Part shown: positions 1 through 64,000 of the stretch, in pieces | Numbering within the stretch: position 1 is the stretch's first letter | How the letters are laid out: each line of letters opens with the position of its first letter | NCBI RefSeq assembly: GCF_902167635.1 | Contig: NZ_CABHMS010000004.1 | Coordinates: 434,001 to 498,000, forward strand | DNA length: 64,000 nucleotides | Source: Chitinophaga vietnamensis | GTDB lineage: Bacteria; Bacteroidota; Bacteroidia; Chitinophagales; Chitinophagaceae | Reading direction: 5' to 3' | Position numbers and translations under genes: made by a program | Notes under the pieces: model-generated | Databases searched by the model: none | Told to the model about the DNA's origin: nothing | Seen by the model: the letters and a program-made list of their open reading frames with translations, nothing else

Positions 1-275
1 TCGCCGGGCTCTGTGATATTGTGCAGTTGTAATTGGAGATTGTTGCGGAACTGTTGTGCAGCTTTACCGCTGTAATGCCCGCTGCTGGCCATTTGCAGGA
101 GTGCGTCATCCATATTGTTTGCATAGATGAGGGAGCGGTGATTGTTACGCAGGATAAGTTGTGCATTGTTGTGTTGCTGATAGATATAGATAATGCCGGT
201 GATGCCGAATGCCAGCACGATCCCCGACAGGCACGCCAGGCCGAGGGTGAGTTTTGTTGTAAACCTTATACGCAT
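1..275 (-). CDS. Membrane sensor protein, N-terminus only (cut by window edge)
   Basis: An open frame on the minus strand starts at ATG 275 and runs off the left edge without a stop (91 codons visible). The first residues are basic (MRIRFTTK), followed by one strong hydrophobic segment at about residues 9-30, then a polar, Gln/Asn-rich stretch with short helical spacing. A short basic head, one membrane span and a periplasmic helical region is typical of sensor histidine kinases with a four-helix or KinB-like sensor, but no kinase domain is visible. An in-frame TGA lies five codons upstream, so 275 is the likely start. No Shine-Dalgarno is obvious. The class is inferred; only the membrane topology is seen. 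Confidence 0.6.
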   Translation of the reverse strand, partial: MRIRFTTKLTLGLACLSGIVLAFGITGIIYIYQQHNNAQLILRNNHRSLIYANNMDDALLQMASSGHYSGKAAQQFRNNLQLQLHNITEPG

Positions 276-472
276 GCGGGAGCCCGATCAAAGCAGGTGC
301 CACAGCAGGTAAATGATTGATAACGAATGATAAGCAGCAAAGCAGGAGAGGGGCTACCATGCAGAAATGAGAGGGTATGCTGCAAAAACGGCAAAAAGAA
401 ACCGGGACCTCTGGCGGCAGATCCGTTAGCAGGAAAGCATCATAGATGTGCGGTCAGCGACCCCGGAAAGTA

Positions 473-1423
473 TTACTGCTGCTGGGCTTCAAAGCTTTCT
501 TTGATCTTCTCGAGCAGTTTGGTTTGTATCATTTGTTGGGCGAGCAGTATCATGTTTTTGAAGGCAATGCCTTTGGAGATACCATGGCCGATGATCACAG
601 GTTTGGAAACCCCGAGCACCGGTGTGCCGCCATATGATTCGAAATCGAATTTATTGATGTATTCGTCGTTGATGCTGCGTTTGTGTGCGATCTCATAGAA
701 AGATTCGGCCATTTTCAGCACGATATTGCCGGTGAATCCTTCACAAACGATTACATCTGCTTTTGTATTGAAGATATCCCTTCCTTCTACGTTACCGATG
801 AAATTGAGTTGTTTGTTTTCTTTCAGCAGCGGGTAGGTGGCTTGGGCGAGCAGGTTGCCTTTTCCTTCTTCTTCTCCGATATTCAGCAGGCCTACTTTAG
901 GATTGGGCATTTTCAGGATATACTGGGAATAAAGGGAACCGAGGAGGGCGAATTGCGCCAGATTTTCAGGTTTGCAGTCGGCATTGATACCCACGTCTAG
1001 CAAGAGGCCGAATGAGCCGTCTTCGCGGGGCACGGGAGTAGAGATCGTAGGACGTTGCACCCCATCAATGGCTTTAATAGAATAATAGGTACCTACCATC
1101 ATCGCGCCGGTATTACCCGCGCTGATGAAAGCATCTACCTTGTCATTCTTCAGTAAGTGAAAACCAATAGAGATAGAGGATTGTGGCTTTTCTTTCAGTG
1201 CCTTGGTAGGGTGTTCATTCATCCCGATTACCTGGGATGAATGAACAACTGAATATTTTGATTGGTCCAGCTGCGCATCGGCCAGTAGGGGAGTTAAGGC
1301 TTGCTCATCTCCGATCAGGACCAGGTGCACATCAGATGCAACGGTATCTAAAAATAATTTTACTCCTTTTACTGCTTCAAGAGGTGCGAAGTCGCCCCCC
1401 ATCATATCAAGCCCGATTCTCAT
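473..1423 (-). CDS. plsX: Phosphate acyltransferase PlsX
   Basis: PlsX makes acyl-phosphate from acyl-ACP and phosphate for the PlsY route to lysophosphatidic acid, at the membrane surface. The protein is about 316 aa, normal for the family. The N-terminus MRIGLDMMGGDFAP carries the family GLDxMGGDxAP signature, and the later GNTGAMM, GxxxFGLLLDVG, NIGEE and CEGFTGNI motifs are all present. A TTG codon nine bases upstream could also start the frame, but ATG 1423 places the signature at the usual position. It is the last gene of the DUF177-rpmF-plsX unit, 48 bp after rpmF, an arrangement that couples ribosome and phospholipid synthesis in many bacteria. The usual next gene, fabH, is absent downstream. 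Confidence 0.96.
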   Translation of the reverse strand: MRIGLDMMGGDFAPLEAVKGVKLFLDTVASDVHLVLIGDEQALTPLLADAQLDQSKYSVVHSSQVIGMNEHPTKALKEKPQSSISIGFHLLKNDKVDAFISAGNTGAMMVGTYYSIKAIDGVQRPTISTPVPREDGSFGLLLDVGINADCKPENLAQFALLGSLYSQYILKMPNPKVGLLNIGEEEGKGNLLAQATYPLLKENKQLNFIGNVEGRDIFNTKADVIVCEGFTGNIVLKMAESFYEIAHKRSINDEYINKFDFESYGGTPVLGVSKPVIIGHGISKGIAFKNMILLAQQMIQTKLLEKIKESFEAQQQ

Positions 1424-1471
1424 GTAACTCAAGTTTGTTCTTGTTAGCTCGGGTAAAAATAGTAAAATTAA

Positions 1472-1666
1472 TTATTTAGCGTTGCTCTGTTTTTCCAACA
1501 CTACTTTTCCTTTGTAGTACAGTTTGTTTTCTACCCAATGAGCACGATGTCTCAGGTGCACTTCTCCGGTTGCGCTGTCTGTGCTTAATGTATCCGCTAC
1601 CGCCTTATAATGCGTTCTTCTCTTTGCTGATCTTTGCTGAGAATGTCTGCGTTTAGGATTTGGCAT
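1472..1666 (-). CDS. rpmF: 50S ribosomal protein L32, zinc-free form
   Basis: This 64-aa basic protein begins MPNPKRRHSQQRSAKRRTHY, the standard L32 head, and keeps the HLRHRAH and YYKGKVV segments. In many bacteria L32 binds zinc through four cysteines in the second half; here there is no cysteine at all, so it is a Zn-independent (C-minus) form. It sits 12 bp after the DUF177 gene and ahead of plsX in the same orientation, the standard yceD-rpmF-plsX context, so it is very likely co-transcribed from the promoter at 2249-2278. Confidence 0.95.
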   Translation of the reverse strand: MPNPKRRHSQQRSAKRRTHYKAVADTLSTDSATGEVHLRHRAHWVENKLYYKGKVVLEKQSNAK

Positions 1667-1678
1667 TTTATTTAATTT

Positions 1679-2221
1679 TTAATTGTCCTTAAATTTATCC
1701 AACCCTTTCCAGATTGGGTTATCGTTCTCTTTTGCCTGCTGGTTCATGCGTTCCAGCATTTCAATCACTTTCGGATTACATCCGCTGGTACCATCCGGTT
1801 TGTCGGGATGGATACGCTGCATCGGGATGCTCAGGTGAATGAACTCATAAATCCAGTCCGCCACATTTAAATGTGACTCGGCTTTGGAAATATACGTTAC
1901 ATCCGGGTCCTCTTCGCCTTCCGCCATTTCTTCCGGATTGTCCACCAGCTTTACCACCTGGTTGAAATCATCCCACAACCGTAATTCAAAAGGCTCGCCG
2001 CAACGGTCACAAATCACAGTGGCAGTACCGCCAATCTCGAATTTCAGCATGAAGAAATTACTCTTCTTGTCCAGGCTCAGATTGATCGTTGCCTTACAGT
2101 TACTGAAATCCTTGGGCCCTTCGTAGTTGTTGAAGAAATCCTCTCCTACCTCATACTGAAATGAATGCACCCCTGGTTTTAATCCTACAAAGGCTATATC
2201 AAATTCGCGGAGTGGTTTCAT
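1679..2221 (-). CDS. DUF177 (YceD-like) rRNA accumulation protein
   Basis: The protein is about 180 aa of the DUF177/YceD family, which is linked to 23S rRNA accumulation and is almost always encoded directly upstream of rpmF, as here. The family core ICDRCGEPFELRLWD (CxxC-type metal knuckle) and an acidic EEMAEGEEDPDV segment are visible, followed by LNVADWIYEFIHLSIPMQRIHP. ATG 2221 (MKPLREFDIAF) is chosen over an upstream TTG at 2251 because the TTG falls inside the -7 promoter element. First gene of the DUF177-rpmF-plsX unit. Confidence 0.92.
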   Translation of the reverse strand: MKPLREFDIAFVGLKPGVHSFQYEVGEDFFNNYEGPKDFSNCKATINLSLDKKSNFFMLKFEIGGTATVICDRCGEPFELRLWDDFNQVVKLVDNPEEMAEGEEDPDVTYISKAESHLNVADWIYEFIHLSIPMQRIHPDKPDGTSGCNPKVIEMLERMNQQAKENDNPIWKGLDKFKDN

Positions 2222-2248
2222 ATCAATATCCTCACTTTTAGAGGGATG

Positions 2249-2278
2249 CAAAGGTAATTAAATATTTGCAATTGCAAA
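2249..2278 (-). promoter_or_regulatory. Bacteroidota-type promoter for DUF177-rpmF-plsX
   Basis: Reading the minus strand there is TTTG at 2278-2275 and TACCTTTG at 2256-2249, spaced 18 bp, matching the Bacteroidota -33 TTTG / -7 TAnnTTTG pattern (usual spacing 19-21). Transcription would begin near 2243, giving a leader of about 20 nt to ATG 2221. A second copy of the same 10-mer containing CAAAGGTA occurs at 2381-2390 but has no matching -33 element. Confidence 0.6.
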
Positions 2279-2473
2279 AATTTCCTAAATTTGTTCACTA
2301 TTGATATTATATTTATATATATATTTATATAATAATAAAATATCTGCCATATAACTGTTTGTGGCAGCATGGCCGGACTACAAAGGTAATTATTTCACCC
2401 CGTATCCCGGCAGCATTTTCACAAACAACACGAAAATCCGAAAAACCCTTAAGTCCCCTGTTCCATCAAAACG

Positions 2474-4894
2474 ATGAAGCCCATAGGAAAGAAAGATAAA
2501 AAGCAGCCAGATCCCGCTCCTACCGGGATATTGCCAGACAGTCTGCCGGAACAGTTTTCTATGCCCATCACCGCCTGGCTCGCCAGTAACAGCGCAGGCG
2601 TAATGGTAACCAACGAAAAACATCAATGCATCTGGATCAATGAAGTGCTCCAACAACACCTTGGCGGCGCTTTTCCAGTCCATCCTTCCTATAATGAACT
2701 CATCAGTTTTTTTAAACCGCTGGTAGCGGAACCCGCCGCCTTCGAAGAAAAAATGCGCTCCCTCCGCCGGAAAAAAAAGCCCTGGTTCGGATGGGAAGTA
2801 GTATTCAACAACGGCAAAACCCTCGAAGTTACCTACCTGCCTGTATTTGACGGCAAAACATTCCGGGGCAGCATCTGGCAGTCGGTAGATGTGACCCGCC
2901 GCCGCAACGTACAGGAAGAGATCCGGCGCAACGAAGAGAAGTTCAAAGTAATCCTCAATAACCTCAATGCCGCCATGTGCGAAACGGATGTCAAAGGCAA
3001 CATCACCCGCGTGTATGAAAGCTTTTGCCGCCTCTCCGGCTACAAAGAGGAAGAACTGCTCGGCAAAAATATTACAGAAGTATTTGTGCCGGCAGAGAAC
3101 CGACGCTATGCCCACGCCCTCCGCAAACGCAGGCTGGACGATAATGTGCCGCTTGTCTACGATATGGAAGTGGTGCTGAAAGACGGCTCCCGCCGCTGGG
3201 TGCTCGCCAGCTCCGCCAACGTGTACGACCGTGATGGCAAAATTATCGGCGGCGCCGGCATCCACATGGATATCACCGGCCAGAAAATGTTGCAGAAAGA
3301 ACTGGAAACCGCCCGCAAACAGGCGGAAGAAGCCCAGCAGGCACAGAAGGAATTTCTTGCCAGCATGAGCCACGAAATCAGGACGCCGCTCAACGCCATC
3401 ATCGGCATGGCCCACCTCCTCGAAGAAACTAATCTCGATCCGCAACAAAAAGAATATATTAACATCCTCAAACACTCCTCCGGTATACTGCTGGGCATCG
3501 TAAGCGATATCCTCGATATTTCCCGTATCGAAGCCCGGGAACTACAGGTTAACCAGCGGGAGTTCAACCTGCGGGAGCTGATTCAATCACTCCGCCAGAC
3601 CTTCGAACTCAAGCTGGGCCGCCGTCCTATCACGGTCAGCGCCGAACTGGACGCCGCTATCGATACCTGGCTCATTGGCGACGACGTACTGCTGAACCAA
3701 ATACTAATCAATTTGTTAGGTAATGCAGAGAAGTTCACCAGTGAAGGAGAGATCGCCATTAAAGCGGTACAGGAAAGTTGGCTCGACAATAAACTATGGG
3801 TGCGTTTTCGTATATGCGATACCGGTATAGGTATCCGGAAAGATAAACTGGAGCTCATCTTCCACAATTATAAACAGGCAGAAGGGGAGATCCGTGAAAA
3901 ATACGGTGGCACAGGACTGGGCCTCGCCATCGCCAAACAACTGGTAGAATTACAGGGAGGCACGATTTCAGTGGAAGATTGCCCGGGATACCGTACCTGC
4001 TTCAGCTTTAACCTGCCTTTCATGGACAGCCGCAAACCATTGTCGGCATCCGGCCGCAAAACCGGCAGAAGGCTCATTCAACGCACCTTTGAAAACGCCA
4101 GGCTACTCGTAGTAGAGGATAACCCGATGAACCTGCGTTATATAATGAGTTTACTCGAGAAATATAAGATCAACTACCAGCTGGCCACTAACGGCCCCGA
4201 TGCTTGCTATTTCCTGGAATCCCGTCAATACGACCTGGTGCTGATGGATATCCGTATCCCCGGAATGAATGGACTGGAACTGGCACAGAAGATCAGGGCA
4301 GATGAGAACAAGCCCAATGTGGCGACCCCCGTGATAGCGACTACCGCAGTAGCAATGGAAAGCACCGCAACGATGGCCAGAGCTGCCGGGATTACCGATA
4401 TCCTGACCAAACCATATACACCTGAACAATTACTACAGGTGTTCAACAAATATCTCAACGAAGACGAAACAGAACTTATAATGGAAGAAGTGCAGAATAT
4501 CAGTGGATTTGAATTTCATCCTGACCTGGATGTACAATACCTCACGGAATTGTATGAGAACAATATCTCCTATGCCGCTGACCTTTTCGAGATCTTTATC
4601 CGCACCATCCGCGACGAGATCGCCAAACTGCGGGAAATGGTCGATGAACATGACTGGGAATCAATGAAGTTCCAGGTGCACAAGCTCAAACCTAACTTTG
4701 CGATGGTAGGGCTCACCTGGATCACCGACAAAATGCAGGCACTCGAAAACTACCTGCGCACCGACCAGGAACATCACCTGGCCGATATCTCCAAACTGTT
4801 CAACGAAATATCCACGGAAGTAGACAAGTTTTATCCTGTTGTAGATGAAGAATTCCAGAAGATGCGTCAGTTCATTGCTAACAACGGGCTTTGA
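2474..4894 (+). CDS. Soluble PAS-PAS hybrid histidine kinase with receiver and HPt
   Basis: This 806-aa protein has no signal peptide or membrane span and should sense in the cytoplasm. Domains in order: a PAS-like region at about 30-145, PAS/PAC at about 153-272, a short coiled linker, HisKA with the phospho-accepting His300 in MSHEIRTPLNAIIG, HATPase_c with N box around 406-421, DTGIGI at 449-454 and GGTGLGLAI at 478-486, a receiver domain with ED at 548-549, phospho-acceptor Asp592 and Lys646, and a C-terminal HPt with His736 in VHKLK. All steps of a His-Asp-His relay are therefore in one chain, but no DNA-binding output is fused and no response regulator is adjacent. Its stop abuts the stop of the convergent fructosamine-kinase gene. 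Confidence 0.95.
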   Translation: MKPIGKKDKKQPDPAPTGILPDSLPEQFSMPITAWLASNSAGVMVTNEKHQCIWINEVLQQHLGGAFPVHPSYNELISFFKPLVAEPAAFEEKMRSLRRKKKPWFGWEVVFNNGKTLEVTYLPVFDGKTFRGSIWQSVDVTRRRNVQEEIRRNEEKFKVILNNLNAAMCETDVKGNITRVYESFCRLSGYKEEELLGKNITEVFVPAENRRYAHALRKRRLDDNVPLVYDMEVVLKDGSRRWVLASSANVYDRDGKIIGGAGIHMDITGQKMLQKELETARKQAEEAQQAQKEFLASMSHEIRTPLNAIIGMAHLLEETNLDPQQKEYINILKHSSGILLGIVSDILDISRIEARELQVNQREFNLRELIQSLRQTFELKLGRRPITVSAELDAAIDTWLIGDDVLLNQILINLLGNAEKFTSEGEIAIKAVQESWLDNKLWVRFRICDTGIGIRKDKLELIFHNYKQAEGEIREKYGGTGLGLAIAKQLVELQGGTISVEDCPGYRTCFSFNLPFMDSRKPLSASGRKTGRRLIQRTFENARLLVVEDNPMNLRYIMSLLEKYKINYQLATNGPDACYFLESRQYDLVLMDIRIPGMNGLELAQKIRADENKPNVATPVIATTAVAMESTATMARAAGITDILTKPYTPEQLLQVFNKYLNEDETELIMEEVQNISGFEFHPDLDVQYLTELYENNISYAADLFEIFIRTIRDEIAKLREMVDEHDWESMKFQVHKLKPNFAMVGLTWITDKMQALENYLRTDQEHHLADISKLFNEISTEVDKFYPVVDEEFQKMRQFIANNGL

Positions 4895-5773
4895 TCAGAA
4901 CGCCTGCAGCACCTCTCTGATGCTGCTGTAATAATTTCCCCCAAACAAGATTGTATGCACCAACAGCGGGTATAGCTGACAAACACCGATGCGTTGCTGC
5001 CAGCCCGGCTGTAATGGCCACAGGGACTGATATGCATAGTAGAAACGGGTATCAAAGCCGCCGAATAACCTCGCCATGGCAAGGTCCATTTCACGATGAC
5101 CGAAATATGCTGCCGGATCATATACGCAGGCTTTACCATTGGCGCCTACCATGAAATTGCCCGACCACAGGTCGCCATGCAGCAAGGCAGGCGCCTCGCC
5201 GGGAAACAGCTGTGGCAGCCGCTTGCAGAGATGTTCCATCTGTCGCACGGCGCTGCCTTCGATCAGGCGCTGGTCGTACGCCATGCGGGTGAGCGGCATC
5301 AGCCGGTTAAACGCATAGAACACCGGCCAGCTGCTATAAGGAGTATTGTATTGTTTGAGAGAACCGATGTAGTTAGGAGCCGGCGCGCCAAAATGTGCCT
5401 GCGTTACCTGGTGCTGCTTTACCAGCAAACTGGCAAAATTTTCCCAGAAATCCGCCACCGCATTGCCTTTGGTAAGATACTCCATCAACAGGAACGCTTT
5501 GCCGCCCGCCACGCCATAGGCGAGGGGCTCCGGCACTGTCAGCGCCTGCGCGGCACGCAACATTTTCAGCCCCGCAAACTCCTGGGCAAACATATCAGGA
5601 AAACGCGCCGCATCATTCATCTTCAGAAAAAAATAGCCTTCGTTCGTGGCTATACGAAATGTTTCATTTATATCGCCGCCGCGTACGCTTTTTGATTCAT
5701 TAATATGTATTTTCACTTTCAGTTGCCGGGATATCACTTCACCCAGTTGCTGCTGTAGAATATCATCTATCAT
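4895..5773 (-). CDS. Fructosamine kinase family protein
   Basis: The protein is about 292 aa of the fructosamine-3-kinase/ketosamine kinase family, with an aminoglycoside-phosphotransferase-like fold. Family members phosphorylate protein-bound or free Amadori products (fructosamine, ribulosamine). Visible motifs are the nucleotide-binding GGDINETFRI, FLKMN, the catalytic loop LLHGDLWSGN and the metal-binding DPAAYFGHREMDLAM. ATG 5773 (MIDDILQQ) is preferred over a GTG nine bases upstream. That ATG shares the CATG at 5771-5774 with a plus-strand ATG of the divergent DUF3810 gene. The substrate cannot be told from sequence. Confidence 0.93.
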   Translation of the reverse strand: MIDDILQQQLGEVISRQLKVKIHINESKSVRGGDINETFRIATNEGYFFLKMNDAARFPDMFAQEFAGLKMLRAAQALTVPEPLAYGVAGGKAFLLMEYLTKGNAVADFWENFASLLVKQHQVTQAHFGAPAPNYIGSLKQYNTPYSSWPVFYAFNRLMPLTRMAYDQRLIEGSAVRQMEHLCKRLPQLFPGEAPALLHGDLWSGNFMVGANGKACVYDPAAYFGHREMDLAMARLFGGFDTRFYYAYQSLWPLQPGWQQRIGVCQLYPLLVHTILFGGNYYSSIREVLQAF

Positions 5774-5786
5774 GTTCGCCACTTAT

Positions 5787-6866
5787 ATGGAAACAAAAGC
5801 CAAATTTAAAAACAAGATCCTCCGTATCGTACTAACACTTACGGCTATACTGTTGTTGAAAGGATTGTTTGCCTGGAGTAACCGCTTCGAATATCTCTAC
5901 TTCCACAAGTGGTATGTTTGGATCAGTGCAGTGTTTAGACAAGTCACAGGTATAGTACCATTCAGTGTTGGCGACGTAATATATACCGTCTGGATTATAA
6001 CAGGAATACTTTATTTGTTAAAACTATGTTATAAGCTGGTGAAGCTGCAATGGCCCGATCTCGGCCTGCAACTGTTACGGGGCCTACATTTCCTGCTCAA
6101 AGCGTACTTTGCATTCCTGCTGCTCTGGGGCATGAACTATGAGAGGAACCCGCTCCTGCAGGATACTGGCTTGATCACCGGCCCTTATAACACTCAGCAA
6201 CTCTACCAATTATCTGATACCCTCCTGCAACTGGTGAATAAAGAGAAGGCTAATATCGGCGATACCATCAATGCTACCACGCCGGATACCACCGCGCTTT
6301 TCAAAAGGGCCGTGGCGGCCTATGAGGCGGCCGCAAAACGCTGGCCGGCCTTCACTTACCGCCATCCCAGCGTAAAGCCCGCACTCTTCGGCCACTGGCT
6401 GAACTATGTAGGCACTACCGGTTATCTCAATCCTTTTACCAACGAGGCACAGGTGAATACCACCACGCCGCCGGTACTGCAGCCTTATATCACCTGTCAT
6501 GAAATTGCCCACCAGCTGGGCTATGCGCCGGAAGAAGATGCCAATTTCGTAGGTTACCTGGCCGCTACCAGTTTACCGGATAGCCGTTTCCGTTATGCCG
6601 CCAATTTTGAGATGTTCCTGTACAGCGTAAGGCAGCTGGGCCGCCGGGATACCACGCTGGCGCGGCAACTGTGGCAGCGCACCGTACCCGGCGTACGGGC
6701 CGATTACAAGTCCATTATCGCTTTCTATGAAAAATATGAAGGCAAGGTAGATGATTATTCCGCCGCCTTGTACGATCAGTACCTGAAAGCCAACAAACAA
6801 CATAAAGGCATCCGCAGCTACAGTGAAGTAACCGGGTGGCTGATGGCCTATTTCAAGGTACACTAG
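5787..6866 (+). CDS. DUF3810 membrane protein with HExxH motif
   Basis: The protein is about 359 aa of the DUF3810 family. Three hydrophobic segments lie in the first ~130 residues, followed by a soluble domain with HEIAHQLGYAPEEDANF; the HExxH starts at residue 238 with further acidic residues behind it. The motif suggests a zinc metallopeptidase-like domain facing the periplasm, but the family is uncharacterised. METKAKF at 5787 is the chosen start; an ATG at 5772 lies only one base from the divergent gene's start codon and gives five extra residues. The stop overlaps the stop of the convergent arginase gene in a CTAG. Confidence 0.88.
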   Translation: METKAKFKNKILRIVLTLTAILLLKGLFAWSNRFEYLYFHKWYVWISAVFRQVTGIVPFSVGDVIYTVWIITGILYLLKLCYKLVKLQWPDLGLQLLRGLHFLLKAYFAFLLLWGMNYERNPLLQDTGLITGPYNTQQLYQLSDTLLQLVNKEKANIGDTINATTPDTTALFKRAVAAYEAAAKRWPAFTYRHPSVKPALFGHWLNYVGTTGYLNPFTNEAQVNTTTPPVLQPYITCHEIAHQLGYAPEEDANFVGYLAATSLPDSRFRYAANFEMFLYSVRQLGRRDTTLARQLWQRTVPGVRADYKSIIAFYEKYEGKVDDYSAALYDQYLKANKQHKGIRSYSEVTGWLMAYFKVH

Positions 6867-7810
6867 TTCATCATCAGTACGTTCACGCTGCGTTGCAGGA
6901 TGTTGAACGCTATTTCCGCCATGAGGTTTTCGCGGTCCAGCGTGGGGTTCACCTCTGTGATTTCAAAGCAGCAGATCTTGCGGTGTTGCATGAATTTGGC
7001 GATGAGGTCTTCCGCCTCGCGTTCGCGCAGGCCATTGCTCACCGGCGTGCCGGTACCCCTGGAAATAGAAGCGTCGAGACTGTCCACGTCAAACGATACA
7101 TAAATATATTCGCAATCGCTGAGATAGCGGAATACAGAACGGGAGATGTTTTCCGGGCCTTTGCGGCGTACTTCATTGGTAGTGATCACCTTCATGCCGT
7201 ATTGCTTGATAAGGTGATCTTCTTCCTTCTCATAATCTCTCAATGAAATAAAAACGATATCCTCCGGTAATACCTTCGGTGCGATCTTGCCGATATTCTT
7301 CAGGGCATTCCACATTTTGGCAGTGTTCTCGTCGAGATCATGGACCTTGCATTCGAGATTGTCTTCTGCAATGGAAGCTGCCAGCGGCATACCGTGCATG
7401 TTACCGGAAGGCGTGGTGTAAGGGGTGTGAAGATCGGCATGGGCATCGATCCAGATCACGCCCAGCTTGGATTTGGGATGGGCCATCTTGAGCCCTGCGA
7501 TGGTGGCGCCAGCGGTGCTGTGATCGCCGGAAAGCACCACCGGAAACCAGTTGGCCTTCACCGTTTCACAGACGCTTTTGCTGATACGCTCGTACATACT
7601 CAGGGTGCCTTTGATCCTTTTGGCAAAAGGAGATTCAATAGGCTCGAACAACAGTTTGTTTTCTGTTTCGATCGATTCCGTAGGAAAGTGAACAAAGAAG
7701 TTGCTCATGAAGTCGAGTGCTGCGATCTTGATGGCGTCTATACCAAGACTGGCGCCCCTTGTGCCGGCCCCTATCTCCGATTTAACCTCGATTATCTTGA
7801 TGTTCTTCAT
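6863..7810 (-). CDS. rocF: Arginase family enzyme (probable arginase)
   Basis: This 315-aa ureohydrolase hydrolyses arginine to ornithine and urea if it is a true arginase. Manganese-binding motifs are complete: SGDHS with His97, DAHADLHTP at 122-130, and FDVDSLD near residue 243. The SGNMHGMP segment (near 135-141) and the EVNPTLD segment are those of arginases rather than agmatinases. The SGDHS replaces the more common GGDHS, a minor change. It stands alone, with no ornithine or proline catabolic gene nearby. The final codon overlaps DUF3810, so convergent transcripts must overlap. Confidence 0.88.
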   Translation of the reverse strand: MKNIKIIEVKSEIGAGTRGASLGIDAIKIAALDFMSNFFVHFPTESIETENKLLFEPIESPFAKRIKGTLSMYERISKSVCETVKANWFPVVLSGDHSTAGATIAGLKMAHPKSKLGVIWIDAHADLHTPYTTPSGNMHGMPLAASIAEDNLECKVHDLDENTAKMWNALKNIGKIAPKVLPEDIVFISLRDYEKEEDHLIKQYGMKVITTNEVRRKGPENISRSVFRYLSDCEYIYVSFDVDSLDASISRGTGTPVSNGLREREAEDLIAKFMQHRKICCFEITEVNPTLDRENLMAEIAFNILQRSVNVLMMN

Positions 7811-8059
7811 AAAATACTGAATTGCTTCATTAGCGGCAAGCTACAGGATTTTATGGGAACGCCCAAAGCGCAACACCCGGAAAAGATAAAAAGGCCTGCG
7901 TGCTTATGTGAACCAAATCCAACACTGTAGCCATATCGTAACGATTTATTCAATAATTTAATGGATATGATGGATAACATTGAATTTTAACAGGGGCATT
8001 TTTTTAGCTCCTGATTTATAGATAATTTGAGACATCACTAAAACAATAATATTACAACC

Positions 8060-9199
8060 ATGGACTATCAACTGACGGAAGAACACCTGATGATACAAAA
8101 AGCAGCGCGCGATTTTGCTGTGAATGAACTGTTGCCAGGTGTGATTGAGCGGGATGAACAACAGAAATTTCCGAAAGAACAGATCAAAAAGCTCGGAGAA
8201 CTGGGCTTTCTGGGGATGATGGTGAGCCCGAAGTACGGCGGCGCCGGCCTCGACACCATTTCCTATGTATTGGCCATGGAAGAAATATCGAAGGTAGATG
8301 CCTCCGCCTCTGTAGTCATGAGTGTGAATAACTCATTGGTATGCTGGGGCCTCGAAACTTTCGGCACCGAAGAACAAAAACAGCAATACCTCGTGCCGCT
8401 CGCCAAAGGAGAGATCATCGGCGCCTTCCTGCTCAGCGAGCCGGAAGCCGGATCAGACGCCACTTCCCAGCGTACCACCGCTGAAGATAAAGGCGATCAT
8501 TATCTTCTCAACGGCACCAAAAACTGGATCACCAACGGTAACTCCGCCAGCGTATACCTCGTGATTGCACAAACGCATCCTGAAAAGGGCAGCAAAGGCA
8601 TCAACGCGCTCATCGTAGAAAAGAACAGTCCCGGCATCACCGTTGGCGCCAAAGAAAATAAACTGGGCATCCGCGGCAGCGATACCCACAGCATCATGTT
8701 CCAGGATGTGAAAGTGCCGAAAGCAAACAGGATAGGGGAAGATGGCTTCGGCTTCAAATTCGCGATGAAAACATTGGCCGGAGGCCGCATCGGTATTGCC
8801 TCCCAGGCGCTGGGCATCGCCAGCGGCGCTTATGAGCTGGCACTCAAATACTCCAAAGAAAGAAAAGCATTTGGTAAAGAAATATCCCAGCACCAGGCCA
8901 TCCAGTTCAAACTGGCAGATATGGCCACCCGCATTGAAGCATCGCGCCTGCTTTGCCTCAAAGCCGCCTGGGAAAAAGATAACCATCTCGACTATACGCT
9001 GAGCGGCTCTATGGCCAAAGTATTCTCCTCCGAAACGGCCATGTGGGTAACCACAGAAGCAGTGCAGGTACACGGCGGCTACGGCTACGTAAAAGAATAC
9101 CATGTAGAACGCCTCATGCGCGATGCCAAGATCACCCAGATCTATGAAGGTACTTCTGAAGTACAACGCATCGTTATCGCCAGAAGCATTCTTGGCTGA
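8060..9199 (+). CDS. Acyl-CoA dehydrogenase (short-chain/butyryl type)
   Basis: A 379-aa FAD-dependent acyl-CoA dehydrogenase of normal length. It introduces the alpha,beta double bond in beta-oxidation or amino-acid-derived acyl-CoA breakdown, passing electrons to ETF. The N-terminal helical domain, LLSEPEAGSDATS and WITNG in the middle barrel, and the C-terminal ERKAFGKEISQHQAIQF are present. The catalytic base is the glutamate of YEGTSEVQR (about residue 363), placed as in butyryl/short-chain enzymes. It is divergent from arginase across 249 bp and is followed directly by a 73-bp inverted repeat. Confidence 0.95.
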   Translation: MDYQLTEEHLMIQKAARDFAVNELLPGVIERDEQQKFPKEQIKKLGELGFLGMMVSPKYGGAGLDTISYVLAMEEISKVDASASVVMSVNNSLVCWGLETFGTEEQKQQYLVPLAKGEIIGAFLLSEPEAGSDATSQRTTAEDKGDHYLLNGTKNWITNGNSASVYLVIAQTHPEKGSKGINALIVEKNSPGITVGAKENKLGIRGSDTHSIMFQDVKVPKANRIGEDGFGFKFAMKTLAGGRIGIASQALGIASGAYELALKYSKERKAFGKEISQHQAIQFKLADMATRIEASRLLCLKAAWEKDNHLDYTLSGSMAKVFSSETAMWVTTEAVQVHGGYGYVKEYHVERLMRDAKITQIYEGTSEVQRIVIARSILG

Positions 9200-9272
9200 T
9201 TTGTTATTTGAGGATTTGAGAATTTATGAATTTGTTTTAAATCAATAAATTCTCAAATCCTCAAATAACAAA
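9200..9272. repeat. Stop-abutting inverted repeat 1 (28-bp arms)
   Basis: The base after the acyl-CoA dehydrogenase TGA begins a 28-nt arm (9200-9227) that is a perfect reverse complement of 9245-9272, with a 17-nt spacer. The proximal arm has no C and the distal arm no G. There is no GC core and no clean T tract, so it differs from ordinary terminators in this window. It shares the word TGAGGATTTGA with the palindrome at 47359-47438. Confidence 0.95.
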
Positions 9273-9273
9273 A

Positions 9274-9281
9274 TATCTTTG
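9274..9281 (+). promoter_or_regulatory. Candidate -7 element for yggS, near-leaderless
   Basis: TATCTTTG at 9274-9281 matches TAnnTTTG and ends four bases before the yggS ATG at 9286. If used, the transcript would start at or within a few bases of the start codon. No clear TTTG -33 element lies 19-21 bp upstream; that position is inside the distal arm of the inverted repeat. Confidence 0.4.
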
Positions 9282-9285
9282 CCGG

Positions 9286-9972
9286 ATGGCAATCAATTTA
9301 CCCGCATATAACACCGTGCTCAAACAGCTGGCGCCTTATGGAGCAAAGCTGGTAGCAGTTTCCAAAACCAAGCCCGTAGCGGATATCGCAGCATTCTATG
9401 CAGCCGGGCAGCGCCTCTTCGGCGAAAACTATGTGCAGGAACTGGTAGAGAAACAGGCCGCACTCCCCACTGATATTGAATGGCATTTCATCGGTCACCT
9501 GCAATCCAACAAGGTAAAATACATTGCGCCTTTTGTGCATACCATCCATGCGGTAGACAGTATTAAACTGTTGCAGGAGATCAACAAACAGGCAGTGAAA
9601 AATAAACGGGTCATCAACTGTTTATTACAGTTGCATATTGCCGAAGAAGAAACTAAATTTGGGATGGATACCGCCGAAATGCAGGCATTGTTGCAGGCAT
9701 GGCAGCAGGAGCCTTCCGCATTCGCCGGCGTACGTATCGTTGGCCTGATGGGAATGGCTACCAATACATCCGATGAAATCCAGATCCGGAAAGAGTTCCA
9801 CCAGCTCCACCAGGTTTTCGGATCCGTGAAAGCAACGTATTTTGATACGGTTGATTATTTTAAAGAACGCTCCATCGGTATGAGCGCCGATTATGCCATC
9901 GCTTTGGAAGAAGGCAGCACTATGGTGCGCATCGGCAGTCTGCTCTTTGGAGAAAGGAACTATAACAAATAA
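9286..9972 (+). CDS. yggS: YggS/PLPBP-type pyridoxal phosphate homeostasis protein
   Basis: A 228-aa single-domain PLP-binding protein with a TIM-barrel fold like alanine racemase's N-terminal domain, but without enzymatic activity; it buffers cellular PLP. Family motifs are all visible: AVSKTKP with the Schiff-base Lys27, FGENYVQE, WHFIGHLQSNK, GLMGMATN, and GMSADYAIALEEGSTMVRIGSLLFG. The gene is followed after 15 bp by the TlpA-like lipoprotein gene, probably co-transcribed. Confidence 0.95.
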   Translation: MAINLPAYNTVLKQLAPYGAKLVAVSKTKPVADIAAFYAAGQRLFGENYVQELVEKQAALPTDIEWHFIGHLQSNKVKYIAPFVHTIHAVDSIKLLQEINKQAVKNKRVINCLLQLHIAEEETKFGMDTAEMQALLQAWQQEPSAFAGVRIVGLMGMATNTSDEIQIRKEFHQLHQVFGSVKATYFDTVDYFKERSIGMSADYAIALEEGSTMVRIGSLLFGERNYNK

Positions 9973-9987
9973 CAAGGGTTTTAACTT

Positions 9988-11220
9988 ATGAAAAAATTAT
10001 TGATCTGCTGCCTCGCCGGACTGGGCTTTGCTGCTTGCAGCAATGGCGCGGGCAAAGGACTGCGCAACGGCGTATGGCAGGCGAAACTGCACCGCAAAGA
10101 TGGCGCTGATATCGTGTTCAACTTTGAAGTAGGCGATAGCGCCGGTAAAAAAGTATTGTATGTGCTCAATGCAAAAGACCGGCTGTATGTAGATGATGTA
10201 AAGGTGAACGGCGATTCGCTCTTCATCAAAATGCCTTTCTTCGATTCTGAATTCAAAGCCAAACTGGCCGCCGACGGCCGCGCAGAAGGCCTGTGGATCA
10301 GGCATCTGGCTGATAAGGATGTGAGCATACCCTTCACTGCCATTCCCAATACCGCGGAACGTTTTAAAGTGAGCGCCCCCGCCAAAGGCAGCGTGAATGG
10401 CCGCTGGGCTACGTACTTCCTCGATCCCGCAAAAAAGGATTCCTCATTTGCAGTAGGCGAGTTCAAACAAACCGGTAACATCGTACACGGCACTTTCCTC
10501 ACCAGCACCGGCGACTACCGCTTCCTCGATGGCGTGATGGATGGCGATACCCTGCGCCTCTCTACCTTTGATGGCTCGCATGCCTATCTCTTCACAGCCA
10601 AACTGGAACAGGACAATACCCTGTCGGGCACCTTCTTCGCCGGTATCGGTGATGGCCGGGAAAAATGGATTGCCCGCAAGGACGACAACGCCAAGCTGCC
10701 CGATGAAACTTCGCTCGCAGGCATGAAGCCCGGTCAAACGAAGCTGGACTTCTCTTTTCCCGATCTGAACGGCAAGAAGGTCAGCATCAACGATTTTAAA
10801 GGCAAGGCGGTGGTGATCACACTGATGGGCTCCTGGTGCCCTAATTGCATGGATGAAACCGGCTACCTGAGCGATTGGTATAAAAAGAATAAAGACCGCG
10901 GGGTAGAAGTGATTGGCCTGGCTTATGAGCGCACTACAGATTTCGAGAAGTCGAAGAAGAGCCTCAGTGGCTTCCTCCGCCGTTTTGATGTGCAGTATCC
11001 TGTACTGATCACGGGCGTTACCCCTGCCGACCCGCAGAAAGGAGAGAAGACCCTGCCGCAACTGACGGGTATCAAAGGATTCCCCACTACGATCTTTATT
11101 GACAAGAAAGGAAACGTAAAAGAAGTGCATACCGGGTTTTCTGGTCCGGGTACAGGAGAACACTATGAGCAGTTCAAACTGGATTTCAATCGTCTCGTGG
11201 ATGAGCTGCTGAAAGACTGA
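9988..11220 (+). CDS. TlpA/ResA-like thiol-disulfide lipoprotein
   Basis: A 410-aa lipoprotein: signal MKKLLICCLAGLGFAAC with a lipobox cysteine at about residue 17. Residues ~25-245 form two related beta-rich modules of the kind found before thioredoxin domains in Bacteroidota (DUF4369-like, inferred). Residues ~250-410 are a TlpA-like thioredoxin domain with the active site WCPNC at about 282-286 and a cis-proline segment GFPTTIFIDKKG. It probably reduces disulfides, or matures cytochrome c, in the periplasm. Co-directional with yggS; a terminator follows at once. Confidence 0.9.
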   Translation: MKKLLICCLAGLGFAACSNGAGKGLRNGVWQAKLHRKDGADIVFNFEVGDSAGKKVLYVLNAKDRLYVDDVKVNGDSLFIKMPFFDSEFKAKLAADGRAEGLWIRHLADKDVSIPFTAIPNTAERFKVSAPAKGSVNGRWATYFLDPAKKDSSFAVGEFKQTGNIVHGTFLTSTGDYRFLDGVMDGDTLRLSTFDGSHAYLFTAKLEQDNTLSGTFFAGIGDGREKWIARKDDNAKLPDETSLAGMKPGQTKLDFSFPDLNGKKVSINDFKGKAVVITLMGSWCPNCMDETGYLSDWYKKNKDRGVEVIGLAYERTTDFEKSKKSLSGFLRRFDVQYPVLITGVTPADPQKGEKTLPQLTGIKGFPTTIFIDKKGNVKEVHTGFSGPGTGEHYEQFKLDFNRLVDELLKD

Positions 11221-11241
11221 AAATGAAATTATCGTTAATAA

Positions 11242-11285
11242 AAAGCGTAATGCCCCTTTCGGGATGTTACGCTTTGTTTTTTTAT
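11242..11285 (+). terminator. Rho-independent terminator after the TlpA-like gene
   Basis: Arms AAAGCGTAA (11242-11250) and TTACGCTTT (11267-11275) enclose a second CCC/GGG pairing, followed by a run of T at 11277-11284. Confidence 0.9.
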
Positions 11286-11677
11286 CTTTCTTTTATAAGT
11301 CGTTGTAAATCATTTGCAAAGCTCTCCTTCCAGACTTTTTAAGAAAATTTATTTTTTCATCTCTTTCAAAAAGTTTTGAAAAATTGAATATCCTGACTAT
11401 TTTACTGCTCCGTTTGACTTTATAAATTCCATTATCTACTCGCTTGTCTTATCCACCTGCCGGAACAATGTCTGACGATATTGTTCCGGGCAGTGTTTCG
11501 TAGCAGTTCGTTTTCTTTCCGTATATTTATGCCCTCGATAACAGATAGATTGTTCAATAGCGGACAGGCTTCGTGCATTCGTGAACAGTGAATAGAAACC
11601 GTGTTATTGAAAATCAGTGATTTATACTGCGGCATTATCCTTGAAACTTTGTTGACCGGTTAAATCCCGTATACAAA
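11286..11677. other. AT-rich intergenic stretch without a supported gene
   Basis: About 390 bp of AT-rich sequence after the terminator. A 67-codon minus-strand frame at 11432-11635 has no recognisable features and is not called. No repeat, tRNA or clear TAnnTTTG promoter was found. Confidence 0.6.
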
Positions 11678-11887
11678 ATGAAACCTAGAACTAACAGTAT
11701 CATGATCTTTGCCATTGCCGGAATACTGGCTATGGCAGCCCTTGTAGGGTACGGCCTGGGAATAGGTATCCGGCATGATATCTCTGTATACAGTGCTTGC
11801 CCTGATGCCCCGGCAAAAGTAAATACTGGCGGAATCCTCTATCCCATAGATGCCATGCTGCAGCATGTGAACCGCAGGACTAACTAA
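11678..11887 (+). CDS. Possible small membrane protein (69 aa)
   Basis: The frame starts ATG AAA CCT and encodes a basic head, one hydrophobic helix rich in Ala/Gly at about residues 8-32, and a short polar tail with one cysteine. The composition fits a single-span inner-membrane peptide and its GC content is higher than the flanking AT-rich DNA. It matches no family I know, and no strong promoter is visible. It lies in the same orientation as the YtxH gene 176 bp downstream. Confidence 0.4.
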   Translation: MKPRTNSIMIFAIAGILAMAALVGYGLGIGIRHDISVYSACPDAPAKVNTGGILYPIDAMLQHVNRRTN

Positions 11888-12063
11888 CGGTAACGCATAT
11901 ACGATATTTTATTTAACAATTTTTTAGTGTTGATTGAATTAAGTAATTCAGCCTATGTAGCAGATTAGGCCATTCCTGGCCTGATATTTGAAAAATTTGG
12001 TTTTCGCAGCGTAGGGTGAACCAACAGCTGTGGTGATTTGTTAAACTTAAAAAATCAGTGATT

Positions 12064-12366
12064 ATGTCTACTACCAAATTTTTAGCAGGCGCCCTGGCCG
12101 GACTCACTACCGGCGTTGTGATAGGTTTGTTAACAGCTCCTGACAGTGGCGAAGGAACCCGTAAAAAAATCAAACATACCGCCGAAGGATGGCGTTATAA
12201 GATCAACAAGCTTGTCGGTAAAGGCAGCGATGATCTTGCAGAGCTGAAAAAGGTGTTTGAACATGAGGTAACAGGCCTCAAAGATGATGTGCGCGAGCGC
12301 GTACTGAAACTGATCGATGAAAGTCAGAATTCCTACAATAGATTCAAGAAAGAAGCATTGTCATAG
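12064..12366 (+). CDS. YtxH domain protein
   Basis: A 100-aa protein with a hydrophobic Gly/Ala-rich N-terminal segment (FLAGALAGLTTGVVIGLLTAP), the GxxxGLLxAPxSGxxTRKKI signature of YtxH-like general-stress proteins, and an amphipathic helical tail. ATG 12064 is used; a GTG two codons upstream adds only two residues. These proteins are membrane-associated and often stress-induced, but their role is unknown. A bidirectional terminator follows, shared with the convergent SRPBCC gene. Confidence 0.85.
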   Translation: MSTTKFLAGALAGLTTGVVIGLLTAPDSGEGTRKKIKHTAEGWRYKINKLVGKGSDDLAELKKVFEHEVTGLKDDVRERVLKLIDESQNSYNRFKKEALS

Positions 12367-12404
12367 TTAGTCATCATGCTATTTTGATGGCAAGCAAAAA
12401 AAAT

Positions 12405-12442
12405 AAAAGACCCTTTGTACAATTTGTGCAAAGGGTCTTTTA
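12405..12442. terminator. Bidirectional terminator
   Basis: AAAAGACCCTTTG at 12405-12417 pairs with CAAAGGGTCTTTT at 12429-12441, with A/T tails on both sides. It separates the convergent YtxH and SRPBCC genes. Confidence 0.9.
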
Positions 12443-12460
12443 ATGACGGGTTTTCAACAA

Positions 12461-13183
12461 TTAGTTAACGATTTCCCCTGTTTCCATATAATTTTTGAAG
12501 CGTTTGATATCGCGGATGATCATGTTTTCAAACGCAGGATTGAGCAGCCACATGAGGCCGGTGCCTACATAACCTGCAGGCGGGCGGTAGGTGATCATCA
12601 CATCTATTTCGGTGCCGCCATTCAGTGTATCCCTGAACGTTACCCTGCCTGCGGTGGCAATAGACGATCCCTGCAGGGAGCGCCAGCCAAGGAATTCGCC
12701 GGGTTGCTCCTTCACGATCTCTGCATCCCATTCCAGGGTGCCAATGCCGCCCGGACCTTTTACCACCCAATGCGAATGAAACGGATCCAGCTCCTCAACG
12801 GATTGCAGGTGTTTCATGAACACCGGCAGGTTATTGAGTTGCCGCCAGAAATAATATACTTCTTCACGGGGATTGTCGATCATCACCGTGGTCCGGATAT
12901 TAATAGCCTCGGTATGATGATCCGGCCTGCGTTTGCCGAAAAGCCCGTTGAGCAGGTTATTGCCCGAAATGCCCTGGTACAGCAGGTAGCCAGCTCCCAA
13001 CAACCTGAATAAACTGCCTACCGGTTTTTTATCCACTTTGCTGATAGCCGCGCCCAGCAGCCAGGCGCCAGTGAAAATAGAAACGATCCTCCCTTCCGGG
13101 CTCACATTAATGATGTTGGAACTTTCATAGATCGGCCCCGCCATTGGCTGGCTATGGCCATTCAAGATATCTGTTGCACTCAT
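12461..13183 (-). CDS. SRPBCC/polyketide-cyclase-like protein with membrane hairpin
   Basis: The protein is about 240 aa from ATG 13183 (MSATDILNG); an upstream extension to 13333 reads through AT-rich DNA and is rejected. Residues ~30-85 hold two hydrophobic segments joined by a Lys-rich turn, like YgaP/DUF2892-type hairpins. The rest is a START-like SRPBCC domain (IRTTVMIDNPREEVYYFWRQLNNLPVFMKHLQSVEELD, then WVVKGPGG and GTLEWDAEI). This two-part layout is common in Bacteroidota and Proteobacteria proteins annotated as cyclase/dehydrase; the ligand is unknown. Confidence 0.85.
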   Translation of the reverse strand: MSATDILNGHSQPMAGPIYESSNIINVSPEGRIVSIFTGAWLLGAAISKVDKKPVGSLFRLLGAGYLLYQGISGNNLLNGLFGKRRPDHHTEAINIRTTVMIDNPREEVYYFWRQLNNLPVFMKHLQSVEELDPFHSHWVVKGPGGIGTLEWDAEIVKEQPGEFLGWRSLQGSSIATAGRVTFRDTLNGGTEIDVMITYRPPAGYVGTGLMWLLNPAFENMIIRDIKRFKNYMETGEIVN

Positions 13184-13384
13184 AAATACTTTTGAATACC
13201 CCTCATCATAAATCTTGCAATTCAGTAAATGTCTGATGTTGAATTGAAAAGATATTAGCAATAAGATGATGTAGTGTAGAAGTTGCTCACGGTGCGTAAA
13301 AAAATACACAATGATCTTTAACGAATTGAACATTGTATTTATGCGTCAAACAGCCTATCTTACTCCCCATCAAACAAGGAACGA

Positions 13385-14233
13385 ATGAAAAACATACTGA
13401 CCACGTTATTTACACTCGCAGCCCTCAGCTGCGCCGCCCAGCAAGAGATTGCTCCAAACAAATGGGTGAAGATGTTCAATGGCAAAGACCTTAAGGATTG
13501 GGATATCAAGATCACCGGCCATGATCTCAATGATAATTTCGGCAATACTTTCCGGGTGGAAAAGGGCTTGCTAACCGTTAACTACGATCACTATAAAAAT
13601 TTTGATGACCAGTTCGGGCATATCTTCTATAAAAAAAATTTCTCTGCCTACCTCATAGTGGTAGAATACCGCTTCACCGGCGAACAGGTGAAAGGCGGCC
13701 CCGGATGGGCTTACCGCAATAGCGGCGTGATGCTGCATGGCCAAACAGCGGCCTCCATGGGCAAAGACCAGGACTTTCCCATTTCGTTGGAAGAGCAATT
13801 ACTTGGCGGCAATGGCAAAGATGTACGGCCTACTGCCAACCTGTGCACGCCCGGCACCAACGTGGTGATGAATGGTAAACTGATCACCGATCACTGCATC
13901 GGTTCCACCGCCAAAACATTTCATGGCGACCAATGGGTACACGTAGAAGCCCTGGTACTGCGGGATTCCGTGATCAAGCACATTGTAGGTACCGATACCG
14001 TACTGGTATATGAGAAACCGCAGATCGGCGGCGGCAGCGTATCACACTACGATCCGGCCGTAAAGCAAGACGGGAAGCTGCTGACAGAAGGCTCCATCTC
14101 ATTACAGAGCGAGAGCCATCCCGTTGCCTTCAGGAAAGTAGAGCTGTTTGATCTGTCGCCCTACATCAACAATCCGGCGAAACTCAACAGGATACTACAT
14201 TTGCTGCAACAGCGCAACAAAGCTAAAAAGTGA
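13385..14233 (+). CDS. Secreted DUF1080 (3-keto-disaccharide hydrolase family) protein
   Basis: A 282-aa protein with a signal peptide (MKNILTTLFTLAALSCAAQ) and one concanavalin-like DUF1080 domain: WVKMFNGKDLKDWDIKITGH at the start, YRNSGVMLHGQ in the middle and GSISLQSESHPVAFRKVELFDL at the end, all family hallmarks. DUF1080 proteins include 3-keto-glycoside hydrolases acting on oxidised disaccharides in the periplasm. No oxidoreductase partner is adjacent. Whether it is lipid-anchored is unclear: the LSC at 14-16 could be a lipobox, but the A-Q junction fits signal peptidase I. Confidence 0.9.
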   Translation: MKNILTTLFTLAALSCAAQQEIAPNKWVKMFNGKDLKDWDIKITGHDLNDNFGNTFRVEKGLLTVNYDHYKNFDDQFGHIFYKKNFSAYLIVVEYRFTGEQVKGGPGWAYRNSGVMLHGQTAASMGKDQDFPISLEEQLLGGNGKDVRPTANLCTPGTNVVMNGKLITDHCIGSTAKTFHGDQWVHVEALVLRDSVIKHIVGTDTVLVYEKPQIGGGSVSHYDPAVKQDGKLLTEGSISLQSESHPVAFRKVELFDLSPYINNPAKLNRILHLLQQRNKAKK

Positions 14234-14344
14234 GGCGCGGGGCCTCGGCGGATGTGGAGGAGCCGGTGGCCTTCTTGGCGGAACACAGCTGAGGGCCAGC
14301 AACAATAACATGGCTATCACAGCCGGCATATGCTTCTTCTTCAT
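14195..14344 (-). CDS. Probable small proline-rich lipoprotein (49 aa)
   Basis: A short minus-strand frame, ATG 14344 to TAG 14195, encodes a Lys-rich head (MKKKHM), a hydrophobic core and a lipobox LALSC with the cysteine at residue 20, followed by a Pro/Arg-rich tail (VPPRRPPAPPHPPRPR). That is the layout of many small Bacteroidota lipoproteins. The last 39 bases overlap the 3' end of the convergent DUF1080 gene. No clear promoter is seen, and the function is unknown. Confidence 0.5.
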   Translation of the reverse strand: MKKKHMPAVIAMLLLLALSCVPPRRPPAPPHPPRPRASLFSFVALLQQM

Positions 14345-14389
14345 ATGATCAGCTTTTTACTAACAGCTACCACAAAAATGCAGCCGATA

Positions 14390-14410
14390 GCGGCCCCACA
14401 TCGGGGCCGC
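14390..14410. terminator. GC-rich hairpin, weak terminator
   Basis: GCGGCCCC (14390-14397) pairs with GGGGCCGC (14403-14410) around a 5-nt loop. The following ATTGCTTTG is only a weak T tract. It lies between the small lipoprotein and the DUF4272 gene. Confidence 0.5.
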
Positions 14411-14456
14411 ATTGCTTTGTAAGAAAGCCGTAAATTGCACCCTCGAAAATCTCAGC

Positions 14457-15686
14457 ATGGAAATTTGTACGCTCTATACGCATGAAACCGATCTTGTGAA
14501 GATGCTTCCCCGCCTGCGCGACCACTTTGGCCATCAGGCTGTAAGCGTGGACGGTACAGCAAACGATTGGCAAAGTATTACAGTAATATCTGGAAAGAAA
14601 TTATTCCGCAAAGGCAGCACGCTAACTATCACAAAACGTCAGCGAATAGAACCGGGATACCAGCTGCAACGCAGCGATGATGAAGTAGTGGCGAACCTCT
14701 CAGGCATGTACAACTTCGTGCAGGCCCGGCCCGCAGCCAACAAAGAACTGCAACGCCTGCTGCTCGCCAAAATAGAAACGATCAATTCCGAAGTGAATTT
14801 TACGGCGGAACCTGCCTTTACCGGCGAAATGAGAGCCGCCATCATGGACCTGGCACAAGATCTCGATGCCTTCTTCTTCTCTGGCGGAAATGCCATCTTC
14901 GATACAACAGTGCAAGGCTTCTGGGATAAAACCGGCGCCCTGCTGCTGGATGTGAATGGCCATTCCACCGCCACCCATCTTGCCGTAAATATCCACGCAA
15001 AATATTTCCATACACCGGAACAGGAATCCGCGCCTTCAGCGGAAGCCGCTTCCAGAAAGGATCGCAGCCTGGCGTTGCTACAAGCGTCAGGTATTCATTC
15101 CCTCGCTTCGCTGCCCGTGATAGCAGACAGTACACAGGCATCGATACGTAGCGTAAAGGAAGTGACGGAACGTGTGTCTGTGCTGGCAGCCGTTAATACC
15201 GTGGCTTTCGGCTACTTCGATAGCGGCGATATCATCATCTACCTGAAAGAAAATGATCTCTGGGATAAAACTACCGATGCGGAAAAGAATTTCCTGGCAG
15301 ACCCCACAGAAGAACAGAAAAAGCGCGAAACATGGAAGTGTGAAGATATCTGGGTGCTGCTCTGGGCTTTGAACATTGTACCTGAACTAGGTAGCATGGA
15401 TGCGCTCTGTAACCTGGATATGGCGCCTGAAGCGGCGTTCCCCTTCCGCGGAACTGGTACGGCTGCCGCTACATTTTTATCACAGCCGCATTCGCTCCGC
15501 CCTGCCTCCGAGATACTGGATGCCAACGATCTTTATTATCGCGCTAACTGGGCTTGTACTGATGCGCGTATCAAAGGCATGCAGGCGCCGGCGCACCCAG
15601 GCATTGTATACGAAAGGCATTATGCGCTCAACTGGTTGATTGGCTACCGTAACCAGCCATGGGACTATGTTACCTGCGATACATGA
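14457..15686 (+). CDS. DUF4272 domain protein
   Basis: A 409-aa cytoplasmic protein from ATG 14457 (MEICTLYTHE); the frame extends upstream only with a TTG start inside the preceding hairpin tail. The C-terminal ~220 residues match DUF4272: RSLALLQASGIHSLASLPVI, then a WKCEDIWVLLWALNIVPELG segment and a closing RANWACTDARI...YERHYALNWLIGY. The N-terminal ~190 residues are a less conserved alpha/beta region seen in longer family members. The function is unknown. A strong bidirectional terminator follows. Confidence 0.85.
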   Translation: MEICTLYTHETDLVKMLPRLRDHFGHQAVSVDGTANDWQSITVISGKKLFRKGSTLTITKRQRIEPGYQLQRSDDEVVANLSGMYNFVQARPAANKELQRLLLAKIETINSEVNFTAEPAFTGEMRAAIMDLAQDLDAFFFSGGNAIFDTTVQGFWDKTGALLLDVNGHSTATHLAVNIHAKYFHTPEQESAPSAEAASRKDRSLALLQASGIHSLASLPVIADSTQASIRSVKEVTERVSVLAAVNTVAFGYFDSGDIIIYLKENDLWDKTTDAEKNFLADPTEEQKKRETWKCEDIWVLLWALNIVPELGSMDALCNLDMAPEAAFPFRGTGTAAATFLSQPHSLRPASEILDANDLYYRANWACTDARIKGMQAPAHPGIVYERHYALNWLIGYRNQPWDYVTCDT

Positions 15687-15710
15687 TTTTTTGGAAAAGG
15701 AGTAATAAAT

Positions 15711-15752
15711 AAAAAATGCCTCCGGAATATCCAGCTTTCGGAGGCATTTTTT
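15711..15752. terminator. Bidirectional terminator
   Basis: AAAAAATGCCTCCG (15711-15724) pairs with CGGAGGCATTTTTT (15739-15752). It sits between the convergent DUF4272 and beta-helix genes. Confidence 0.95.
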
Positions 15753-15763
15753 ATCATGAGTTA

Positions 15764-17503
15764 TTACGACAGGCTTTCAAAGAATACCGTAACTTTTACA
15801 GATCCTGAAGAAAAGCTCTTGCCATTTTGCATTTGCAACATTAATCCCAAACTGGTGTCAGTAATTGGTGGCAGGTTATTATATATTTTTTTGATTTTGG
15901 CGCCAGTGGTCAAAGACAGGGAGGATTCAATAAGGAATGTAACACCATGTCCTATGCCATCTCCAATGAACAGGTCAAAGGCTGTCCCGCCATCGCTGGA
16001 CGTAATGTCTGTCAGTATTTCCAATACGATCGCGCGTATGCTGGAATAGGGCGTAATGAGCCCTTCGTTAGCCCCGGATCCTGGATAAAGATAGATATAG
16101 TTAGCCGGTGAGGTGATCACTGTAGACGCATATCTGGCGCCACTTAACAATGTGTGCCCTTCTTTTGCAAGCGATACACCGTTATTCTTGACTGTCAGAT
16201 CCGGTACCTCAAGCCTGCCAGCTGTTGAGAAGGTGACAGCGGTTTTAAGCCATGTAGGATCGCCGCCGACAGGTTTCGTGGTTGGATAGAAGAACATGGA
16301 GTTGATATGCAGATCGCCAACATTTGCTCCGCCATAGATGGAGTAATTAGTGCCTGTTCCAGGAACTATGTCAGTTGGGCTTTCTATTGCGATGCCACCA
16401 ATCAGGTTACCGCTTCCTCCATATTGAATAGTAAGGAGGCTACCGATCGTTCCATCACCTGACTTGTTATTGGCTGCCGATTGCGGATTAATGAGCCTTA
16501 TATTATTAGCGCCATCTTCTATTCTGAAAGCGGATTTAGATGCTTGTTCAGCACCACAACTTACAAAAGTAAGCGAGTTGGCATTTGAGTTAGCATTTCC
16601 TTTGATCAGATAACCATTGGTATCGCTGCCATCTGTTGCACAACTGATAAAAGTACTGTATACGGTTCCGTCAACTACATAGCCACAGCCTCTCAAATAA
16701 ACAGCCCTGATGTTCAATGACGTATTTGCTACGCCGCAAAGCATGCCGATGCCGCCGCTTGACTGGTAGATATCGATATTGGATACAGACCCGGCGAAAA
16801 CAGCATAGGCGCCAGGGTTAGATGGTATCTCATCATTACTCTTGCCCAGAGAAAATGGACGTACGCTACTGCCCAGGTTCGACTCTATTGTGATGTTATC
16901 TATTTTGAAATTAAATCCCCCGTATAATTCGAGGATTTTTGAACGCTCTTGCTGTGTCGCTGGTGTTACAGCTCTTGTGTTGATGATATTGATGTTTTGT
17001 ATGGAGATATCCTTGAAACCTTTCACCACAAGGTAATCTGTGTTCGCCGGCGCACCTGTAAAATCAAGTACGCTGCGCTTTATACCGCCACTTACGGATT
17101 CATTTCTTGCATTTCCTTCGATGGTTATTCCGTTCATGTTGTCGAGGAGCACGCTTGATAGCATGGTATATTTTCCTGAGAGGACAAGCTTTCCTCCGCC
17201 AATTGCTTTCAGATATGCTATTGCGTTCTGCAGAGGGGTGTAGGAATCTGCACTGCCCGTAGGATCGGCACCAAACCAGTCCAGGAAAACCGGGCCATTG
17301 AAAAGCCGCTTCCATCTTCCATTGGCGCTTACGGTTGATTGGAATATAGTTCCTTTATCTTCCACGCTGGTCAGGTCTGAGCTGTCCCAGTAGAAATCGC
17401 CGCCGCCATTGTCCCCTGGCTTTGCGTAGTACAGTACTTTAATAAAATTGTCTGATGGAATAGGGGCATTCTTCAGGTCATTGATGGTGTTAACAACTGT
17501 CAT
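15764..17503 (-). CDS. Right-handed beta-helix protein, phage tail-spike/pectate-lyase-like
   Basis: A 579-aa protein with no signal peptide, starting at ATG 17503 (MTVVNTINDLKNAPIP) rather than a GTG at 17536. The head GGGDFYWDSSDLTSVEDKGTIFQS...GRWKRL...FLDWFGADPTGS is the layout seen ahead of beta-helices in phage tail spikes and pectate-lyase-superfamily proteins. Then come a DxxxLQNAIAYLKAIGGGKLVLSG entry and many helix rungs (VKGFKDISIQNINI, IRAVYLRGCGYVVDGTVYS). The final ~100 residues look like a separate small beta domain. No other phage genes are near, and it appears more AT-rich than its neighbours. It could be a mobile remnant or an exported adhesin; no catalytic residues are recognised. 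Confidence 0.75.
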   Translation of the reverse strand: MTVVNTINDLKNAPIPSDNFIKVLYYAKPGDNGGGDFYWDSSDLTSVEDKGTIFQSTVSANGRWKRLFNGPVFLDWFGADPTGSADSYTPLQNAIAYLKAIGGGKLVLSGKYTMLSSVLLDNMNGITIEGNARNESVSGGIKRSVLDFTGAPANTDYLVVKGFKDISIQNINIINTRAVTPATQQERSKILELYGGFNFKIDNITIESNLGSSVRPFSLGKSNDEIPSNPGAYAVFAGSVSNIDIYQSSGGIGMLCGVANTSLNIRAVYLRGCGYVVDGTVYSTFISCATDGSDTNGYLIKGNANSNANSLTFVSCGAEQASKSAFRIEDGANNIRLINPQSAANNKSGDGTIGSLLTIQYGGSGNLIGGIAIESPTDIVPGTGTNYSIYGGANVGDLHINSMFFYPTTKPVGGDPTWLKTAVTFSTAGRLEVPDLTVKNNGVSLAKEGHTLLSGARYASTVITSPANYIYLYPGSGANEGLITPYSSIRAIVLEILTDITSSDGGTAFDLFIGDGIGHGVTFLIESSLSLTTGAKIKKIYNNLPPITDTSLGLMLQMQNGKSFSSGSVKVTVFFESLS

Positions 17504-17602
17504 AAATATGGGGTTTAAAATATTAGGGTAACTCACCTAAGTTGGGAAAAAAAACCGAAAGAAAGGAAGGTAATTTCAATAATGTGGAAAAGTTTTTTTA
17601 AT

Positions 17603-17638
17603 GAGGCCCCGGAAGTTTTTTACAACTTTCAGGGCCTC
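17603..17638. terminator. Hairpin after the DUF885 gene
   Basis: GAGGCCC (17603-17609) pairs with GGGCCTC (17632-17638), with AAGT/ACTT pairing inside. The T tract (TCTATTTTTT) follows on the plus strand, the wrong direction for the minus-strand gene that ends at 17647, though A-rich sequence flanks both sides. Confidence 0.55.
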
Positions 17639-17646
17639 TCTATTTT

Positions 17647-19392
17647 TTACTTCAACATCAACTCTTTAATATATTTAACCGGTGCGCTACCGTAGCTAAG
17701 GAATTTCTCGTTGAAGGTCTTCAGCTTGTAATCCTTGCCCATCTTCTGTTTGTAGGCTTCGCGCAGATCGATGATCTCTTTGTAGCCGGTGAAATAGCTG
17801 GTGAGCTGTACGCTGGTAACGCTTACCCTTCTCCATTTACCTTCGGCTTCCGCCTGTTGCTGGAAGGCTTCTTTGGTGAGCAGGTGCAGCGCATCTTCCT
17901 TGCTCATGTTCTGCGTATGTACGCTGTAATCCAGGATGGTATTGCATACCGCGCGGAGGTTCCATTTGTACCACATCAGCCACATTTCAGGTTCGTTGTT
18001 GCCATAGCCGTTTTCAAGCATCATCTGTTCTGTATATACGGCCCATCCTTCGATCATGGCGCCATTGCCAAGTAATGATTTGATCAGGCTCGGTGATTGG
18101 TTGGCATATACCAGCTGTGTATAGTGGCCGGGGATGGCTTCGTGGATGTCCAGTATCTGCAGGATGTATTGATTGTATTCACGCAGGTAGCTTTCTGCTT
18201 TGTCTTTCGGCCATCCTTCGAGTGTGCCTACGTTGTAGTAGGTGTTGCCTGACTTGTCATAGGGGCCAGGCGCGCTGATGGAGGCGCCGGCAACGCCAGC
18301 CATATAAGCCGGCTCTTTACGTACCACCAGGGGTTTGGTGGAGTCGAGGTACAGCAGGTCTTTCTCTTTGATGAAGGCGATCAGTTTGGGCAATTGCTTT
18401 TCGATGGCAGATTGGAACTCTTCCGGTTTCACATGTTGAATGGATAAGGTGTCGATCATGCGGCCTATGAGTTCCAGTGAATCAGCGGGCATGGGCGCAT
18501 TGCCAAAGTATTTAGGCCAGAGGCTGCGGCTGATCCTGGTCATCTCGCGATGCACAAATTTCTTACGCGCTACGGCAGAATCATATATCTGCGCAGCGGT
18601 ATAAGAAGATTGAATATTGTAACTGAATTTCTGATCGTATAATTCCTTGCCCAGCCTGAAACTGCGTGGGTGTGCGGGTTTCAGGTCTTTGAGCCAGGCG
18701 GCGTAATCCTGGATGGCTTTGGTGGCCGTTGCTGCGCGGGCGAGCATTGCTTTCTTTTCTTCGGCAGGAATATTTGTTTTGTTGAGAGAATCAGCAAAAT
18801 CTTTTCCGAAGATAGACAGGCCGCCATTATTCTGATCGATGGCCAGCGATGTTAATTCCGGCACGGGATCTTTGATCTGTTTTTTTGCGGCTTCGTAGTA
18901 GGCAGGAATATTTTTCATGCGGAGGAAGAAGCTGCGCAGCCTGGATTCCAGCGGAGCGTAGTTTTCATTGAGGATGAACGCGAAGGTATTGCTCACATTG
19001 AAAGAGGAGGGATCCCATTCATTGGCTTTCTGATCGTTGATGGCCCATTGCGATCCTTTGAGATAGTTTTCGATGAGCTGGTAATCGATCTGGTTAGCGG
19101 GTGTGAGCTTATCGAGCTGGTATGCTTTGAGTGAATCGAGTTGTTGTTGGGCGAAGGCCAGCGAGGCCTGGGTGGCGGCGGCATCCGGCACTATGAGCAC
19201 GGAGTCGTAGTTGTGAAAACCCACGGTGGTGGCCCAATCCGGGTTCTCTTTCCATAACGCGTCTATAAAGTGTTGTTCATAGTTGCTGAAAGTGGCGTTC
19301 AGCGTGCTGTCGCTGCCCTGGCTTTTTCCGCCGCCATTGTTACAGGCCGACAGCGCAGCAGCTGCAGCAGCATAAATAAGGATTTTTCTCAT
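17647..19392 (-). CDS. DUF885 lipoprotein, putative metallopeptidase
   Basis: The protein is about 581 aa from ATG 19392 (MRKILIYAAAAAALSAC), with a lipobox at LSAC. The body is a DUF885 domain: WATTVGFHNYDS at the start, NTYYNVGTLEGWPKDKAESYLREYN, the metal motif HEAIPGHYTQ, then GNGAMIEGWAVYTEQMMLENGY with the third-ligand glutamate, and the family ending LREAYKQKMG...FNEKFLSYGSAPVKYIKELM. The family is related to M3-like/carboxypeptidase-type zinc peptidases; substrates are unknown. The longer 19476 start begins inside the dcd terminator and is rejected. Predicted periplasmic or surface-anchored. Confidence 0.92.
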   Translation of the reverse strand: MRKILIYAAAAAALSACNNGGGKSQGSDSTLNATFSNYEQHFIDALWKENPDWATTVGFHNYDSVLIVPDAAATQASLAFAQQQLDSLKAYQLDKLTPANQIDYQLIENYLKGSQWAINDQKANEWDPSSFNVSNTFAFILNENYAPLESRLRSFFLRMKNIPAYYEAAKKQIKDPVPELTSLAIDQNNGGLSIFGKDFADSLNKTNIPAEEKKAMLARAATATKAIQDYAAWLKDLKPAHPRSFRLGKELYDQKFSYNIQSSYTAAQIYDSAVARKKFVHREMTRISRSLWPKYFGNAPMPADSLELIGRMIDTLSIQHVKPEEFQSAIEKQLPKLIAFIKEKDLLYLDSTKPLVVRKEPAYMAGVAGASISAPGPYDKSGNTYYNVGTLEGWPKDKAESYLREYNQYILQILDIHEAIPGHYTQLVYANQSPSLIKSLLGNGAMIEGWAVYTEQMMLENGYGNNEPEMWLMWYKWNLRAVCNTILDYSVHTQNMSKEDALHLLTKEAFQQQAEAEGKWRRVSVTSVQLTSYFTGYKEIIDLREAYKQKMGKDYKLKTFNEKFLSYGSAPVKYIKELMLK

Positions 19393-19465
19393 TGCAGTTA
19401 GTTGATAGTTTAAAAAGGTAGATCGAATATACAAATTCCGGTTCTTTTCGTTTGGCGGGCGCACT

Positions 19466-19516
19466 AAAATAGCCAAGGCCCGCTATGCAGGTTTGCTAGC
19501 GGGCCTTGGCTATTTT
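19466..19516. terminator. Strong terminator after dcd (20-bp stem)
   Basis: A perfect 20-bp stem, 19466-19485 with 19497-19516, has an 11-nt loop, a GC-rich core and AAAAT/ATTTT ends. It lies eight bases past the dcd stop. Confidence 0.95.
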
Positions 19517-19523
19517 AAATTTA

Positions 19524-20060
19524 TCAAAAATCATTTCGCCACATCATGCTCTCCACCGGCCTGATGGTGCGGCCATTATATTTGGCGTTACCTTTCTTGT
19601 TATAGAATGTTTCCACTTCGCCTTCTACTACAAAGTAGATCAGCTGGCCGATCGGCATGCCGGCGTATATGCGTACCGGTTGTGCGCAGGAGATTTCGAG
19701 CGTCCAGGTGTTACAGAAGCCTACATCGCCTTTACCGGCGGTAGCGTGAATATCGATCCCGAGGCGGCCGGTGCTGGACTTGCCTTCCAGGAAAGGGACG
19801 TGCGCATGTGTTTCGGTGTACTCTTCAGTTACACCCAGGTATAGTGTGCCCGGTTGAAGGATGTAACCTTCTTCCGGTATCTCGAAATGTTCGATCTCAT
19901 TGTGTTTACGCGCATCCAGGATACGGTCTTTGTACGTAGCGAGGTACTTGCCGAGGTGTACATCATAGGAATTGGTACCGAGATATTTACGGTCGTACGG
20001 CGAGATCACGATCGTGCCCTTTTCAATTTCCTCCAGTATCCGTTTGTCTGACAAAATCAT
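19524..20060 (-). CDS. dcd: dCTP deaminase
   Basis: A 178-aa enzyme deaminating dCTP to dUTP for thymidylate synthesis. Clear motifs are GTNSYDVHLG near the N-terminus, the nucleotide site EGKSSTGRLGIDIHATAGKGDVGF, and the catalytic-glutamate segment TWTLEISC. Length and motif order are normal for a homotrimeric dUTPase-fold deaminase. It is transcribed alone, divergent from the phosphopantetheinyl transferase gene over 77 bp. Confidence 0.96.
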   Translation of the reverse strand: MILSDKRILEEIEKGTIVISPYDRKYLGTNSYDVHLGKYLATYKDRILDARKHNEIEHFEIPEEGYILQPGTLYLGVTEEYTETHAHVPFLEGKSSTGRLGIDIHATAGKGDVGFCNTWTLEISCAQPVRIYAGMPIGQLIYFVVEGEVETFYNKKGNAKYNGRTIRPVESMMWRNDF

Positions 20061-20137
20061 GCTGAGTGGTTAGTTTGTTAGGTGAAAGAGAGTTTTAGTA
20101 AGCAGCATTCCGCTTTTTTGCTTTAATTTGGCAAGAT

Positions 20138-20758
20138 ATGCCATTAATACGTACCATACAAATTGATCCGGAAACCAGGCTGGGAGTGTGGAAAATTGGT
20201 GAACAAGAAGATTTTTTCCGGGCCAGGGTGAACATCAGTCCTGAGATACATCATCCGCATAAACGACTGCAGCATTTCGCCGGGAGATACTTGTTGGTGA
20301 GCCTTTTCCCGGAATTTCCGCTCCATGAGATCAGGATTGCAGGAAGCCGCAAACCGGTGCTGAGCTGCAACAGCTACCATTTCTCCATTTCGCATTGCGG
20401 TGATTATGCCGCTGCTATCGTGAGCCGTAAAGCCGCTGTGGGCATCGATATAGAAGAAGTGAAGCCCAAGATAGGGCTGGTAGCGCATAAGTTCCTGTCG
20501 CCGGAAGAGCAGGCCTTCATTGATCCCCTGCATACCTTGCGGCATCAAACCATCTGCTGGAGCGCCAAGGAAGCCATGTTCAAATGGTATGGCCACGGAA
20601 GCGTTGATTTTAAAGAGCATATGCGTTTGCATCCCTTTCCTTACCAGCCGCTGGGTTTTATTAATGCTGATTTTATGAAGCCGGATTCAAATACCCGGTT
20701 ATATTTGCAATATGTAATGGAAAATGATCTATGCCTTGCATGGACGCATCCTGCGTGA
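20138..20758 (+). CDS. 4'-phosphopantetheinyl transferase superfamily protein
   Basis: A 206-aa Sfp/HetI-type enzyme that would transfer phosphopantetheine from CoA to a carrier protein serine. The magnesium site VGIDIEEV and the WSAKEAMFKWYG motif are intact, and FSISHCGDYAAA precedes them as in the family. It is not next to polyketide or peptide synthase genes, so it may serve fatty-acid ACP. TTTAATTTGG at 20122-20131 resembles a -7 element and ends seven bases before the ATG, implying a very short leader. Confidence 0.9.
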   Translation: MPLIRTIQIDPETRLGVWKIGEQEDFFRARVNISPEIHHPHKRLQHFAGRYLLVSLFPEFPLHEIRIAGSRKPVLSCNSYHFSISHCGDYAAAIVSRKAAVGIDIEEVKPKIGLVAHKFLSPEEQAFIDPLHTLRHQTICWSAKEAMFKWYGHGSVDFKEHMRLHPFPYQPLGFINADFMKPDSNTRLYLQYVMENDLCLAWTHPA

Positions 20759-20790
20759 GGAAAGGATTTTATCATAACGCTTGTATTTTT

Positions 20791-21294
20791 ATGAAGATTT
20801 TTTTACTTGGCTTCATGGGAGCCGGAAAATCCTATTGGGGAAAACAGCTGGCCGAACACTGGCAGCTGCCCTACTATGACCTGGATGAAGTGATCGTGGA
20901 AGCAGAAGAGATGGCCATCAGCGATATCTTTGCCACCAAAGGGGAAGATTATTTCCGGGAACGGGAAAGCATGTTGCTGCGGGAATTGTCGCGCCAGGAA
21001 AAATTCCTCATCTCCTGCGGCGGTGGCACGCCCTGCTTTCAGGATAATATGGACTTCATGAATGAACGCGGCATCACCATCTGGATCAATCCATCCATAC
21101 AGGCAATGGTGGAAAGACTGCAGAGGAAAAAATATAAACGTCCGCTCATCGCCGATCTCGAAGACGAGGACCTGGTGGACTTTGTAGAGAAGAAGCTGGC
21201 CGAGCGCCTGCCCTTCTACCAGCAATCAAAATATATAATTTCATCCGATACTATTTCATTGGATACCTTTACAAAAAATATCGAGCATGCATAA
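20791..21294 (+). CDS. aroK: Shikimate kinase
   Basis: A 167-aa kinase phosphorylating shikimate at O3 in aromatic amino-acid synthesis. ATG 20791 (MKIFLLGFMGAGKSYWG) places the P-loop GFMGAGKS where AroK has it; the upstream frame overlaps the previous gene. Also visible are the DLDE site, FRERES for shikimate binding, the CGGGTPC loop and the lid KRPLIADL. It follows the phosphopantetheinyl transferase by 32 bp and overlaps the DUF423 gene by 8 bp. Confidence 0.95.
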   Translation: MKIFLLGFMGAGKSYWGKQLAEHWQLPYYDLDEVIVEAEEMAISDIFATKGEDYFRERESMLLRELSRQEKFLISCGGGTPCFQDNMDFMNERGITIWINPSIQAMVERLQRKKYKRPLIADLEDEDLVDFVEKKLAERLPFYQQSKYIISSDTISLDTFTKNIEHA

Positions 21295-21679
21295 AAGTTT
21301 TTTAGTGTGGGCAGCAGCTTTGGGTGCATTGGCAGTGATCTTAGGCGCCTTCGGCGCGCACAAGCTCAAAGAGCTGGTGCCTCCTGAAACTGTCAGCACC
21401 TTCCAGACAGGCGTTACTTATCAGTTTTATCATGTGTTTGCATTGCTGGCAACCGGCATCCTCTTTGCTTATGTGCCCGGCAATCAGCTGCAATGGGCCG
21501 GCAGATGCTTTATCATCGGCACCCTTCTTTTTTCTGGTTCACTGTACCTGCTCACCATGCTGAAAATGACCGGCAGCGTGGGTTTGAAAGGAATAGGCAT
21601 ATTAACGCCCATCGGTGGCGTGTTTTATATTGCAGGGTGGATCTGCCTGCTCAGCGGCGTGCTGAAACTGAAAGCTTAA
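21287..21679 (+). CDS. DUF423 (YgdD-like) membrane protein
   Basis: A 130-aa protein with four membrane segments and the DUF423 hallmark GALAVILGAFGAHKLKE near the N-terminus, then TYQFYHVFALLATG and a closing TPIGGVFYIAGWICLL. The family is a conserved small inner-membrane protein of unknown role. Its ATG lies inside the last codons of aroK, so translation is probably coupled. Confidence 0.93.
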   Translation: MHKSFLVWAAALGALAVILGAFGAHKLKELVPPETVSTFQTGVTYQFYHVFALLATGILFAYVPGNQLQWAGRCFIIGTLLFSGSLYLLTMLKMTGSVGLKGIGILTPIGGVFYIAGWICLLSGVLKLKA

Positions 21680-21695
21680 AAGCAAACCGACATTT

Positions 21696-23117
21696 ATGTG
21701 GAAATTTTTTGGTGTGCTGTTAGGATGCGTGTGCCTGGGAACAGCCATCTTCGCACAAGGTAACCAACCCATCACCGGTAAATGGTATGGCGTAGCCACT
21801 TCGTACTATGGTGAAAAACAACGTTTGATCGTAGAACTGAACCGGCAGGGCGACCAATACACCGGCACCCTGCAAAGCCCCGACCAAACCAGCGAAGCCA
21901 TCGCCTTTGATCAGGTGGTGTACCGAAAAGATACGCTGCTGCTGAGTATTGCCGATATCCGCTTCGCCTATACCGGCGTGTGGGACGCTGCCACACAGGC
22001 TTTCAAAGGCCTGTTCTCCTGGAGTGGGCAACAAAGTAATTTCGATCTTTCCCGTAAGGAAATAAAAAAAGAAGACCTTTATAAAAGGCCACAGGAGCCC
22101 AAACCACCGTATCCTTATCATACGGAAGAAGTGAAGTTTGTGAACCGGCACGACAGTGTTCAGCTGGCAGGCACTTTCACCCGGCCGGCAGATAATATCA
22201 GCCGCTATCCGGTGGTAGTGATGATCTCGGGATCAGGGCCGCAGGACCGCGATGAAGAAATGGCTTCACATAAAACATTCCTTGTGCTGGCCGATTATCT
22301 CGCCCGTAATGGTATCGCCTCCCTCCGTTATGATGATCGCGGTACTGCGGCTTCCGGCGGCACCTACGCCACGGCAGATATCTATGCATTTGCACGCGAT
22401 GCCGCCGCCGCTGCGGAATATCTCAAAGGACGGAAAGATGTAGACCCGCACAGCATCGGCCTGCTGGGCCACAGCGAAGGCGCCATCATCGCACAGATCG
22501 TGGCAGCCAATAATCCGCACATCGCTTTCGTTGTATCTATGGCAGGCGTGGGGCTCACCGGCCGCGAAATGGTAGACCAGCGTATGATCATGGATGCGAT
22601 GCTCAACGGAGAGCCCGACAGCCTCATACGCCGCCAGCTGCAACGCTACAAGCCTTACTGGGACGCACTCGCCGAAGATACCAGCATCGAAGTAGCGAAA
22701 GCCAAAGCCAGCAATGTGCTCCGCAACCTGTATCACGAAGCGCCGGCAGAAGTGAAGCAACAAGTGAATGAAGAAGAATTTGCAGGAAACATTGACCTTA
22801 GTCCCGAAATGTTATCTATATTACGCTACAAACCCCTGCCATATCTGAAGCAGATCAAATGCCCGTTTATGGCAATCAACGGTTCCAGGGATGTGCAGGT
22901 CAATGCGACGGCCAACCTCACTGCACTGGAACGCGGACTGACGGAGAATGGCAACCGGCTGGTAACGATCCGCAAGTTTGAAGGGTTGAATCACCTGTTC
23001 CAACGCTGCAAAACATGCACTGTCACTGAATATGGCGAGCTGGAACAAACCATCGATCCCCTGGTCCCGGAATTTATCGCGCACTGGATTTTGCAGCTGC
23101 CGCCGCTGGGCCAGTAG
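21696..23117 (+). CDS. Secreted alpha/beta hydrolase
   Basis: A 473-aa protein with a signal peptide ending near IFAQ. Residues ~25-125 are a beta-rich module that precedes such hydrolases in Bacteroidota. The hydrolase domain has the oxyanion HGSGP-like MISGSGPQDRDE, the nucleophile GHSEGA, the acid in GSRDVQV and the histidine in GLNHLFQ. This subfamily is annotated as acyl-CoA thioesterase/esterase-like; the true substrate is unknown. The acyl-hydrolase label is inferred. It sits 16 bp after the DUF423 gene and 21 bp before ftsK. Confidence 0.88.
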   Translation: MWKFFGVLLGCVCLGTAIFAQGNQPITGKWYGVATSYYGEKQRLIVELNRQGDQYTGTLQSPDQTSEAIAFDQVVYRKDTLLLSIADIRFAYTGVWDAATQAFKGLFSWSGQQSNFDLSRKEIKKEDLYKRPQEPKPPYPYHTEEVKFVNRHDSVQLAGTFTRPADNISRYPVVVMISGSGPQDRDEEMASHKTFLVLADYLARNGIASLRYDDRGTAASGGTYATADIYAFARDAAAAAEYLKGRKDVDPHSIGLLGHSEGAIIAQIVAANNPHIAFVVSMAGVGLTGREMVDQRMIMDAMLNGEPDSLIRRQLQRYKPYWDALAEDTSIEVAKAKASNVLRNLYHEAPAEVKQQVNEEEFAGNIDLSPEMLSILRYKPLPYLKQIKCPFMAINGSRDVQVNATANLTALERGLTENGNRLVTIRKFEGLNHLFQRCKTCTVTEYGELEQTIDPLVPEFIAHWILQLPPLGQ

Positions 23118-23138
23118 TCCCAATTTTGAAGCTATATT

Positions 23139-25763
23139 ATGTCCAAGAATAAACTGAAAACCGAAAAACCGGAGAGCAAAAAGACCAAACCCGCCGCCCC
23201 CAACAACCCGGACGTGCTGAAGAAAGACAAGGAAGCGGAGGTAAAGGTAAAAGAGCTGGTGAAAGATGAACGCACCCACAAAGTATTGGGCGTGTTCTTC
23301 CTCTTACTGTCTCTGTACTGTTTCATTGCATTCACCTCTTATCTGTTCACCTGGGAAGACGACCAGGACAAAGTATTTCACTACACTACCCGCGAACTGT
23401 TTTTCGGAGACGTGAAAGTGGATAACCTGCTCGGCCGCCTCGGGGCCTATGTTTCACACAATTTCTTCTACAACGGATTTGGTATCGCTTCGTTCCTCTT
23501 CTGTTATTTCTTCTTTATCCTCGGTATCAATTTTATTGTAGGCCGCCGCGTATTTCGTATATGGCGCAATGTAAAATATATCCTCTTTGGCCTGCTGTTC
23601 ATCAGCATGACCTGCGCCTTCCTTACCCCTGGCTCGGAATTCCCATGGGGCGGGGCTTCCGGCAATGCGCTCAACAAATGGACTTCCGGTTTCGTTGGCA
23701 AAACAGGTACCGCCTTGTTGTTGCTGGTAGCCGGCTTATCCTGGCTCATCTGGAAATTCAATTTCGATTTCAAATTACCGGAACGTAAACCTAAACCGCC
23801 CAAACCCGCGCCAGTACCTGCTGTGCCGGATGCGGCCAATCCTGCGCCGGTGACGGCGGGCAAAGCAACGCCGGTACGCGGCAACGGCCTGAAAGATGAT
23901 GGCGGCGTAGTAGTGATACCGCCTGTCAGCTATGAAGAGGAGAGCGAAGATCTGCCTGCCATGCACCTGGTGGAGAAAGAAGACATCACCGTGATCCCTT
24001 CGCATCCGCCGGTGGCAGCGCCTTTGCACGTAGTGACGCCGGAGCCGGAAGAAGAGCCGCTCGCGATCGATGAACCGGAAGAGCCGGAAGAAGAAGGCGG
24101 TCCGCTGCTGTACATCGAAGAAGTGCCTGAACAAAATATCAGCGCCGGCAAGAAAAAAGATCAGCCTGATGAAGTGACCTTTGAAATCAAAGAGACTTTC
24201 AAAGATGAGGAAGAAGAAGTGGAAGAAGTGGAACCTGACCGTTCCTCCATCCCGGTAGATCCTTATGATCCTTCGCTGGACCTGAGCAATTACCGCTTCC
24301 CGGGCCTGGATCTCCTCGAAAATCACAATGCTGATAAAGTGATCGTACAGGATACCACCGAGCTGGAAAAAAACAAGAACCAGATCATCGACACCCTGAA
24401 GAACTACGATATCTCTATCCAGAAGATCAGCGCTACGGTTGGTCCTACAGTTACTTTGTATGAGATCGTGCCCGCTGCGGGCGTGCGTATTTCGCGTATC
24501 AAAAACCTGGAAGATGATATTGCGCTGAGCCTTTCGGCGCTGGGTATCCGTATCATTGCGCCGATACCGGGCAAGGGTACCATTGGTATTGAAGTGCCGA
24601 ATGTGAAGAAGAGCATCGTATCGCTCAAGAACCTGCTCGCCTCCGAGAAATTCCAGAACAGCACAATGGACCTGCCCATCGCTATCGGTAAGAAGATCGA
24701 CAATGAAAACTTCATCGCCGATCTGGCCAAGATGCCACACTTGCTGATGGCAGGTGCTACCGGCCAGGGTAAATCCGTTGGTATCAATACTTTGCTGGTA
24801 TCGCTGTTATACAAAAAACATCCGTCGCAACTGAAGTTTGTACTGGTAGATCCGAAGAAAGTGGAATTGTCGCTGTACAAACTGATCGAGAAACATTTCC
24901 TGGCCAAGCTGCCCGGCGAAGATGATGCGATCATCACGGATACCAAGAAAGTGATTCACACGCTGAATGCCTTGTGTATAGAGATGGACCTGCGCTACGA
25001 CCTGTTGAAAGAGGCCGGCACGCGCAATATCCGCGAGTATAATAACAAGTTCACACAACGCAGGCTCAATCCGCAGAAGGGCCACCGTTACCTGCCATTC
25101 ATTGTGCTGGTGGTTGACGAGTTCGCCGATCTGATCATGACGGCCGGCAAGGAAGTGGAGATGCCGATTGCGCGACTGGCCCAGCTGGCGCGTGCGGTGG
25201 GCATACACCTGATCATTGCTACGCAGCGCCCGTCCGTGAATATCATCACCGGTACGATCAAGGCCAACTTCCCGGCGCGTATCGCATTCAAGGTATCTTC
25301 CAAAATAGATTCGCGTACCATCCTGGATATCGGCGGCGCCGAACAGTTGATCGGGCAGGGGGATATGCTGGTATCATTCAATGGCGAGCTGGTGCGCCTT
25401 CAATGCGCATTTGTGGATACGCCGGAAGTGGAAAACGTAGCAGAGTTCATCGGCAAACAAAAAGGCTATCCCGATGCTTTCCTGCTGCCTGAATATGTTG
25501 ATGAGAAAGACCTGGAAGGCAAAGAGCTGAGCCTGGCCGATCGTGATCCTTTATTTGAAGAGGCGGCGCAGGTGATCGTGCAAACGCAGCAGGGCTCTAC
25601 CTCGCTGTTACAGCGCCGTATGAAGCTCGGTTATAACCGTGCGGGCAGGTTGATGGATCAACTGGAAGCTGCTGGTATCGTGGGTCCCAATATGGGCAGC
25701 AAGGCCAGGGATGTGTTGGTGAAAACAGATGCAGAGCTCTTCGATATTCTTAATAATTTATAA
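23139..25763 (+). CDS. ftsK: DNA translocase FtsK/SpoIIIE
   Basis: An 874-aa chromosome translocase of the division septum. A Lys-rich head is followed by about four membrane spans in residues ~45-200, then a proline- and acid-rich linker (~205-390), the alpha/beta motor with Walker A GATGQGKSVG at about 537-546 and Walker B VLVVDEFADL near 650-660, and a C-terminal winged-helix gamma domain (LLQRRMKLGYNRAGRLMDQLEAAGIVG, about 824-850) that reads KOPS-like polarity sites. The length is typical for Bacteroidota. The gamma domain is complete, so directional translocation is expected. Confidence 0.97.
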   Translation: MSKNKLKTEKPESKKTKPAAPNNPDVLKKDKEAEVKVKELVKDERTHKVLGVFFLLLSLYCFIAFTSYLFTWEDDQDKVFHYTTRELFFGDVKVDNLLGRLGAYVSHNFFYNGFGIASFLFCYFFFILGINFIVGRRVFRIWRNVKYILFGLLFISMTCAFLTPGSEFPWGGASGNALNKWTSGFVGKTGTALLLLVAGLSWLIWKFNFDFKLPERKPKPPKPAPVPAVPDAANPAPVTAGKATPVRGNGLKDDGGVVVIPPVSYEEESEDLPAMHLVEKEDITVIPSHPPVAAPLHVVTPEPEEEPLAIDEPEEPEEEGGPLLYIEEVPEQNISAGKKKDQPDEVTFEIKETFKDEEEEVEEVEPDRSSIPVDPYDPSLDLSNYRFPGLDLLENHNADKVIVQDTTELEKNKNQIIDTLKNYDISIQKISATVGPTVTLYEIVPAAGVRISRIKNLEDDIALSLSALGIRIIAPIPGKGTIGIEVPNVKKSIVSLKNLLASEKFQNSTMDLPIAIGKKIDNENFIADLAKMPHLLMAGATGQGKSVGINTLLVSLLYKKHPSQLKFVLVDPKKVELSLYKLIEKHFLAKLPGEDDAIITDTKKVIHTLNALCIEMDLRYDLLKEAGTRNIREYNNKFTQRRLNPQKGHRYLPFIVLVVDEFADLIMTAGKEVEMPIARLAQLARAVGIHLIIATQRPSVNIITGTIKANFPARIAFKVSSKIDSRTILDIGGAEQLIGQGDMLVSFNGELVRLQCAFVDTPEVENVAEFIGKQKGYPDAFLLPEYVDEKDLEGKELSLADRDPLFEEAAQVIVQTQQGSTSLLQRRMKLGYNRAGRLMDQLEAAGIVGPNMGSKARDVLVKTDAELFDILNNL

Positions 25764-25896
25764 TAATATGTTAAGAGTTTGTAGAATATGTGGAGAGATT
25801 CATTGAAATATACGAATTTCGGGGCGCTTTAAGCAACCGATTAAACACACCGGCATGGCATTTGTCCAATGCGGTAAGAAACCAAAAAAAACTACG

Positions 25897-26556
25897 ATGA
25901 AGAAATTTCTATTAACAGGAATGTTGTTGGGTGGAATCATTTTCAGTGGCATGGCGCAAGGCAAAGCTGCCAACGATCCCAAGGCAAAAACAATCCTGGA
26001 TGGTGTGAGCACTAAATTCAAATCGCTCAAATCCGTAGTGGCTAATTTTATATTGAAAGTGGAAGGCGCCAACAACAGCGTATCCGATTCCAAGAAAGGA
26101 ACTGTATATATGAAAGGCCCGAAATATAAAGTGACCATGGAAGGGCAGGAGATCATCAGCGATAACAAAACCTCCTGGACCTACGCCAAGGACGTGAATG
26201 AAGTAACCATCAACAATGTAGACCAGAGCAGCGGCTCCATCACGCCGGCGAAGCTCTTCACCAATTTCTACGATAAAGATTTCCTGTACCGCCTTTCCGG
26301 CGAAACCAATGAAAAAGGTAAAGTGCTGGAGAATATTGAAATGACGCCGACAGACAAGTCCAAGAATATATTCAAGGTGATCGTTTCTGTGGATAAGAAA
26401 GCCCAGAATATCGCTAAAATGAAAGTGTTCGAGAAGAACGGTAACCACTATACGTACGAGATCACCAACTTTACGCCCAATGCGACTGTAAGTGATGCTA
26501 CGTTCACCTTCGATCCCAAGAAATATCCTGGGGTAGAGGTGGTGGACCTCCGATAA
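25897..26556 (+). CDS. LolA-like outer-membrane lipoprotein carrier family protein
   Basis: The protein is about 219 aa with a cleavable signal (MKKFLLTGMLLGGIIFSGMAQ) and a LolA/LolB-fold domain: DPKAKTILDGVSTKFKSLKSVVANF, GTVYMKGPKYKV, DNKTSWTYAKDVNEVTINN, and DATFTFDPKKYPGVEVVDLR as the family ending. In Bacteroidota the gene lies regularly next to ftsK, as here, 133 bp downstream. A role in lipoprotein transport is inferred from fold similarity. ATG 25897 replaces an earlier start at 25855 that has no signal sequence. Confidence 0.88.
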   Translation: MKKFLLTGMLLGGIIFSGMAQGKAANDPKAKTILDGVSTKFKSLKSVVANFILKVEGANNSVSDSKKGTVYMKGPKYKVTMEGQEIISDNKTSWTYAKDVNEVTINNVDQSSGSITPAKLFTNFYDKDFLYRLSGETNEKGKVLENIEMTPTDKSKNIFKVIVSVDKKAQNIAKMKVFEKNGNHYTYEITNFTPNATVSDATFTFDPKKYPGVEVVDLR

Positions 26557-26559
26557 GAT

Positions 26560-26641
26560 AATTACGAATTACGAGTTAAGAATTACGGCCCATCCGATAG
26601 ATCGTCGGTGGGCCGTAATTCTTAACTCGTAATTCGTAATT
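26560..26641. repeat. Stop-abutting inverted repeat 2 (33-bp arms)
   Basis: A perfect 33-nt arm pair (26560-26592 with 26609-26641) begins three bases after the LolA-like TAA. CCGA/TCGG at 26594-26597 and 26605-26608 extends the stem. Arms are built of AATTACG-type words. The distal arm overlaps the -33 region of the lpdA promoter. Confidence 0.95.
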
Positions 26642-26663
26642 CCTGATTATTTTTCTACCTTTG
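26633..26663 (+). promoter_or_regulatory. Promoter for lpdA
   Basis: TACCTTTG (26656-26663) is an exact TAnnTTTG -7 element. TTCG at 26633-26636, one mismatch from TTTG, lies 19 bp upstream and inside the inverted-repeat arm. The predicted start near 26670 gives a leader of about 20 nt. Confidence 0.6.
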
Positions 26664-26689
26664 GCAAGTTTTAATTAAAATTAAACAAT

Positions 26690-28096
26690 ATGGCATACGA
26701 CGTAATCGTAATTGGTAGTGGCCCGGGCGGATATGTGGCTGCTATCCGTGCTTCTCAGCTGGGATTTAAAACCGCAGTAGTGGAAAGAGAAAACCTGGGC
26801 GGTATCTGCTTGAACTGGGGCTGTATTCCAACCAAGGCTTTATTAAAGACCGCGCAGGTATTTGAATATACTCAACATGCCAAAGATTACGGTATCTCCG
26901 TATCCGACGCAAAGGTGGAATTTGACGCTGTGATCAAACGCAGTCGTGGCGTTGCTGATAAAATGAGCAGGGGCGTACAGTTCCTGATGAAGAAAAACAA
27001 GATTGATGTGTTGATGGGCAATGGTAAAGTGAAAGCCAAAGGCCAGGTAGAAGTGACCGACAAAGACGGCAAAGCTACTGTATATGATGCCAAGCACATC
27101 ATCCTCGCTACAGGCGCCCGCGCCCGCGAGCTGCCTAACCTGAAGATCGACGGTAAAAACGTGATCGGCTACCGCGAAGCCATGGTACTGCCTCAGCAGC
27201 CTAAATCCATGATCGTAGTAGGTTCCGGCGCTATCGGCGTAGAGTTTGCCTACTTCTATGCTACCCTCGGCACTAAAGTGACCATCGTAGAATTCATGCC
27301 GCGCATCGTACCGGTAGAAGATGAAGATATCTCCAAAGAACTGGAAAAGATCTATAAGAAGAAAGGTATCGAAATCATGACCAACGCTTCTGTTGAAGCC
27401 GTTGAAGGCAATGGTAACGGTGTGAAAGCCAAAGTGAAAACACAAACCGGCGAAATCACCCTCGAAGCTGACGTAGTACTGAGCGCTGTAGGTATCGCTG
27501 CCAATATCGAAAATATCGGCCTCGAAACACTCGGCATCAAAACCGACAAAGGCCGCGTAGTAGTGGATAAATACTACCAGACCAATGTTCCGGGCATTTA
27601 CGCTATCGGCGACATGGTGCCTGGTCAGGCCTTGGCGCACGTTGCCTCCAAAGAAGGTATCGTTTGCGTGGAAGCCATTGCATACAACGAAAAGAAATAT
27701 GCACACAAACCTGAAACGATCGACTACATGAACATCCCCGGCTGTACTTACTGCGCACCGGAAATTGCTTCTGTAGGTTATACCGAGAAAGCCGCCAAAG
27801 AAGCCGGCTACGAAGTGAAAGTAGGTAAATTCCCCTTCTCCGCTTCTGGTAAAGCTTCTGCCGCCGGCGCTACTGAAGGTTTCGTAAAAGTGATCTTCGA
27901 CGCTAAATACGGCGAATGGCTGGGTACACACATGATCGGTGCGAACGTTACCGAGATCATCGCTGAAACAGTAGTAGCCCGCAAACTGGAAACTACTTAT
28001 CAGGAAGTACTGGATTCTATCCACCCGCACCCCACTATGAGCGAATCTGTAAAAGACGCCATCGAAGTGGCTTACGGCGAAGCTATCCACCTGTAG
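26690..28096 (+). CDS. lpdA: Dihydrolipoyl dehydrogenase
   Basis: A 468-aa flavoprotein, the E3 component of 2-oxo-acid dehydrogenase complexes. The FAD-binding GSGPGGYVAAIRA, the redox disulfide GGICLNWGCIPTKAL (Cys40, Cys45), the NAD-binding GSGAIGVEFAYFYATLG, the second FAD motif YAIGDMV and the C-terminal HPHPTMSE with the catalytic His are present. It stands alone, with no E1/E2 genes nearby, as a shared E3 would. Confidence 0.97.
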   Translation: MAYDVIVIGSGPGGYVAAIRASQLGFKTAVVERENLGGICLNWGCIPTKALLKTAQVFEYTQHAKDYGISVSDAKVEFDAVIKRSRGVADKMSRGVQFLMKKNKIDVLMGNGKVKAKGQVEVTDKDGKATVYDAKHIILATGARARELPNLKIDGKNVIGYREAMVLPQQPKSMIVVGSGAIGVEFAYFYATLGTKVTIVEFMPRIVPVEDEDISKELEKIYKKKGIEIMTNASVEAVEGNGNGVKAKVKTQTGEITLEADVVLSAVGIAANIENIGLETLGIKTDKGRVVVDKYYQTNVPGIYAIGDMVPGQALAHVASKEGIVCVEAIAYNEKKYAHKPETIDYMNIPGCTYCAPEIASVGYTEKAAKEAGYEVKVGKFPFSASGKASAAGATEGFVKVIFDAKYGEWLGTHMIGANVTEIIAETVVARKLETTYQEVLDSIHPHPTMSESVKDAIEVAYGEAIHL

Positions 28097-28102
28097 TGGA
28101 AT

Positions 28103-28275
28103 ATTTTTTGATTTACGGATTTTTTGATTTATAAATTTAGTGGTGTCGCCCCTATGGAGCGTAATATTGGTAGATGAATCACTGTCTATCAACATTACGC
28201 TCCATAGGGGCGACACTATTTTATTTATAAATCAAAAAATCCCTAAATCAAAAAATCCGTAAATCAAGAAATCCT
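28103..28275. repeat. Stop-abutting compound inverted repeat 3
   Basis: This fills almost all the space between the convergent lpdA and S8 peptidase stops. The inner stem is GC-rich and perfect over 23 bp (28143-28165 with 28194-28216), extended inward with few mismatches. The outer stem is 19 bp (28118-28136 with 28223-28241). The outer arms are tandem 16-nt units: two copies on the left (28103-28134) and three on the right (28228-28275). The 18-mer ATTTTTTGATTTACGGAT occurs at 28103-28120 and again at 47369-47386. Confidence 0.95.
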
Positions 28276-31088
28276 CACATTTTTATAAACTTCCTGGAGA
28301 AGATCCGCTTGCCGTCTGCATAGATGGTGCAATAGTATATGCCGCTGGCTAATTGCCGCACGGGAATTGTTTCCTGTGAATCTGAAAGATTGCGCAGGAT
28401 CACCCGCCTGCCGCTGCCGTCAGAGATGACCAGCTGCCGCGCCTGCGGATGGGGATCGAGGATGGTAATGGCCGTGGTAGCAGGGTTCGGGAACAACAGG
28501 ATGCTGTTGCCAACAATGATCTCAACGGTTACCGGATCAGATGGAATACGTATGCCATCAGTTGTTTCCAGCAATACACGATAGTACAGGAGGCCCTCCC
28601 AGGTGGAATCGTCGGTGTAATTATAATTGAGGCCGCCCGCCGCAACGGTAGACAGGGTTTGCCATTGACCATTCTGTAACCTTTGCCAGTTCACATTCTT
28701 CAGCTTATACACAGAGCCCAGCGTTAGCGACAACAATACTTTATTATCGGTCGTTTTATCGGCAAGTAAACTTTGCACATAGCAGGCAACGCCTTGCGTG
28801 GTATAGTTAATAGTATAACTGCGGAGGCCCGCCCAGCCGGCCGGCGCTACGGCGTTTACCGCATAATACAGCCCTGGCGCTTCACGCTTCGGAATAAAAA
28901 CGAAAGTATCCTTTGTTTGCTGGTAAAGCGCCATAGCGCCCTGATTCAGCGTGTACAGCTGGTAACCGGCAGCGCCTGGCTGTGCGTTCCAGTAAAGCAG
29001 TGCGCTGTCGTTACAATTGAACCCGGTGTGCATGGTAAGTGCAGGAGAGATGATGAACGAAGGGCTGATGAAAGCAGTATCCGGCAAGTTGAATTTGAGC
29101 CAGGCTTTGCTGAATACATTCGGCGCTAACCAGTTGAACTGCTGTTGCACAGCGGGTACCTGTGAAATGATCGGTATCCAGGTAGTACCACTGTCAAGGC
29201 TATACGAAAGACTGCCATTACCACTGTAGGTAGTTTCCCATTGCAATGGAATACTTTGCGATGCTCTCAATATCGCTCCTGGTGCGGGATTTTGCCACTG
29301 GAAAGTATTGAGTGGCGTAAACTCATAAACGATATAAAAAGTTTGATTGGCCGTAGCCAGCTGTTTTGCCTGCACATTGATATGCAGGTTGCCGGCTGCC
29401 GGCATATTGATGCTTACCTGTTCTGTATTATTGATACTGTCTACCCCACGGCGTGCCAGGGCTTTCAGTGAATCTGCCGACGGGAAGGTGCTGAGTATCC
29501 AGGGCAGATAGGTTTGACCGCCGGCAGTTACCTGCAGGTCGAGATCATTGATCAGGGCTTTGTTTGCGTTTACGATTGCCGGGGGATCGTTCCAGCAGAG
29601 GGTCACCTTCACTTGCTGCATGCCGGGTGGCACGGTGATATCGAAAGCCGTGTTCTGGTTGCTTTGCAGCGTACCTTGCCGGAAGCGTTGTTGTTGCAGG
29701 GTTTGCAGCGCGTGCAGGGCATGCATATTACCGAAACCATAAGCGTAGGAGGGAGGTACATTGTAGGGCCTTTGCGCACTGTTGATCAACACAGCCTTGA
29801 TGAGTGCTGCCGCTGCGGTATTGCCATTATGTTGCTGTCGCCATAAATCCTGCATCATGGTTACTACGCCGGTGCCGAGAGCAGAAGCGTCGGAAGTGCC
29901 ATCCTGCCCGAATGCTACGATCTCCGGTTTGATGCGGCCATCAAATGCGGGGCCTTTGGATGCGATGGCAACAGCAGTGCCGGTGGCGTCCACGCCACCT
30001 ACAACGATCACATTCTTGGCTTGTTTGAAATTGCCGGTCATGTTAGCATATCCTGCGAGGCCCTGATAGCGGCCACTGGTGGGGGCTTGCGTGCCAATGT
30101 TGCCGGAAGAAAAAACATGCACGATGGTATCGGCAGAAAATATTTGCTGATCATAAGCTACCGCTTCGGCGCCATAATAGTTTTCGATGTCGGTGCCGTA
30201 AGAGTGGTTCTGTACTGTAACATTATATTGCCGGTAATAGGCGCTGGTATCAGGAAGGAGGCTGATGTTGAAATCTGCGGAGCTGAGCGATGCCTGTGGT
30301 GCGGCGCCCAGTCCCAACGCCCCGCTGTTGCCTGCTCCGCCGATGAGCGTAGCCATGGTAGTGGCATGCGCGGTAATAGTGTTCGAGCTATGTGGGTTGG
30401 GAATATATCTTCCTGCGATATCAATATCTGTTGTATCAAAAAGATCTTCTTTAACGGAAACGGTTATACTTTTTCCGCGTACCGCGGGAAACTGCTGTTG
30501 TGCAATATTAATCCGGTTGATATAAGGATTGGCGGTATTGAGGATCAGTTCTGTTTTCGCATGTCTGGGAATATCAGCGAAGAGAATGGAAGGGGTGGCG
30601 ATAAATGCGGGCCAGTCTTGTTTTAGCAGGTGCAGGGTGGCTACATGGTATTCGCGTTGCCAGTGGATTACCCTGACTTTCTGCGGGAATGCAATTTCAT
30701 CGCTGTAAGACACTTGCAGTACGAGACTGTCGCCCGCCGGCAGACTTTCCAGTTGTTGCAGCAGGAGGTCGGAGGCTTTCCAGTTATCATTGGCGGGTAC
30801 GCACCAGTTGATCTTTTTAAGCAGGGCGGTGTCGGTAGGGCAATGCTGTAATATGTAGTGGTAGCGGCTGAGCGGCTTTACCAGTCCGTAGTGGCGAAGG
30901 GTTTTTTCTGCGGGAGTTTCCTTGAAACGGATCAATTGATAATGGGCGCTGCTTCTTTCCATGTCGGTGTTGGCAGCATAGCGCAACAGAATGCTATCGG
31001 TTGCGGGAGTTTGCCTTGCCAGCAGCAGATGGCTGCATAGCAACAGGAAAGTAAGGATGGGCAAGTGTTTGAAACCGGGTATACTCAT
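28275..31088 (-). CDS. Secreted S8 subtilase-like peptidase with T9SS sorting domain
   Basis: A 937-aa protein from ATG 31088 with a signal peptide (MSIPGFKHLPILTFLLLCSHLLLA), an N-terminal prodomain-like region to ~190, a subtilase domain, about 350 residues of beta-sandwich modules, and a C-terminal type A T9SS sorting domain (LLFPNPATTAITI ... LASGIYYCTIYADGKRIFSRKFIK). Predicted triad: Asp215 (VKEDLFD), His241 (TAHATTMA) and Ser399 (GTSDASA), with oxyanion Asn330 (SSGNIG). The motifs are off consensus: HATTMA for HGTHVA and GTSDAS for GTSxAxP. Export by the type IX system is strongly suggested; activity is likely but altered specificity is possible. Confidence 0.92.
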   Translation of the reverse strand: MSIPGFKHLPILTFLLLCSHLLLARQTPATDSILLRYAANTDMERSSAHYQLIRFKETPAEKTLRHYGLVKPLSRYHYILQHCPTDTALLKKINWCVPANDNWKASDLLLQQLESLPAGDSLVLQVSYSDEIAFPQKVRVIHWQREYHVATLHLLKQDWPAFIATPSILFADIPRHAKTELILNTANPYINRINIAQQQFPAVRGKSITVSVKEDLFDTTDIDIAGRYIPNPHSSNTITAHATTMATLIGGAGNSGALGLGAAPQASLSSADFNISLLPDTSAYYRQYNVTVQNHSYGTDIENYYGAEAVAYDQQIFSADTIVHVFSSGNIGTQAPTSGRYQGLAGYANMTGNFKQAKNVIVVGGVDATGTAVAIASKGPAFDGRIKPEIVAFGQDGTSDASALGTGVVTMMQDLWRQQHNGNTAAAALIKAVLINSAQRPYNVPPSYAYGFGNMHALHALQTLQQQRFRQGTLQSNQNTAFDITVPPGMQQVKVTLCWNDPPAIVNANKALINDLDLQVTAGGQTYLPWILSTFPSADSLKALARRGVDSINNTEQVSINMPAAGNLHINVQAKQLATANQTFYIVYEFTPLNTFQWQNPAPGAILRASQSIPLQWETTYSGNGSLSYSLDSGTTWIPIISQVPAVQQQFNWLAPNVFSKAWLKFNLPDTAFISPSFIISPALTMHTGFNCNDSALLYWNAQPGAAGYQLYTLNQGAMALYQQTKDTFVFIPKREAPGLYYAVNAVAPAGWAGLRSYTINYTTQGVACYVQSLLADKTTDNKVLLSLTLGSVYKLKNVNWQRLQNGQWQTLSTVAAGGLNYNYTDDSTWEGLLYYRVLLETTDGIRIPSDPVTVEIIVGNSILLFPNPATTAITILDPHPQARQLVISDGSGRRVILRNLSDSQETIPVRQLASGIYYCTIYADGKRIFSRKFIKM

Positions 31089-31578
31089 GGAAAAGGTGGC
31101 GCGAATCAATGGATTTTGGCTTTATAATATTCATTAAAACTACTGCAATTAATGCTTCATCCCAATTTTTTATCGAAAGAAAACAAAATGTTTTTTTTAA
31201 ATTAAATGAAAGTCGTAATATTGGAAACATGATTTTTTGAACAGAGATAATCAACAAAATCCTGACCGAGCAAATCATCACTAAGAGATAAGCATTCTGA
31301 CGAGCAAATCTTGAAATGACCGGCCACGCCGGTTTCGCTGAATCATCGCCAATCCATTAAAAACTTGCAGGCTGTGCTGAGAGGCCAGTAGCTGTGACGT
31401 CACTCAAGAACAGAGAGCATGTACTTACAAATGTTTTTTGGGGTAGAGTATCACCAGCTGGTTGCATCTGTAATGCTATGTCATTACGGTGCAGCAGACG
31501 TGTTTTTAAGATAATCCAGGCCCGTTGCATAAACGGGACGAGAGCATATTTTTTATTTTAAAACCCAAAATCTAGTCT
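31089..31578. other. Long AT-rich divergent intergenic region
   Basis: About 490 bp between the divergent S8 and M57 peptidase genes. It contains a direct repeat CGAGCAAATC (31267-31276 and 31301-31310), a small ACCGGC/GCCGGT hairpin (31319-31333) and a perfect GTGACGTCAC palindrome (31394-31403), any of which might be a regulator site. No gene and no clean TAnnTTTG element were found. Confidence 0.5.
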
Positions 31579-32403
31579 ATGAAAAGAACAACACTTGGTA
31601 TTATCGGCTGCCTGATCGCCGCTTCCATGGTGGTTTCCTGTCAGAAAAGCGACCAAAACAAAGATGCTAAACCTGATCAAGTTTCAGCAGACGTGTTAGC
31701 CCAGATCAAAGCCAACGGTTTCAGCACGAACGATGTGCGTAAAGTAGAAGATGGTTACCTCGTAGAAGGTGATATTCTGTTGACCGCAGAACAATTGAGC
31801 CAGAAAGTTGGCAGTCCTACACTCCGTGTGGCCAACACAGAGCAGTACCGCACCAACAACCTGGTAACGGCATTGCCCCGCGTGATCACAGTTAAAGTAG
31901 TAAACCTGGGTACTGCATTCGTGGCTGGCGCAGATACTGCCATCGCCCGCTATAACAGGCTGGGCCTGCGTATCACGTTCAAACGTATCACCAGTGGTAC
32001 GGCTACTATCACCATTCAGGGCTTCAATCAAGGGCCTAGTGGCGGCTACATCACATTGGGGTCCTCCGGTTTCCCCACCAGCTCCGGCAATCCTTATGGC
32101 ACTATTAAAATGAACACTAACCAGTATGCTTATGGTTCCAATCCTAACGTACTGTATGTAGGTTCTGTTATTCAGCACGAGATCGGTCACTGCATCGGTA
32201 TGCGTCATACCGACTATATGGACCGTTCCTATAGCTGCGGCGGCAGCGCTGTAAATGAAGGTGATGGCGGCGTTGGCGCTGTATACATCCCCGGCACTCC
32301 TTCCGGTCCTGATGCCAACTCCTGGATGCTGGCCTGCTCTAACGGCGGCAACCGCACTTTCAATGCTAATGATGTCATTGCACTGAACTACCTCTATCAC
32401 TAA
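31579..32403 (+). CDS. M57-type zinc metalloprotease lipoprotein
   Basis: A 274-aa lipoprotein: signal MKRTTLGIIGCLIAASMVVSC with a lipobox cysteine near residue 21. The catalytic region has HEIGHCIGMRHTD starting at residue 200, an extended HExxHxxGxxH site of the dual-action HEIGH metallopeptidase family (M57). The downstream ACSNGGNRTFNANDVIALNYLY closes the family domain. It is likely surface or periplasmic. A prodomain-like region occupies residues ~25-90. It is separated from the convergent LytS-type kinase by 176 bp. Confidence 0.92.
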   Translation: MKRTTLGIIGCLIAASMVVSCQKSDQNKDAKPDQVSADVLAQIKANGFSTNDVRKVEDGYLVEGDILLTAEQLSQKVGSPTLRVANTEQYRTNNLVTALPRVITVKVVNLGTAFVAGADTAIARYNRLGLRITFKRITSGTATITIQGFNQGPSGGYITLGSSGFPTSSGNPYGTIKMNTNQYAYGSNPNVLYVGSVIQHEIGHCIGMRHTDYMDRSYSCGGSAVNEGDGGVGAVYIPGTPSGPDANSWMLACSNGGNRTFNANDVIALNYLYH

Positions 32404-32434
32404 TCGCTATACGATAAAAGCGTGATGTAAGAAA

Positions 32435-32523
32435 GGAGGTACAGCCAGCGATATTGTTACGTAGTAACATATCTGCATCAGCAAATCTTTCGGGAGCTCA
32501 GGGCTGTACCTCCCTTCTTCATC
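32435..32523. repeat. Long-range stem enclosing a nested hairpin
   Basis: GGAGGTACAGCC (32435-32446) pairs perfectly with GGCTGTACCTCC (32512-32523). Inside lies a TGTTAC/GTAACA hairpin near 32454-32469. The left arm extends to AGAAAGGAGGT, which matches the full Shine-Dalgarno complement of 16S rRNA, although no ORF follows. It lies between convergent genes and could be a terminator or a structured RNA. Confidence 0.6.
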
Positions 32524-32579
32524 TTTCTTCCTCTCCTTTACTGGCACATGCTTCTTTGCCCCTTCAGATCAAACCCTTA

Positions 32580-33623
32580 TTAAGTCCATATCTTCAGCGA
32601 AATGGTGTACATATCCGTTGTATGTATATCCAGCTCATATCTGCCGGGATACAGATGTTCCAGCCGCTGACGCGTATTGGCAATGCCAACGCCCGTGCGG
32701 TGCTTGTCGCGCAGCAAAGGAAAAACTTTGTTGCTGCACCGGAAGTGCAGGTGGTCATCTTCGATATCCAGTGCAATATTGATCTCTGACGGCTCGTGGT
32801 TGCTCACGCCATATTTGAAAGCATTCTCCATGAAAGGCAACAGCACCAGCGGCGCAATGCAGCGCGCGCCAGGCAGGCCTTTGATAATGAATGACGCGGT
32901 GGTTTTGCGGCTTAGCCGCAACTTCTGAAGGTCTACATAATCGCGCAGGCAATCGATCTCGCTTTGTAACAGTACAAAGTCGCGCGTTTCTTCTGTTACA
33001 TAACGCAGCATGTTCGACAGTTTCATAATGCTGGGCGCCGTATACTCGTGCCGTATCATGGCCAGCGAATAGATATTGTTGAGCGTATTGAAAAGAAAAT
33101 GCGGATTGATCTGCGCTTTAAGGAAAGATAATTCTGCCTGCGTTTTCTTCGTCTCGGCATAGAGAGCACGCTTCTCCGTTTGCCGCCAGCGATGAGTGGT
33201 TTCAATGGCTACGCTCAAGGCAATGGTCAACAGGAACAGGAAGATGCTGACGGGATCCAGCGGAAACCCGGATATCACCGCGGCAGCCATCGGTTTGAAT
33301 TGTGGCCGCAGCGAGAACTGCAGGAACAAATGATCAAATGGCTGCATCAGGTCGATCATCAGTAACAAGATGACCACCGACAAAAAATATAAGACATACT
33401 GCTTCCTGAAATAAAGTTGAGGGAAAAGGAAGTTCGTATGAAAATAAAATAACGACGCATATGTTAATATAAACACCAGGTAGTCCGGTGAAAAAAGGAT
33501 GGCCATTGTGCGCCTGTCACCAACCTGGCCGCTGATAAGTAACAACGGCAAGCTCAGACAGATCAGCCATCCGGTAATATGCGCCAGTACAACAGCAGAT
33601 TTTAACCGGATCATGCTCAACAT
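32580..33623 (-). CDS. LytS-type sensor histidine kinase
   Basis: A 347-aa membrane kinase of the His_kinase/LytS class. Four hydrophobic segments occupy residues ~10-150, followed by a coiled linker and the signature FLKAQINPHFLFNTLNNIY with the phospho-accepting histidine. A compact HATPase_c follows, with PFMENAFKYG (N box) and GVGIANTRQRLEHLY (G box). Such kinases normally pair with a LytTR response regulator encoded next door; none is present here, so it is an orphan in this window. Confidence 0.92.
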   Translation of the reverse strand: MLSMIRLKSAVVLAHITGWLICLSLPLLLISGQVGDRRTMAILFSPDYLVFILTYASLFYFHTNFLFPQLYFRKQYVLYFLSVVILLLMIDLMQPFDHLFLQFSLRPQFKPMAAAVISGFPLDPVSIFLFLLTIALSVAIETTHRWRQTEKRALYAETKKTQAELSFLKAQINPHFLFNTLNNIYSLAMIRHEYTAPSIMKLSNMLRYVTEETRDFVLLQSEIDCLRDYVDLQKLRLSRKTTASFIIKGLPGARCIAPLVLLPFMENAFKYGVSNHEPSEINIALDIEDDHLHFRCSNKVFPLLRDKHRTGVGIANTRQRLEHLYPGRYELDIHTTDMYTISLKIWT

Positions 33624-33668
33624 GATTTAAGAAACGCTACCGGAATTTGGTACAATCTTCCCAGAAAA

Positions 33669-33728
33669 AAAGCCGTCTCTCTGTAAATACCTGTATTCTA
33701 TCGATGAATCGAGAGAAACACCGGCTTT
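33669..33728. terminator. Hairpin in the divergent LytS/S46 region
   Basis: AAAGCCG (33669-33675) plus TCTCTC (33676-33681) pair with GAGAGA (33711-33716) and CGGCTTT (33722-33728). A T-rich tail follows about 40 bp before the S46 start. It may be an attenuator or a read-through stop; its location upstream of the coding start is unusual. Confidence 0.4.
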
Positions 33729-33770
33729 ATCTTTTCCAGCCTGCACGATTTGTAGTAAATTGCCGGGTCT

Positions 33771-35951
33771 ATGAAAAGAATATCAGATACGTTGCACCAA
33801 TCCGCGAAGGCAACACTATTGCTGGTACTGCTGGTACTGGCTCAACAAGCCTATGCCACGGAAGGAATGTGGCTGCCACAGCTGCTTTCAAACCTCAACG
33901 AAAAAGAGATGAAAGCAATGGGCATGAAAATCAGCGCCGCCGATATCTATAGTATCAACAAAGGCAGCCTTAAAGATGCCATCGTTAGCTTCGGCGGCTT
34001 CTGCACCGCAGAAGTGATCTCCTCCCAGGGCCTGCTGCTCACTAACCACCACTGCGGCTATGATGCCATCCAGAAACACTCTTCCCTACAAAATAACTAC
34101 CTGGAAAACGGCTTCTGGGCCAGAACAGCAGCGGAAGAATTGCCCAACCCCGGTCTCACAGCCACTTTCATCGTACGCATCGACGACGTTACCAAAGCGG
34201 CCCTCGCCGATGTAAAACCCGGCATGACAGAAAGGGAACGGCAATCCGCCATCGATAAACGCCTCAACGAAATCCGCCAGAACACCCGCCGCGAAGCATG
34301 GCAGGATGTAATGATCAAACCTTTCTTTGAAGGCAACCAGTATTTCCTGTTTGTAACCGAAACGTATAAAGATGTAAGACTGGTAGGCGCACCGCCTTCC
34401 TCCATCGGTAAATTCGGCTCCGATACTGATAACTGGGTGTGGCCCCGCCATACCGGCGACTTCAGCATGTTCCGCATCTATGCCGGCAAAGATGGCCGCC
34501 CGGCGCCTTATTCACAGGATAACGTGCCCCTGAAACCGAAATATTTTCTGCCCATCTCCATGAAAGGCGTTAAACCGAACGACTTCACCATGGTGCTCGG
34601 ATTCCCCGGCCGCACCAATGAATACCTGCCTTCCGAAGGTGTGAGGCAAACCGTGAATGTACTCGATGCCGCCAAAGTGGAAATGCGCGATGCCGCCCTC
34701 AAGATCATCGACGGCTACATGCGCAAGGATGAACAGATCAAAATACAATACGCCTCCAAATACGCTGTTACCGCCAACTACTGGAAAAAGTGGGGCGGTG
34801 AAATGCAAGGCATCAAACAAACCAATGGTATCGGCAAAAAGATACAGTACGAAAAGGAATATAACCAGCTCCTCAACGCCAACCCCGCGCTGCAACAGCA
34901 GTACGGCGGCGTGCTGGATACACTTAATGCACTCTATAAACAGATACAGCCCTATGCCCAGGCGCGCGACTACTACAGCGAACTCGTGAAAAATGTAGAA
35001 GTGTTCACCGCAGCCGATCGCCTCATCAACTTCCTCAACGATGTACACGAAAAAGGAGAAGGCCAGTACGAAAGCATGCGCCAGCAATTCCTCGATGGCA
35101 TGCAGTCGTTCTACCAAAACTATAACGTGAACGTGGATCATGATGTGTGCGCCGCACTGGTAGGCCTCTACGCACGCAACGTGCCTAAACAGTACAGTGG
35201 CAACGACTTCGCACTGCTATGGCAGGAAAATAATAAAGACGGGCACACGCTGGCAGACAAGATCTTCGCGGTAAGCGGACTAACGTCTATGGATAAACTG
35301 AAAGCATTTGTACAACAACCTTACAATACAGTAGTGGCGCAAATGTGGAAAGATCCTTCTACCCGCCTTGTGATGGCACTCCGCAAAGGTTATGTGGATA
35401 ATATTGGCAGGCCGCTCAACGACCTCCAGGCGGATATCAACAACCGTCAGCGCCTGTACATGCAGGCCCAGATGGACGTGATGGGCAATAAAAAACGCTT
35501 CTATCCCGATGCCAATAGCACATTACGCGTTACCTATGGCAAAGTAGATGGCTACAATCCCCGCGATGCCATTCATTACGACTACTACACCTATCTTGAT
35601 GGCGTAATGGAAAAATATGTTCCTGGCGATTATGAATTCGACGTGCCCGCAAAGCTCATCGATCTCTATAAGAAAAAAGATTACGGCCGCTATGGCGTTA
35701 ATGGCCGCATGCCTGTATGCTTCATCGCCTCCAACCACACTACCGGCGGCAATTCCGGCAGTCCGGCGCTCAATGCTTATGGCCAGCTGGTAGGTCTCAA
35801 CTTCGACCGTACCTGGGAAGGCACCATGAGCGATATCAATTACGATCCGTCCATCTGCCGCAATATCATGGTGGATATCCGCTATGTGCTGTTCATCATT
35901 GATAAATACGCCGGCTGCACCCGTCTGATCGACGAAATGAAACTTATTTAG
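33771..35951 (+). CDS. S46 dipeptidyl peptidase, DPP11-like (Asp/Glu-specific)
   Basis: A 726-aa secreted serine peptidase with a signal peptide ending near QQAYA. Chymotrypsin-like catalytic residues are visible: His94 in LLTNHHCGYD, the Asp region GSDTDNWVWPRHTGDF and Ser662 in TGGNSGSPALN; a large helical domain is inserted between them. The residue 18 positions after the catalytic Ser is Arg680 (NFDRTWEG). From memory of the Porphyromonas enzymes, Arg there marks DPP11 (acidic P1) while Gly marks DPP7. It supplies dipeptides in the periplasm. Its TAG stop is the outer end of an inverted-repeat arm. Confidence 0.92.
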   Translation: MKRISDTLHQSAKATLLLVLLVLAQQAYATEGMWLPQLLSNLNEKEMKAMGMKISAADIYSINKGSLKDAIVSFGGFCTAEVISSQGLLLTNHHCGYDAIQKHSSLQNNYLENGFWARTAAEELPNPGLTATFIVRIDDVTKAALADVKPGMTERERQSAIDKRLNEIRQNTRREAWQDVMIKPFFEGNQYFLFVTETYKDVRLVGAPPSSIGKFGSDTDNWVWPRHTGDFSMFRIYAGKDGRPAPYSQDNVPLKPKYFLPISMKGVKPNDFTMVLGFPGRTNEYLPSEGVRQTVNVLDAAKVEMRDAALKIIDGYMRKDEQIKIQYASKYAVTANYWKKWGGEMQGIKQTNGIGKKIQYEKEYNQLLNANPALQQQYGGVLDTLNALYKQIQPYAQARDYYSELVKNVEVFTAADRLINFLNDVHEKGEGQYESMRQQFLDGMQSFYQNYNVNVDHDVCAALVGLYARNVPKQYSGNDFALLWQENNKDGHTLADKIFAVSGLTSMDKLKAFVQQPYNTVVAQMWKDPSTRLVMALRKGYVDNIGRPLNDLQADINNRQRLYMQAQMDVMGNKKRFYPDANSTLRVTYGKVDGYNPRDAIHYDYYTYLDGVMEKYVPGDYEFDVPAKLIDLYKKKDYGRYGVNGRMPVCFIASNHTTGGNSGSPALNAYGQLVGLNFDRTWEGTMSDINYDPSICRNIMVDIRYVLFIIDKYAGCTRLIDEMKLI

Positions 35952-36050
35952 CTATTTTATTATTTGGTTATTTTGATATTTAGTTTCCACGAAAATCTTA
36001 GCGGAAACTAAATATCAAAATAACCAAATAATAAAATAATCAAATAGCTA
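35949..36050. repeat. Stop-to-stop inverted repeat 4 (36-bp core arms)
   Basis: Perfect 36-nt arms at 35953-35988 and 36003-36038 have a 14-nt spacer. The outer ends are TAGCTA on both sides (35949-35954 and 36045-36050), with an 8-nt insertion on the right. The left TAG is the S46 peptidase stop and the right CTA is the complement of the methyltransferase TAG stop, so the repeat spans exactly stop to stop of the convergent genes. Confidence 0.95.
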
Positions 36051-36938
36051 AATGATTTTGCACTCGTATACGATAGAGCTGCAGCGGTCTACCTCTTTCA
36101 ATCCTTTGCGGTAGGAGCGGAATCCGTTCAGGAAACCCGCTACCAGCCTGCTTTTGCCGGTTTTGTGTTTTTCGCTGAGCAGGCTTACATAGAAGCCGTC
36201 AAACACCATTGGATGTTTTTTTATCAGCTTGAACTGATGCTGGGAGAGTAGCAGTTCCATGGAAGAAGGGGAGAAGTGATACAGATGCCGTGGCACGTCG
36301 TAAGCTGCCCAATATGCTGCATAATGTTCCGCATCGTAGGATGTATAGTTGGGAACCGCTATCAGCAAGGAGCCGCCGGGTTTCAACAGTGTGCGGATAC
36401 GTTCCAGGTAATGATGCAGCTCATGCACATGTTCCAGCACATGCCACATGGTAATGGCATCATATTGATGTGCCGGCAACGCAAACAGCTGATCTATGGG
36501 CAGCGGTTCAATTTTGTAAAGTTCTTTCGCATTACGGCGGGCGGTTTCATCGGGCTCGAGGCCGGTGATGTTCCATCCGCTGGCTTGCATGTAGTGAAGG
36601 AATGCGCCGGTGCCGCAGCCGATATCGAGCAGGGCGCCCTGTTTCAGGCCGGTGGCGGATCGCACCCAGTTCTGTTTGGAACGCAGCGTGATCTTTCTCA
36701 CGCTGTGATATAAACGATTGATCAGCCCTTTGCGGGTTTCTGAATGGGAAATGTATTCCTGCGACTGATAGTAGCGACCGATATTGTCGCCATCAGGAAC
36801 GTTCTGTGTAAAACGTCCGCTGCAGCCGCCACAATGCCATATGCCGAATGTTTCTTTGGATACCGTATAATCTTTAGCCTTCAGCGCTTCGCGGATCAGT
36901 GAGGAACCGCAGAGTGGACAGGTGTGATGGTAGATCAA
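36048..36938 (-). CDS. Class I SAM methyltransferase with zinc-ribbon head
   Basis: A 296-aa protein starting at TTG 36938; no ATG is available between this and an upstream in-frame stop. The head has CPLCG (Cys7, Cys10) and CGGC (Cys36, Cys39), a small metal-binding ribbon. The methyltransferase core follows: LLDIGCGTGAFLHYM, GLEPDETAR, MWHVLEHVHE and LLKPGGSLLIAVPN (Methyltransf_23). The C-terminal half resembles enzymes acting in cell-surface glycan or small-molecule pathways; the substrate is not known. The region upstream is an 8-nt-unit inverted repeat. Confidence 0.88.
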   Translation of the reverse strand: MIYHHTCPLCGSSLIREALKAKDYTVSKETFGIWHCGGCSGRFTQNVPDGDNIGRYYQSQEYISHSETRKGLINRLYHSVRKITLRSKQNWVRSATGLKQGALLDIGCGTGAFLHYMQASGWNITGLEPDETARRNAKELYKIEPLPIDQLFALPAHQYDAITMWHVLEHVHELHHYLERIRTLLKPGGSLLIAVPNYTSYDAEHYAAYWAAYDVPRHLYHFSPSSMELLLSQHQFKLIKKHPMVFDGFYVSLLSEKHKTGKSRLVAGFLNGFRSYRKGLKEVDRCSSIVYECKII

Positions 36939-36970
36939 GTGCCTTGAATTTTTGATGCCAAATTAGTTTA

Positions 36971-37082
36971 GATTTTCGGATTTTGGAATTTTCGGATTTT
37001 GGAATTTGCATCCTCGCCTTAAATTCCAAAATTCCAAAATTCCAAAATTCCAAAATCCGAAAATCCGAAAATTCCAAAATCC
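36971..37082. repeat. Stop-abutting inverted repeat 5, 8-nt units
   Basis: The left arm (36971-37007) and right arm (37021-37082) are strings of two 8-nt words, GGAATTTT/AAAATTCC and CGGATTTT/AAAATCCG, in mirrored order. The right arm has extra copies. It ends at the base before the mutase stop codon complement (TTA at 37083-37085). Confidence 0.93.
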
Positions 37083-38636
37083 TTACATTCCTCTATATTC
37101 CCCCCATGTTTCTCGCAACGCATCTGCAATTTCTCCAAGGGTGGCAAGGTTTTCAACAGCTTCCACTACCAATGGCATGAGGTTGTCGGTGGTATTGGCT
37201 GCCGTTTTGATGCGTTGCAACAAAGCCTGTACTGCGGCGTTGTCGCGACGTGCGCGGAGATCTTTCAGCCGTTCAGACTGCACCTTGCGGATGCTGTCGT
37301 CGATACGGAACACCTCCGGTGGCGTGCCCTCTTCCACTACAAATTTATTGACACCCACGATGATCTTTTCACCGTTTTCTATTTCTTGCTGGTATTTATA
37401 AGCGCTGCGCGCGATCTCGTCCTGCACAAAGCCTTGTTCAATAGCGCTCACAGCGCCACCCATGGCGTCTATTTTGTTGATAAGCTCCCATGCTTTGCTT
37501 TCCACTTCGTTGGTGAGCGCTTCTACATAGAAGGAGCCGGCGAGCGGATCTACCGTATCGGCGATGCCGCTTTCATAACCGGCGATCTGCTGCGTGCGCA
37601 GCGCGATGCGGGCCGCCTCTTCAGTGGGCAATGACAAGGCTTCATCGTAGCCATTGGTATGCAGGGACTGTGTACCACCCAGCGTTGCTGCCAATGTTTG
37701 AATGGCTACACGTACAATGTTGTTGTGCGGCTGCTGTGCCGTCAGGGTACTGCCGCCGGTTTGTGTATGGAAACGCAGCATCTGCGCCTTCGGATCGGTA
37801 GCGCCCAGCGATTGTGTGATGTGCGCCCACATGCGGCGTGCCGCGCGGAACTTCGCCACTTCTTCAAAGAGGTGGTTGTGCGCATTGAAAAAGAAAGAAA
37901 GGCGTTTGGCAAATACATTAATATCCAGTCCTTTTTCCAGTGCCGCTTTCAGATAGGCCTTCCCGTTAGAGAGGGTGAAAGCAAGCTCCTGTACGGCATT
38001 GGCGCCCGCCTCGCGGATATGATAGCCGGAGATGGAGATAGTATTCCATTTCGGTACCTCACGGCTGCAATAATCAAAAATGTCGGTGATCAGGCGCATG
38101 GAGGGTTTGGGCGGATAAATGAAAGTGCCCCTGGCCGCATACTCCTTGAGAATATCATTCTGAATAGTGCCGGATATTTTCTTCAGATCGGCGCCCTGCT
38201 TCTTGGCCAGTGCGATGTAAAGCGCCAGCAGTATGAATCCTGTGGCATTGATGGTCATAGAGGTAGATATCTGTTCCAGTTTAATGCCGGCAAACAGGCG
38301 CTCCATATCTTCCAGCGAATCGATGGCCACACCTACTTTTCCTACTTCTCCTTCTGCCATCGCATGATCAGAATCATAACCGATCTGTGTGGGCAGGTCA
38401 AAAGCCACGCTGAGGCCCATCACACCCTGACTGAGCAGGTAGTGGTAACGTTTGTTGGATTCTTCCGCAGTGCTGAAACCTGCGTACTGGCGCATGGTCC
38501 AGAGTTTATCGCGATACATGGTGGCATGTATGCCCCGCGTAAAAGGGTATACGCCAGGTTGTTCGTGCATCGGCACTTCCTGGGTATACAACGGCGCAAT
38601 CTCAATGCCCGAATCAGTTTGAATGGTCTTTTCCAT
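37083..38636 (-). CDS. Acyl-CoA mutase large subunit, no B12-binding domain
   Basis: A 517-aa methylmalonyl-CoA mutase-family catalytic barrel: [65 protein letters not shown] and a long [11 protein letters not shown]-like segment ([16 protein letters not shown]). Full-length mutases carry a C-terminal cobalamin domain (~700 aa in total); here the chain ends after the barrel, so B12 must come from a separate small subunit not in this window. Arg169 ([10 protein letters not shown]) matches the carboxylate-binding Arg of methylmalonyl-CoA mutases, while His37 stands where the classical enzyme has Tyr. The substrate is therefore uncertain. Confidence 0.88.
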
Positions 38637-38731
38637 GGTGTATGAACTATCCTTGCAATGTTACATAATTATTATGGTACTTCGCCGCTGTAAAAAATAT
38701 TGATATCTTCCGGTAAAGTTTGGCAGGCACT

Positions 38732-39646
38732 ATGATCATCTACACCTTATTGGGTATCACGCTGGCATTGGCTTTATATAGTCTGTATCTCATCTGGAAA
38801 GCTGGCGGGAGGCCGCTTTCAGCCGTCCTCACGTATTTGCTGGCTGGCATCTCGCTCGGTATCTTCCTCTATCTTTATGGTACCTGGGTTTATCTCAGCG
38901 TTTTCACGAAATATATTTTCGGCGGCATATTTTTATTGTTATTGATAAGATGGATACTCATCAGGCCTGTGCCGGGCACAGTGCCGCCATCACGCAGGAA
39001 ACGCTTTGCCAACGTTACTTTCACCATACTGGTATCTGTCTTGAACCTGCTTTATTTCACCGGCACTACCGGTTCCGCACGAACGGTGGAGCTGTCGTTC
39101 CCTTTTCATAGAGGCCAATACTTTGTATTGCAGGGTGGTAAAGGATTGCCAACGAACCTGTTTCATTTCAGTTTGCGTGGCGCTATATATGCCATGGATA
39201 TTGTGAAGCTCAATACCTGGGGAGGCCGCGCCAATAAAGTGTTTTCAAAGGATCTTCATGATTATGAAATTTTTGGCGATACCATCTACGCACCTTGCGA
39301 TGGCCGTGTACTGCACGCCTATGGCGGCAACCCCGACAATACACCACCCAACATGAACCGCGGCCCCAAGAATACCAATCACGTACTGCTGGAAACAGAC
39401 CGCTACTATGTTTTTATGGGACACATGAAAATGTACAGCGTTTTGGTGCATGATGGCCAGCAGGTGCTAAAAGGCCAGCCACTGGGCTGTGTGGGCAATT
39501 CGGGATTCAGCACAGAACCGCACCTGCACATACAGGCGCACCTCAAAGAGCCCGGCATCGAGTGGTACAAAAGCCGGCCACTATATATTCATTTTGATGG
39601 AAGAGGATTTTTGTTGAATGATGTTATCAACGCCAGCACCCGCTGA
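38732..39646 (+). CDS. M23-family (LytM-like) membrane protein
   Basis: A 304-aa protein from ATG 38732 with three to four hydrophobic segments in the first ~110 residues, then a LytM/M23 domain: GDTIYAPCDGRVLHAYGG, TNHVLLETDRYYVFMGHMK, VHDGQQVLKGQPLGCVGNSGFSTEPHLHIQ. The HLH pair is intact. The usual first zinc histidine before the Asp is not in place (SLRGAIYAMDIV), a feature of an M23 subgroup with altered or no peptidase activity. It may act on the cell wall or merely scaffold. A TTG at 38720 gives four extra residues. Confidence 0.82.
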   Translation: MIIYTLLGITLALALYSLYLIWKAGGRPLSAVLTYLLAGISLGIFLYLYGTWVYLSVFTKYIFGGIFLLLLIRWILIRPVPGTVPPSRRKRFANVTFTILVSVLNLLYFTGTTGSARTVELSFPFHRGQYFVLQGGKGLPTNLFHFSLRGAIYAMDIVKLNTWGGRANKVFSKDLHDYEIFGDTIYAPCDGRVLHAYGGNPDNTPPNMNRGPKNTNHVLLETDRYYVFMGHMKMYSVLVHDGQQVLKGQPLGCVGNSGFSTEPHLHIQAHLKEPGIEWYKSRPLYIHFDGRGFLLNDVINASTR

Positions 39647-39651
39647 TACGC

Positions 39652-40179
39652 TTACCTCATTACTTTTTTTGCTTCTGCATTGATGATCTGTGAGGCCAGC
39701 TCCGCGGGCGATTCGCCTGCCTGCATGAATACTTCGAGCAGTTGTTTGTTCAGATCGAGGGCGGTAGCATCCGGCGGTAATTGTATCGCTACCTGGTTGA
39801 TCACGGAAATCGTTTGCTCCTTCAGGGTTTTCACCGCTTCCCATGTCATGGTAGATACATATATCTGCTGCGTGATATTGTGTTCAAATTCTGATTTGAT
39901 GCTTTGCACCATGGATATCTGCATGTCCACTGCGCTCATACCCGGCTGGTAAATGCGGCCGATAAGGCTCTGCGGAGTGATACGGTCCACATACAAGGCC
40001 AGGCGTTCATAAGCCTGCAGCTGTAAGGGCAATATCGCCGGATTCACGGCTGCTGGCTTCTCTGGCGCCGGCGCCGCTACTTTATTTTTCTTCAGCAAGT
40101 CACGGACAGTGGTATATACGATGTACACAGCGCCTAGTCCCAGCACGATGTACAAGAGTTTCATGGAATCAATCTGCAT
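39652..40179 (-). CDS. Conserved Bacteroidota membrane-anchored protein
   Basis: A 175-aa protein with one N-terminal membrane segment (MKLLYIVLGLGAVYIVYTTVRDLL), an Ala/Pro/Lys linker and a conserved helical domain (LQAYERLALYVDRITPQSLIGRIY, MQISMVQSIKSEFEHNITQQIYVS, LEVFMQAGESPAELASQIINAEAKKVMR). I recognise the pattern as a family restricted to Bacteroidota (I believe DUF7935) without known function. ATG 40164 is an equally possible start. It is convergent with the M23-like gene, five bases apart, and precedes a 21-bp-stem terminator (of aspC) on its upstream side. Confidence 0.75.
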   Translation of the reverse strand: MQIDSMKLLYIVLGLGAVYIVYTTVRDLLKKNKVAAPAPEKPAAVNPAILPLQLQAYERLALYVDRITPQSLIGRIYQPGMSAVDMQISMVQSIKSEFEHNITQQIYVSTMTWEAVKTLKEQTISVINQVAIQLPPDATALDLNKQLLEVFMQAGESPAELASQIINAEAKKVMR

Positions 40180-40220
40180 CTGATGATGAATGTTTTATGC
40201 GCACAAATATATAATAATTT

Positions 40221-40267
40221 AATTATAAATGATAGCCCCGCCAGCAGCGGGGCTATCATTTATAATT
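40221..40267. terminator. Perfect 21-bp stem terminator after aspC
   Basis: Arms 40221-40241 and 40247-40267 pair perfectly over 21 bp around a 5-nt loop: GC-rich core GATAGCCCCGC, AT-rich base. It lies five bases past the aspC stop on the minus strand. Confidence 0.93.
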
Positions 40268-40272
40268 AACTA

Positions 40273-41466
40273 CTATTGTAATTTTCCTAACCATTCTTTC
40301 ATTCGCTTCGCGCCTTCCTGGAGCTTGTCCATAGAAGTAGCATAGGAGAGCCGGATACAATTCGGCTGCTGGAATGCGGCGCCAGTCACCGTTGATACAT
40401 GGGCTTTATGCAGGAGGTACATGCAAAGGTCATCTGCATTGCTGATGGTAGTACCCTCGTAGGACTTGTTGAAGAATGCGCTGATATCCGGGAACATGTA
40501 GAAGGCCCCTTCCGGATCGTTCACTTTCAGACCGGGAATAGCTTTGAGCGCTTCATGTATAAATGCGCGGCGTTTCCTGAACTCGTTCACCATTTCAATG
40601 GCGGTGGTGAGTTCGCCGGTAAGCGCTGTGATGGCGGCACGCTGCGTGATAGAGCAGGTAGCGGATGTGAACTGGCTCTGTATCTTGTCGCAGGCTTTGG
40701 CTACTTCCAGTGGCGCGGCGAGATAGCCGAGGCGCCAGCCTGTCATCGCAAAGCCTTTACTGAGGCCGTTGATGATGATGGTGCGGTTGATCAGATCGCC
40801 GAATTGCGCGATGCTCTCATGTTTGCCATCATAGTTGATGTATTCATAGATCTCATCGGAGATGATGAATATTTGCGGATGTTTGGCGAATACCGCTGCG
40901 AGGCCTTCCAGTTCTGCTTTTGAATAAACGGAGCCGGTAGGATTGCAGGGAGAAGAGAACATGAACAGCCTGGTTTTAGGCGTGATGGCGGCTTCCAGTT
41001 GTTGCGGCGTGATCTTGTAATTATTTTCGATGCTACAGGGAACGAATACCACTTCGCCCTGGCACAGCCTTACCTGTTCGGAATAAGTTACCCAATAAGG
41101 TGTAGGGATGATCACTTCGTCGCCGGGATTTACGATGCTGAGCACGGCGTTGGCGAGGCTTTGTTTGGCGCCGGTAGATACAACTATCTGTTCCGGCGTA
41201 TAGTCAAGACCGTTATCACGTTTGAGTTTGTGCACCACTGCCTGCTTTACGTCGAGATAGCCGGCTACAGGCGTATAGTGGGTGAAACCTTCATCGATGG
41301 CCTTTTTGGCTGCCTCGCGAATGTGTTTAGGAGTATCGAAGTCGGGTTCTCCAATACTAAGGTCTACTATATCTATCCCCTGGGCCTTCAGTTCCCTGCT
41401 GAGTTTGGCCATTTTAATCGTTTGAGGCTCGGATATCCGTGACAGCCTTTCTGCAAGTTGAATCAT
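40273..41466 (-). CDS. aspC: Aspartate aminotransferase, class I PLP-dependent
   Basis: The protein is about 397 aa from ATG 41466 (MIQLAERLSRISEPQTIKM), a type Ib aspartate aminotransferase interconverting aspartate and oxaloacetate with glutamate/2-oxoglutarate. Visible are DLSIGEPDFDTP, YTPVAGYLDVKQAV, STGAKQSLANA, SPCNPTG, ISDEIYEYI and the Schiff-base segment NGLSKGFAMTGWRLGY; the C-terminal NCIRLSYAT carries the substrate Arg. TAGGTTTG on the minus strand at 41500-41493 provides a -7 element about 27 bp upstream. The longer 41520 start would include that element and is rejected. Confidence 0.93.
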   Translation of the reverse strand: MIQLAERLSRISEPQTIKMAKLSRELKAQGIDIVDLSIGEPDFDTPKHIREAAKKAIDEGFTHYTPVAGYLDVKQAVVHKLKRDNGLDYTPEQIVVSTGAKQSLANAVLSIVNPGDEVIIPTPYWVTYSEQVRLCQGEVVFVPCSIENNYKITPQQLEAAITPKTRLFMFSSPCNPTGSVYSKAELEGLAAVFAKHPQIFIISDEIYEYINYDGKHESIAQFGDLINRTIIINGLSKGFAMTGWRLGYLAAPLEVAKACDKIQSQFTSATCSITQRAAITALTGELTTAIEMVNEFRKRRAFIHEALKAIPGLKVNDPEGAFYMFPDISAFFNKSYEGTTISNADDLCMYLLHKAHVSTVTGAAFQQPNCIRLSYATSMDKLQEGAKRMKEWLGKLQ

Positions 41467-41492
41467 AATGCTTAATATTGGGTTGACCGGGA

Positions 41493-41500
41493 CAAACCTA
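41493..41500 (-). promoter_or_regulatory. Candidate -7 element for aspC
   Basis: CAAACCTA on the plus strand reads TAGGTTTG on the minus strand, an exact TAnnTTTG. The predicted start near 41487 leaves a ~20-nt leader. No clear -33 TTTG was found. Confidence 0.45.
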
Positions 41501-41540
41501 CAGAAAAAAAGAGAAATCACTTAGCGGTGGATACGAAGCG

Positions 41541-41576
41541 CAACAAAAAAAGGAGCAAGCGCTCCTTTTTTTGTTG
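41541..41576. terminator. Terminator after the DUF4397 gene
   Basis: CAACAAAAAAAGGAGC (41541-41556) pairs with GCTCCTTTTTTTGTTG (41561-41576) around a 4-nt loop; on either strand the stem ends in a T run. Confidence 0.93.
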
Positions 41577-41603
41577 GTAAGATTTTATATAAACCGGTGT
41601 TTA

Positions 41604-42341
41604 CTAGTAGGTACCCTGCCAGCTGGGGAAGACGCCGGTAACGAGTTTGGTGGCGCCGGTGCTGCTTTTGCTGCCTGCCAGGTAAGCGGTATAAACGTTG
41701 CCAACTTGCAGCATTCGTCCCGGCAGGGAAGAAAGATTGTTGTTGGTAGCCAATACAGAATCCTTGCCAGCTACTTTGATGGTGATCACATCGGTCTGGC
41801 CAAGGTTGTCCGGCAGTTGTACAAACGACGTGGGGAAATAGCCAGCAGCAAAGGTTCTGTTGCTATCCACTTTCTGTGTGCCGATGAATACATCCACCGG
41901 GCCTGCATCTTTACTGAGGTTGAAGAAACGGAAATTTATTTTATTGTTTTGAGCGGAGGTAAGATCGTTGTATACAACAACGCCTTTTGCCGGCTCATCA
42001 TAAATCAGATAAGTGTAGTAGGAAGTAGAGTCGAAGTTGTAAGTCGTTTGTGTTACTACGCTGTCTTTCTTGCCAGCGGCGGTGAACAGGTAGGTGTGGT
42101 TACCACCGAAGCCGTACCATCTTGACTGGAAGTTGAAGTTGATCGGGTTGTTGCTGGTGATCTTGGTATCGTTGTCATAGAAGTCCAGGTTCACGCCGTT
42201 GGTGGATGCATTGAGTATCCATACCCAGTACTGAGGTCTGGAAGGAGTGATGTTAGTATCATTTTTCAGACAGGAAGAAAGTCCCAGGATTCCTGCAAAC
42301 AAGGCTACAATGGCCCAAGCACGATTTTTCTTTGTTAGCAT
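41604..42341 (-). CDS. DUF4397 lipoprotein
   Basis: A 245-aa lipoprotein: signal ending GLSSC with the lipobox cysteine near residue 24, then a DUF4397 domain of two transthyretin-like halves (VWILNASTNGVNLDFYDND, INFRFFNLSKDAGPVDVFIG). Such proteins are common in Chitinophagaceae, sit in the outer membrane or periplasm and have no known function. It is 40 bp downstream of the beta-lactamase-fold gene on the same strand and may be co-transcribed. Confidence 0.88.
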   Translation of the reverse strand: MLTKKNRAWAIVALFAGILGLSSCLKNDTNITPSRPQYWVWILNASTNGVNLDFYDNDTKITSNNPINFNFQSRWYGFGGNHTYLFTAAGKKDSVVTQTTYNFDSTSYYTYLIYDEPAKGVVVYNDLTSAQNNKINFRFFNLSKDAGPVDVFIGTQKVDSNRTFAAGYFPTSFVQLPDNLGQTDVITIKVAGKDSVLATNNNLSSLPGRMLQVGNVYTAYLAGSKSSTGATKLVTGVFPSWQGTY

Positions 42342-42381
42342 CTGCTCTCAGTTTTTTGTTATGTGAGATTTAATTTTTCAA

Positions 42382-43578
42382 TCATTCAGTTTTGAACCTG
42401 CCGAGATCTGGTTGAATGGTCTTCCGGCGTTCCAGTTCATGTTGGTAGATCATCTCTCCCAAAGCCTTCAGGAAAGGCTTCCCCGTTTCTTCGAATTCGT
42501 ACTGGTCATCTCCCAGTATGCCATCTTTGTTGACGTAAATGGAGGCAGATAATAAAAACTCTATACCGTTGGAAAAGTCTACAATATAGGCTGCATCAGT
42601 TAAAAATCCATACGCCCATCCGGGTTTGTTAAAGATCCTGATATGTGATGGTATCCTGGCTGTTTTCTGTCCGCCATACATCAGGAACTTCACGTAGGCC
42701 TGCTTGTACTGGATATGGTCATACACCGGATCTTTTGATGCCGGCGGGTACTGCGACATACAACGATACAGGAAATTATAATCACTTTCATTTAAACGGA
42801 AACGTTGCGCTTTTGTTACAGCCTCCGGAAAAATTATGCTGCGTAAAATTTCATGCAGTGAAACGAGAGGGAGGCGGTTGCGGTAGGAGAAGTCCATAGG
42901 CCGCTGTTCCAGCACCCCGAGATGATTGTAATGTGCCTGGCCAACAAGATCGAGGCGTGAGGAGAAAGACAGCCGGCTGTATTGGGCGGCTTGCTGGTAC
43001 AATAATCTTTTGCCATCCATGAAGCGGACCGCATTGGTATGGCGGTTGGCTTCTTCGTGCAGGGGCAGGCCTACGCGGTGCCTGATCTCGGAGCTGGTGT
43101 AGCCGGCCTCCCACAGTCGCCGGTTGAAAGCTTCCTGGCCAATGAATTCATATAGGCGGTTGAAGGCGTCATTATCACTTACGAGAAATATTTTTTTAAT
43201 GTAATGCCCGATAGAAGGCAATCCGGATGCCGCGGAATGATCAGCTGTGACGCCGGTATTCACGCCTGCCAGGGGCGCGGTGAACATGGGTGTGAACAGG
43301 TCCAGGCCCGGAATATCCAGCTCCCGGAGCTTTTCCAGGGCCAGGATAGCGCCTGGCAGTTTCACCGTAGAAGCAGGGTAGAAGTAGGCCCCTGGCTTGC
43401 TGCGGTAATGAAAATCGGTAAAAACCGGGCGCTGGCGGGCATCCCGGTCAATACGGGTGTAAACAATCTGGAGACGGTAAGTTTCAGGATCGCTGAAAAC
43501 CTTGCCCAGTATGCCTTTGCGGCCCTTCAGCAATGCATACGGAAAATTATCAGTTGTGCGATAATGTTGGGTTTGCAT
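42382..43578 (-). CDS. Beta-lactamase-fold serine hydrolase without signal peptide
   Basis: A 398-aa protein of the class A beta-lactamase/penicillin-binding fold (Beta-lactamase2). The nucleophile motif is Ser70-x-x-Lys73 (PASTVK), the second motif Ser134-Asp-Asn (VSDND) and the KTG-equivalent a KPGW near residue 310. Relatives in Chitinophagaceae normally carry a secretion signal; here the frame starts MQTQHYRTTDNF with none, and the upstream in-frame codons to the stop contain no start. It may be cytoplasmic or have lost its signal. It is not a clear antibiotic-resistance enzyme: the third motif differs and the length is about 100 aa above TEM-type enzymes. Confidence 0.82.
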   Translation of the reverse strand: MQTQHYRTTDNFPYALLKGRKGILGKVFSDPETYRLQIVYTRIDRDARQRPVFTDFHYRSKPGAYFYPASTVKLPGAILALEKLRELDIPGLDLFTPMFTAPLAGVNTGVTADHSAASGLPSIGHYIKKIFLVSDNDAFNRLYEFIGQEAFNRRLWEAGYTSSEIRHRVGLPLHEEANRHTNAVRFMDGKRLLYQQAAQYSRLSFSSRLDLVGQAHYNHLGVLEQRPMDFSYRNRLPLVSLHEILRSIIFPEAVTKAQRFRLNESDYNFLYRCMSQYPPASKDPVYDHIQYKQAYVKFLMYGGQKTARIPSHIRIFNKPGWAYGFLTDAAYIVDFSNGIEFLLSASIYVNKDGILGDDQYEFEETGKPFLKALGEMIYQHELERRKTIQPDLGRFKTE

Positions 43579-43721
43579 ATATTTGTCGGTATTACGTGCT
43601 GTAAAGCAAAGGAATTATATTAAAATCCGGAAGAAACCAGAATCGCAATTTGGGAAATTTTTATGCCAACAGGCCCGCAAACTCAGGCATGGAGCGATTT
43701 TGCGCTTCTTTTTTCAAGGGC

Positions 43722-43751
43722 TTTAATATATCAATTTAAATTCTATCTTTG
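43722..43751 (+). promoter_or_regulatory. Promoter for secDF
   Basis: TATCTTTG (43744-43751) matches TAnnTTTG. TTTA at 43722-43725 is one base off the -33 TTTG at 18-bp spacing. The leader to ATG 43794 would be about 35-40 nt. Confidence 0.6.
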
Positions 43752-43793
43752 CAACTCTTAAAAATTTTTTATTATAAACCCGAAACAAACAAT

Positions 43794-46700
43794 ATGCAAC
43801 TTAAAGGACTGGTAAGATTTTTTGCCATCGCACTGATCCTTATCTCTTTGTACCAATTGTCCTTCACGTTTTTAGTGCGGAACTATGAGAAGAAGATAGA
43901 CAAGCAGGCTGAAAACGATGTGGCCAAACAATTCCCTACCGCTGAGATGAAATATCCTGGTAACAAAGAACAACAGGCGTTTTACTCAGATACACTGAAA
44001 GGGTTTATTAAACAGAGAAGACAAGAGATCGTGGACAGCACCAGCAATAAGCAGATTGCAGGGTTCCCATGGTACGTTTCCTACAACAAAGCCAAAGAGA
44101 AAGAACTGAACCTCGGTCTCGACCTCGTGGGCGGTATGAACGTAGTGCTGGAAGTAAGTGTGGAAGATGTGATCCGTGCGCTGTCCGGCCAGTCCAAAGA
44201 CCCCGCCTTCAACAGAGCGCTGGACCTCGCGAAAGAACGTAGAAAAGTCAGCCAGGCCGATTTCGTTACTTTGTTCGGGCAAACTTATGCGGAAGTGGCT
44301 CCCCAGGGCAAACTGGCTACCATCTTCGCAAATGCTTACCAGAAAGATATCAACTTCAACTCCTCCAACCAGCAGGTACTGGACATGATCCGCAGGGAAG
44401 CCCGTGCGGCCATCAAAAACACCTATATCGTACTGCAAAAACGTATCGATAAATTTGGTGTGGCACAACCCAATATCAGCCTGGATGAGAATAAAGGCCT
44501 CATCTCCGTGGAACTCGCCGGTGTAGACAATGCCGAGCGCGTACGCAAATACCTGCAGGCCACCGCTAACCTGGAGTTCAGGGAAGTTTATAAAAACAAC
44601 CCCGAGTTCATCCAGAATGTGCTCAGCCCGATGAACGAAGCCATCAGGAACGCCCTTGGCAACGCTCCCGTAGTTGACACCACTAAAAAAGAAACAACTG
44701 CCGCAGCCACTACTGCTAAAGGCGATTCCAGCAAAACCGGCAGCCTGACCGACTACCTCGCAAAAGACAGCGGTAAAAAAGCTAAATCTGATACCGGCCT
44801 CGCCGCCAGGGAATTGCAGATCAAAGAAGCGCAGCGTCAAAACCCGCTCTTCGCGATCCTCATCCCTAACGTAGATCCGCAATCAGGTACCATCTTCCCG
44901 GGTCCTTCCATCGGCAGGATCTTCCCGAAAGATACCGCTACCCTCCGCCGCTACCTGGAATTACCAGCTGTAAAAGCCGTACTGCCTAAAGATGCAGTAT
45001 TTGCCTACGGCCCGGAAAATAAAGACGACAAACACGGCGTACTGGAACTCTACGCACTGAAAGTAAACCCTGCTAACCCGGCTCCCCGCGTTGGTGGCGC
45101 TAACGTAGTAGATGCCCGTGCAGACGTAGACCAGAACAACCAGAACGAGATCAGCATGACCATGGACGGCGAAGGCGCCCACCAATGGAAAAAGCTGACC
45201 GGCGAACTGGCGCCTGCCAACCCGAAAGACAGAGCTACTTATAACTACGTGGCAGTAGTACTCGACAACATCGTTTACTCTGCTCCATCTATCCAGGGCG
45301 AAATCGCTGGCGGCCGCTCTTCTATCACCGGTAGCTTCACCCCGGAAGAAGCCAATGACCTGGCAAACATCCTGAAATCAGGTAAAATGCCGGCTCCTGC
45401 CAAGATCGTTCAGGAACAGATCGTAGGACCCACCCTCGGCGCTGAATCTATCGCCGCCGGTGCTAAATCCTTCATGATCTCCTTCGTGATCATCTTCGTA
45501 CTGATGCTGGTTTACTATAACAGCGCCGGTTGGGTAGCCAACATCGCGCTGATCCTCAACCTGCTGTTCACCTTCGGTATCCTGGCCTCCCTGGGCGCTA
45601 CGCTCACCATGGCCGGTATCGCAGGTCTCGTACTCACAGTAGGTATGGCCGTAGATACCAACGTAATCATCTTCGAAAGGATCAAGGATGAACTCACACA
45701 TGGCAAGTCGTACCCACAAGCCATCAGCGACGGTTACCGCCGCTCCCTGGCGCCGGTGCTCGATGGTCACGTAACCTCCTTGCTTACAGCTTTCATCCTG
45801 TTCTACTTCGGTCTCGGTCCGGTACTGGGCTTCGCAACCACACAGATCATCGGTTTGCTGCTGTCCCTGTTCTGCGGTATCCTCGTATCCCGCATGGTAA
45901 CTGACTGGTGGACGAATAAGAAAAGACACTTCGAATACTTCACACCGATTTCCCGCAAAGTGTTTAAACACGCTGCCTTCGACTTCGTTGGCAAACGTAA
46001 ATTCGCTTACGTGATCTCCGCTGTGGTAATGATAGCCGGTATCTCTTCTTTCTTCCACGGCTTTGACCACGGTATCGACTTCTCCGGTGGCCGCAGCTTC
46101 ACCGTGCGTTTCGAACAACCCATGAAGACTGACGATGTAAGGGCCGCACTGAAAACAGAATTTGGTTCTGAACCATATGTAAAAACGATCGGTACTACCA
46201 ACCAGCTCAACATCACTACTGCTTACAAGATCGAAGAACAAAGTATCGCAGTGGATAATGAAGTGGTGGAAAAACTGTTCCATGGCCTGAAGAAATACTA
46301 TGATCCCAGCGTTACACAGCAGGCCTTTACAACCCGCTATATCGTAGGTTCACAAACAGTTTCGCCCACTATCTCCGACGATCTCCGTCAGGGTGCTGTA
46401 AGGGCGACTATACTGTCTATCGTAGTGATCTTCCTGTACATCCTGCTGCGATTCAGCAAATGGCAATATTCTATCGGTACTATCTTCTCCCTGCTGCACG
46501 ACGTACTCGTAACATTGGCAGTATTCTCCTGGTGCAGGAGCTTCGTACCTTTCACACTGGAAATTGACCAGCACTTCATTGCTGCGATCCTGACAGTGAT
46601 CGGCTTCTCCATGAACGATACCGTGATCGTGTTCGACCGTATCCGTGAATACTTCAAAACCGGTACGCATGGTAAAGACCGCAACACCGTGATCAATAAA

Positions 46701-46955
46701 GCGATCAACGATACGCTGAGCCGTACCATCATGACCTCGCTCACTGTGTTCCTCACCATCCTGATCCTCTTTATCTTCGGTGGTGAAGTAACCCGCGGTT
46801 TCGCCTTCGCAATGCTGATCGGTGTGATCACTGGTACTTACTCCTCTATCTTCGTAGCGGCGCCTGTACTGGTTGACTTTGACAAGAAGAACCAGCTGTC
46901 TAACGAAAGCGACGTACTGGCCGCTCCTGTTAAGAAGGAAGCAGCTACCAAGTAA
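43794..46955 (+). CDS. secDF: Fused protein translocase SecDF
   Basis: A 1053-aa fusion of SecD and SecF, the proton-driven accessory of Sec protein export. ATG 43794 (MQLKGLVRFFAI) is used; an upstream TTG lies inside the promoter. The SecD half has the first TM, LGLDLVGGMNVVLEV, a periplasmic P1 region with a Lys/Thr/Ser/Asp-rich low-complexity insert (~residues 295-345), and the TM bundle with GMAVDTNVIIFERIKDE. The SecF half begins near 720 with GIDFSGGRSFTVRF, and has GFSMNDTVIVFDRIRE and a final TM pair. Fused SecDF is normal in Bacteroidota. Confidence 0.96.
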   Translation: MQLKGLVRFFAIALILISLYQLSFTFLVRNYEKKIDKQAENDVAKQFPTAEMKYPGNKEQQAFYSDTLKGFIKQRRQEIVDSTSNKQIAGFPWYVSYNKAKEKELNLGLDLVGGMNVVLEVSVEDVIRALSGQSKDPAFNRALDLAKERRKVSQADFVTLFGQTYAEVAPQGKLATIFANAYQKDINFNSSNQQVLDMIRREARAAIKNTYIVLQKRIDKFGVAQPNISLDENKGLISVELAGVDNAERVRKYLQATANLEFREVYKNNPEFIQNVLSPMNEAIRNALGNAPVVDTTKKETTAAATTAKGDSSKTGSLTDYLAKDSGKKAKSDTGLAARELQIKEAQRQNPLFAILIPNVDPQSGTIFPGPSIGRIFPKDTATLRRYLELPAVKAVLPKDAVFAYGPENKDDKHGVLELYALKVNPANPAPRVGGANVVDARADVDQNNQNEISMTMDGEGAHQWKKLTGELAPANPKDRATYNYVAVVLDNIVYSAPSIQGEIAGGRSSITGSFTPEEANDLANILKSGKMPAPAKIVQEQIVGPTLGAESIAAGAKSFMISFVIIFVLMLVYYNSAGWVANIALILNLLFTFGILASLGATLTMAGIAGLVLTVGMAVDTNVIIFERIKDELTHGKSYPQAISDGYRRSLAPVLDGHVTSLLTAFILFYFGLGPVLGFATTQIIGLLLSLFCGILVSRMVTDWWTNKKRHFEYFTPISRKVFKHAAFDFVGKRKFAYVISAVVMIAGISSFFHGFDHGIDFSGGRSFTVRFEQPMKTDDVRAALKTEFGSEPYVKTIGTTNQLNITTAYKIEEQSIAVDNEVVEKLFHGLKKYYDPSVTQQAFTTRYIVGSQTVSPTISDDLRQGAVRATILSIVVIFLYILLRFSKWQYSIGTIFSLLHDVLVTLAVFSWCRSFVPFTLEIDQHFIAAILTVIGFSMNDTVIVFDRIREYFKTGTHGKDRNTVINKAINDTLSRTIMTSLTVFLTILILFIFGGEVTRGFAFAMLIGVITGTYSSIFVAAPVLVDFDKKNQLSNESDVLAAPVKKEAATK

Positions 46956-46989
46956 GATGATTAATCCGGAAAATGTTTGATACAAATAA

Positions 46990-47027
46990 AAATCCCCTCT
47001 CGTTATACGGGAGGGGATTTCTTTTTT
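46990..47027. terminator. Terminator between secDF and the IscA-like gene
   Basis: AAATCCCCTC (46990-46999) pairs with GAGGGGATTT (47011-47020), with further CG pairing inside and a T run to 47027. It separates the convergent secDF and IscA-like genes. Confidence 0.93.
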
Positions 47028-47039
47028 CAGTAAGTATGC

Positions 47040-47324
47040 TTAGCTGTTGAATACAAAGCCCTGTGTATCTGCCTCCTGGCGGTAATCTATTTCGATGCCC
47101 ATGAGGTGCATGGCATGTGCTTTCTTCATAATCACGGGGATGCCGGCAATCTCGAATTGCTCATCATCCGCCTGTTTGGCGTCAAAGCCCAGCATATAGG
47201 CCATCCCTGAGCATCCGCCGCCCTTTACCCCTACACGCAGGTAGGGCGCCTCTGTACCGCCTTCCAGCAGCTTTTTCAGCACGTTTACGGCGTTATCTGT
47301 CAGCCTTATAGGTATCCCATTCAT
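47040..47324 (-). CDS. IscA/HesB-like protein lacking the C-terminal cysteine pair
   Basis: A 94-aa A-type Fe-S carrier-like protein. The first cysteine motif VKGGGCSGMAYMLGFD (Cys38) and the family DYRQEADTQGFVF region are present. Standard IscA/SufA/ErpA (~107 aa) end with NPN...CGCGxSF, supplying two more cluster ligands; this one stops at GFVFNS. It therefore keeps only one of three ligand cysteines. It could be a HesB-like domain with another role, a truncated gene or a dimer using a different ligand set. An 80-bp perfect palindrome separates it from the upstream coaE. Confidence 0.8.
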   Translation of the reverse strand: MNGIPIRLTDNAVNVLKKLLEGGTEAPYLRVGVKGGGCSGMAYMLGFDAKQADDEQFEIAGIPVIMKKAHAMHLMGIEIDYRQEADTQGFVFNS

Positions 47325-47358
47325 ATCTTCATCAATTTTATAAATCAGCTTCGCGGAA

Positions 47359-47438
47359 TAATTTTCGGATTTTTTGATTTACGGATGTGAGGATTTGATC
47401 AAATCCTCACATCCGTAAATCAAAAAATCCGAAAATTA
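47359..47438. repeat. Perfect 80-bp palindrome (inverted repeat 6)
   Basis: Positions 47359-47398 are the exact reverse complement of 47399-47438 with no spacer, centred on TGATCA. The outer TTA (47436-47438) is the complement of the coaE TAA stop. It contains the 18-mer ATTTTTTGATTTACGGAT also found in the 28.1 kb repeat, and TGAGGATTTGA also found at 9.2 kb. Confidence 0.98.
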
Positions 47439-48029
47439 CGCTCCTGCTAAGGTCAATAAGGTTTGATGCAATTCCAGCACCTGTGGTATCACCATATGTT
47501 GTTCATCGTTTCTGATCACGTAATCGGCTAAACGCATTTTGATGGTTTCGTCGATTTGCTTGTACATGCGCGCCAGTACTTCATTACGGGTTACATTGTC
47601 CCGTTTCATGACGCGATGCACGCGAAGGGGCTGTGGTGCAAATACAGCGATGATTTTATCGAGATGATGGAAAGATTCCGTTTCAAATAGCAGGGCAGCC
47701 TCTTTGAGTACATAGGGCGTATTTTGCTGTTGCGCCCAATTGTCGGAATCCCGTATGGTGGCCGGGTGTACGAAGGAGTTGAGTACGTCCAGCTGGGCTT
47801 TGTCGTTGAAGACAATATTGGCGAGATGTTTACGGTTCAGGGTACCATCGGGGAAATAGACTTCCTCTCCGAAATGTGCTTTGACCTGAGCGGCGAGCGC
47901 GGCGTCTCTGACGAGAATGTCTTTAGCTCTTTCATCTGCGTAGTAGACTGGTACGCCTAGTAGTTCAAATATTTTGCTGACGGTGCTTTTTCCGGAGCCG
48001 ATGCCTCCTGTGATTCCAACCTTTAACAT
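47436..48029 (-). CDS. coaE: Dephospho-CoA kinase
   Basis: A 197-aa kinase for the last step of CoA synthesis, phosphorylating dephospho-CoA. The P-loop GITGGIGSGKST at the N-terminus, the VYYADERAKDI segment, the H-P motif FVHPATIRDS and the ALLFET region mark the family. It closes the minus-strand cluster nusB-DUF1573-yajC-coaE. Its stop codon is inside the 80-bp palindrome. Confidence 0.95.
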   Translation of the reverse strand: MLKVGITGGIGSGKSTVSKIFELLGVPVYYADERAKDILVRDAALAAQVKAHFGEEVYFPDGTLNRKHLANIVFNDKAQLDVLNSFVHPATIRDSDNWAQQQNTPYVLKEAALLFETESFHHLDKIIAVFAPQPLRVHRVMKRDNVTRNEVLARMYKQIDETIKMRLADYVIRNDEQHMVIPQVLELHQTLLTLAGA

Positions 48030-48063
48030 AGCAGCACCAAGTTACAATTTTGTCAGGAAAACA

Positions 48064-48088
48064 AAAGGGCCGCGGTGAGCGGCCCTTT
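48064..48088. terminator. Hairpin between yajC and coaE
   Basis: AAAGGGCCGC (48064-48073) pairs with GCGGCCCTTT (48079-48088) around a 5-nt loop, three bases past the yajC stop. It may reduce transcription into coaE. Confidence 0.8.
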
Positions 48089-48091
48089 CAG

Positions 48092-48433
48092 TTATTTAGC
48101 TGCACCGGCAGCGGCTTTGTTCTGTTGTTGCTGGGTATATTCCATGCTGATGGCAGAGCGTTCCATTGTGAGGGTGGTGCCTGCGCTTACTTCGATTACC
48201 AGGGTATTATCGTCGTTGATCCTTTTCACTTTACCGTGGATACCGGCGATGGTGACAATTTTATCACCTTCTTTCAGGTTCTCACTAAATTGTTTTTGCA
48301 GTTTGGCCTTTTTGGTCTGGGGGCGGATCATGAAGAGCCACATGACGGCGATCATACCGCCGAAGATCAGCATTTGAGGCAGTGCGCTGCCGCCGCCGCC
48401 AGCCTGAGGTGCCATTAATAAAACGTTCAGCAT
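48092..48433 (-). CDS. yajC: Preprotein translocase accessory subunit YajC
   Basis: A 113-aa protein with one membrane span (LIFGGMIAVMWLFMIRPQ), the conserved MIRPQxKKxK junction, and the cytoplasmic beta domain LKEGDKIVTIAGIHGKVKRINDD, which binds SecDF in other bacteria. The Gln/Ala-rich tail is variable in the family. It lies 33 bp from the DUF1573 gene in the same direction. Confidence 0.95.
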   Translation of the reverse strand: MLNVLLMAPQAGGGGSALPQMLIFGGMIAVMWLFMIRPQTKKAKLQKQFSENLKEGDKIVTIAGIHGKVKRINDDNTLVIEVSAGTTLTMERSAISMEYTQQQQNKAAAGAAK

Positions 48434-48466
48434 GTCTATAATTGATTTAATAGTTTGATCAATAAA

Positions 48467-48916
48467 TTATTTCACTATGATATTGCATTGGATCTTTGGG
48501 CCGATGATGTAACCACTGGCATCGTTGATCTTTACAGAGATATCTTTTTGTGTGTAACCTTGTTTGCCGTGGCTGTCGAATACTACTTTCAGGAAGCCTG
48601 ATTGTCCTGGTTTGATGGGCGCTTTGGGCCATTCAGGTACAGTGCAGCCGCAGCTGGAGATGGCATCTTCGATTATGAGATCTTTGGAACCGGTATTGGT
48701 AAATTTGAAAGAGTATTCCACTTTCTCTCCCTGGGTGATTTCGCCGAAGTCATGTACTTTTTCTTCGAAAGTCATTACCGGGCCTTTGCCGGGATTGGTA
48801 TTGGCTTCTACGGTGCGCATGGAGCTGCTGTCGGCAGGCGCTTTGCTTGCTGAATGATTGTTGCAGGCAGCGAGGAAGATGCTACCACAGGCAAGGAATG
48901 TGAAGAGTGTTTTCAT
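48467..48916 (-). CDS. DUF1573 lipoprotein
   Basis: A 149-aa lipoprotein with signal MKTLFTFLACGSIFLAAC and an immunoglobulin-like DUF1573 domain (EKVHDFGEITQGEKVEYSFKFTNTGSKDLIIEDAISSCGCTVPEW). The family is conserved between nusB and yajC in Bacteroidota, as here; its role is unknown. The paired CGC cysteines are typical. Confidence 0.92.
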   Translation of the reverse strand: MKTLFTFLACGSIFLAACNNHSASKAPADSSSMRTVEANTNPGKGPVMTFEEKVHDFGEITQGEKVEYSFKFTNTGSKDLIIEDAISSCGCTVPEWPKAPIKPGQSGFLKVVFDSHGKQGYTQKDISVKINDASGYIIGPKIQCNIIVK

Positions 48917-48957
48917 GTCTCTTTTAATCGATTTTACCGTAAAAATAGTGCTTCCGC

Positions 48958-49887
48958 TTATTTTTTAGGACGATCCTGTTTTTGTACCAGTTGTTCTTTT
49001 TCCAGGTCTTTCAGGATATTGTCCAGTATGCCGTTGATGAACTGGCCGCTTTGCGGTGTGCTGTAAGCTTTGGCCAGGTCGATGTATTCGTTGATCGTCA
49101 CTTTGGTAGGGATGGTAGGGAAGTAGAGAAATTCGCATACGCCCATTTCCATCAGCAGCATATCTACGGCGGCGATACGTTCCGGGTCCCAGTTCTGGAG
49201 CTTTGGTTTGATGAGTTCCAGGCAATATTCTTTTTTGTCGATGACGGTCAGCAGCAGTTCACGGGCATAGTCCAGTTTCTCTTTGCTGATGAGCTGAAGG
49301 AAATTGAACAGGTGCGGTTTGTTGAAGTAGTTGCTGATCAGGATGGCCATCATCTCTTCATCATCGCCCCAGTGGAGGAAGTTATCTTCCATGTGTTGGA
49401 TGAATGCTTCATTTTTGGCCAGTATTTCTTTATAGATGTATTCGAGTATTTCTTTTTCGCCGGCTTTGCTGCGTTGTTCGTCGGCGATATAAGTTTTATA
49501 GGCATCGCTGGCAACGAGTAAATTATACAGTTTGCGGGTCAGCTCCTGATCGGCCAGGTGCTTCATTTTCCACTGTTCCAGGTTCACCTGGAAGCCTTTG
49601 TCGTTTGTAATCTGGTAAATGAATTCGTTGCCTGCAATCTTGGTGTTTACCTGCAGGTCCTCGGCAGAGGGTAAATGTTTGGAAGCACGGGTTTGCGCGT
49701 CAATTTCTGCGTATTGCGCCACCTGTACTACTGAATAAAGTAAGTAAGTAAAGATCTGGCAGGTCTGATCCAGCTTTTCATTCAAAAGTCTGGTGGCCGT
49801 GCCCGGCTTAATACTGCTTTGCTCCATCGTTTCCAGGGCGTAAAGCGTTTGCATTACTTTCACCCGGATGTTTCTTCTACTGATCAT
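48958..49887 (-). CDS. nusB: Transcription antitermination factor NusB (long form)
   Basis: A 309-aa protein. The N-terminal ISRRNIRVKVMQTLYALE is the NusB start, and the C-terminal ~150 residues hold the core: AKNEAFIQHMEDNF, IDKKEYCLELIKPKLQNWDPERIAAVDMLLMEMGVCEFLYFPTIPTKVTINEYIDLAKAYSTPQSGQFINGILDN. The ~150-residue insertion between them is normal for Bacteroidota. It acts with NusE on boxA RNA. A minus-strand TAGTTTTG -7 element lies about 30 bp upstream. First gene of the nusB-DUF1573-yajC-coaE unit. Confidence 0.94.
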   Translation of the reverse strand: MISRRNIRVKVMQTLYALETMEQSSIKPGTATRLLNEKLDQTCQIFTYLLYSVVQVAQYAEIDAQTRASKHLPSAEDLQVNTKIAGNEFIYQITNDKGFQVNLEQWKMKHLADQELTRKLYNLLVASDAYKTYIADEQRSKAGEKEILEYIYKEILAKNEAFIQHMEDNFLHWGDDEEMMAILISNYFNKPHLFNFLQLISKEKLDYARELLLTVIDKKEYCLELIKPKLQNWDPERIAAVDMLLMEMGVCEFLYFPTIPTKVTINEYIDLAKAYSTPQSGQFINGILDNILKDLEKEQLVQKQDRPKK

Positions 49888-49915
49888 CGTATAAAAAAGA
49901 ACTGGTATAAGGGCG

Positions 49916-49923
49916 CAAAACTA
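49916..49923 (-). promoter_or_regulatory. Candidate -7 element for the nusB cluster
   Basis: CAAAACTA on the plus strand is TAGTTTTG on the minus strand, an exact TAnnTTTG. A start near 49910 gives a leader of ~23 nt to ATG 49887. The -33 region has no exact TTTG. Confidence 0.5.
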
Positions 49924-49979
49924 GAGAAAAATTTCGATATTTATGGATTTTCTGATAGCAGATGGCCCGGATACAGGGA

Positions 49980-50061
49980 TGTCATGTCAAATTTTCCTGG
50001 CCCATGTCATGATTTGTCAGTGTGAAAGGCCTTCATCTTCCATGATAGCTGCAAATTTGAC
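49980..50061 (+). promoter_or_regulatory. Repeat-rich control region upstream of groESL
   Basis: Four TGTCA words lie in one direction at 49980, 49985, 50005 and 50015 (steps of 5, 20 and 10). GTCAAATTT (49986-49994) and AAATTTGAC (50053-50061) form an inverted pair. No CIRCE element and no exact TAnnTTTG is present between here and ATG 50141. A TTGGCAT at 50074-50080 resembles half of a sigma54 site, but its -12 half does not fit. Confidence 0.4.
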
Positions 50062-50140
50062 CCGAAACGGCCCTTGGCATAATTCTCGTGGACGCAAAAC
50101 ACGCAAAAAAATTCAACTACTTCTTTAAATAAAAACTACT

Positions 50141-50422
50141 ATGGCTAAAAAATTAAGTATTAAACCTTTAGCTGACAGGGTAATTGTGAAACCTGCAGCC
50201 GCAGAAGAGAAAACAGCTGGTGGTATCATCATCCCCGATACTGCAAAAGAAAAGCCCCAGAAAGGTACCGTTGTTGCAGCCGGCCCTGGTAAAAAAGACG
50301 AACCCGTTACCGTGAAAGTTGGCGACACTGTTCTGTATGGTAAATACTCCGGTACTGAAATCAGCATCGAAGGTGATGACTACTTAATCATGCGTGAATC
50401 CGATATCCTGGCGATCGTTTAA
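50141..50422 (+). CDS. groES: Co-chaperonin GroES
   Basis: A 93-aa co-chaperonin, the lid of the GroEL cage. [38 protein letters not shown] is the family start with its mobile loop, and [14 protein letters not shown] the dome. Length is normal. It is 58 bp ahead of groEL, co-transcribed by position. Confidence 0.97.
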
Positions 50423-50426
50423 TTGA

Positions 50427-52115
<1,689 letters not shown>

Positions 52116-52133
52116 TCTGTCTCATCATCAAAA

Positions 52134-52174
52134 TAAAAAAAACTCCTCCCGCTGTCAGCAGGAGGAGTTTTTTT
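52134..52174. terminator. Terminator after groEL
   Basis: AAAAAAAACTCCTCC, ending at 52149, pairs with GGAGGAGTTTTTTT (52161-52174) with an 11-nt loop; the T run is on the plus strand. Confidence 0.96.
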
Positions 52175-52248
52175 ATGTGCAAAATTGGCAGCCACTGTAA
52201 CATTCCGCGCCTACTCCCGTTAAAATATTCAAGCGAGTTAAATAACAG

Positions 52249-52743
52249 ATGCGGATGAAACCATTCTTACAAATGATAACCCTCTTTCTGATCACAGGAC
52301 TAAGCGCCTGTATGAAAGAGCAATCTTCCCTCAACGATATTATGCAGGCCGGCGAAAGATCCGATAACGCCATACTTTCTTATTTACGCGTACACAACGA
52401 TACTACCGTTTCCAAAGACCCTTCCGGCCTCTTCTATAAGATCATATATCCAGGCGATTCCATCCACTACCTTTCCCTTAATTCCATTCCTACCGTGAGC
52501 TACACCTATCAGCTAACGAACGACCAGGTAGTTGTGAACTCTTTTGGGGAGACCGATTTCAATGGCCGGCGGCTGAAAGATCATATCCTTGGCTGGCAGA
52601 TAGGTCTCAAGAAAATATCCAAAGGTGGCAAGATCATCCTGTATATGCCGCCATCACTGGCTTTCGGCACCGTTGGTATTCCAGGCCTCATACCACCCGA
52701 AGCCGTTGTGATATCAGAAGTGGAATTGATTGATTTCAGATAG
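52249..52743 (+). CDS. FKBP-type peptidyl-prolyl isomerase lipoprotein (divergent)
   Basis: A 164-aa lipoprotein (signal ending GLSAC; ATG 52249 or the in-frame ATG at 52255) with an FKBP domain: PTVSYTYQLTNDQVV, LGWQIGLKKISKGGKIILYMPPSLAFG, VISEVELIDF. The FKBP hallmark VFDSS is here VVNSFGE, so the catalytic-site Asp is replaced by Asn, while the WQIGL tryptophan is kept. Isomerase activity is therefore uncertain; a chaperone-like periplasmic role is possible. It is followed at 56 bp by a second FKBP lipoprotein gene. Confidence 0.87.
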   Translation: MRMKPFLQMITLFLITGLSACMKEQSSLNDIMQAGERSDNAILSYLRVHNDTTVSKDPSGLFYKIIYPGDSIHYLSLNSIPTVSYTYQLTNDQVVVNSFGETDFNGRRLKDHILGWQIGLKKISKGGKIILYMPPSLAFGTVGIPGLIPPEAVVISEVELIDFR

Positions 52744-52799
52744 AAATGCTTATTTTTCAATTTATATTTTTCATCACTTTAACATTAACTGCACATCGA

Positions 52800-53351
52800 A
52801 TGAAGAAACTTTTGTTCCTGGGAGGATTATTGATGGTCTTACTTGTGGCCTGCTCCAAAAATAATAACGACGCCCCTGTATCCCGACCATTTGACACCTC
52901 CAGACCCGCGGGGAGTTTATATGCCCAATTTAAAATTGACTCGCTTAAAATAGACGCATATCTTAAGGAGAAAAATATCACTGCACAGCAAGACCCTTCG
53001 GGCATTTTTTATAGGGTGATCAATCCTGGAACAGGAACTGATGTGATTAAAGTAACGAGCTTCCCAACTGTTGGATATAAAGGTTACCTGCTGAATGGTA
53101 CAGTGTTCGACGCCAGCGATTCCACCAACTTCGGATTTCAGGCTCAGATGAGAGATCTTATTCCGGGTTGGTACCTTGGATTAACCAAGATTCACAAAGG
53201 TGGGCAAATACAAATATTTCTCCCTTCCAAATTTGCATATGGTGAAAGAGCCTTTTCATTCACATACAATGGAGTTTCAGATAGCATCCGCTCAAATTCA
53301 GTATTGGTCTTTGACGTGAAATTATTTGATTTTAAAGATATTAATCAGTAA
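52800..53351 (+). CDS. FKBP-type peptidyl-prolyl isomerase lipoprotein
   Basis: The protein is about 183 aa from ATG 52800 (MKKLLFLGGLLMVLLVAC), a lipoprotein with an intact FKBP site: PTVGYKGYLLNGTVFDASDS, LIPGWYLGLTKIHKGGQIQIFLPSKFAYG, VLVFDVKLFDF. An N-terminal extension (YAQFKIDSLKIDAYLKEKNITAQQ) before the domain is typical of Bacteroidota FKBP lipoproteins. It forms a tandem pair with the preceding, more diverged copy. The sequence here is more AT-rich than the window average. A GC-rich 12-bp hairpin follows. Confidence 0.9.
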   Translation: MKKLLFLGGLLMVLLVACSKNNNDAPVSRPFDTSRPAGSLYAQFKIDSLKIDAYLKEKNITAQQDPSGIFYRVINPGTGTDVIKVTSFPTVGYKGYLLNGTVFDASDSTNFGFQAQMRDLIPGWYLGLTKIHKGGQIQIFLPSKFAYGERAFSFTYNGVSDSIRSNSVLVFDVKLFDFKDINQ

Positions 53352-53362
53352 ATAACTTTGCA

Positions 53363-53392
53363 CCAACGCCGGCAATCATATGCCGGCGTTGG
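53363..53392 (+). terminator. Hairpin after the second FKBP gene
   Basis: CCAACGCCGGCA (53363-53374) pairs perfectly with TGCCGGCGTTGG (53381-53392). The following ATTTAATG is a weak T tract. Confidence 0.75.
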
Positions 53393-53474
53393 ATTTAATG
53401 CCCCGTAACCCCGAACTTGATTTGTACTGTAACCCGATTGCTTAACCCAATTCCTGACTAATAAATATTTTACT

Positions 53475-54737
53475 ATGAAAAGCAACTATTTTCTGTATTG
53501 GCTTTTAGGCAGTAGCCTTTTGTTTACCTGCTGTACCAAGGAACACCAACTTACGTCTGTGGAAGATGATAGAAAAGTTGACTTCGCTTCTATAGATTCT
53601 CTTGGAGTTTATCTTTCTTTTTCTGATTTAAATGCCTTTCAACAGGCTTTGATCCAGCAACATCGAAAGTTTAGCGAAGGGGCTACAGACATAGATCCAT
53701 TTAAACCCGGATTTAAATCAATGTTTACTGCTTATCAGGCTTTCAATCACCGGCTGGATGAAATGGAGAAAAGGCAGGATAGTACCGGGTTTTGCAAACT
53801 TAAGGCTGATTATGCTACCGTATTGCACTGGAATGATAGCACATCTTTCAAATTGAATTGTAATGATCCGGTTATTGCTTCATTGGTGAATACAAATGGA
53901 ATTGTCAAGATCGGAAACGAGATTCATCAATATTCCCGCAACAAAACGGTCGTACTTAAATCCGGCGACCGCTCAGTACTTCAGCAAGCTGCCATGATGG
54001 AAGGCAATACTGAGAACAGAATGTATAAAGTGATGATGAACAATCAGGGAACCAGCGCCAAACTGACATTCCCTAATTTTCCGAAAGAATATACCCTTGA
54101 TTGTGGTAATCCGGGTAATAATGAAACCAAAAGTAACAGCACCTATGGAAACCAATTATCTATTACCAGTGGGAAATATACTTTGTACGCCTGGCTGAAT
54201 ATAGCCAGCATACGTAGAAATGGGGTGTTGTATGGTTTGGCCAGCATTGGTTACCGCGCTGAGGAGAAGGGTTTTCTGGGCGTTAAACGAGAAGTTAAAG
54301 TTGTTGCGCCTACAGCTGCGGGGTCGGTTATTGTTACATACCCAAGCCCGGGAGTGCCAGTAGCTAATTATAGAAGAGGATATTCATTCTATGATTTTTC
54401 CTTTACGGATACGATGTATGACAAGTATTATACAACCTGGAACGGTACGTTTATCCTTGCGATATCTGAAAAGCTGGCCAAATATCCAACCCCTGGTGAT
54501 ATAGTTACCCTGGGCGGATCATTGCCAGCATTGATTATGAGATATGGAGCTAGTCCTGAATGTGCTCCTTATCTTTTTAATGATATCACTCCATATGGCC
54601 TGGACATGCAAACAATGGGGAATAATTACTACTGGCAACAACTTTCTATTCTGGAAGCACAAGTTCCGGCGCGGCCTTTTGTGTTCAAAGTCCAGATTGA
54701 AGGAGTGGCCGGACAATTCACCTTCCAATGGATTTAG
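53475..54737 (+). CDS. Unknown lipoprotein (420 aa)
   Basis: I do not recognise a family with confidence. The signal MKSNYFLYWLLGSSLLFTCC ends in a lipobox-like FTCC. The first half is polar and likely helical (SDLNAFQQALIQQHRKF, FNHRLDEMEKRQDS). The second half is beta-rich with aromatic residues (KYTLYAWLNIASIRR, YSFYDFSFTDTMYDKYYTTWNGTFILAISE). Cys and Gly pairs are few. It is AT-richer than neighbours and lies directly after two FKBP lipoproteins and before a permease, suggesting an envelope locus. Comparable large unknown lipoproteins are common in Chitinophaga. Confidence 0.7.
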   Translation: MKSNYFLYWLLGSSLLFTCCTKEHQLTSVEDDRKVDFASIDSLGVYLSFSDLNAFQQALIQQHRKFSEGATDIDPFKPGFKSMFTAYQAFNHRLDEMEKRQDSTGFCKLKADYATVLHWNDSTSFKLNCNDPVIASLVNTNGIVKIGNEIHQYSRNKTVVLKSGDRSVLQQAAMMEGNTENRMYKVMMNNQGTSAKLTFPNFPKEYTLDCGNPGNNETKSNSTYGNQLSITSGKYTLYAWLNIASIRRNGVLYGLASIGYRAEEKGFLGVKREVKVVAPTAAGSVIVTYPSPGVPVANYRRGYSFYDFSFTDTMYDKYYTTWNGTFILAISEKLAKYPTPGDIVTLGGSLPALIMRYGASPECAPYLFNDITPYGLDMQTMGNNYYWQQLSILEAQVPARPFVFKVQIEGVAGQFTFQWI

Positions 54738-54775
54738 CATAGATTGCCCCCGTAAGGGCAGATACCGGATAAGGC

Positions 54776-54809
54776 AAGGGGCCGCATCTATTTGGTGATG
54801 CGGCCTTTT
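54776..54809 (+). terminator. Terminator after the unknown lipoprotein gene
   Basis: GGCCGCATC (54780-54788) pairs with GATGCGGCC (54797-54805), preceded by AAGG and followed by TTTTC. It lies before the permease start, which rules out the longer permease frame from 54792. Confidence 0.9.
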
Positions 54810-54917
54810 CTAGTTCAATATCGCACAGCACTGTATCAAAACCGGACACTCATCACTATCGATCTCCTGCATGGAAGCGGGTTCCCCCTTTGGCACCTTT
54901 TTGGCGCCCTTGCTGCC

Positions 54918-57278
54918 ATGTCCAGTAATTATCTACTCATCGCTTATCGACGGATCAGGCGAAACCTGAGTTACGTCTTCCTGAATGTATCGGGCCTTGC
55001 CCTGAGTGTTGCTGCTTGCCTGTTGATCTTCCTCGTTGTAAAATATGAATTCGGTTACGACCGTTTCCATCACAAGGCAGATCGCATCTACCGCGTTACC
55101 TTCAATGAGCTTGATCTCAACCCGAGTGTCTCCTTTGCCATAGCGCCGGCGCTGCGCAACGATTTTCCGGAACTGGAAAACGTAACATCTGTATGGTTCC
55201 GGGAAGGTGCGCTGCTGAAAGCAGGCAACACAAAATACATGGAGAAAAATTTTGCTTTCGCAGATGAATACTTCACCAGAATGTTCGACTACGAATGGGC
55301 GCAGGGCGATCCGCATACAGCATTGAAAGAACCGAATTCCATCGTACTTACGCAATCTCTGGCAAAAAAATATTTCGGCAGCAAAGACCCCATGGGACAG
55401 ATCATCCGCTTCGATAATGAGCACGACGTGAAAGTAACAGGATTGCTGAAAGATATCCCCGGTAATACCCATCTTCCATTCAATTATCTCATCTCCTTCT
55501 CAACCATCAGAAAAGATATTGAAGGGATCATGAAAGAGTTGTACGCCATCGCCGGCGGAACTACTTACATACTGCTGCCACCACATTACGATGTGGCGAA
55601 ATTGCAGCAGCGTATGACAGGTTTCTTGCGCAAGAACTGGGGTGAAGATGCTGCGAAGAAAGTAAAGCTGCCCCTGCAACCCTTGACGGATATTCACTTT
55701 GACCAACGCTATATCGATGCTCCCGCCAGCCCAACCACCTCAAGGGATATCTACTGGGGATTGGCCGCCATCGCGGTATTCATCATCCTGATCGCTTGTA
55801 TCAACTTTATCAATCTGGCCACGGCACAGGCCTTGAACCGGGCAAGGGAAGTGGGCGTGCGCAAAGCCTTGGGCGCCGGCCGTATACAATTGATCCGTCA
55901 GTTCCTCAGCGAAACCACCATGCTGGTAGTGTTTGCGTTGCTATCCGGATGCCTGCTGGCATGGATATTCCTGCCGGATGTGATGCAATGGATGAACCTG
56001 AAAATATCTCGTACGCAACTGTTGCAACCTGATGTGCTGTTACTGATGCTGGCATTGATCGTAGTGGTCATACTGGGGGCAGGCTTGTATCCCGCTTTTG
56101 TACAATCCGCCTTTGATCCGGTGACATCGTTGAAAGGCGCTACCAGCAGTACTTTCAAAGGAGTGACGTTGAGAAAGGCATTGGTGCTCGTACAGTTTGG
56201 CGTTTCGCAAGCCCTGATCATCGGCACCTTGATCGTGGCACATCAGATGGATTATCTCAAAAACCAGGACCTCGGTTTCAACAAGGAGGCGATGATATCT
56301 ATCGATATCCCCGACTGGCATAAATCGGCTACCATTGAATCGGTGTTGGCAGCGAATCCTGGCGTGGCCGGCTATGCGTTTTCCAGCGGCTCCCCTGCCA
56401 ATTCCGCGGGGTGGGCCGGCTTTACCGCACCGGATATGGGTTTGACGGATAATAATGTGACAGAACTTAAATTTATAGATGAGAAATATACTGATCTTTT
56501 TGAGCTGAAGATGTTGGCAGGAGAGAAGATCGCCAGGATAGCGCCGGGTGATACCGTTGCTAATGCTGTAGTGAACGAGAGCATGATCCATAAACTGGGT
56601 ATCACCTCACCGGCAGCGGCTATCGGTAAAAGGATCAACGTGAGGAAACCGGTGATTATCGCCGGTGTGGTGGCGGATTTCCAGAGTGAGTCGAGGCATA
56701 AGAAACGTCGTCCCTGTGTGATCTTGTACGAGCCATCAAGACTTTCTACGGCAAACATAAAAATTCAACCAGGTCAGTTGCATAAGGTCATCGACCAGCT
56801 GAATCATTTGTGGACCAGGCTTTTCCCGGATGAGATATTCGGATATGAATTTGTAGATGATCACATTGCCGCCATGTATCAACAGGAAGAGAAGACCTAT
56901 ACGGCCTTCCGGCTGTTTTCATCACTGGCTATACTCATCGGCTGTCTTGGCTTATACGGCCTGGTGGCGTTTGCGGCGGTGCAGCGTACCCGGGAAGTAG
57001 GTATTCGCAAAGTATTGGGCGCTTCTACATCGGATATCATTGTGCTCTTTGCCCGTGAGTTTGTGGTGTTGATCGCTCTGGCTTTTGTGCTGGCGGCGCC
57101 GCTGGCTTATTTCGCAATGCAGCAGTGGTTGTCGGGATTCGCTTACCAGGTGCATATCGGCGGCAGCACCTTCCTGCTGGCGATCATCACCTCGCTGGCC
57201 ATCGCTTTGATCACCATCGCACATCAATCACTGAAGGCAGCGATTGCCAATCCGCTGAAGAGCCTTAAAACTGAATAA
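54918..57278 (+). CDS. FtsX/MacB-type ABC transporter permease
   Basis: A 786-aa permease from ATG 54918 (MSSNYLLIAYRRIRRN). It has an N-terminal TM, a large MacB-like periplasmic domain (about 60-280), four TM segments in a first FtsX unit (AVFIILIACINFINLATAQALNRAREVGVRKALGA), a second periplasmic domain, and a second FtsX unit (SLAILIGCLGLYGLVAFAAVQRTREVGIRKVLGAS). The duplicated architecture matches the Bacteroidota family with no ATPase in the same chain; no ATPase gene is adjacent. Such permeases often work in lipoprotein or peptide export; the substrate is unknown. Confidence 0.92.
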   Translation: MSSNYLLIAYRRIRRNLSYVFLNVSGLALSVAACLLIFLVVKYEFGYDRFHHKADRIYRVTFNELDLNPSVSFAIAPALRNDFPELENVTSVWFREGALLKAGNTKYMEKNFAFADEYFTRMFDYEWAQGDPHTALKEPNSIVLTQSLAKKYFGSKDPMGQIIRFDNEHDVKVTGLLKDIPGNTHLPFNYLISFSTIRKDIEGIMKELYAIAGGTTYILLPPHYDVAKLQQRMTGFLRKNWGEDAAKKVKLPLQPLTDIHFDQRYIDAPASPTTSRDIYWGLAAIAVFIILIACINFINLATAQALNRAREVGVRKALGAGRIQLIRQFLSETTMLVVFALLSGCLLAWIFLPDVMQWMNLKISRTQLLQPDVLLLMLALIVVVILGAGLYPAFVQSAFDPVTSLKGATSSTFKGVTLRKALVLVQFGVSQALIIGTLIVAHQMDYLKNQDLGFNKEAMISIDIPDWHKSATIESVLAANPGVAGYAFSSGSPANSAGWAGFTAPDMGLTDNNVTELKFIDEKYTDLFELKMLAGEKIARIAPGDTVANAVVNESMIHKLGITSPAAAIGKRINVRKPVIIAGVVADFQSESRHKKRRPCVILYEPSRLSTANIKIQPGQLHKVIDQLNHLWTRLFPDEIFGYEFVDDHIAAMYQQEEKTYTAFRLFSSLAILIGCLGLYGLVAFAAVQRTREVGIRKVLGASTSDIIVLFAREFVVLIALAFVLAAPLAYFAMQQWLSGFAYQVHIGGSTFLLAIITSLAIALITIAHQSLKAAIANPLKSLKTE

Positions 57279-57363
57279 AGACATCGCAATGTCATAAGCT
57301 CACAACACATTTTGGGTATGTCAGCTGCTTTCGCTTAATTTTACAGATAAATCAAGAAAAGCA

Positions 57364-58791
57364 GTGCCACACGAATGTATTTCCGTATTCGATATTTTTA
57401 AGATCGGCGTAGGCCCCTCGAGCTCTCATACGCTCGGTCCCTGGCGCGCAGCCCTGCGCTTTTTGCAGGATATTGACAATGCCGGCCGACTGGCAGATGT
57501 TACCAAATTGCAGGTATTGCTGTATGGCTCCCTCGCCAAAACAGGGCATGGACACGGCACCGATATCGCTGTACAGCTGGGACTTTGCGGCGATGATCCC
57601 GTTACCTTCGACGTGAACAAGATCAACTCCAAGATCGATGATATCCGCCGCCAGCGCAAGATGCTGGTAGCCGGTAAATATGAAATTGACTTTGACCCGC
57701 TGGAAGATATTTCTTTTCTCTTCGAAGAATCCCTGCCGTTCCATCCCAATGCACTTACCTTCCTCGTTACTTTCAAAGATGGCGAACAACGCGCAGCTAC
57801 CTACTATTCTATCGGTGGCGGCTTTGTTGTACAGGAAGGAGAAGGCAACAGCAGCGCATCGCAGGTAGATTTGCCGTTTCCCATCGATACCGCCCGCCAA
57901 TTGCTGCAGTGGTGCATCAAAACAGGCTACAGCATTTCTGAAGTGGTAATGGAGAATGAACAGGCTTGGCGTTCAGAAGAAGCCACCCGCAAGGGCGTGC
58001 TCAATATCTGGCGCGTGATGCAGGAATGTACTTACCGCGGATGTCATACTACCGGCGAACTGCCCGGAGGCTTGAAAGTAGCCCGCCGCGCCGCCGCGCT
58101 CAACAAAAAATTATTACAGGGCCGCACCTATACCGACTACGCCTCCTGGATCGACGCTATCCGCGCAGGTGGACAGCATTTCACCTATACGCTCGACTGG
58201 GTAAGCTGTTTCGCCCTGGCGGTAAATGAAGAAAATGCCTCCTTCGGCAGAGTGGTAACGGCGCCCACCAATGGCGCCGCCGGCGTGATACCCGCCGTAT
58301 TGCAGTATTTCATCGCCTTCTGCGATGGCCTTCATGATGATAAGATATTACAGTTCCTGCTCACCGCCTCCGAGATAGGCAGCATCTTCAAGAAGCGCTC
58401 TACCATCTCCGCAGCCATGGGTGGATGCCAGGCCGAGATTGGCGTATCGTCAGCCATGGCAGCAGCAGCACTGACCGAATGCCTGGGCGGCTCCCAGCGC
58501 CAGGTGCTGATGGCAGCAGAAATTGCCATGGAACACCACCTTGGCCTCACCTGCGACCCGATAGGCGGCCTCGTACAGGTACCCTGCATCGAACGTAATA
58601 CCATGGGCGCTATCAAAGCCATCACCGCATCGCAGCTCGCATTGCAAAGCAACCCGGAACTCGCTAAAGTATCCCTCGATGCCGTCGTGAAAACCATGTG
58701 GGATACTGCACTCGATATGAACTCCAAGTATAAAGAAACCTCCGACGGCGGCCTGGCAGTGAATATCCCGATCAGCCTCAGTGAGTGTTAG
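57364..58791 (+). CDS. sdaA: L-serine dehydratase, single-chain FeS type
   Basis: A 475-aa [4Fe-4S] enzyme deaminating L-serine to pyruvate and ammonia. The beta domain begins [25 protein letters not shown]. The alpha domain has [37 protein letters not shown] and [18 protein letters not shown], where the cysteines bind the cluster. The frame starts at GTG 57364; no in-frame ATG lies between it and the nearest upstream sequence, and the first residues [10 protein letters not shown] fit the family. A terminator follows 27 bp past the stop. Confidence 0.95.
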
Positions 58792-58818
58792 AAGATGAAG
58801 ATATAAAACGTGATATTG

Positions 58819-58852
58819 ACGCCGCCCTGATAAAGGGCGGCGTTGTTTTTTT
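58819..58852 (+). terminator. Terminator after sdaA
   Basis: ACGCCGCCCT (58819-58828) pairs with AGGGCGGCGT (58834-58843), then TGTTTTTTT. Confidence 0.95.
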
Positions 58853-58858
58853 GGAGCA

Positions 58859-59174
58859 TTATTCTCCTGCTATTTTGAGTAGTTCTTCAAAAACATTTTT
58901 TGAGAACCTGAAGTTTGTTGCCTGGATACGTTCTAATAAAGGTCTGAGCGCCTTCAGCAAGCCGGACTGTTTGGCTTTCAATAATATTCCTAATGTCCCT
59001 GTGTAGTTAAGGTGAAGTTTGTTAGCAACCTTTCTTGCTTTTAAATCATCAAGAATAAGTGTCAGTGGTAGTAATGGAGTTAAACAACTGGCGCAATAGA
59101 TCCAGCGCACCTATTTTGTCCAAAAGAATGAAGCAGCTGGTGTCCGCAATAACTACGTTATATTCTTGAGGCAT
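58859..59174 (-). pseudogene. Broken DUF3368/PIN-domain toxin gene
   Basis: Two pieces of one DUF3368 (VapC-like PIN ribonuclease) gene are visible. The N-terminal piece starts at ATG 59174 (MPQEYNVVIADTSC, FILLDKIGALDLLRQLFNSI) and stops at 59049. The C-terminal piece, in another frame, reads ILDDLKARKVANKL...YTGTLGILLKAKQSGLLKALRPLLERIQ to a stop at 58859. The middle of the domain (with the GEASAIALA-type segment and catalytic acids) is missing, so there is an internal deletion with a frameshift. The start overlaps the UPF0175 gene by 17 bp, the normal toxin-antitoxin layout. Confidence 0.85.
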
Positions 59175-59385
59175 CTCTTTGAATATCTGAAGGAGGGTAG
59201 TTGATTAATGAAACATCATAGTCGCCAAGTATTTCGGCAAAGGCCGTTTTGGACAAGCCTGCCAATTCCGCCGCCTGACCTAGCGACAGACGACCTACTT
59301 CATATAGTTTCGCCGCCAGAAAACGGGCGGTCTCTTTCGGGTCCAGTTCCACTTTTTCCGGTACTTGTAAGGTGATCGTACTCAT
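59158..59385 (-). CDS. UPF0175 antitoxin-like protein
   Basis: A 75-aa protein of the UPF0175 family. ETARFLAAKLYEVGRLSLGQAAELAGLSKTAFAEILGDYDVSLIN contains the family helix-turn-helix-like segment that binds DNA. UPF0175 genes regularly precede DUF3368 toxin genes, as here; in this window the partner is broken, so this is a solitary antitoxin. TAnnTTTG-type elements are at 59419-59412 and 59458-59451 on the minus strand. Confidence 0.9.
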   Translation of the reverse strand: MSTITLQVPEKVELDPKETARFLAAKLYEVGRLSLGQAAELAGLSKTAFAEILGDYDVSLINYPPSDIQRDASRI

Positions 59386-59411
59386 AATACACGCGATGCT
59401 TTTGTCTCTTC

Positions 59412-59458
59412 CAAATTTAATTAAAAAAGCCGGGGTTCTTAAAAGAATCCCAAAACTA
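59412..59458 (-). promoter_or_regulatory. Two candidate -7 elements for the UPF0175 gene
   Basis: On the minus strand, TAAATTTG (59419-59412) and TAGTTTTG (59458-59451) both match TAnnTTTG. The nearer one gives a ~20-nt leader to ATG 59385. No -33 TTTG is found at 19-21 bp from either. Confidence 0.4.
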
Positions 59459-59493
59459 TCCCTATATTCGTCTAATCACTATTCTCAACTCCT

Positions 59494-62295
59494 ATGCGTT
59501 TCATCACCGCCTTATTGTTACTTTCATCTTTATCCTTGTCAGCGCAACAGTTTGGTGGTAATCCGCCTTCCGTGAAATGGCAGCAGATCAATACCGATAC
59601 CGTGCGGGTGCTGTTTCCAAAAGGATTGGCGAAACAAGGGGAACGTGTAGCCAATATCGTTACTTATCTCAACAGGAATACACGCAGTTCTATCGGCGAC
59701 ATGCAACGCAAAGTGAATATTGTATTGCAGGACCAGACCATGCAATCCAACGGCTACGTGCAGTTAGGACCTTTCCGGTCGGAATTTTATCTTGCTCCAT
59801 CTCCTACCTCTTACGACCTGGGTTCACTGAACTGGGTGGAACAATTGTCCCTGCACGAATATCGCCACGTATTACAGAATATGAATTTCAGGCAGGGCGC
59901 CTCTAAAGTAGTGTCTTATCTTTTCGGGCAATTGGGACAGGCCGCCGCTACTAGCATCGCGGTGCCTAACTGGTTCTGGGAAGGAGATGCCGTTACCATG
60001 GAAACTGCGCTGAGCCAGCAAGGGCGCGGCCGCCTGCCTGCATTCTTCGATGGCTTCCGCGCATTGACACTGGCGCACAAAGACTATAGCTACATGAAGA
60101 TCCGCAACGGCTCCTATAAAGATTTCGTTCCGGATCATTATCCATTGGGATACCTGATGAGCACTTATGGCCGTGAACATTATGGCCAAACCTTCTGGAA
60201 AGATATTACTTCTGATGCGGTGCGCTACCGCGGCCTTTTCTACCCGCTGTCGCACAGCCTGAAGAAAAATACGCAGATGAATGTTACCGGCTTCTATCAT
60301 GCGATGATGAAAGAATACCAGCCACTTTGGCTGAGCTATGCAAATCGTCCGGATACCACGCCAGCAAAGCCTTTGCTGGATGTTGCCAAAACAGTCGCCA
60401 ACTATAAATATGTTTTCAGCGCAGGTAAGGATGAGTGGATCGTTTTGAAAGATGCCTGGAATAAAGTACCTGGTATCTACCGGCTGGATGCCGCCGGCAG
60501 AGAGCATTTGCTGCTGAGGCCCGGTATTGTTTATGATGATTTCTTCAGCTACCGTAATAAACGTGTGGTATGGGCCGCCGCCAGGTTCGATGCGCGCTGG
60601 GGCTGGAAAAACTTCTCCGTGATCCGGGTGTATGATGAAAGTAATAGCCATGCCCGCACGGTTTCTCCCAGAGGTAAATATTTTTCTCCCGATATCAGCG
60701 CAGACGGCCGATATGTAATCGCGGCAGCAATCACGCCGGATCAGCATTACAGCGTGCACCTCATCAACGTGCAAACAGGCCGCATAGAAAAAGTGCTGCC
60801 TAACCCCGACAACTGGTATTACACTTTCCCCCGCTTCACCAGCGATGATAAAGCATTGATCAGCGCTGTACGGAGCGAGAAAGGGGAGATGGCTATCATC
60901 CGGCAGTCGCTGGCTACCGGCAAAACGGAAATACTCACACCATTTAGTTTCAATGTGATCGGCACGCCGGTAGTGCAGGCAGATACCGTATATTTTATCG
61001 CCAGCAATAAAGATGTGAACGACGTATATGCGCTTACGTTAGCCGATCAGAAAACGTTCCAGGTAACTGACAGAGGTAATAGCGCCGTGCACGCTGCCAT
61101 TAGTGGCGACAGCCTCGTATTCAGCGAGTTCACCGCCAAAGGATATAAGCTTTACCAGAGCGCCCTAAGGCCCGCCGCCTGGAAGCAGGTGGATATTACC
61201 CAACAGCAGCACAGCAATTGGCTGTCGCCACATTTTGCAGAAGGAGGCAATGTACTCGAAAAGGTACCACAGGATTCTTTCCGTGTGAGAAAATATCCAA
61301 AAGGCACAAGGCTGTTCAACTTCCACAGCTGGGTGCCGTCCTTCCTTGATCCGGACTATGGTATCTCTCTCATCGGTGAAAATATTCTCAACACATCGTC
61401 TACCAGTATCGGCTATACGTACAATCGCAATGAAGGCAGTTCCGATCTCAGTGCCAGCTTCCTTTATGGCGCATGGTTCCCTTACCTCAACACCGGTGTA
61501 GACTATACGCTGAACAGAAGCGCGCTGTTAAGCAGCTACCAGCGCCTCTACTGGAATGAACTGAGCTGGCATGCGGGCCTCAGCGTTCCGCTGAATTTTT
61601 CATCCGGCCTGTACACACGCACGTTATCGGTAGGTTCCAATTACAATATCCTGAAACGCTATCCCAACGGCAATTTCAAGTTCCGGGTGGATAACCTGCA
61701 ATACCTCAGCAATACCCTTATCTTCAACAATATGCGGATCAAGGGGAAACAAAATATTTACAGCCATTTCGGGCAATACCTGGCCTTGCAGTATAATCAC
61801 TCGCTCGGAACACCTTATGCAGCGCAGTTTTACGGCCGCTTCGATCTATATCTGCCGGGCTTCTTCCGTAATCATAACATCGTATTACAAGCGGCTTACC
61901 AGCAGAAAGATACCGTGCAGAATTACGGCTTCACCGATAATTTTGTATATGCAAGAGGGTATAACACACCGTTCTATGATCATGTATACAAGCTGGGCGC
62001 CAACTATCATTTGCCGGTAGCTTACCCCGATTGGGGCTTTGCGCACCTGCTGTATTTCAGCCGCATCAGGGCTAACCTGTTCTATGATTACAGTGTAGCG
62101 CACGATTACAAGGCACAACAGAATAACCGCTATACTTCCACCGGCGGAGAACTGTTCTTCGATACTAAGATCGGCAACACGCTGCCTTTCACGTTCGGCC
62201 TGCGTTTCAGCCACCTGCTAGATAGAGATCCGTCGGATAATGCCACGAACAGGATCGAGTTTATTGTACCCTTCCAGCAACTATTTAATTATTAA
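59494..62295 (+). CDS. HExxH metalloprotease-like / beta-propeller / outer-membrane barrel protein
   Basis: A 933-aa protein with a signal ending near LSAQ. Three parts are seen. At 25-170 is a metallopeptidase-like region with HEYRH at 121-125 and a possible third ligand Glu163 in WFWEGDA, as in gluzincin peptidases. At ~300-600 are TolB-like propeller blades (YFSPDISADGRYVIAAAITPD, YYTFPRFTSDDKALISAVRS). At ~640-933 is an aromatic-rich beta-barrel with alternating hydrophobic strands ending VPFQQLFNY, consistent with outer-membrane insertion. Comparable proteins are found in Bacteroidota as TolB-like translocation proteins; enzyme activity is inferred, not shown. Confidence 0.8.
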   Translation: MRFITALLLLSSLSLSAQQFGGNPPSVKWQQINTDTVRVLFPKGLAKQGERVANIVTYLNRNTRSSIGDMQRKVNIVLQDQTMQSNGYVQLGPFRSEFYLAPSPTSYDLGSLNWVEQLSLHEYRHVLQNMNFRQGASKVVSYLFGQLGQAAATSIAVPNWFWEGDAVTMETALSQQGRGRLPAFFDGFRALTLAHKDYSYMKIRNGSYKDFVPDHYPLGYLMSTYGREHYGQTFWKDITSDAVRYRGLFYPLSHSLKKNTQMNVTGFYHAMMKEYQPLWLSYANRPDTTPAKPLLDVAKTVANYKYVFSAGKDEWIVLKDAWNKVPGIYRLDAAGREHLLLRPGIVYDDFFSYRNKRVVWAAARFDARWGWKNFSVIRVYDESNSHARTVSPRGKYFSPDISADGRYVIAAAITPDQHYSVHLINVQTGRIEKVLPNPDNWYYTFPRFTSDDKALISAVRSEKGEMAIIRQSLATGKTEILTPFSFNVIGTPVVQADTVYFIASNKDVNDVYALTLADQKTFQVTDRGNSAVHAAISGDSLVFSEFTAKGYKLYQSALRPAAWKQVDITQQQHSNWLSPHFAEGGNVLEKVPQDSFRVRKYPKGTRLFNFHSWVPSFLDPDYGISLIGENILNTSSTSIGYTYNRNEGSSDLSASFLYGAWFPYLNTGVDYTLNRSALLSSYQRLYWNELSWHAGLSVPLNFSSGLYTRTLSVGSNYNILKRYPNGNFKFRVDNLQYLSNTLIFNNMRIKGKQNIYSHFGQYLALQYNHSLGTPYAAQFYGRFDLYLPGFFRNHNIVLQAAYQQKDTVQNYGFTDNFVYARGYNTPFYDHVYKLGANYHLPVAYPDWGFAHLLYFSRIRANLFYDYSVAHDYKAQQNNRYTSTGGELFFDTKIGNTLPFTFGLRFSHLLDRDPSDNATNRIEFIVPFQQLFNY

Positions 62296-62311
62296 GAAAG
62301 ACCTTACGTAA

Positions 62312-63457
62312 ATGGAAACACCGACTGTCCAACGTTATTACCGCCCGGAATTAGATGTACTGCGCCTGTGTGCATTTCTTTTTGTGTTTTTTGTGCACCG
62401 CCTGGATTTAGCGCCCGTTGATAGTAGTAAATATTTTTGGGGTTACCACATAAGTTTGGTGGGTAACTATGGCGTACCGCTATTTTTCTTTTTAAGTGCT
62501 TTTCTGATTACAGAATTACTGATAAGAGAACAGGACCAATTTGGTAAGATCAGCGTTAAATCTTTTTATATCAGAAGAATACTGCGTATCTGGCCATTAT
62601 ACCTTACTTTCTTTTATCTGATAGTTTTGCTGACATCCGTCACGCCTCATTTTGGAGGGAAGATACCGCCAAAAGCGCAGCTGGCCTTTACTTTATTTTC
62701 CGGTAACTGGTACATAACATTTAACCAATGGCAGTCTTATTGCATCAACCCATTATGGAGCGTATCGGTAGAAGAACAACTCTACATCTTACTACCATTG
62801 ATCATCTATTTTACAGGAAAAAGAGGGTTGAAGATAGCTTCATTTCTTGCAATGGTGGTTTCCTATATAACCATCATCTATTACGCCCAAAGACCCACGG
62901 AAGGATTTAGCGGCCAATGGACCAACAGCTTTGTGCAATTCCAGTTTTTTGCAGCCGGGATTTTGACAGCTGTTTATTTAAAAGGAAGACAGCCCGCATG
63001 GAATTTTGCAACCCGCATTTTATTGTTTGTCTTGGGCTATGCTTGCTGGCTAACGGCATCTATGGTTTGCGAGGTCAATGCAGATTCTCCGCATCTCGCC
63101 ACGGTGGCGCAATCCATGAGCGGTTGGTTTTTGATACTGCTGGGTGTGATGTCTTTCTTCTTTTCTTTCTTTGGATCATCTCCCAAGCGCATGCCATCCG
63201 GATTAGCCTATCTTGGGCGCATATCGTACGGGATGTACGTGGTCCATATAACGATCTACTGGATCGTATACAATATTTTCAAGACCGAATTATCGACATT
63301 CAGCCATCAAATAGGTTTGCAGGAATGGAAAAATGAAATAGGTCAATTGATAGCATTTCTTCTAACCGCATCCATAGCATTCTTATCCTACAATTATTTT
63401 GAAAAGCCATTTTTACGCTTGAAGAAACGCTTTACGTTTGTCCCGTCCAGGGATTGA
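62312..63457 (+). CDS. Acyltransferase 3 (OafA/YrhL-like) membrane protein
   Basis: A 381-aa inner-membrane O-acyltransferase with about ten TM segments. YRPELDVLRLCAFLFVFFVHRLDL near the N-terminus has the conserved Arg-Pro-Glu-Leu-Asp and the catalytic His; FFFLSAFLITELLIRE and FYIRRILRIWPLYL follow. NPLWSVSVEEQLYILLPL and the C-terminal GMYVVHITIYWIVY complete the family. It probably acylates a surface sugar. It follows the HExxH protein by 16 bp and may be co-transcribed. Confidence 0.9.
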   Translation: METPTVQRYYRPELDVLRLCAFLFVFFVHRLDLAPVDSSKYFWGYHISLVGNYGVPLFFFLSAFLITELLIREQDQFGKISVKSFYIRRILRIWPLYLTFFYLIVLLTSVTPHFGGKIPPKAQLAFTLFSGNWYITFNQWQSYCINPLWSVSVEEQLYILLPLIIYFTGKRGLKIASFLAMVVSYITIIYYAQRPTEGFSGQWTNSFVQFQFFAAGILTAVYLKGRQPAWNFATRILLFVLGYACWLTASMVCEVNADSPHLATVAQSMSGWFLILLGVMSFFFSFFGSSPKRMPSGLAYLGRISYGMYVVHITIYWIVYNIFKTELSTFSHQIGLQEWKNEIGQLIAFLLTASIAFLSYNYFEKPFLRLKKRFTFVPSRD

Positions 63458-63467
63458 TTGAGCGCTT

Positions 63468-63953
63468 TTACCGTACGGTGATCTTCAATGATGGCGCCTT
63501 GTATAATTTATCCTCCGTGTATTTGATGATGATCTCATCGAAGTAAAGTACATCTCCTTGTGCGAGGCTTTCTTTCAGTCTGCTGCTCCATAACACAGGC
63601 AGGGCGGCCGATTTGAAGTTGTCGCCGGTGAAGTCTTTGTAAACAGCAGGCTGGCCGGTAGTATCGTTCAGGTAAGGTTCATGGTGTTCATAAGTAAACG
63701 CAAACGATACAATAGGGTAGCGGTTGTTCTTCTCATCCCGCACGGTGATAGCGGAATCCAGCAATTTCACAATTTCATTTTTGGGTAAGGTATCACTGAG
63801 AAAGATGCCCCAGGTGCTCACGAGCCTCTTTGGTTTCTTGTTGCTGACAGCCGCAGGTTTGGCGGGCACAGGTTTCTTTTTCGCAGTTTGTGCGAGGGCA
63901 GGAGTGAAAGCAGTTCCAAGGATAATAATAAAAGAGAACAGGTGTTTTTGCAT
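63468..63953 (-). CDS. Small secreted protein, GldM C-terminal-like
   Basis: A 161-aa protein with a signal peptide (MQKHLFSFIIILGTAFTPALAQ), a Lys/Pro/Ala-rich linker and one domain ending LKESLAQGDVLYFDEIIIKYTEDKLYKAPSLKITVR. That ending resembles the last domain of gliding/T9SS protein GldM, though the protein is much shorter and the match is partial. It is convergent with the acyltransferase. The function is unknown. Confidence 0.6.
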   Translation of the reverse strand: MQKHLFSFIIILGTAFTPALAQTAKKKPVPAKPAAVSNKKPKRLVSTWGIFLSDTLPKNEIVKLLDSAITVRDEKNNRYPIVSFAFTYEHHEPYLNDTTGQPAVYKDFTGDNFKSAALPVLWSSRLKESLAQGDVLYFDEIIIKYTEDKLYKAPSLKITVR

Positions 63954-63977
63954 GACAGTGAGGGGATAAAAGAAATC

Positions 63978-64000
63978 GCCCGGTCTTATTAACGGCCGGG
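63978..64000. terminator. Hairpin cut by the right edge
   Basis: CCCGG (63979-63983) and CCGGG (63996-64000) pair across AT-rich sequence. T-rich sequence on the minus strand follows, fitting a terminator for a gene beyond the right edge. The right arm is incomplete. Confidence 0.4.

Follow-up and report, generated by a model that had tools for sequence, protein, structure and literature searches.

The window analysed here, a 64,000-nt stretch of Chitinophaga vietnamensis DNA, carries long inverted repeats lying against stop codons, which raises the question of what these repeats are and how their two arms come to match. Long, almost perfect palindromes built of short repeated words lie at the ends of many genes in Chitinophaga, a genus of soil bacteria.

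Inverted repeats at gene ends of the window

All six near-perfect inverted repeats of the original prediction could be recovered at their coordinates with 90–100% arm complementarity, and each element, taken whole, lay at most 6 nt from a called stop codon or overlapped one.

9197–9199, + strand: stop codon bordering the next element (gene end 9199)
9200–9272, unstranded: 8-mer word palindrome (TATTTGAG GATTTGAG AATTTATG) beginning at the stop codon of an acyl-CoA dehydrogenase-like gene; arms of 34 nt, 94% complementarity
26560–26641 (site A), unstranded: 7-mer word palindrome (AATTACG) with 33/33 pairs, 3 nt past the stop of a LolA gene (gene end 26556) and ahead of a dihydrolipoyl dehydrogenase gene; arms of 33 nt, 100% complementarity
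28103–28275 (site B), unstranded: GATTT 8-mer palindrome flanked by the convergent stops (gene end 28096) of the dihydrolipoyl dehydrogenase gene and a T9SS sorting domain protein gene; arms (28103–28256) of 72 nt, 90% complementarity
28143–28216, unstranded: GC-rich core GTGTCGCCCC...GGTAG inside the site B element, resembling by eye the GTAG-REPs flanking the RAYT gene
35949–36050, unstranded: TATTT 8-mer palindrome at the convergent stops of a Dpp7-like peptidase gene and a methyltransferase-like gene (gene ends 35951 and 36048); arms (35945–36046) of 49 nt, 90% complementarity
36971–37082, unstranded: GATTTTCG/GATTTTGG 8-mer palindrome adjoining the stop codon of a methylmalonyl-CoA mutase-like gene (− strand, gene end 37083); arms (36971–37065) of 37 nt, 95% complementarity
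47359–47438, unstranded: perfect 40 + 40 bp palindrome with no spacer, taking in the stop of a dephospho-CoA kinase gene; arms of 40 nt, 100% complementarity
47436–47438, − strand: stop codon of the dephospho-CoA kinase gene inside the preceding element (gene end 47436)

The RNA hairpins predicted at the six sites were very stable, with MFE values of −37.9 for the 9200 element, −60.5 for site A and −55.9 for the 47359 element. The vocabulary described as common to several loci was readable in the window, both as a shared 18-mer and as a shared TGAGGATTTGA. The bias noted earlier, with a C-poor arm next to the stop and a G-poor far arm, reflects the inward polarity of the words rather than the stop, because a palindrome reads identically on both strands; the 26560 arm is not C-poor (6 C and 7 G, by eye). 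The element at L007:16284-16368 is related to the one at 35949–36050, and the differences between them appeared by eye to be mirrored on both arms. Rfam produced no match at the gathering score within the window, and identity with a known RNA family was rejected on this basis.

Abundance and placement in the genome

An 864-kb sample of the same genome contained 91 inverted repeats with a score of at least 20, which would extrapolate to hundreds per genome, and none of the 91 lay within a called gene. The intergenic segments of this sample held 85 repeats against none in each of ten dinucleotide shuffles, an excess that bears out the original prediction; at the laxer score of 16, 104 were found, against none in nine shuffles and one in the remaining shuffle. 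A single palindrome pattern matched 89 times in the 6.3-Mb genome, with some matches overlapping at one site, and its reversed form matched nowhere. Divergent gaps hold 4 of 88 repeats, compared with approximately 30% of intergenic bases (p = 6e-9). Half of the elements (42/84) lay within 6 nt of a stop, while random placement in the same gaps averaged 27.4 and never exceeded 37 in 2000 trials.

Word structure and polarity

The arms consisted mostly of tandem 8-mers (GATTTACG, GATTTTTT and others) or 7-mers (AATTACG) reading inward. Self-matching of the 5' arms of this genome peaked at lag 8 (46%) and lag 16 (43%), compared with 22–38% at the remaining lags of 2 to 20, and the tally of inward word orientation was 98 to 0. 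The organisation of the words into dispersed families of fixed polarity had not been recognised in the original prediction. One exception to the inward rule, TTTAGC words on the 5' arm at C. hostae L022:6313-6385, was not part of the tally. C. hostae and G040 formed the only near-identical pair of genomes; all ten of their pattern matches were the same in place and sequence, and the two are apparently one assembly.

The best match of a 5' arm was its own 3' arm, rather than the arm of any other sampled element, in 27 of 31 GATTT and 16 of 19 AGGATT elements; judged by plain identity, the partner arm equalled or surpassed the best other arm in only 13 of the 19 AGGATT elements. Shared cores (GAAGCGGAGAT..., GTGGCGGA... 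and GGTTACTAAGTAACC) recurred at several loci. Different words were used by other Chitinophaga, in some cases at the orthologous site itself, and the vocabularies were lineage-bound.

The word-built elements are not GTAG REPs of the RAYT kind, despite the one such core nested at 28143–28216. Of 67 word-built elements, 5 had GTAG/CTAC near an outer end, against 14% for random intergenic positions, and 5 had CGTC/GACG. The end tag was present in all six GTAG-REPs of the same sample, a class partly defined by such words, and these lay 30–226 nt from stops. The only Y1_Tnp match in 6.3 Mb had GTAG-REP arrays on its flanks, and no inverted repeat of the word-built type was reported in its 3.3-kb locus. 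A RAYT/REP origin of the word-built class is unsupported, given the rarity of the tags, the association of the Y1_Tnp locus with GTAG-REPs and the different stop distances.

Comparison of orthologous elements

Substitutions in intact pairs were counted in 33 element comparisons between species with 92–94% identity. This revealed 34 two-arm and 55 one-arm changes, and five reverse comparisons gave 39 and 56. Simulations of independent mutation (random sequence, no indels, with a filter for detectable palindromes) yielded two-arm shares of 0.5%, 1.3% and 2.6% at 7%, 12% and 20% divergence, so that the two-arm changes exceed the independent expectation of approximately 1%. A first count, restricted to the 21 pairs in which both species had a detectable palindrome, gave 54 two-arm and 19 one-arm changes; the unfiltered count was used because this filter biases the result. 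These data support the original proposal of copying from arm to arm or selection for pairing. The opposite outcome, independently mutating arms, was also partly realised, as one-arm changes outnumber two-arm changes and 12 of 62 elements were either missing from the sister species or replaced there.

Two sites of one three-species set contributed 24 of the 34 two-arm counts, and therefore the events are fewer than the counts; with these two richest sites removed, 10 two-arm and 53 one-arm changes remained. The loops at the rich sites had diverged (0.54–0.62) for G019 at site 1 and G064 at site 2, where replacement by another family member may have occurred. Of the pairs at these two sites, only G018 and G064 at site 1 retained a well-aligned loop (identity 0.92), with the same loop insertion present in both species, while the arms differed.

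Mirrored internal indels of approximately 2, 5 and 9 bp were seen at G047:55119, together with one unmirrored 19-bp gap, and an extra heptad was present in one arm only at G047:98849. Gap columns at arm ends are unreliable, as at G047:98849; substitutions were counted, and mirrored internal indels are cited from one site. Low-complexity arms align poorly, and the 112 one-arm gap cells may partly be alignment noise or real one-arm indels. Among 20 comparisons of loops of at least 8 nt, two clearly fitted better when inverted (0.84 inverted against 0.65 direct at G047:375068, and 0.83 against 0.74 at G047:91593), and most comparable loops were not inverted. Both halves thus sometimes change alike between sister species, which suggests that one half may have been copied onto the other.

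Origin of the matching arms

The reading preferred here, with a probability of roughly 0.57, is that of dispersed gene-end hairpins whose arms would be homogenised by template switching and would extend until a stop codon limits them, the hairpins probably being terminators. They represent several dispersed palindrome families of tandem 7- or 8-base inward words. When replication reaches such a palindrome, the nascent strand may fold or switch to the other arm and copy it. This putative copying would correct mismatches, transfer unit changes across the arms, occasionally invert the loop and possibly lengthen the arms outward. Growth into coding sequence would be purged by selection, so that the outer edge would end up at the stop codon; the stop-limited pattern of the word-built elements, set against the distant GTAG-REPs, is consistent with such growth. 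The hairpins would then persist as, or in place of, bidirectional transcript 3' ends.

Selection for RNA pairing could produce joint changes as well, with the hairpins acting to terminate transcripts or stabilise their 3' ends and every mutation in one arm being compensated in the other. The location after stops, the stability of the predicted hairpins and their replacement by canonical terminators at the orthologous sites of some species would all fit. However, the ratio of transitions to transversions among two-arm changes (24:10) did not differ from the background of 44900:18413 (p = 1; small numbers), although transversions cannot pass through a G-U pair, and the excess of G-U (42) over A-C (34) mismatches in tandem sites was not significant (p = 0.42). 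RNA wobble selection as the main cause is disfavoured by both results. The mirrored indels at G047:55119 also speak against pairing selection, as do the two inverted loops, which it does not predict and which speak for copying because loop inversion is an expected by-product of template switching. Judged from these substitution, mismatch and loop patterns, DNA-level arm copying is favoured over RNA compensation, which is considered an unlikely main explanation.

Ready-made insertion beside stops of MITE- or REPIN-like miniatures with inverted-repeat ends, whose arms would match because the insertions or replacements are young, appears rather improbable. Such mobile palindromes would account for the inward polarity, the cores common to several loci, the lineage-bound vocabularies, the presence and absence between sister species and the diverged loops of the two rich sites, which speak for replacement. 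Against them, the partner arm is usually the best match though unit order and count vary between elements, and two-arm changes occurred also between G018 and G064 at site 1, where the loop and its insertion are shared. The sole Y1 transposase found belongs with the different, GTAG-tagged repeat, and of two cleanly empty sites inspected, opposite G047:111263 and 141527, neither showed a clear target duplication. Accidental pairing of short A+T-rich words, which the repetitive arms might suggest, has next to no likelihood and is ruled out by the shuffles, the absence from called genes and the reversed pattern.

Probable terminator role and exchange at orthologous sites

Canonical terminators in some species and word-built palindromes in others occupied the same orthologous site, so the original description of the repeats as a class separate from GC-rich terminators was too strong. 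Among 30 genomes, an automatic rule placed a palindrome at site A in 13 and a T-tract terminator at site B in 14; by this rule, T-tract terminators are absent from both of these sites in the window. A simple scan marks a T-tract terminator within the REP core of site B. The position is that of intrinsic terminators, downstream of genes and avoiding divergent gaps. A consistent U-tract was not found after word-built hairpins (3.55 T per 10 nt following the hairpin, 2.69 preceding it, n = 58), and the hairpins are therefore probable rather than proven terminators.

Palindromes and SbcCD

A weak lead links the palindromes to absence of the hairpin nuclease SbcCD. Above the cut-off, sbcD was found in 24 of 79 Chitinophaga genomes, of which 23 were usable, G009 having a fragment with an internal stop. 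Matches to sbcC were strong (E about 1e-43 or better) in the same 23 and weak (3e-8 at best) in the other 56, although none reached the family cut-off in the 79 genomes. At least five pattern palindromes were present in 1 of 23 genomes with sbcD and 17 of 56 without it (p = 0.016, a statistic that ignores kinship), and the trend was reversed for at least one palindrome (16/23 against 29/56, p = 0.21). The patterns derive from sbcD-negative genomes, and one genome without an AATTACG count was entered as 0. Against the link, G067 has sbcD and yet 50 palindromes, and 27 of the 56 sbcD-negative genomes have none. A small pattern-free check found no palindromes in 84 kb of eight sbcD-positive stretches; the sbcD-negative L025 and L027 also had none.

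A bolder and doubtful possibility is that in some Chitinophaga lineages a palindrome factory is continuously at work, in which gene-end hairpins would be lengthened, recopied arm to arm and loop-flipped by replication template switching until a stop is reached. Its basis would be mutational rather than selective, it may be possible or visible because SbcCD is lacking, and each lineage would evolve its own terminator words.

Relation to known systems

Template-switch (quasi-palindrome) mutagenesis, as outlined for RNA genes (Monttinen and Loytynoja 2022, PMC8794818), gives rise to RNA hairpins and preserves them. As in that outline, stem sides here change jointly, including by several bases at once, inverted loops can occur and a G-U step is not needed; unlike those RNA genes, the present elements are bacterial gene-end palindromes of tandem words that extend as far as stop codons. 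Intrinsic (Rho-independent) bidirectional terminators share the hairpin just past the stop, the convergent or tandem genes and the same orthologous sites, but the present arms are far longer, A+T-rich and directly at the stop, with an inconsistent U-tract. REP, BIME and REPIN elements with RAYT, as summarised in PMC3116915 and PMC3733652, are likewise dispersed multi-copy extragenic palindromes, and one RAYT-like gene is present in this genome; the word-built arms are longer and seldom carry the GTAG/CTAC end tag, and the local GTAG-REPs are a distinct class lying away from stops. The compact mitochondrial genomes of Nematomorpha, as described in PMC6649704, also contain long perfect inverted repeats, but inside genes. 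Intergenic heptamer direct repeats such as TAACTGA (outlined in PMC4679880) form species-patchy 7-mer arrays beside genes, in some Bacteroidetes too, but lie mostly near starts, whereas here inverted pairs with many word variants lie at stops. Among titles and abstract openings, with subscription journals mostly outside, no description of such elements in Chitinophaga and no paper joining Chitinophaga with palindromic repeats or terminators was found.

Two-sided compensatory changes are usually taken as proof of selection on RNA structure. In this bacterial system with many hairpins per genome, the two sides can change jointly without a wobble signature, and arm copying and selection are therefore separable by experiment. 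This would show a mutational route for the growth and replacement of terminators, and a reason why the palindromes end at stops.

Gene-end inverted repeats and their words

The six inverted repeats that the original prediction had placed beside stop codons were all present in the window. The window covers 434001–498000 of contig C4 in a genome of 6.3 Mb, and it is assigned to Chitinophaga by the conserved dihydrolipoyl dehydrogenase encoded next to two of the repeats, with 94–96% identity to C. eiseniae, C. hostae, and C. dinghuensis. The arms were not random A+T-rich sequence, and most consisted of tandem octamers. The 5' arms of an 864 kb sample (the window and 40 stretches of 20 kb) contained 24 unit types in all, the commonest octamers being GATTTACG (34) and GATTTTTT (20), with maximal arm self-similarity at lags of 8 and 16, and the site at 26560 was built of the heptamer AATTACG. 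Two other inverted repeats of the window were word-free:

19465–19517, perfect, 21 pairs, resembling an ordinary long terminator
40219–40269, perfect, 23 pairs, resembling an ordinary long terminator

Genes in the sample were predicted with a purpose-made simple caller. A total of 91 inverted repeats with a score of at least 20 could be observed, a density that should not be read as an unbiased genome average because many stretches were chosen at loci with a known pattern match. None of the 91 lay within a called gene; 31 and 28 were found in tandem, 25 in convergent, and 4 in divergent contexts, while 3 bordered the end of a stretch. No repeat of this score arose in any of 10 rounds of shuffling of the intergenic segments. 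When arms with two word kinds were assigned to the first, the repeats were distributed as 39 GATTT, 16 AGGATT, 6 GCAAAG, 3 AATTACG, 3 TATTT, 6 GTAG-REP (a GC-rich extragenic palindrome), and 18 other. The stop-abutting repeats are real and not a product of chance.

Among the 84 elements flanked by a stop codon, 42 stood within 6 nt of it, compared to a mean of 27.4 (maximum 37) by random placement in the same gaps over 2000 trials; for tandem gaps only, the count was 25 of 59 against 11.9 (maximum 20). All six GTAG-REPs of the sample stood 30–226 nt from the stop (p=0.0002 against the GATTT class), and abutment is therefore not common to all dispersed palindromes. The word-built palindromes are not REPs; the sole Y1 transposase match of the genome goes with the GTAG-REPs. 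This Y1/RAYT-like match (C4, approximately 222211–222555) is edged by a GTAG-tagged array, CGCCCC...GGGGCGGAGTTGGTAG, and the two constitute a classical RAYT-REP pair.

Polarity and dispersal of the words

Among 149 elements from eight genomes, each tested word read inward, with inward to outward counts of 45:0 (GATTT), 16:0 (AGGATT), 12:0 (AATTACG), 10:0 (GCAAAG), 8:0 (AAAGC), and 7:0 (TATTT), where one element may enter under several words; a related word at one C. hostae locus was the exception. Shared cores recurred at several loci, and hybrid AGGATT/GATTT arms were found at L004:15840, L019:11751, and L202:1316 (sampled loci). A longer AGGATT-word family with arms of up to approximately 100 bp was also seen (L005:17104–17375, L018:976–1169, L206:14865–15130, and others); these long palindromes often enclosed the hairpin AGCCCTTGAAGCGCT...AGCGCTTCAAGGGCT, and some were fused with GATTT arms.

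The vocabularies are lineage-bound. Pattern matches, several of which may overlap at one site, occurred in 3 of 30 genomes for GATTT (89, 4, and 2 matches), 11 of 78 for AATTACG, 40 of 79 for AAAGC (maximum 51), and 11 of 79 for TATTT (maximum 37). Backward-read control patterns gave none in the same genomes, save one match in one genome of the AAAGC survey. The highest AAAGC-palindrome counts of the genus, about 50 each, belonged to genomes G024 (51) and G067 (48).

SbcCD cleaves DNA hairpins. No sbcD above the cut-off was found in the window's genome, and the gene was patchy in Chitinophaga, exceeding the cut-off in 24 of 79 genomes, where the G009 copy was a fragment with an internal stop. 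Among 18 genomes with at least five pattern palindromes, 17 lacked sbcD above the cut-off, the exception being G067 with two full-length matches. A tie between SbcCD absence and palindrome abundance is offered as a lead.

Orthologous sites and breadth

Thirty Chitinophaga genomes, the window's own included, were compared by an automatic rule, which is crude, ordinary terminators being more numerous by eye. Behind the LolA gene, a palindrome with a score of at least 20 was present in 13 of 30, built of AATTACG, AAAGC, or GATTT words or of other sequence; 7 had a decayed or short palindrome, 1 had a T-tract terminator, and 9 had neither, and inspection by eye revealed ordinary terminators in additional species (L025, L026, L042). 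Behind the dihydrolipoyl dehydrogenase gene, 4 of 30 carried a palindrome and 14 of 30 a T-tract terminator. The different hairpin types at one orthologous site indicate that palindromes and terminators substitute for each other there. In one genome (G060), a terminator hairpin, AGAAGCCTTTCTGATTTTCAGAAAGGCTTCT, was repeated several times in tandem between TTATTT-word arms at the site behind the dihydrolipoyl dehydrogenase gene. That the word-built hairpins terminate transcription is inferred, no consistent U-tract having been found after them; the stop-abutting palindromes are not simply terminators.

In 80 Bacteroidota loci around the dihydrolipoyl dehydrogenase gene, the 171 kb from Chitinophaga held 8 repeats with a score of at least 20. 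Arcicella had 3, Aquimarina had 2, and Flectobacillus, Pedobacter, and Flavobacterium had a single one each, with none in eleven further labelled genera. Loci without a genus label gave 10 in 867 kb, including one each at three Chryseobacterium loci (L082, L083, L085). A further Chitinophagaceae MAG carried a palindrome of GAGTGAAT/GAGTGGAT octamers (L051:17489), and word-built palindromes may thus extend beyond the genus.

Changes on one and both arms

Syntenic stretches were compared between G047/G029, G066/G036, and the trio G018/G019/G064 (background divergence 5.9–8.4%), starting from every element of one species and demanding only alignment in the second. In five directed comparisons, 62 elements comprised 33 comparable, 12 absent or replaced, 14 without anchors, and 3 not collinear. 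Of the pairs that were intact in the starting species, 742 were unchanged, 34 had changed on both arms without loss of pairing, 55 had changed on one arm, and 3 had changed on both arms and no longer paired, with gap cells left out (15 on both arms, 112 on one). The five reverse comparisons gave 39 two-arm and 56 one-arm changes. The expectation that the arms change together held in that the two-arm share was 37%, compared to 0.5–2.6% under independent mutation, but one-arm changes outnumbered two-arm changes.

Two-arm changes affected 3/12, 2/6, 2/4, 4/7, and 3/4 elements per comparison, the trio comparisons not being independent because sites are shared. Two sites supplied 24 of the 34, leaving 10 two-arm against 53 one-arm changes (approximately 16%). 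At one, all three trio genomes differed, with changes on both arms in each; its loop aligned well between G018 and G064 (0.92) and poorly with G019. At the other, the G064 loop had diverged, and a different member of the family may therefore have replaced the element.

Copying and RNA pairing

Selection for RNA pairing as the cause of matched arms would tolerate G-U above A-C mismatches and make two-arm changes mainly transitions. Mismatches at tandem sites, oriented by transcription, were 42 G-U, 34 A-C, and 51 other (p=0.42), and two-arm changes were 24 transitions and 10 transversions against a background of 44900 and 18413. Neither signature was found in these small numbers, and RNA pairing is not favoured. 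For comparison, Monttinen and Loytynoja report, in a passage on two-step compensations, that G-U or U-G pairs were affected in 78.5% (PMC8794818).

Compared with the other sampled elements (14% of the genome), an arm's own partner was the top match in 27 of 31 GATTT and 16 of 19 AGGATT elements, or 13 of 19 AGGATT elements by plain identity with ties allowed. Among 20 ortholog comparisons with loops of at least 8 nt, clear inversion was seen in two, both against G029: G047:375068 (0.84 inverted, 0.65 direct) and G047:91593 (0.83 inverted, 0.74 direct); a third fitted marginally better inverted and poorly in both orientations. Loop inversion is the expected product of template switching or inter-arm recombination, and such inversions are discussed in PMC8794818.

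Both the vocabulary and its polarity suggest that the elements descend within families, perhaps with slippage. Template switching between the arms would keep them matched although the loci diverge, would produce mirrored changes and inverted loops, and would let a palindrome grow outward as far as the stop codon, never beyond; the hairpin would be retained because it stands where a terminator belongs. The copying of one arm onto the other, as originally proposed, is supported but not proven, and the repeats are best seen as gene-end hairpins under template-switch homogenisation.
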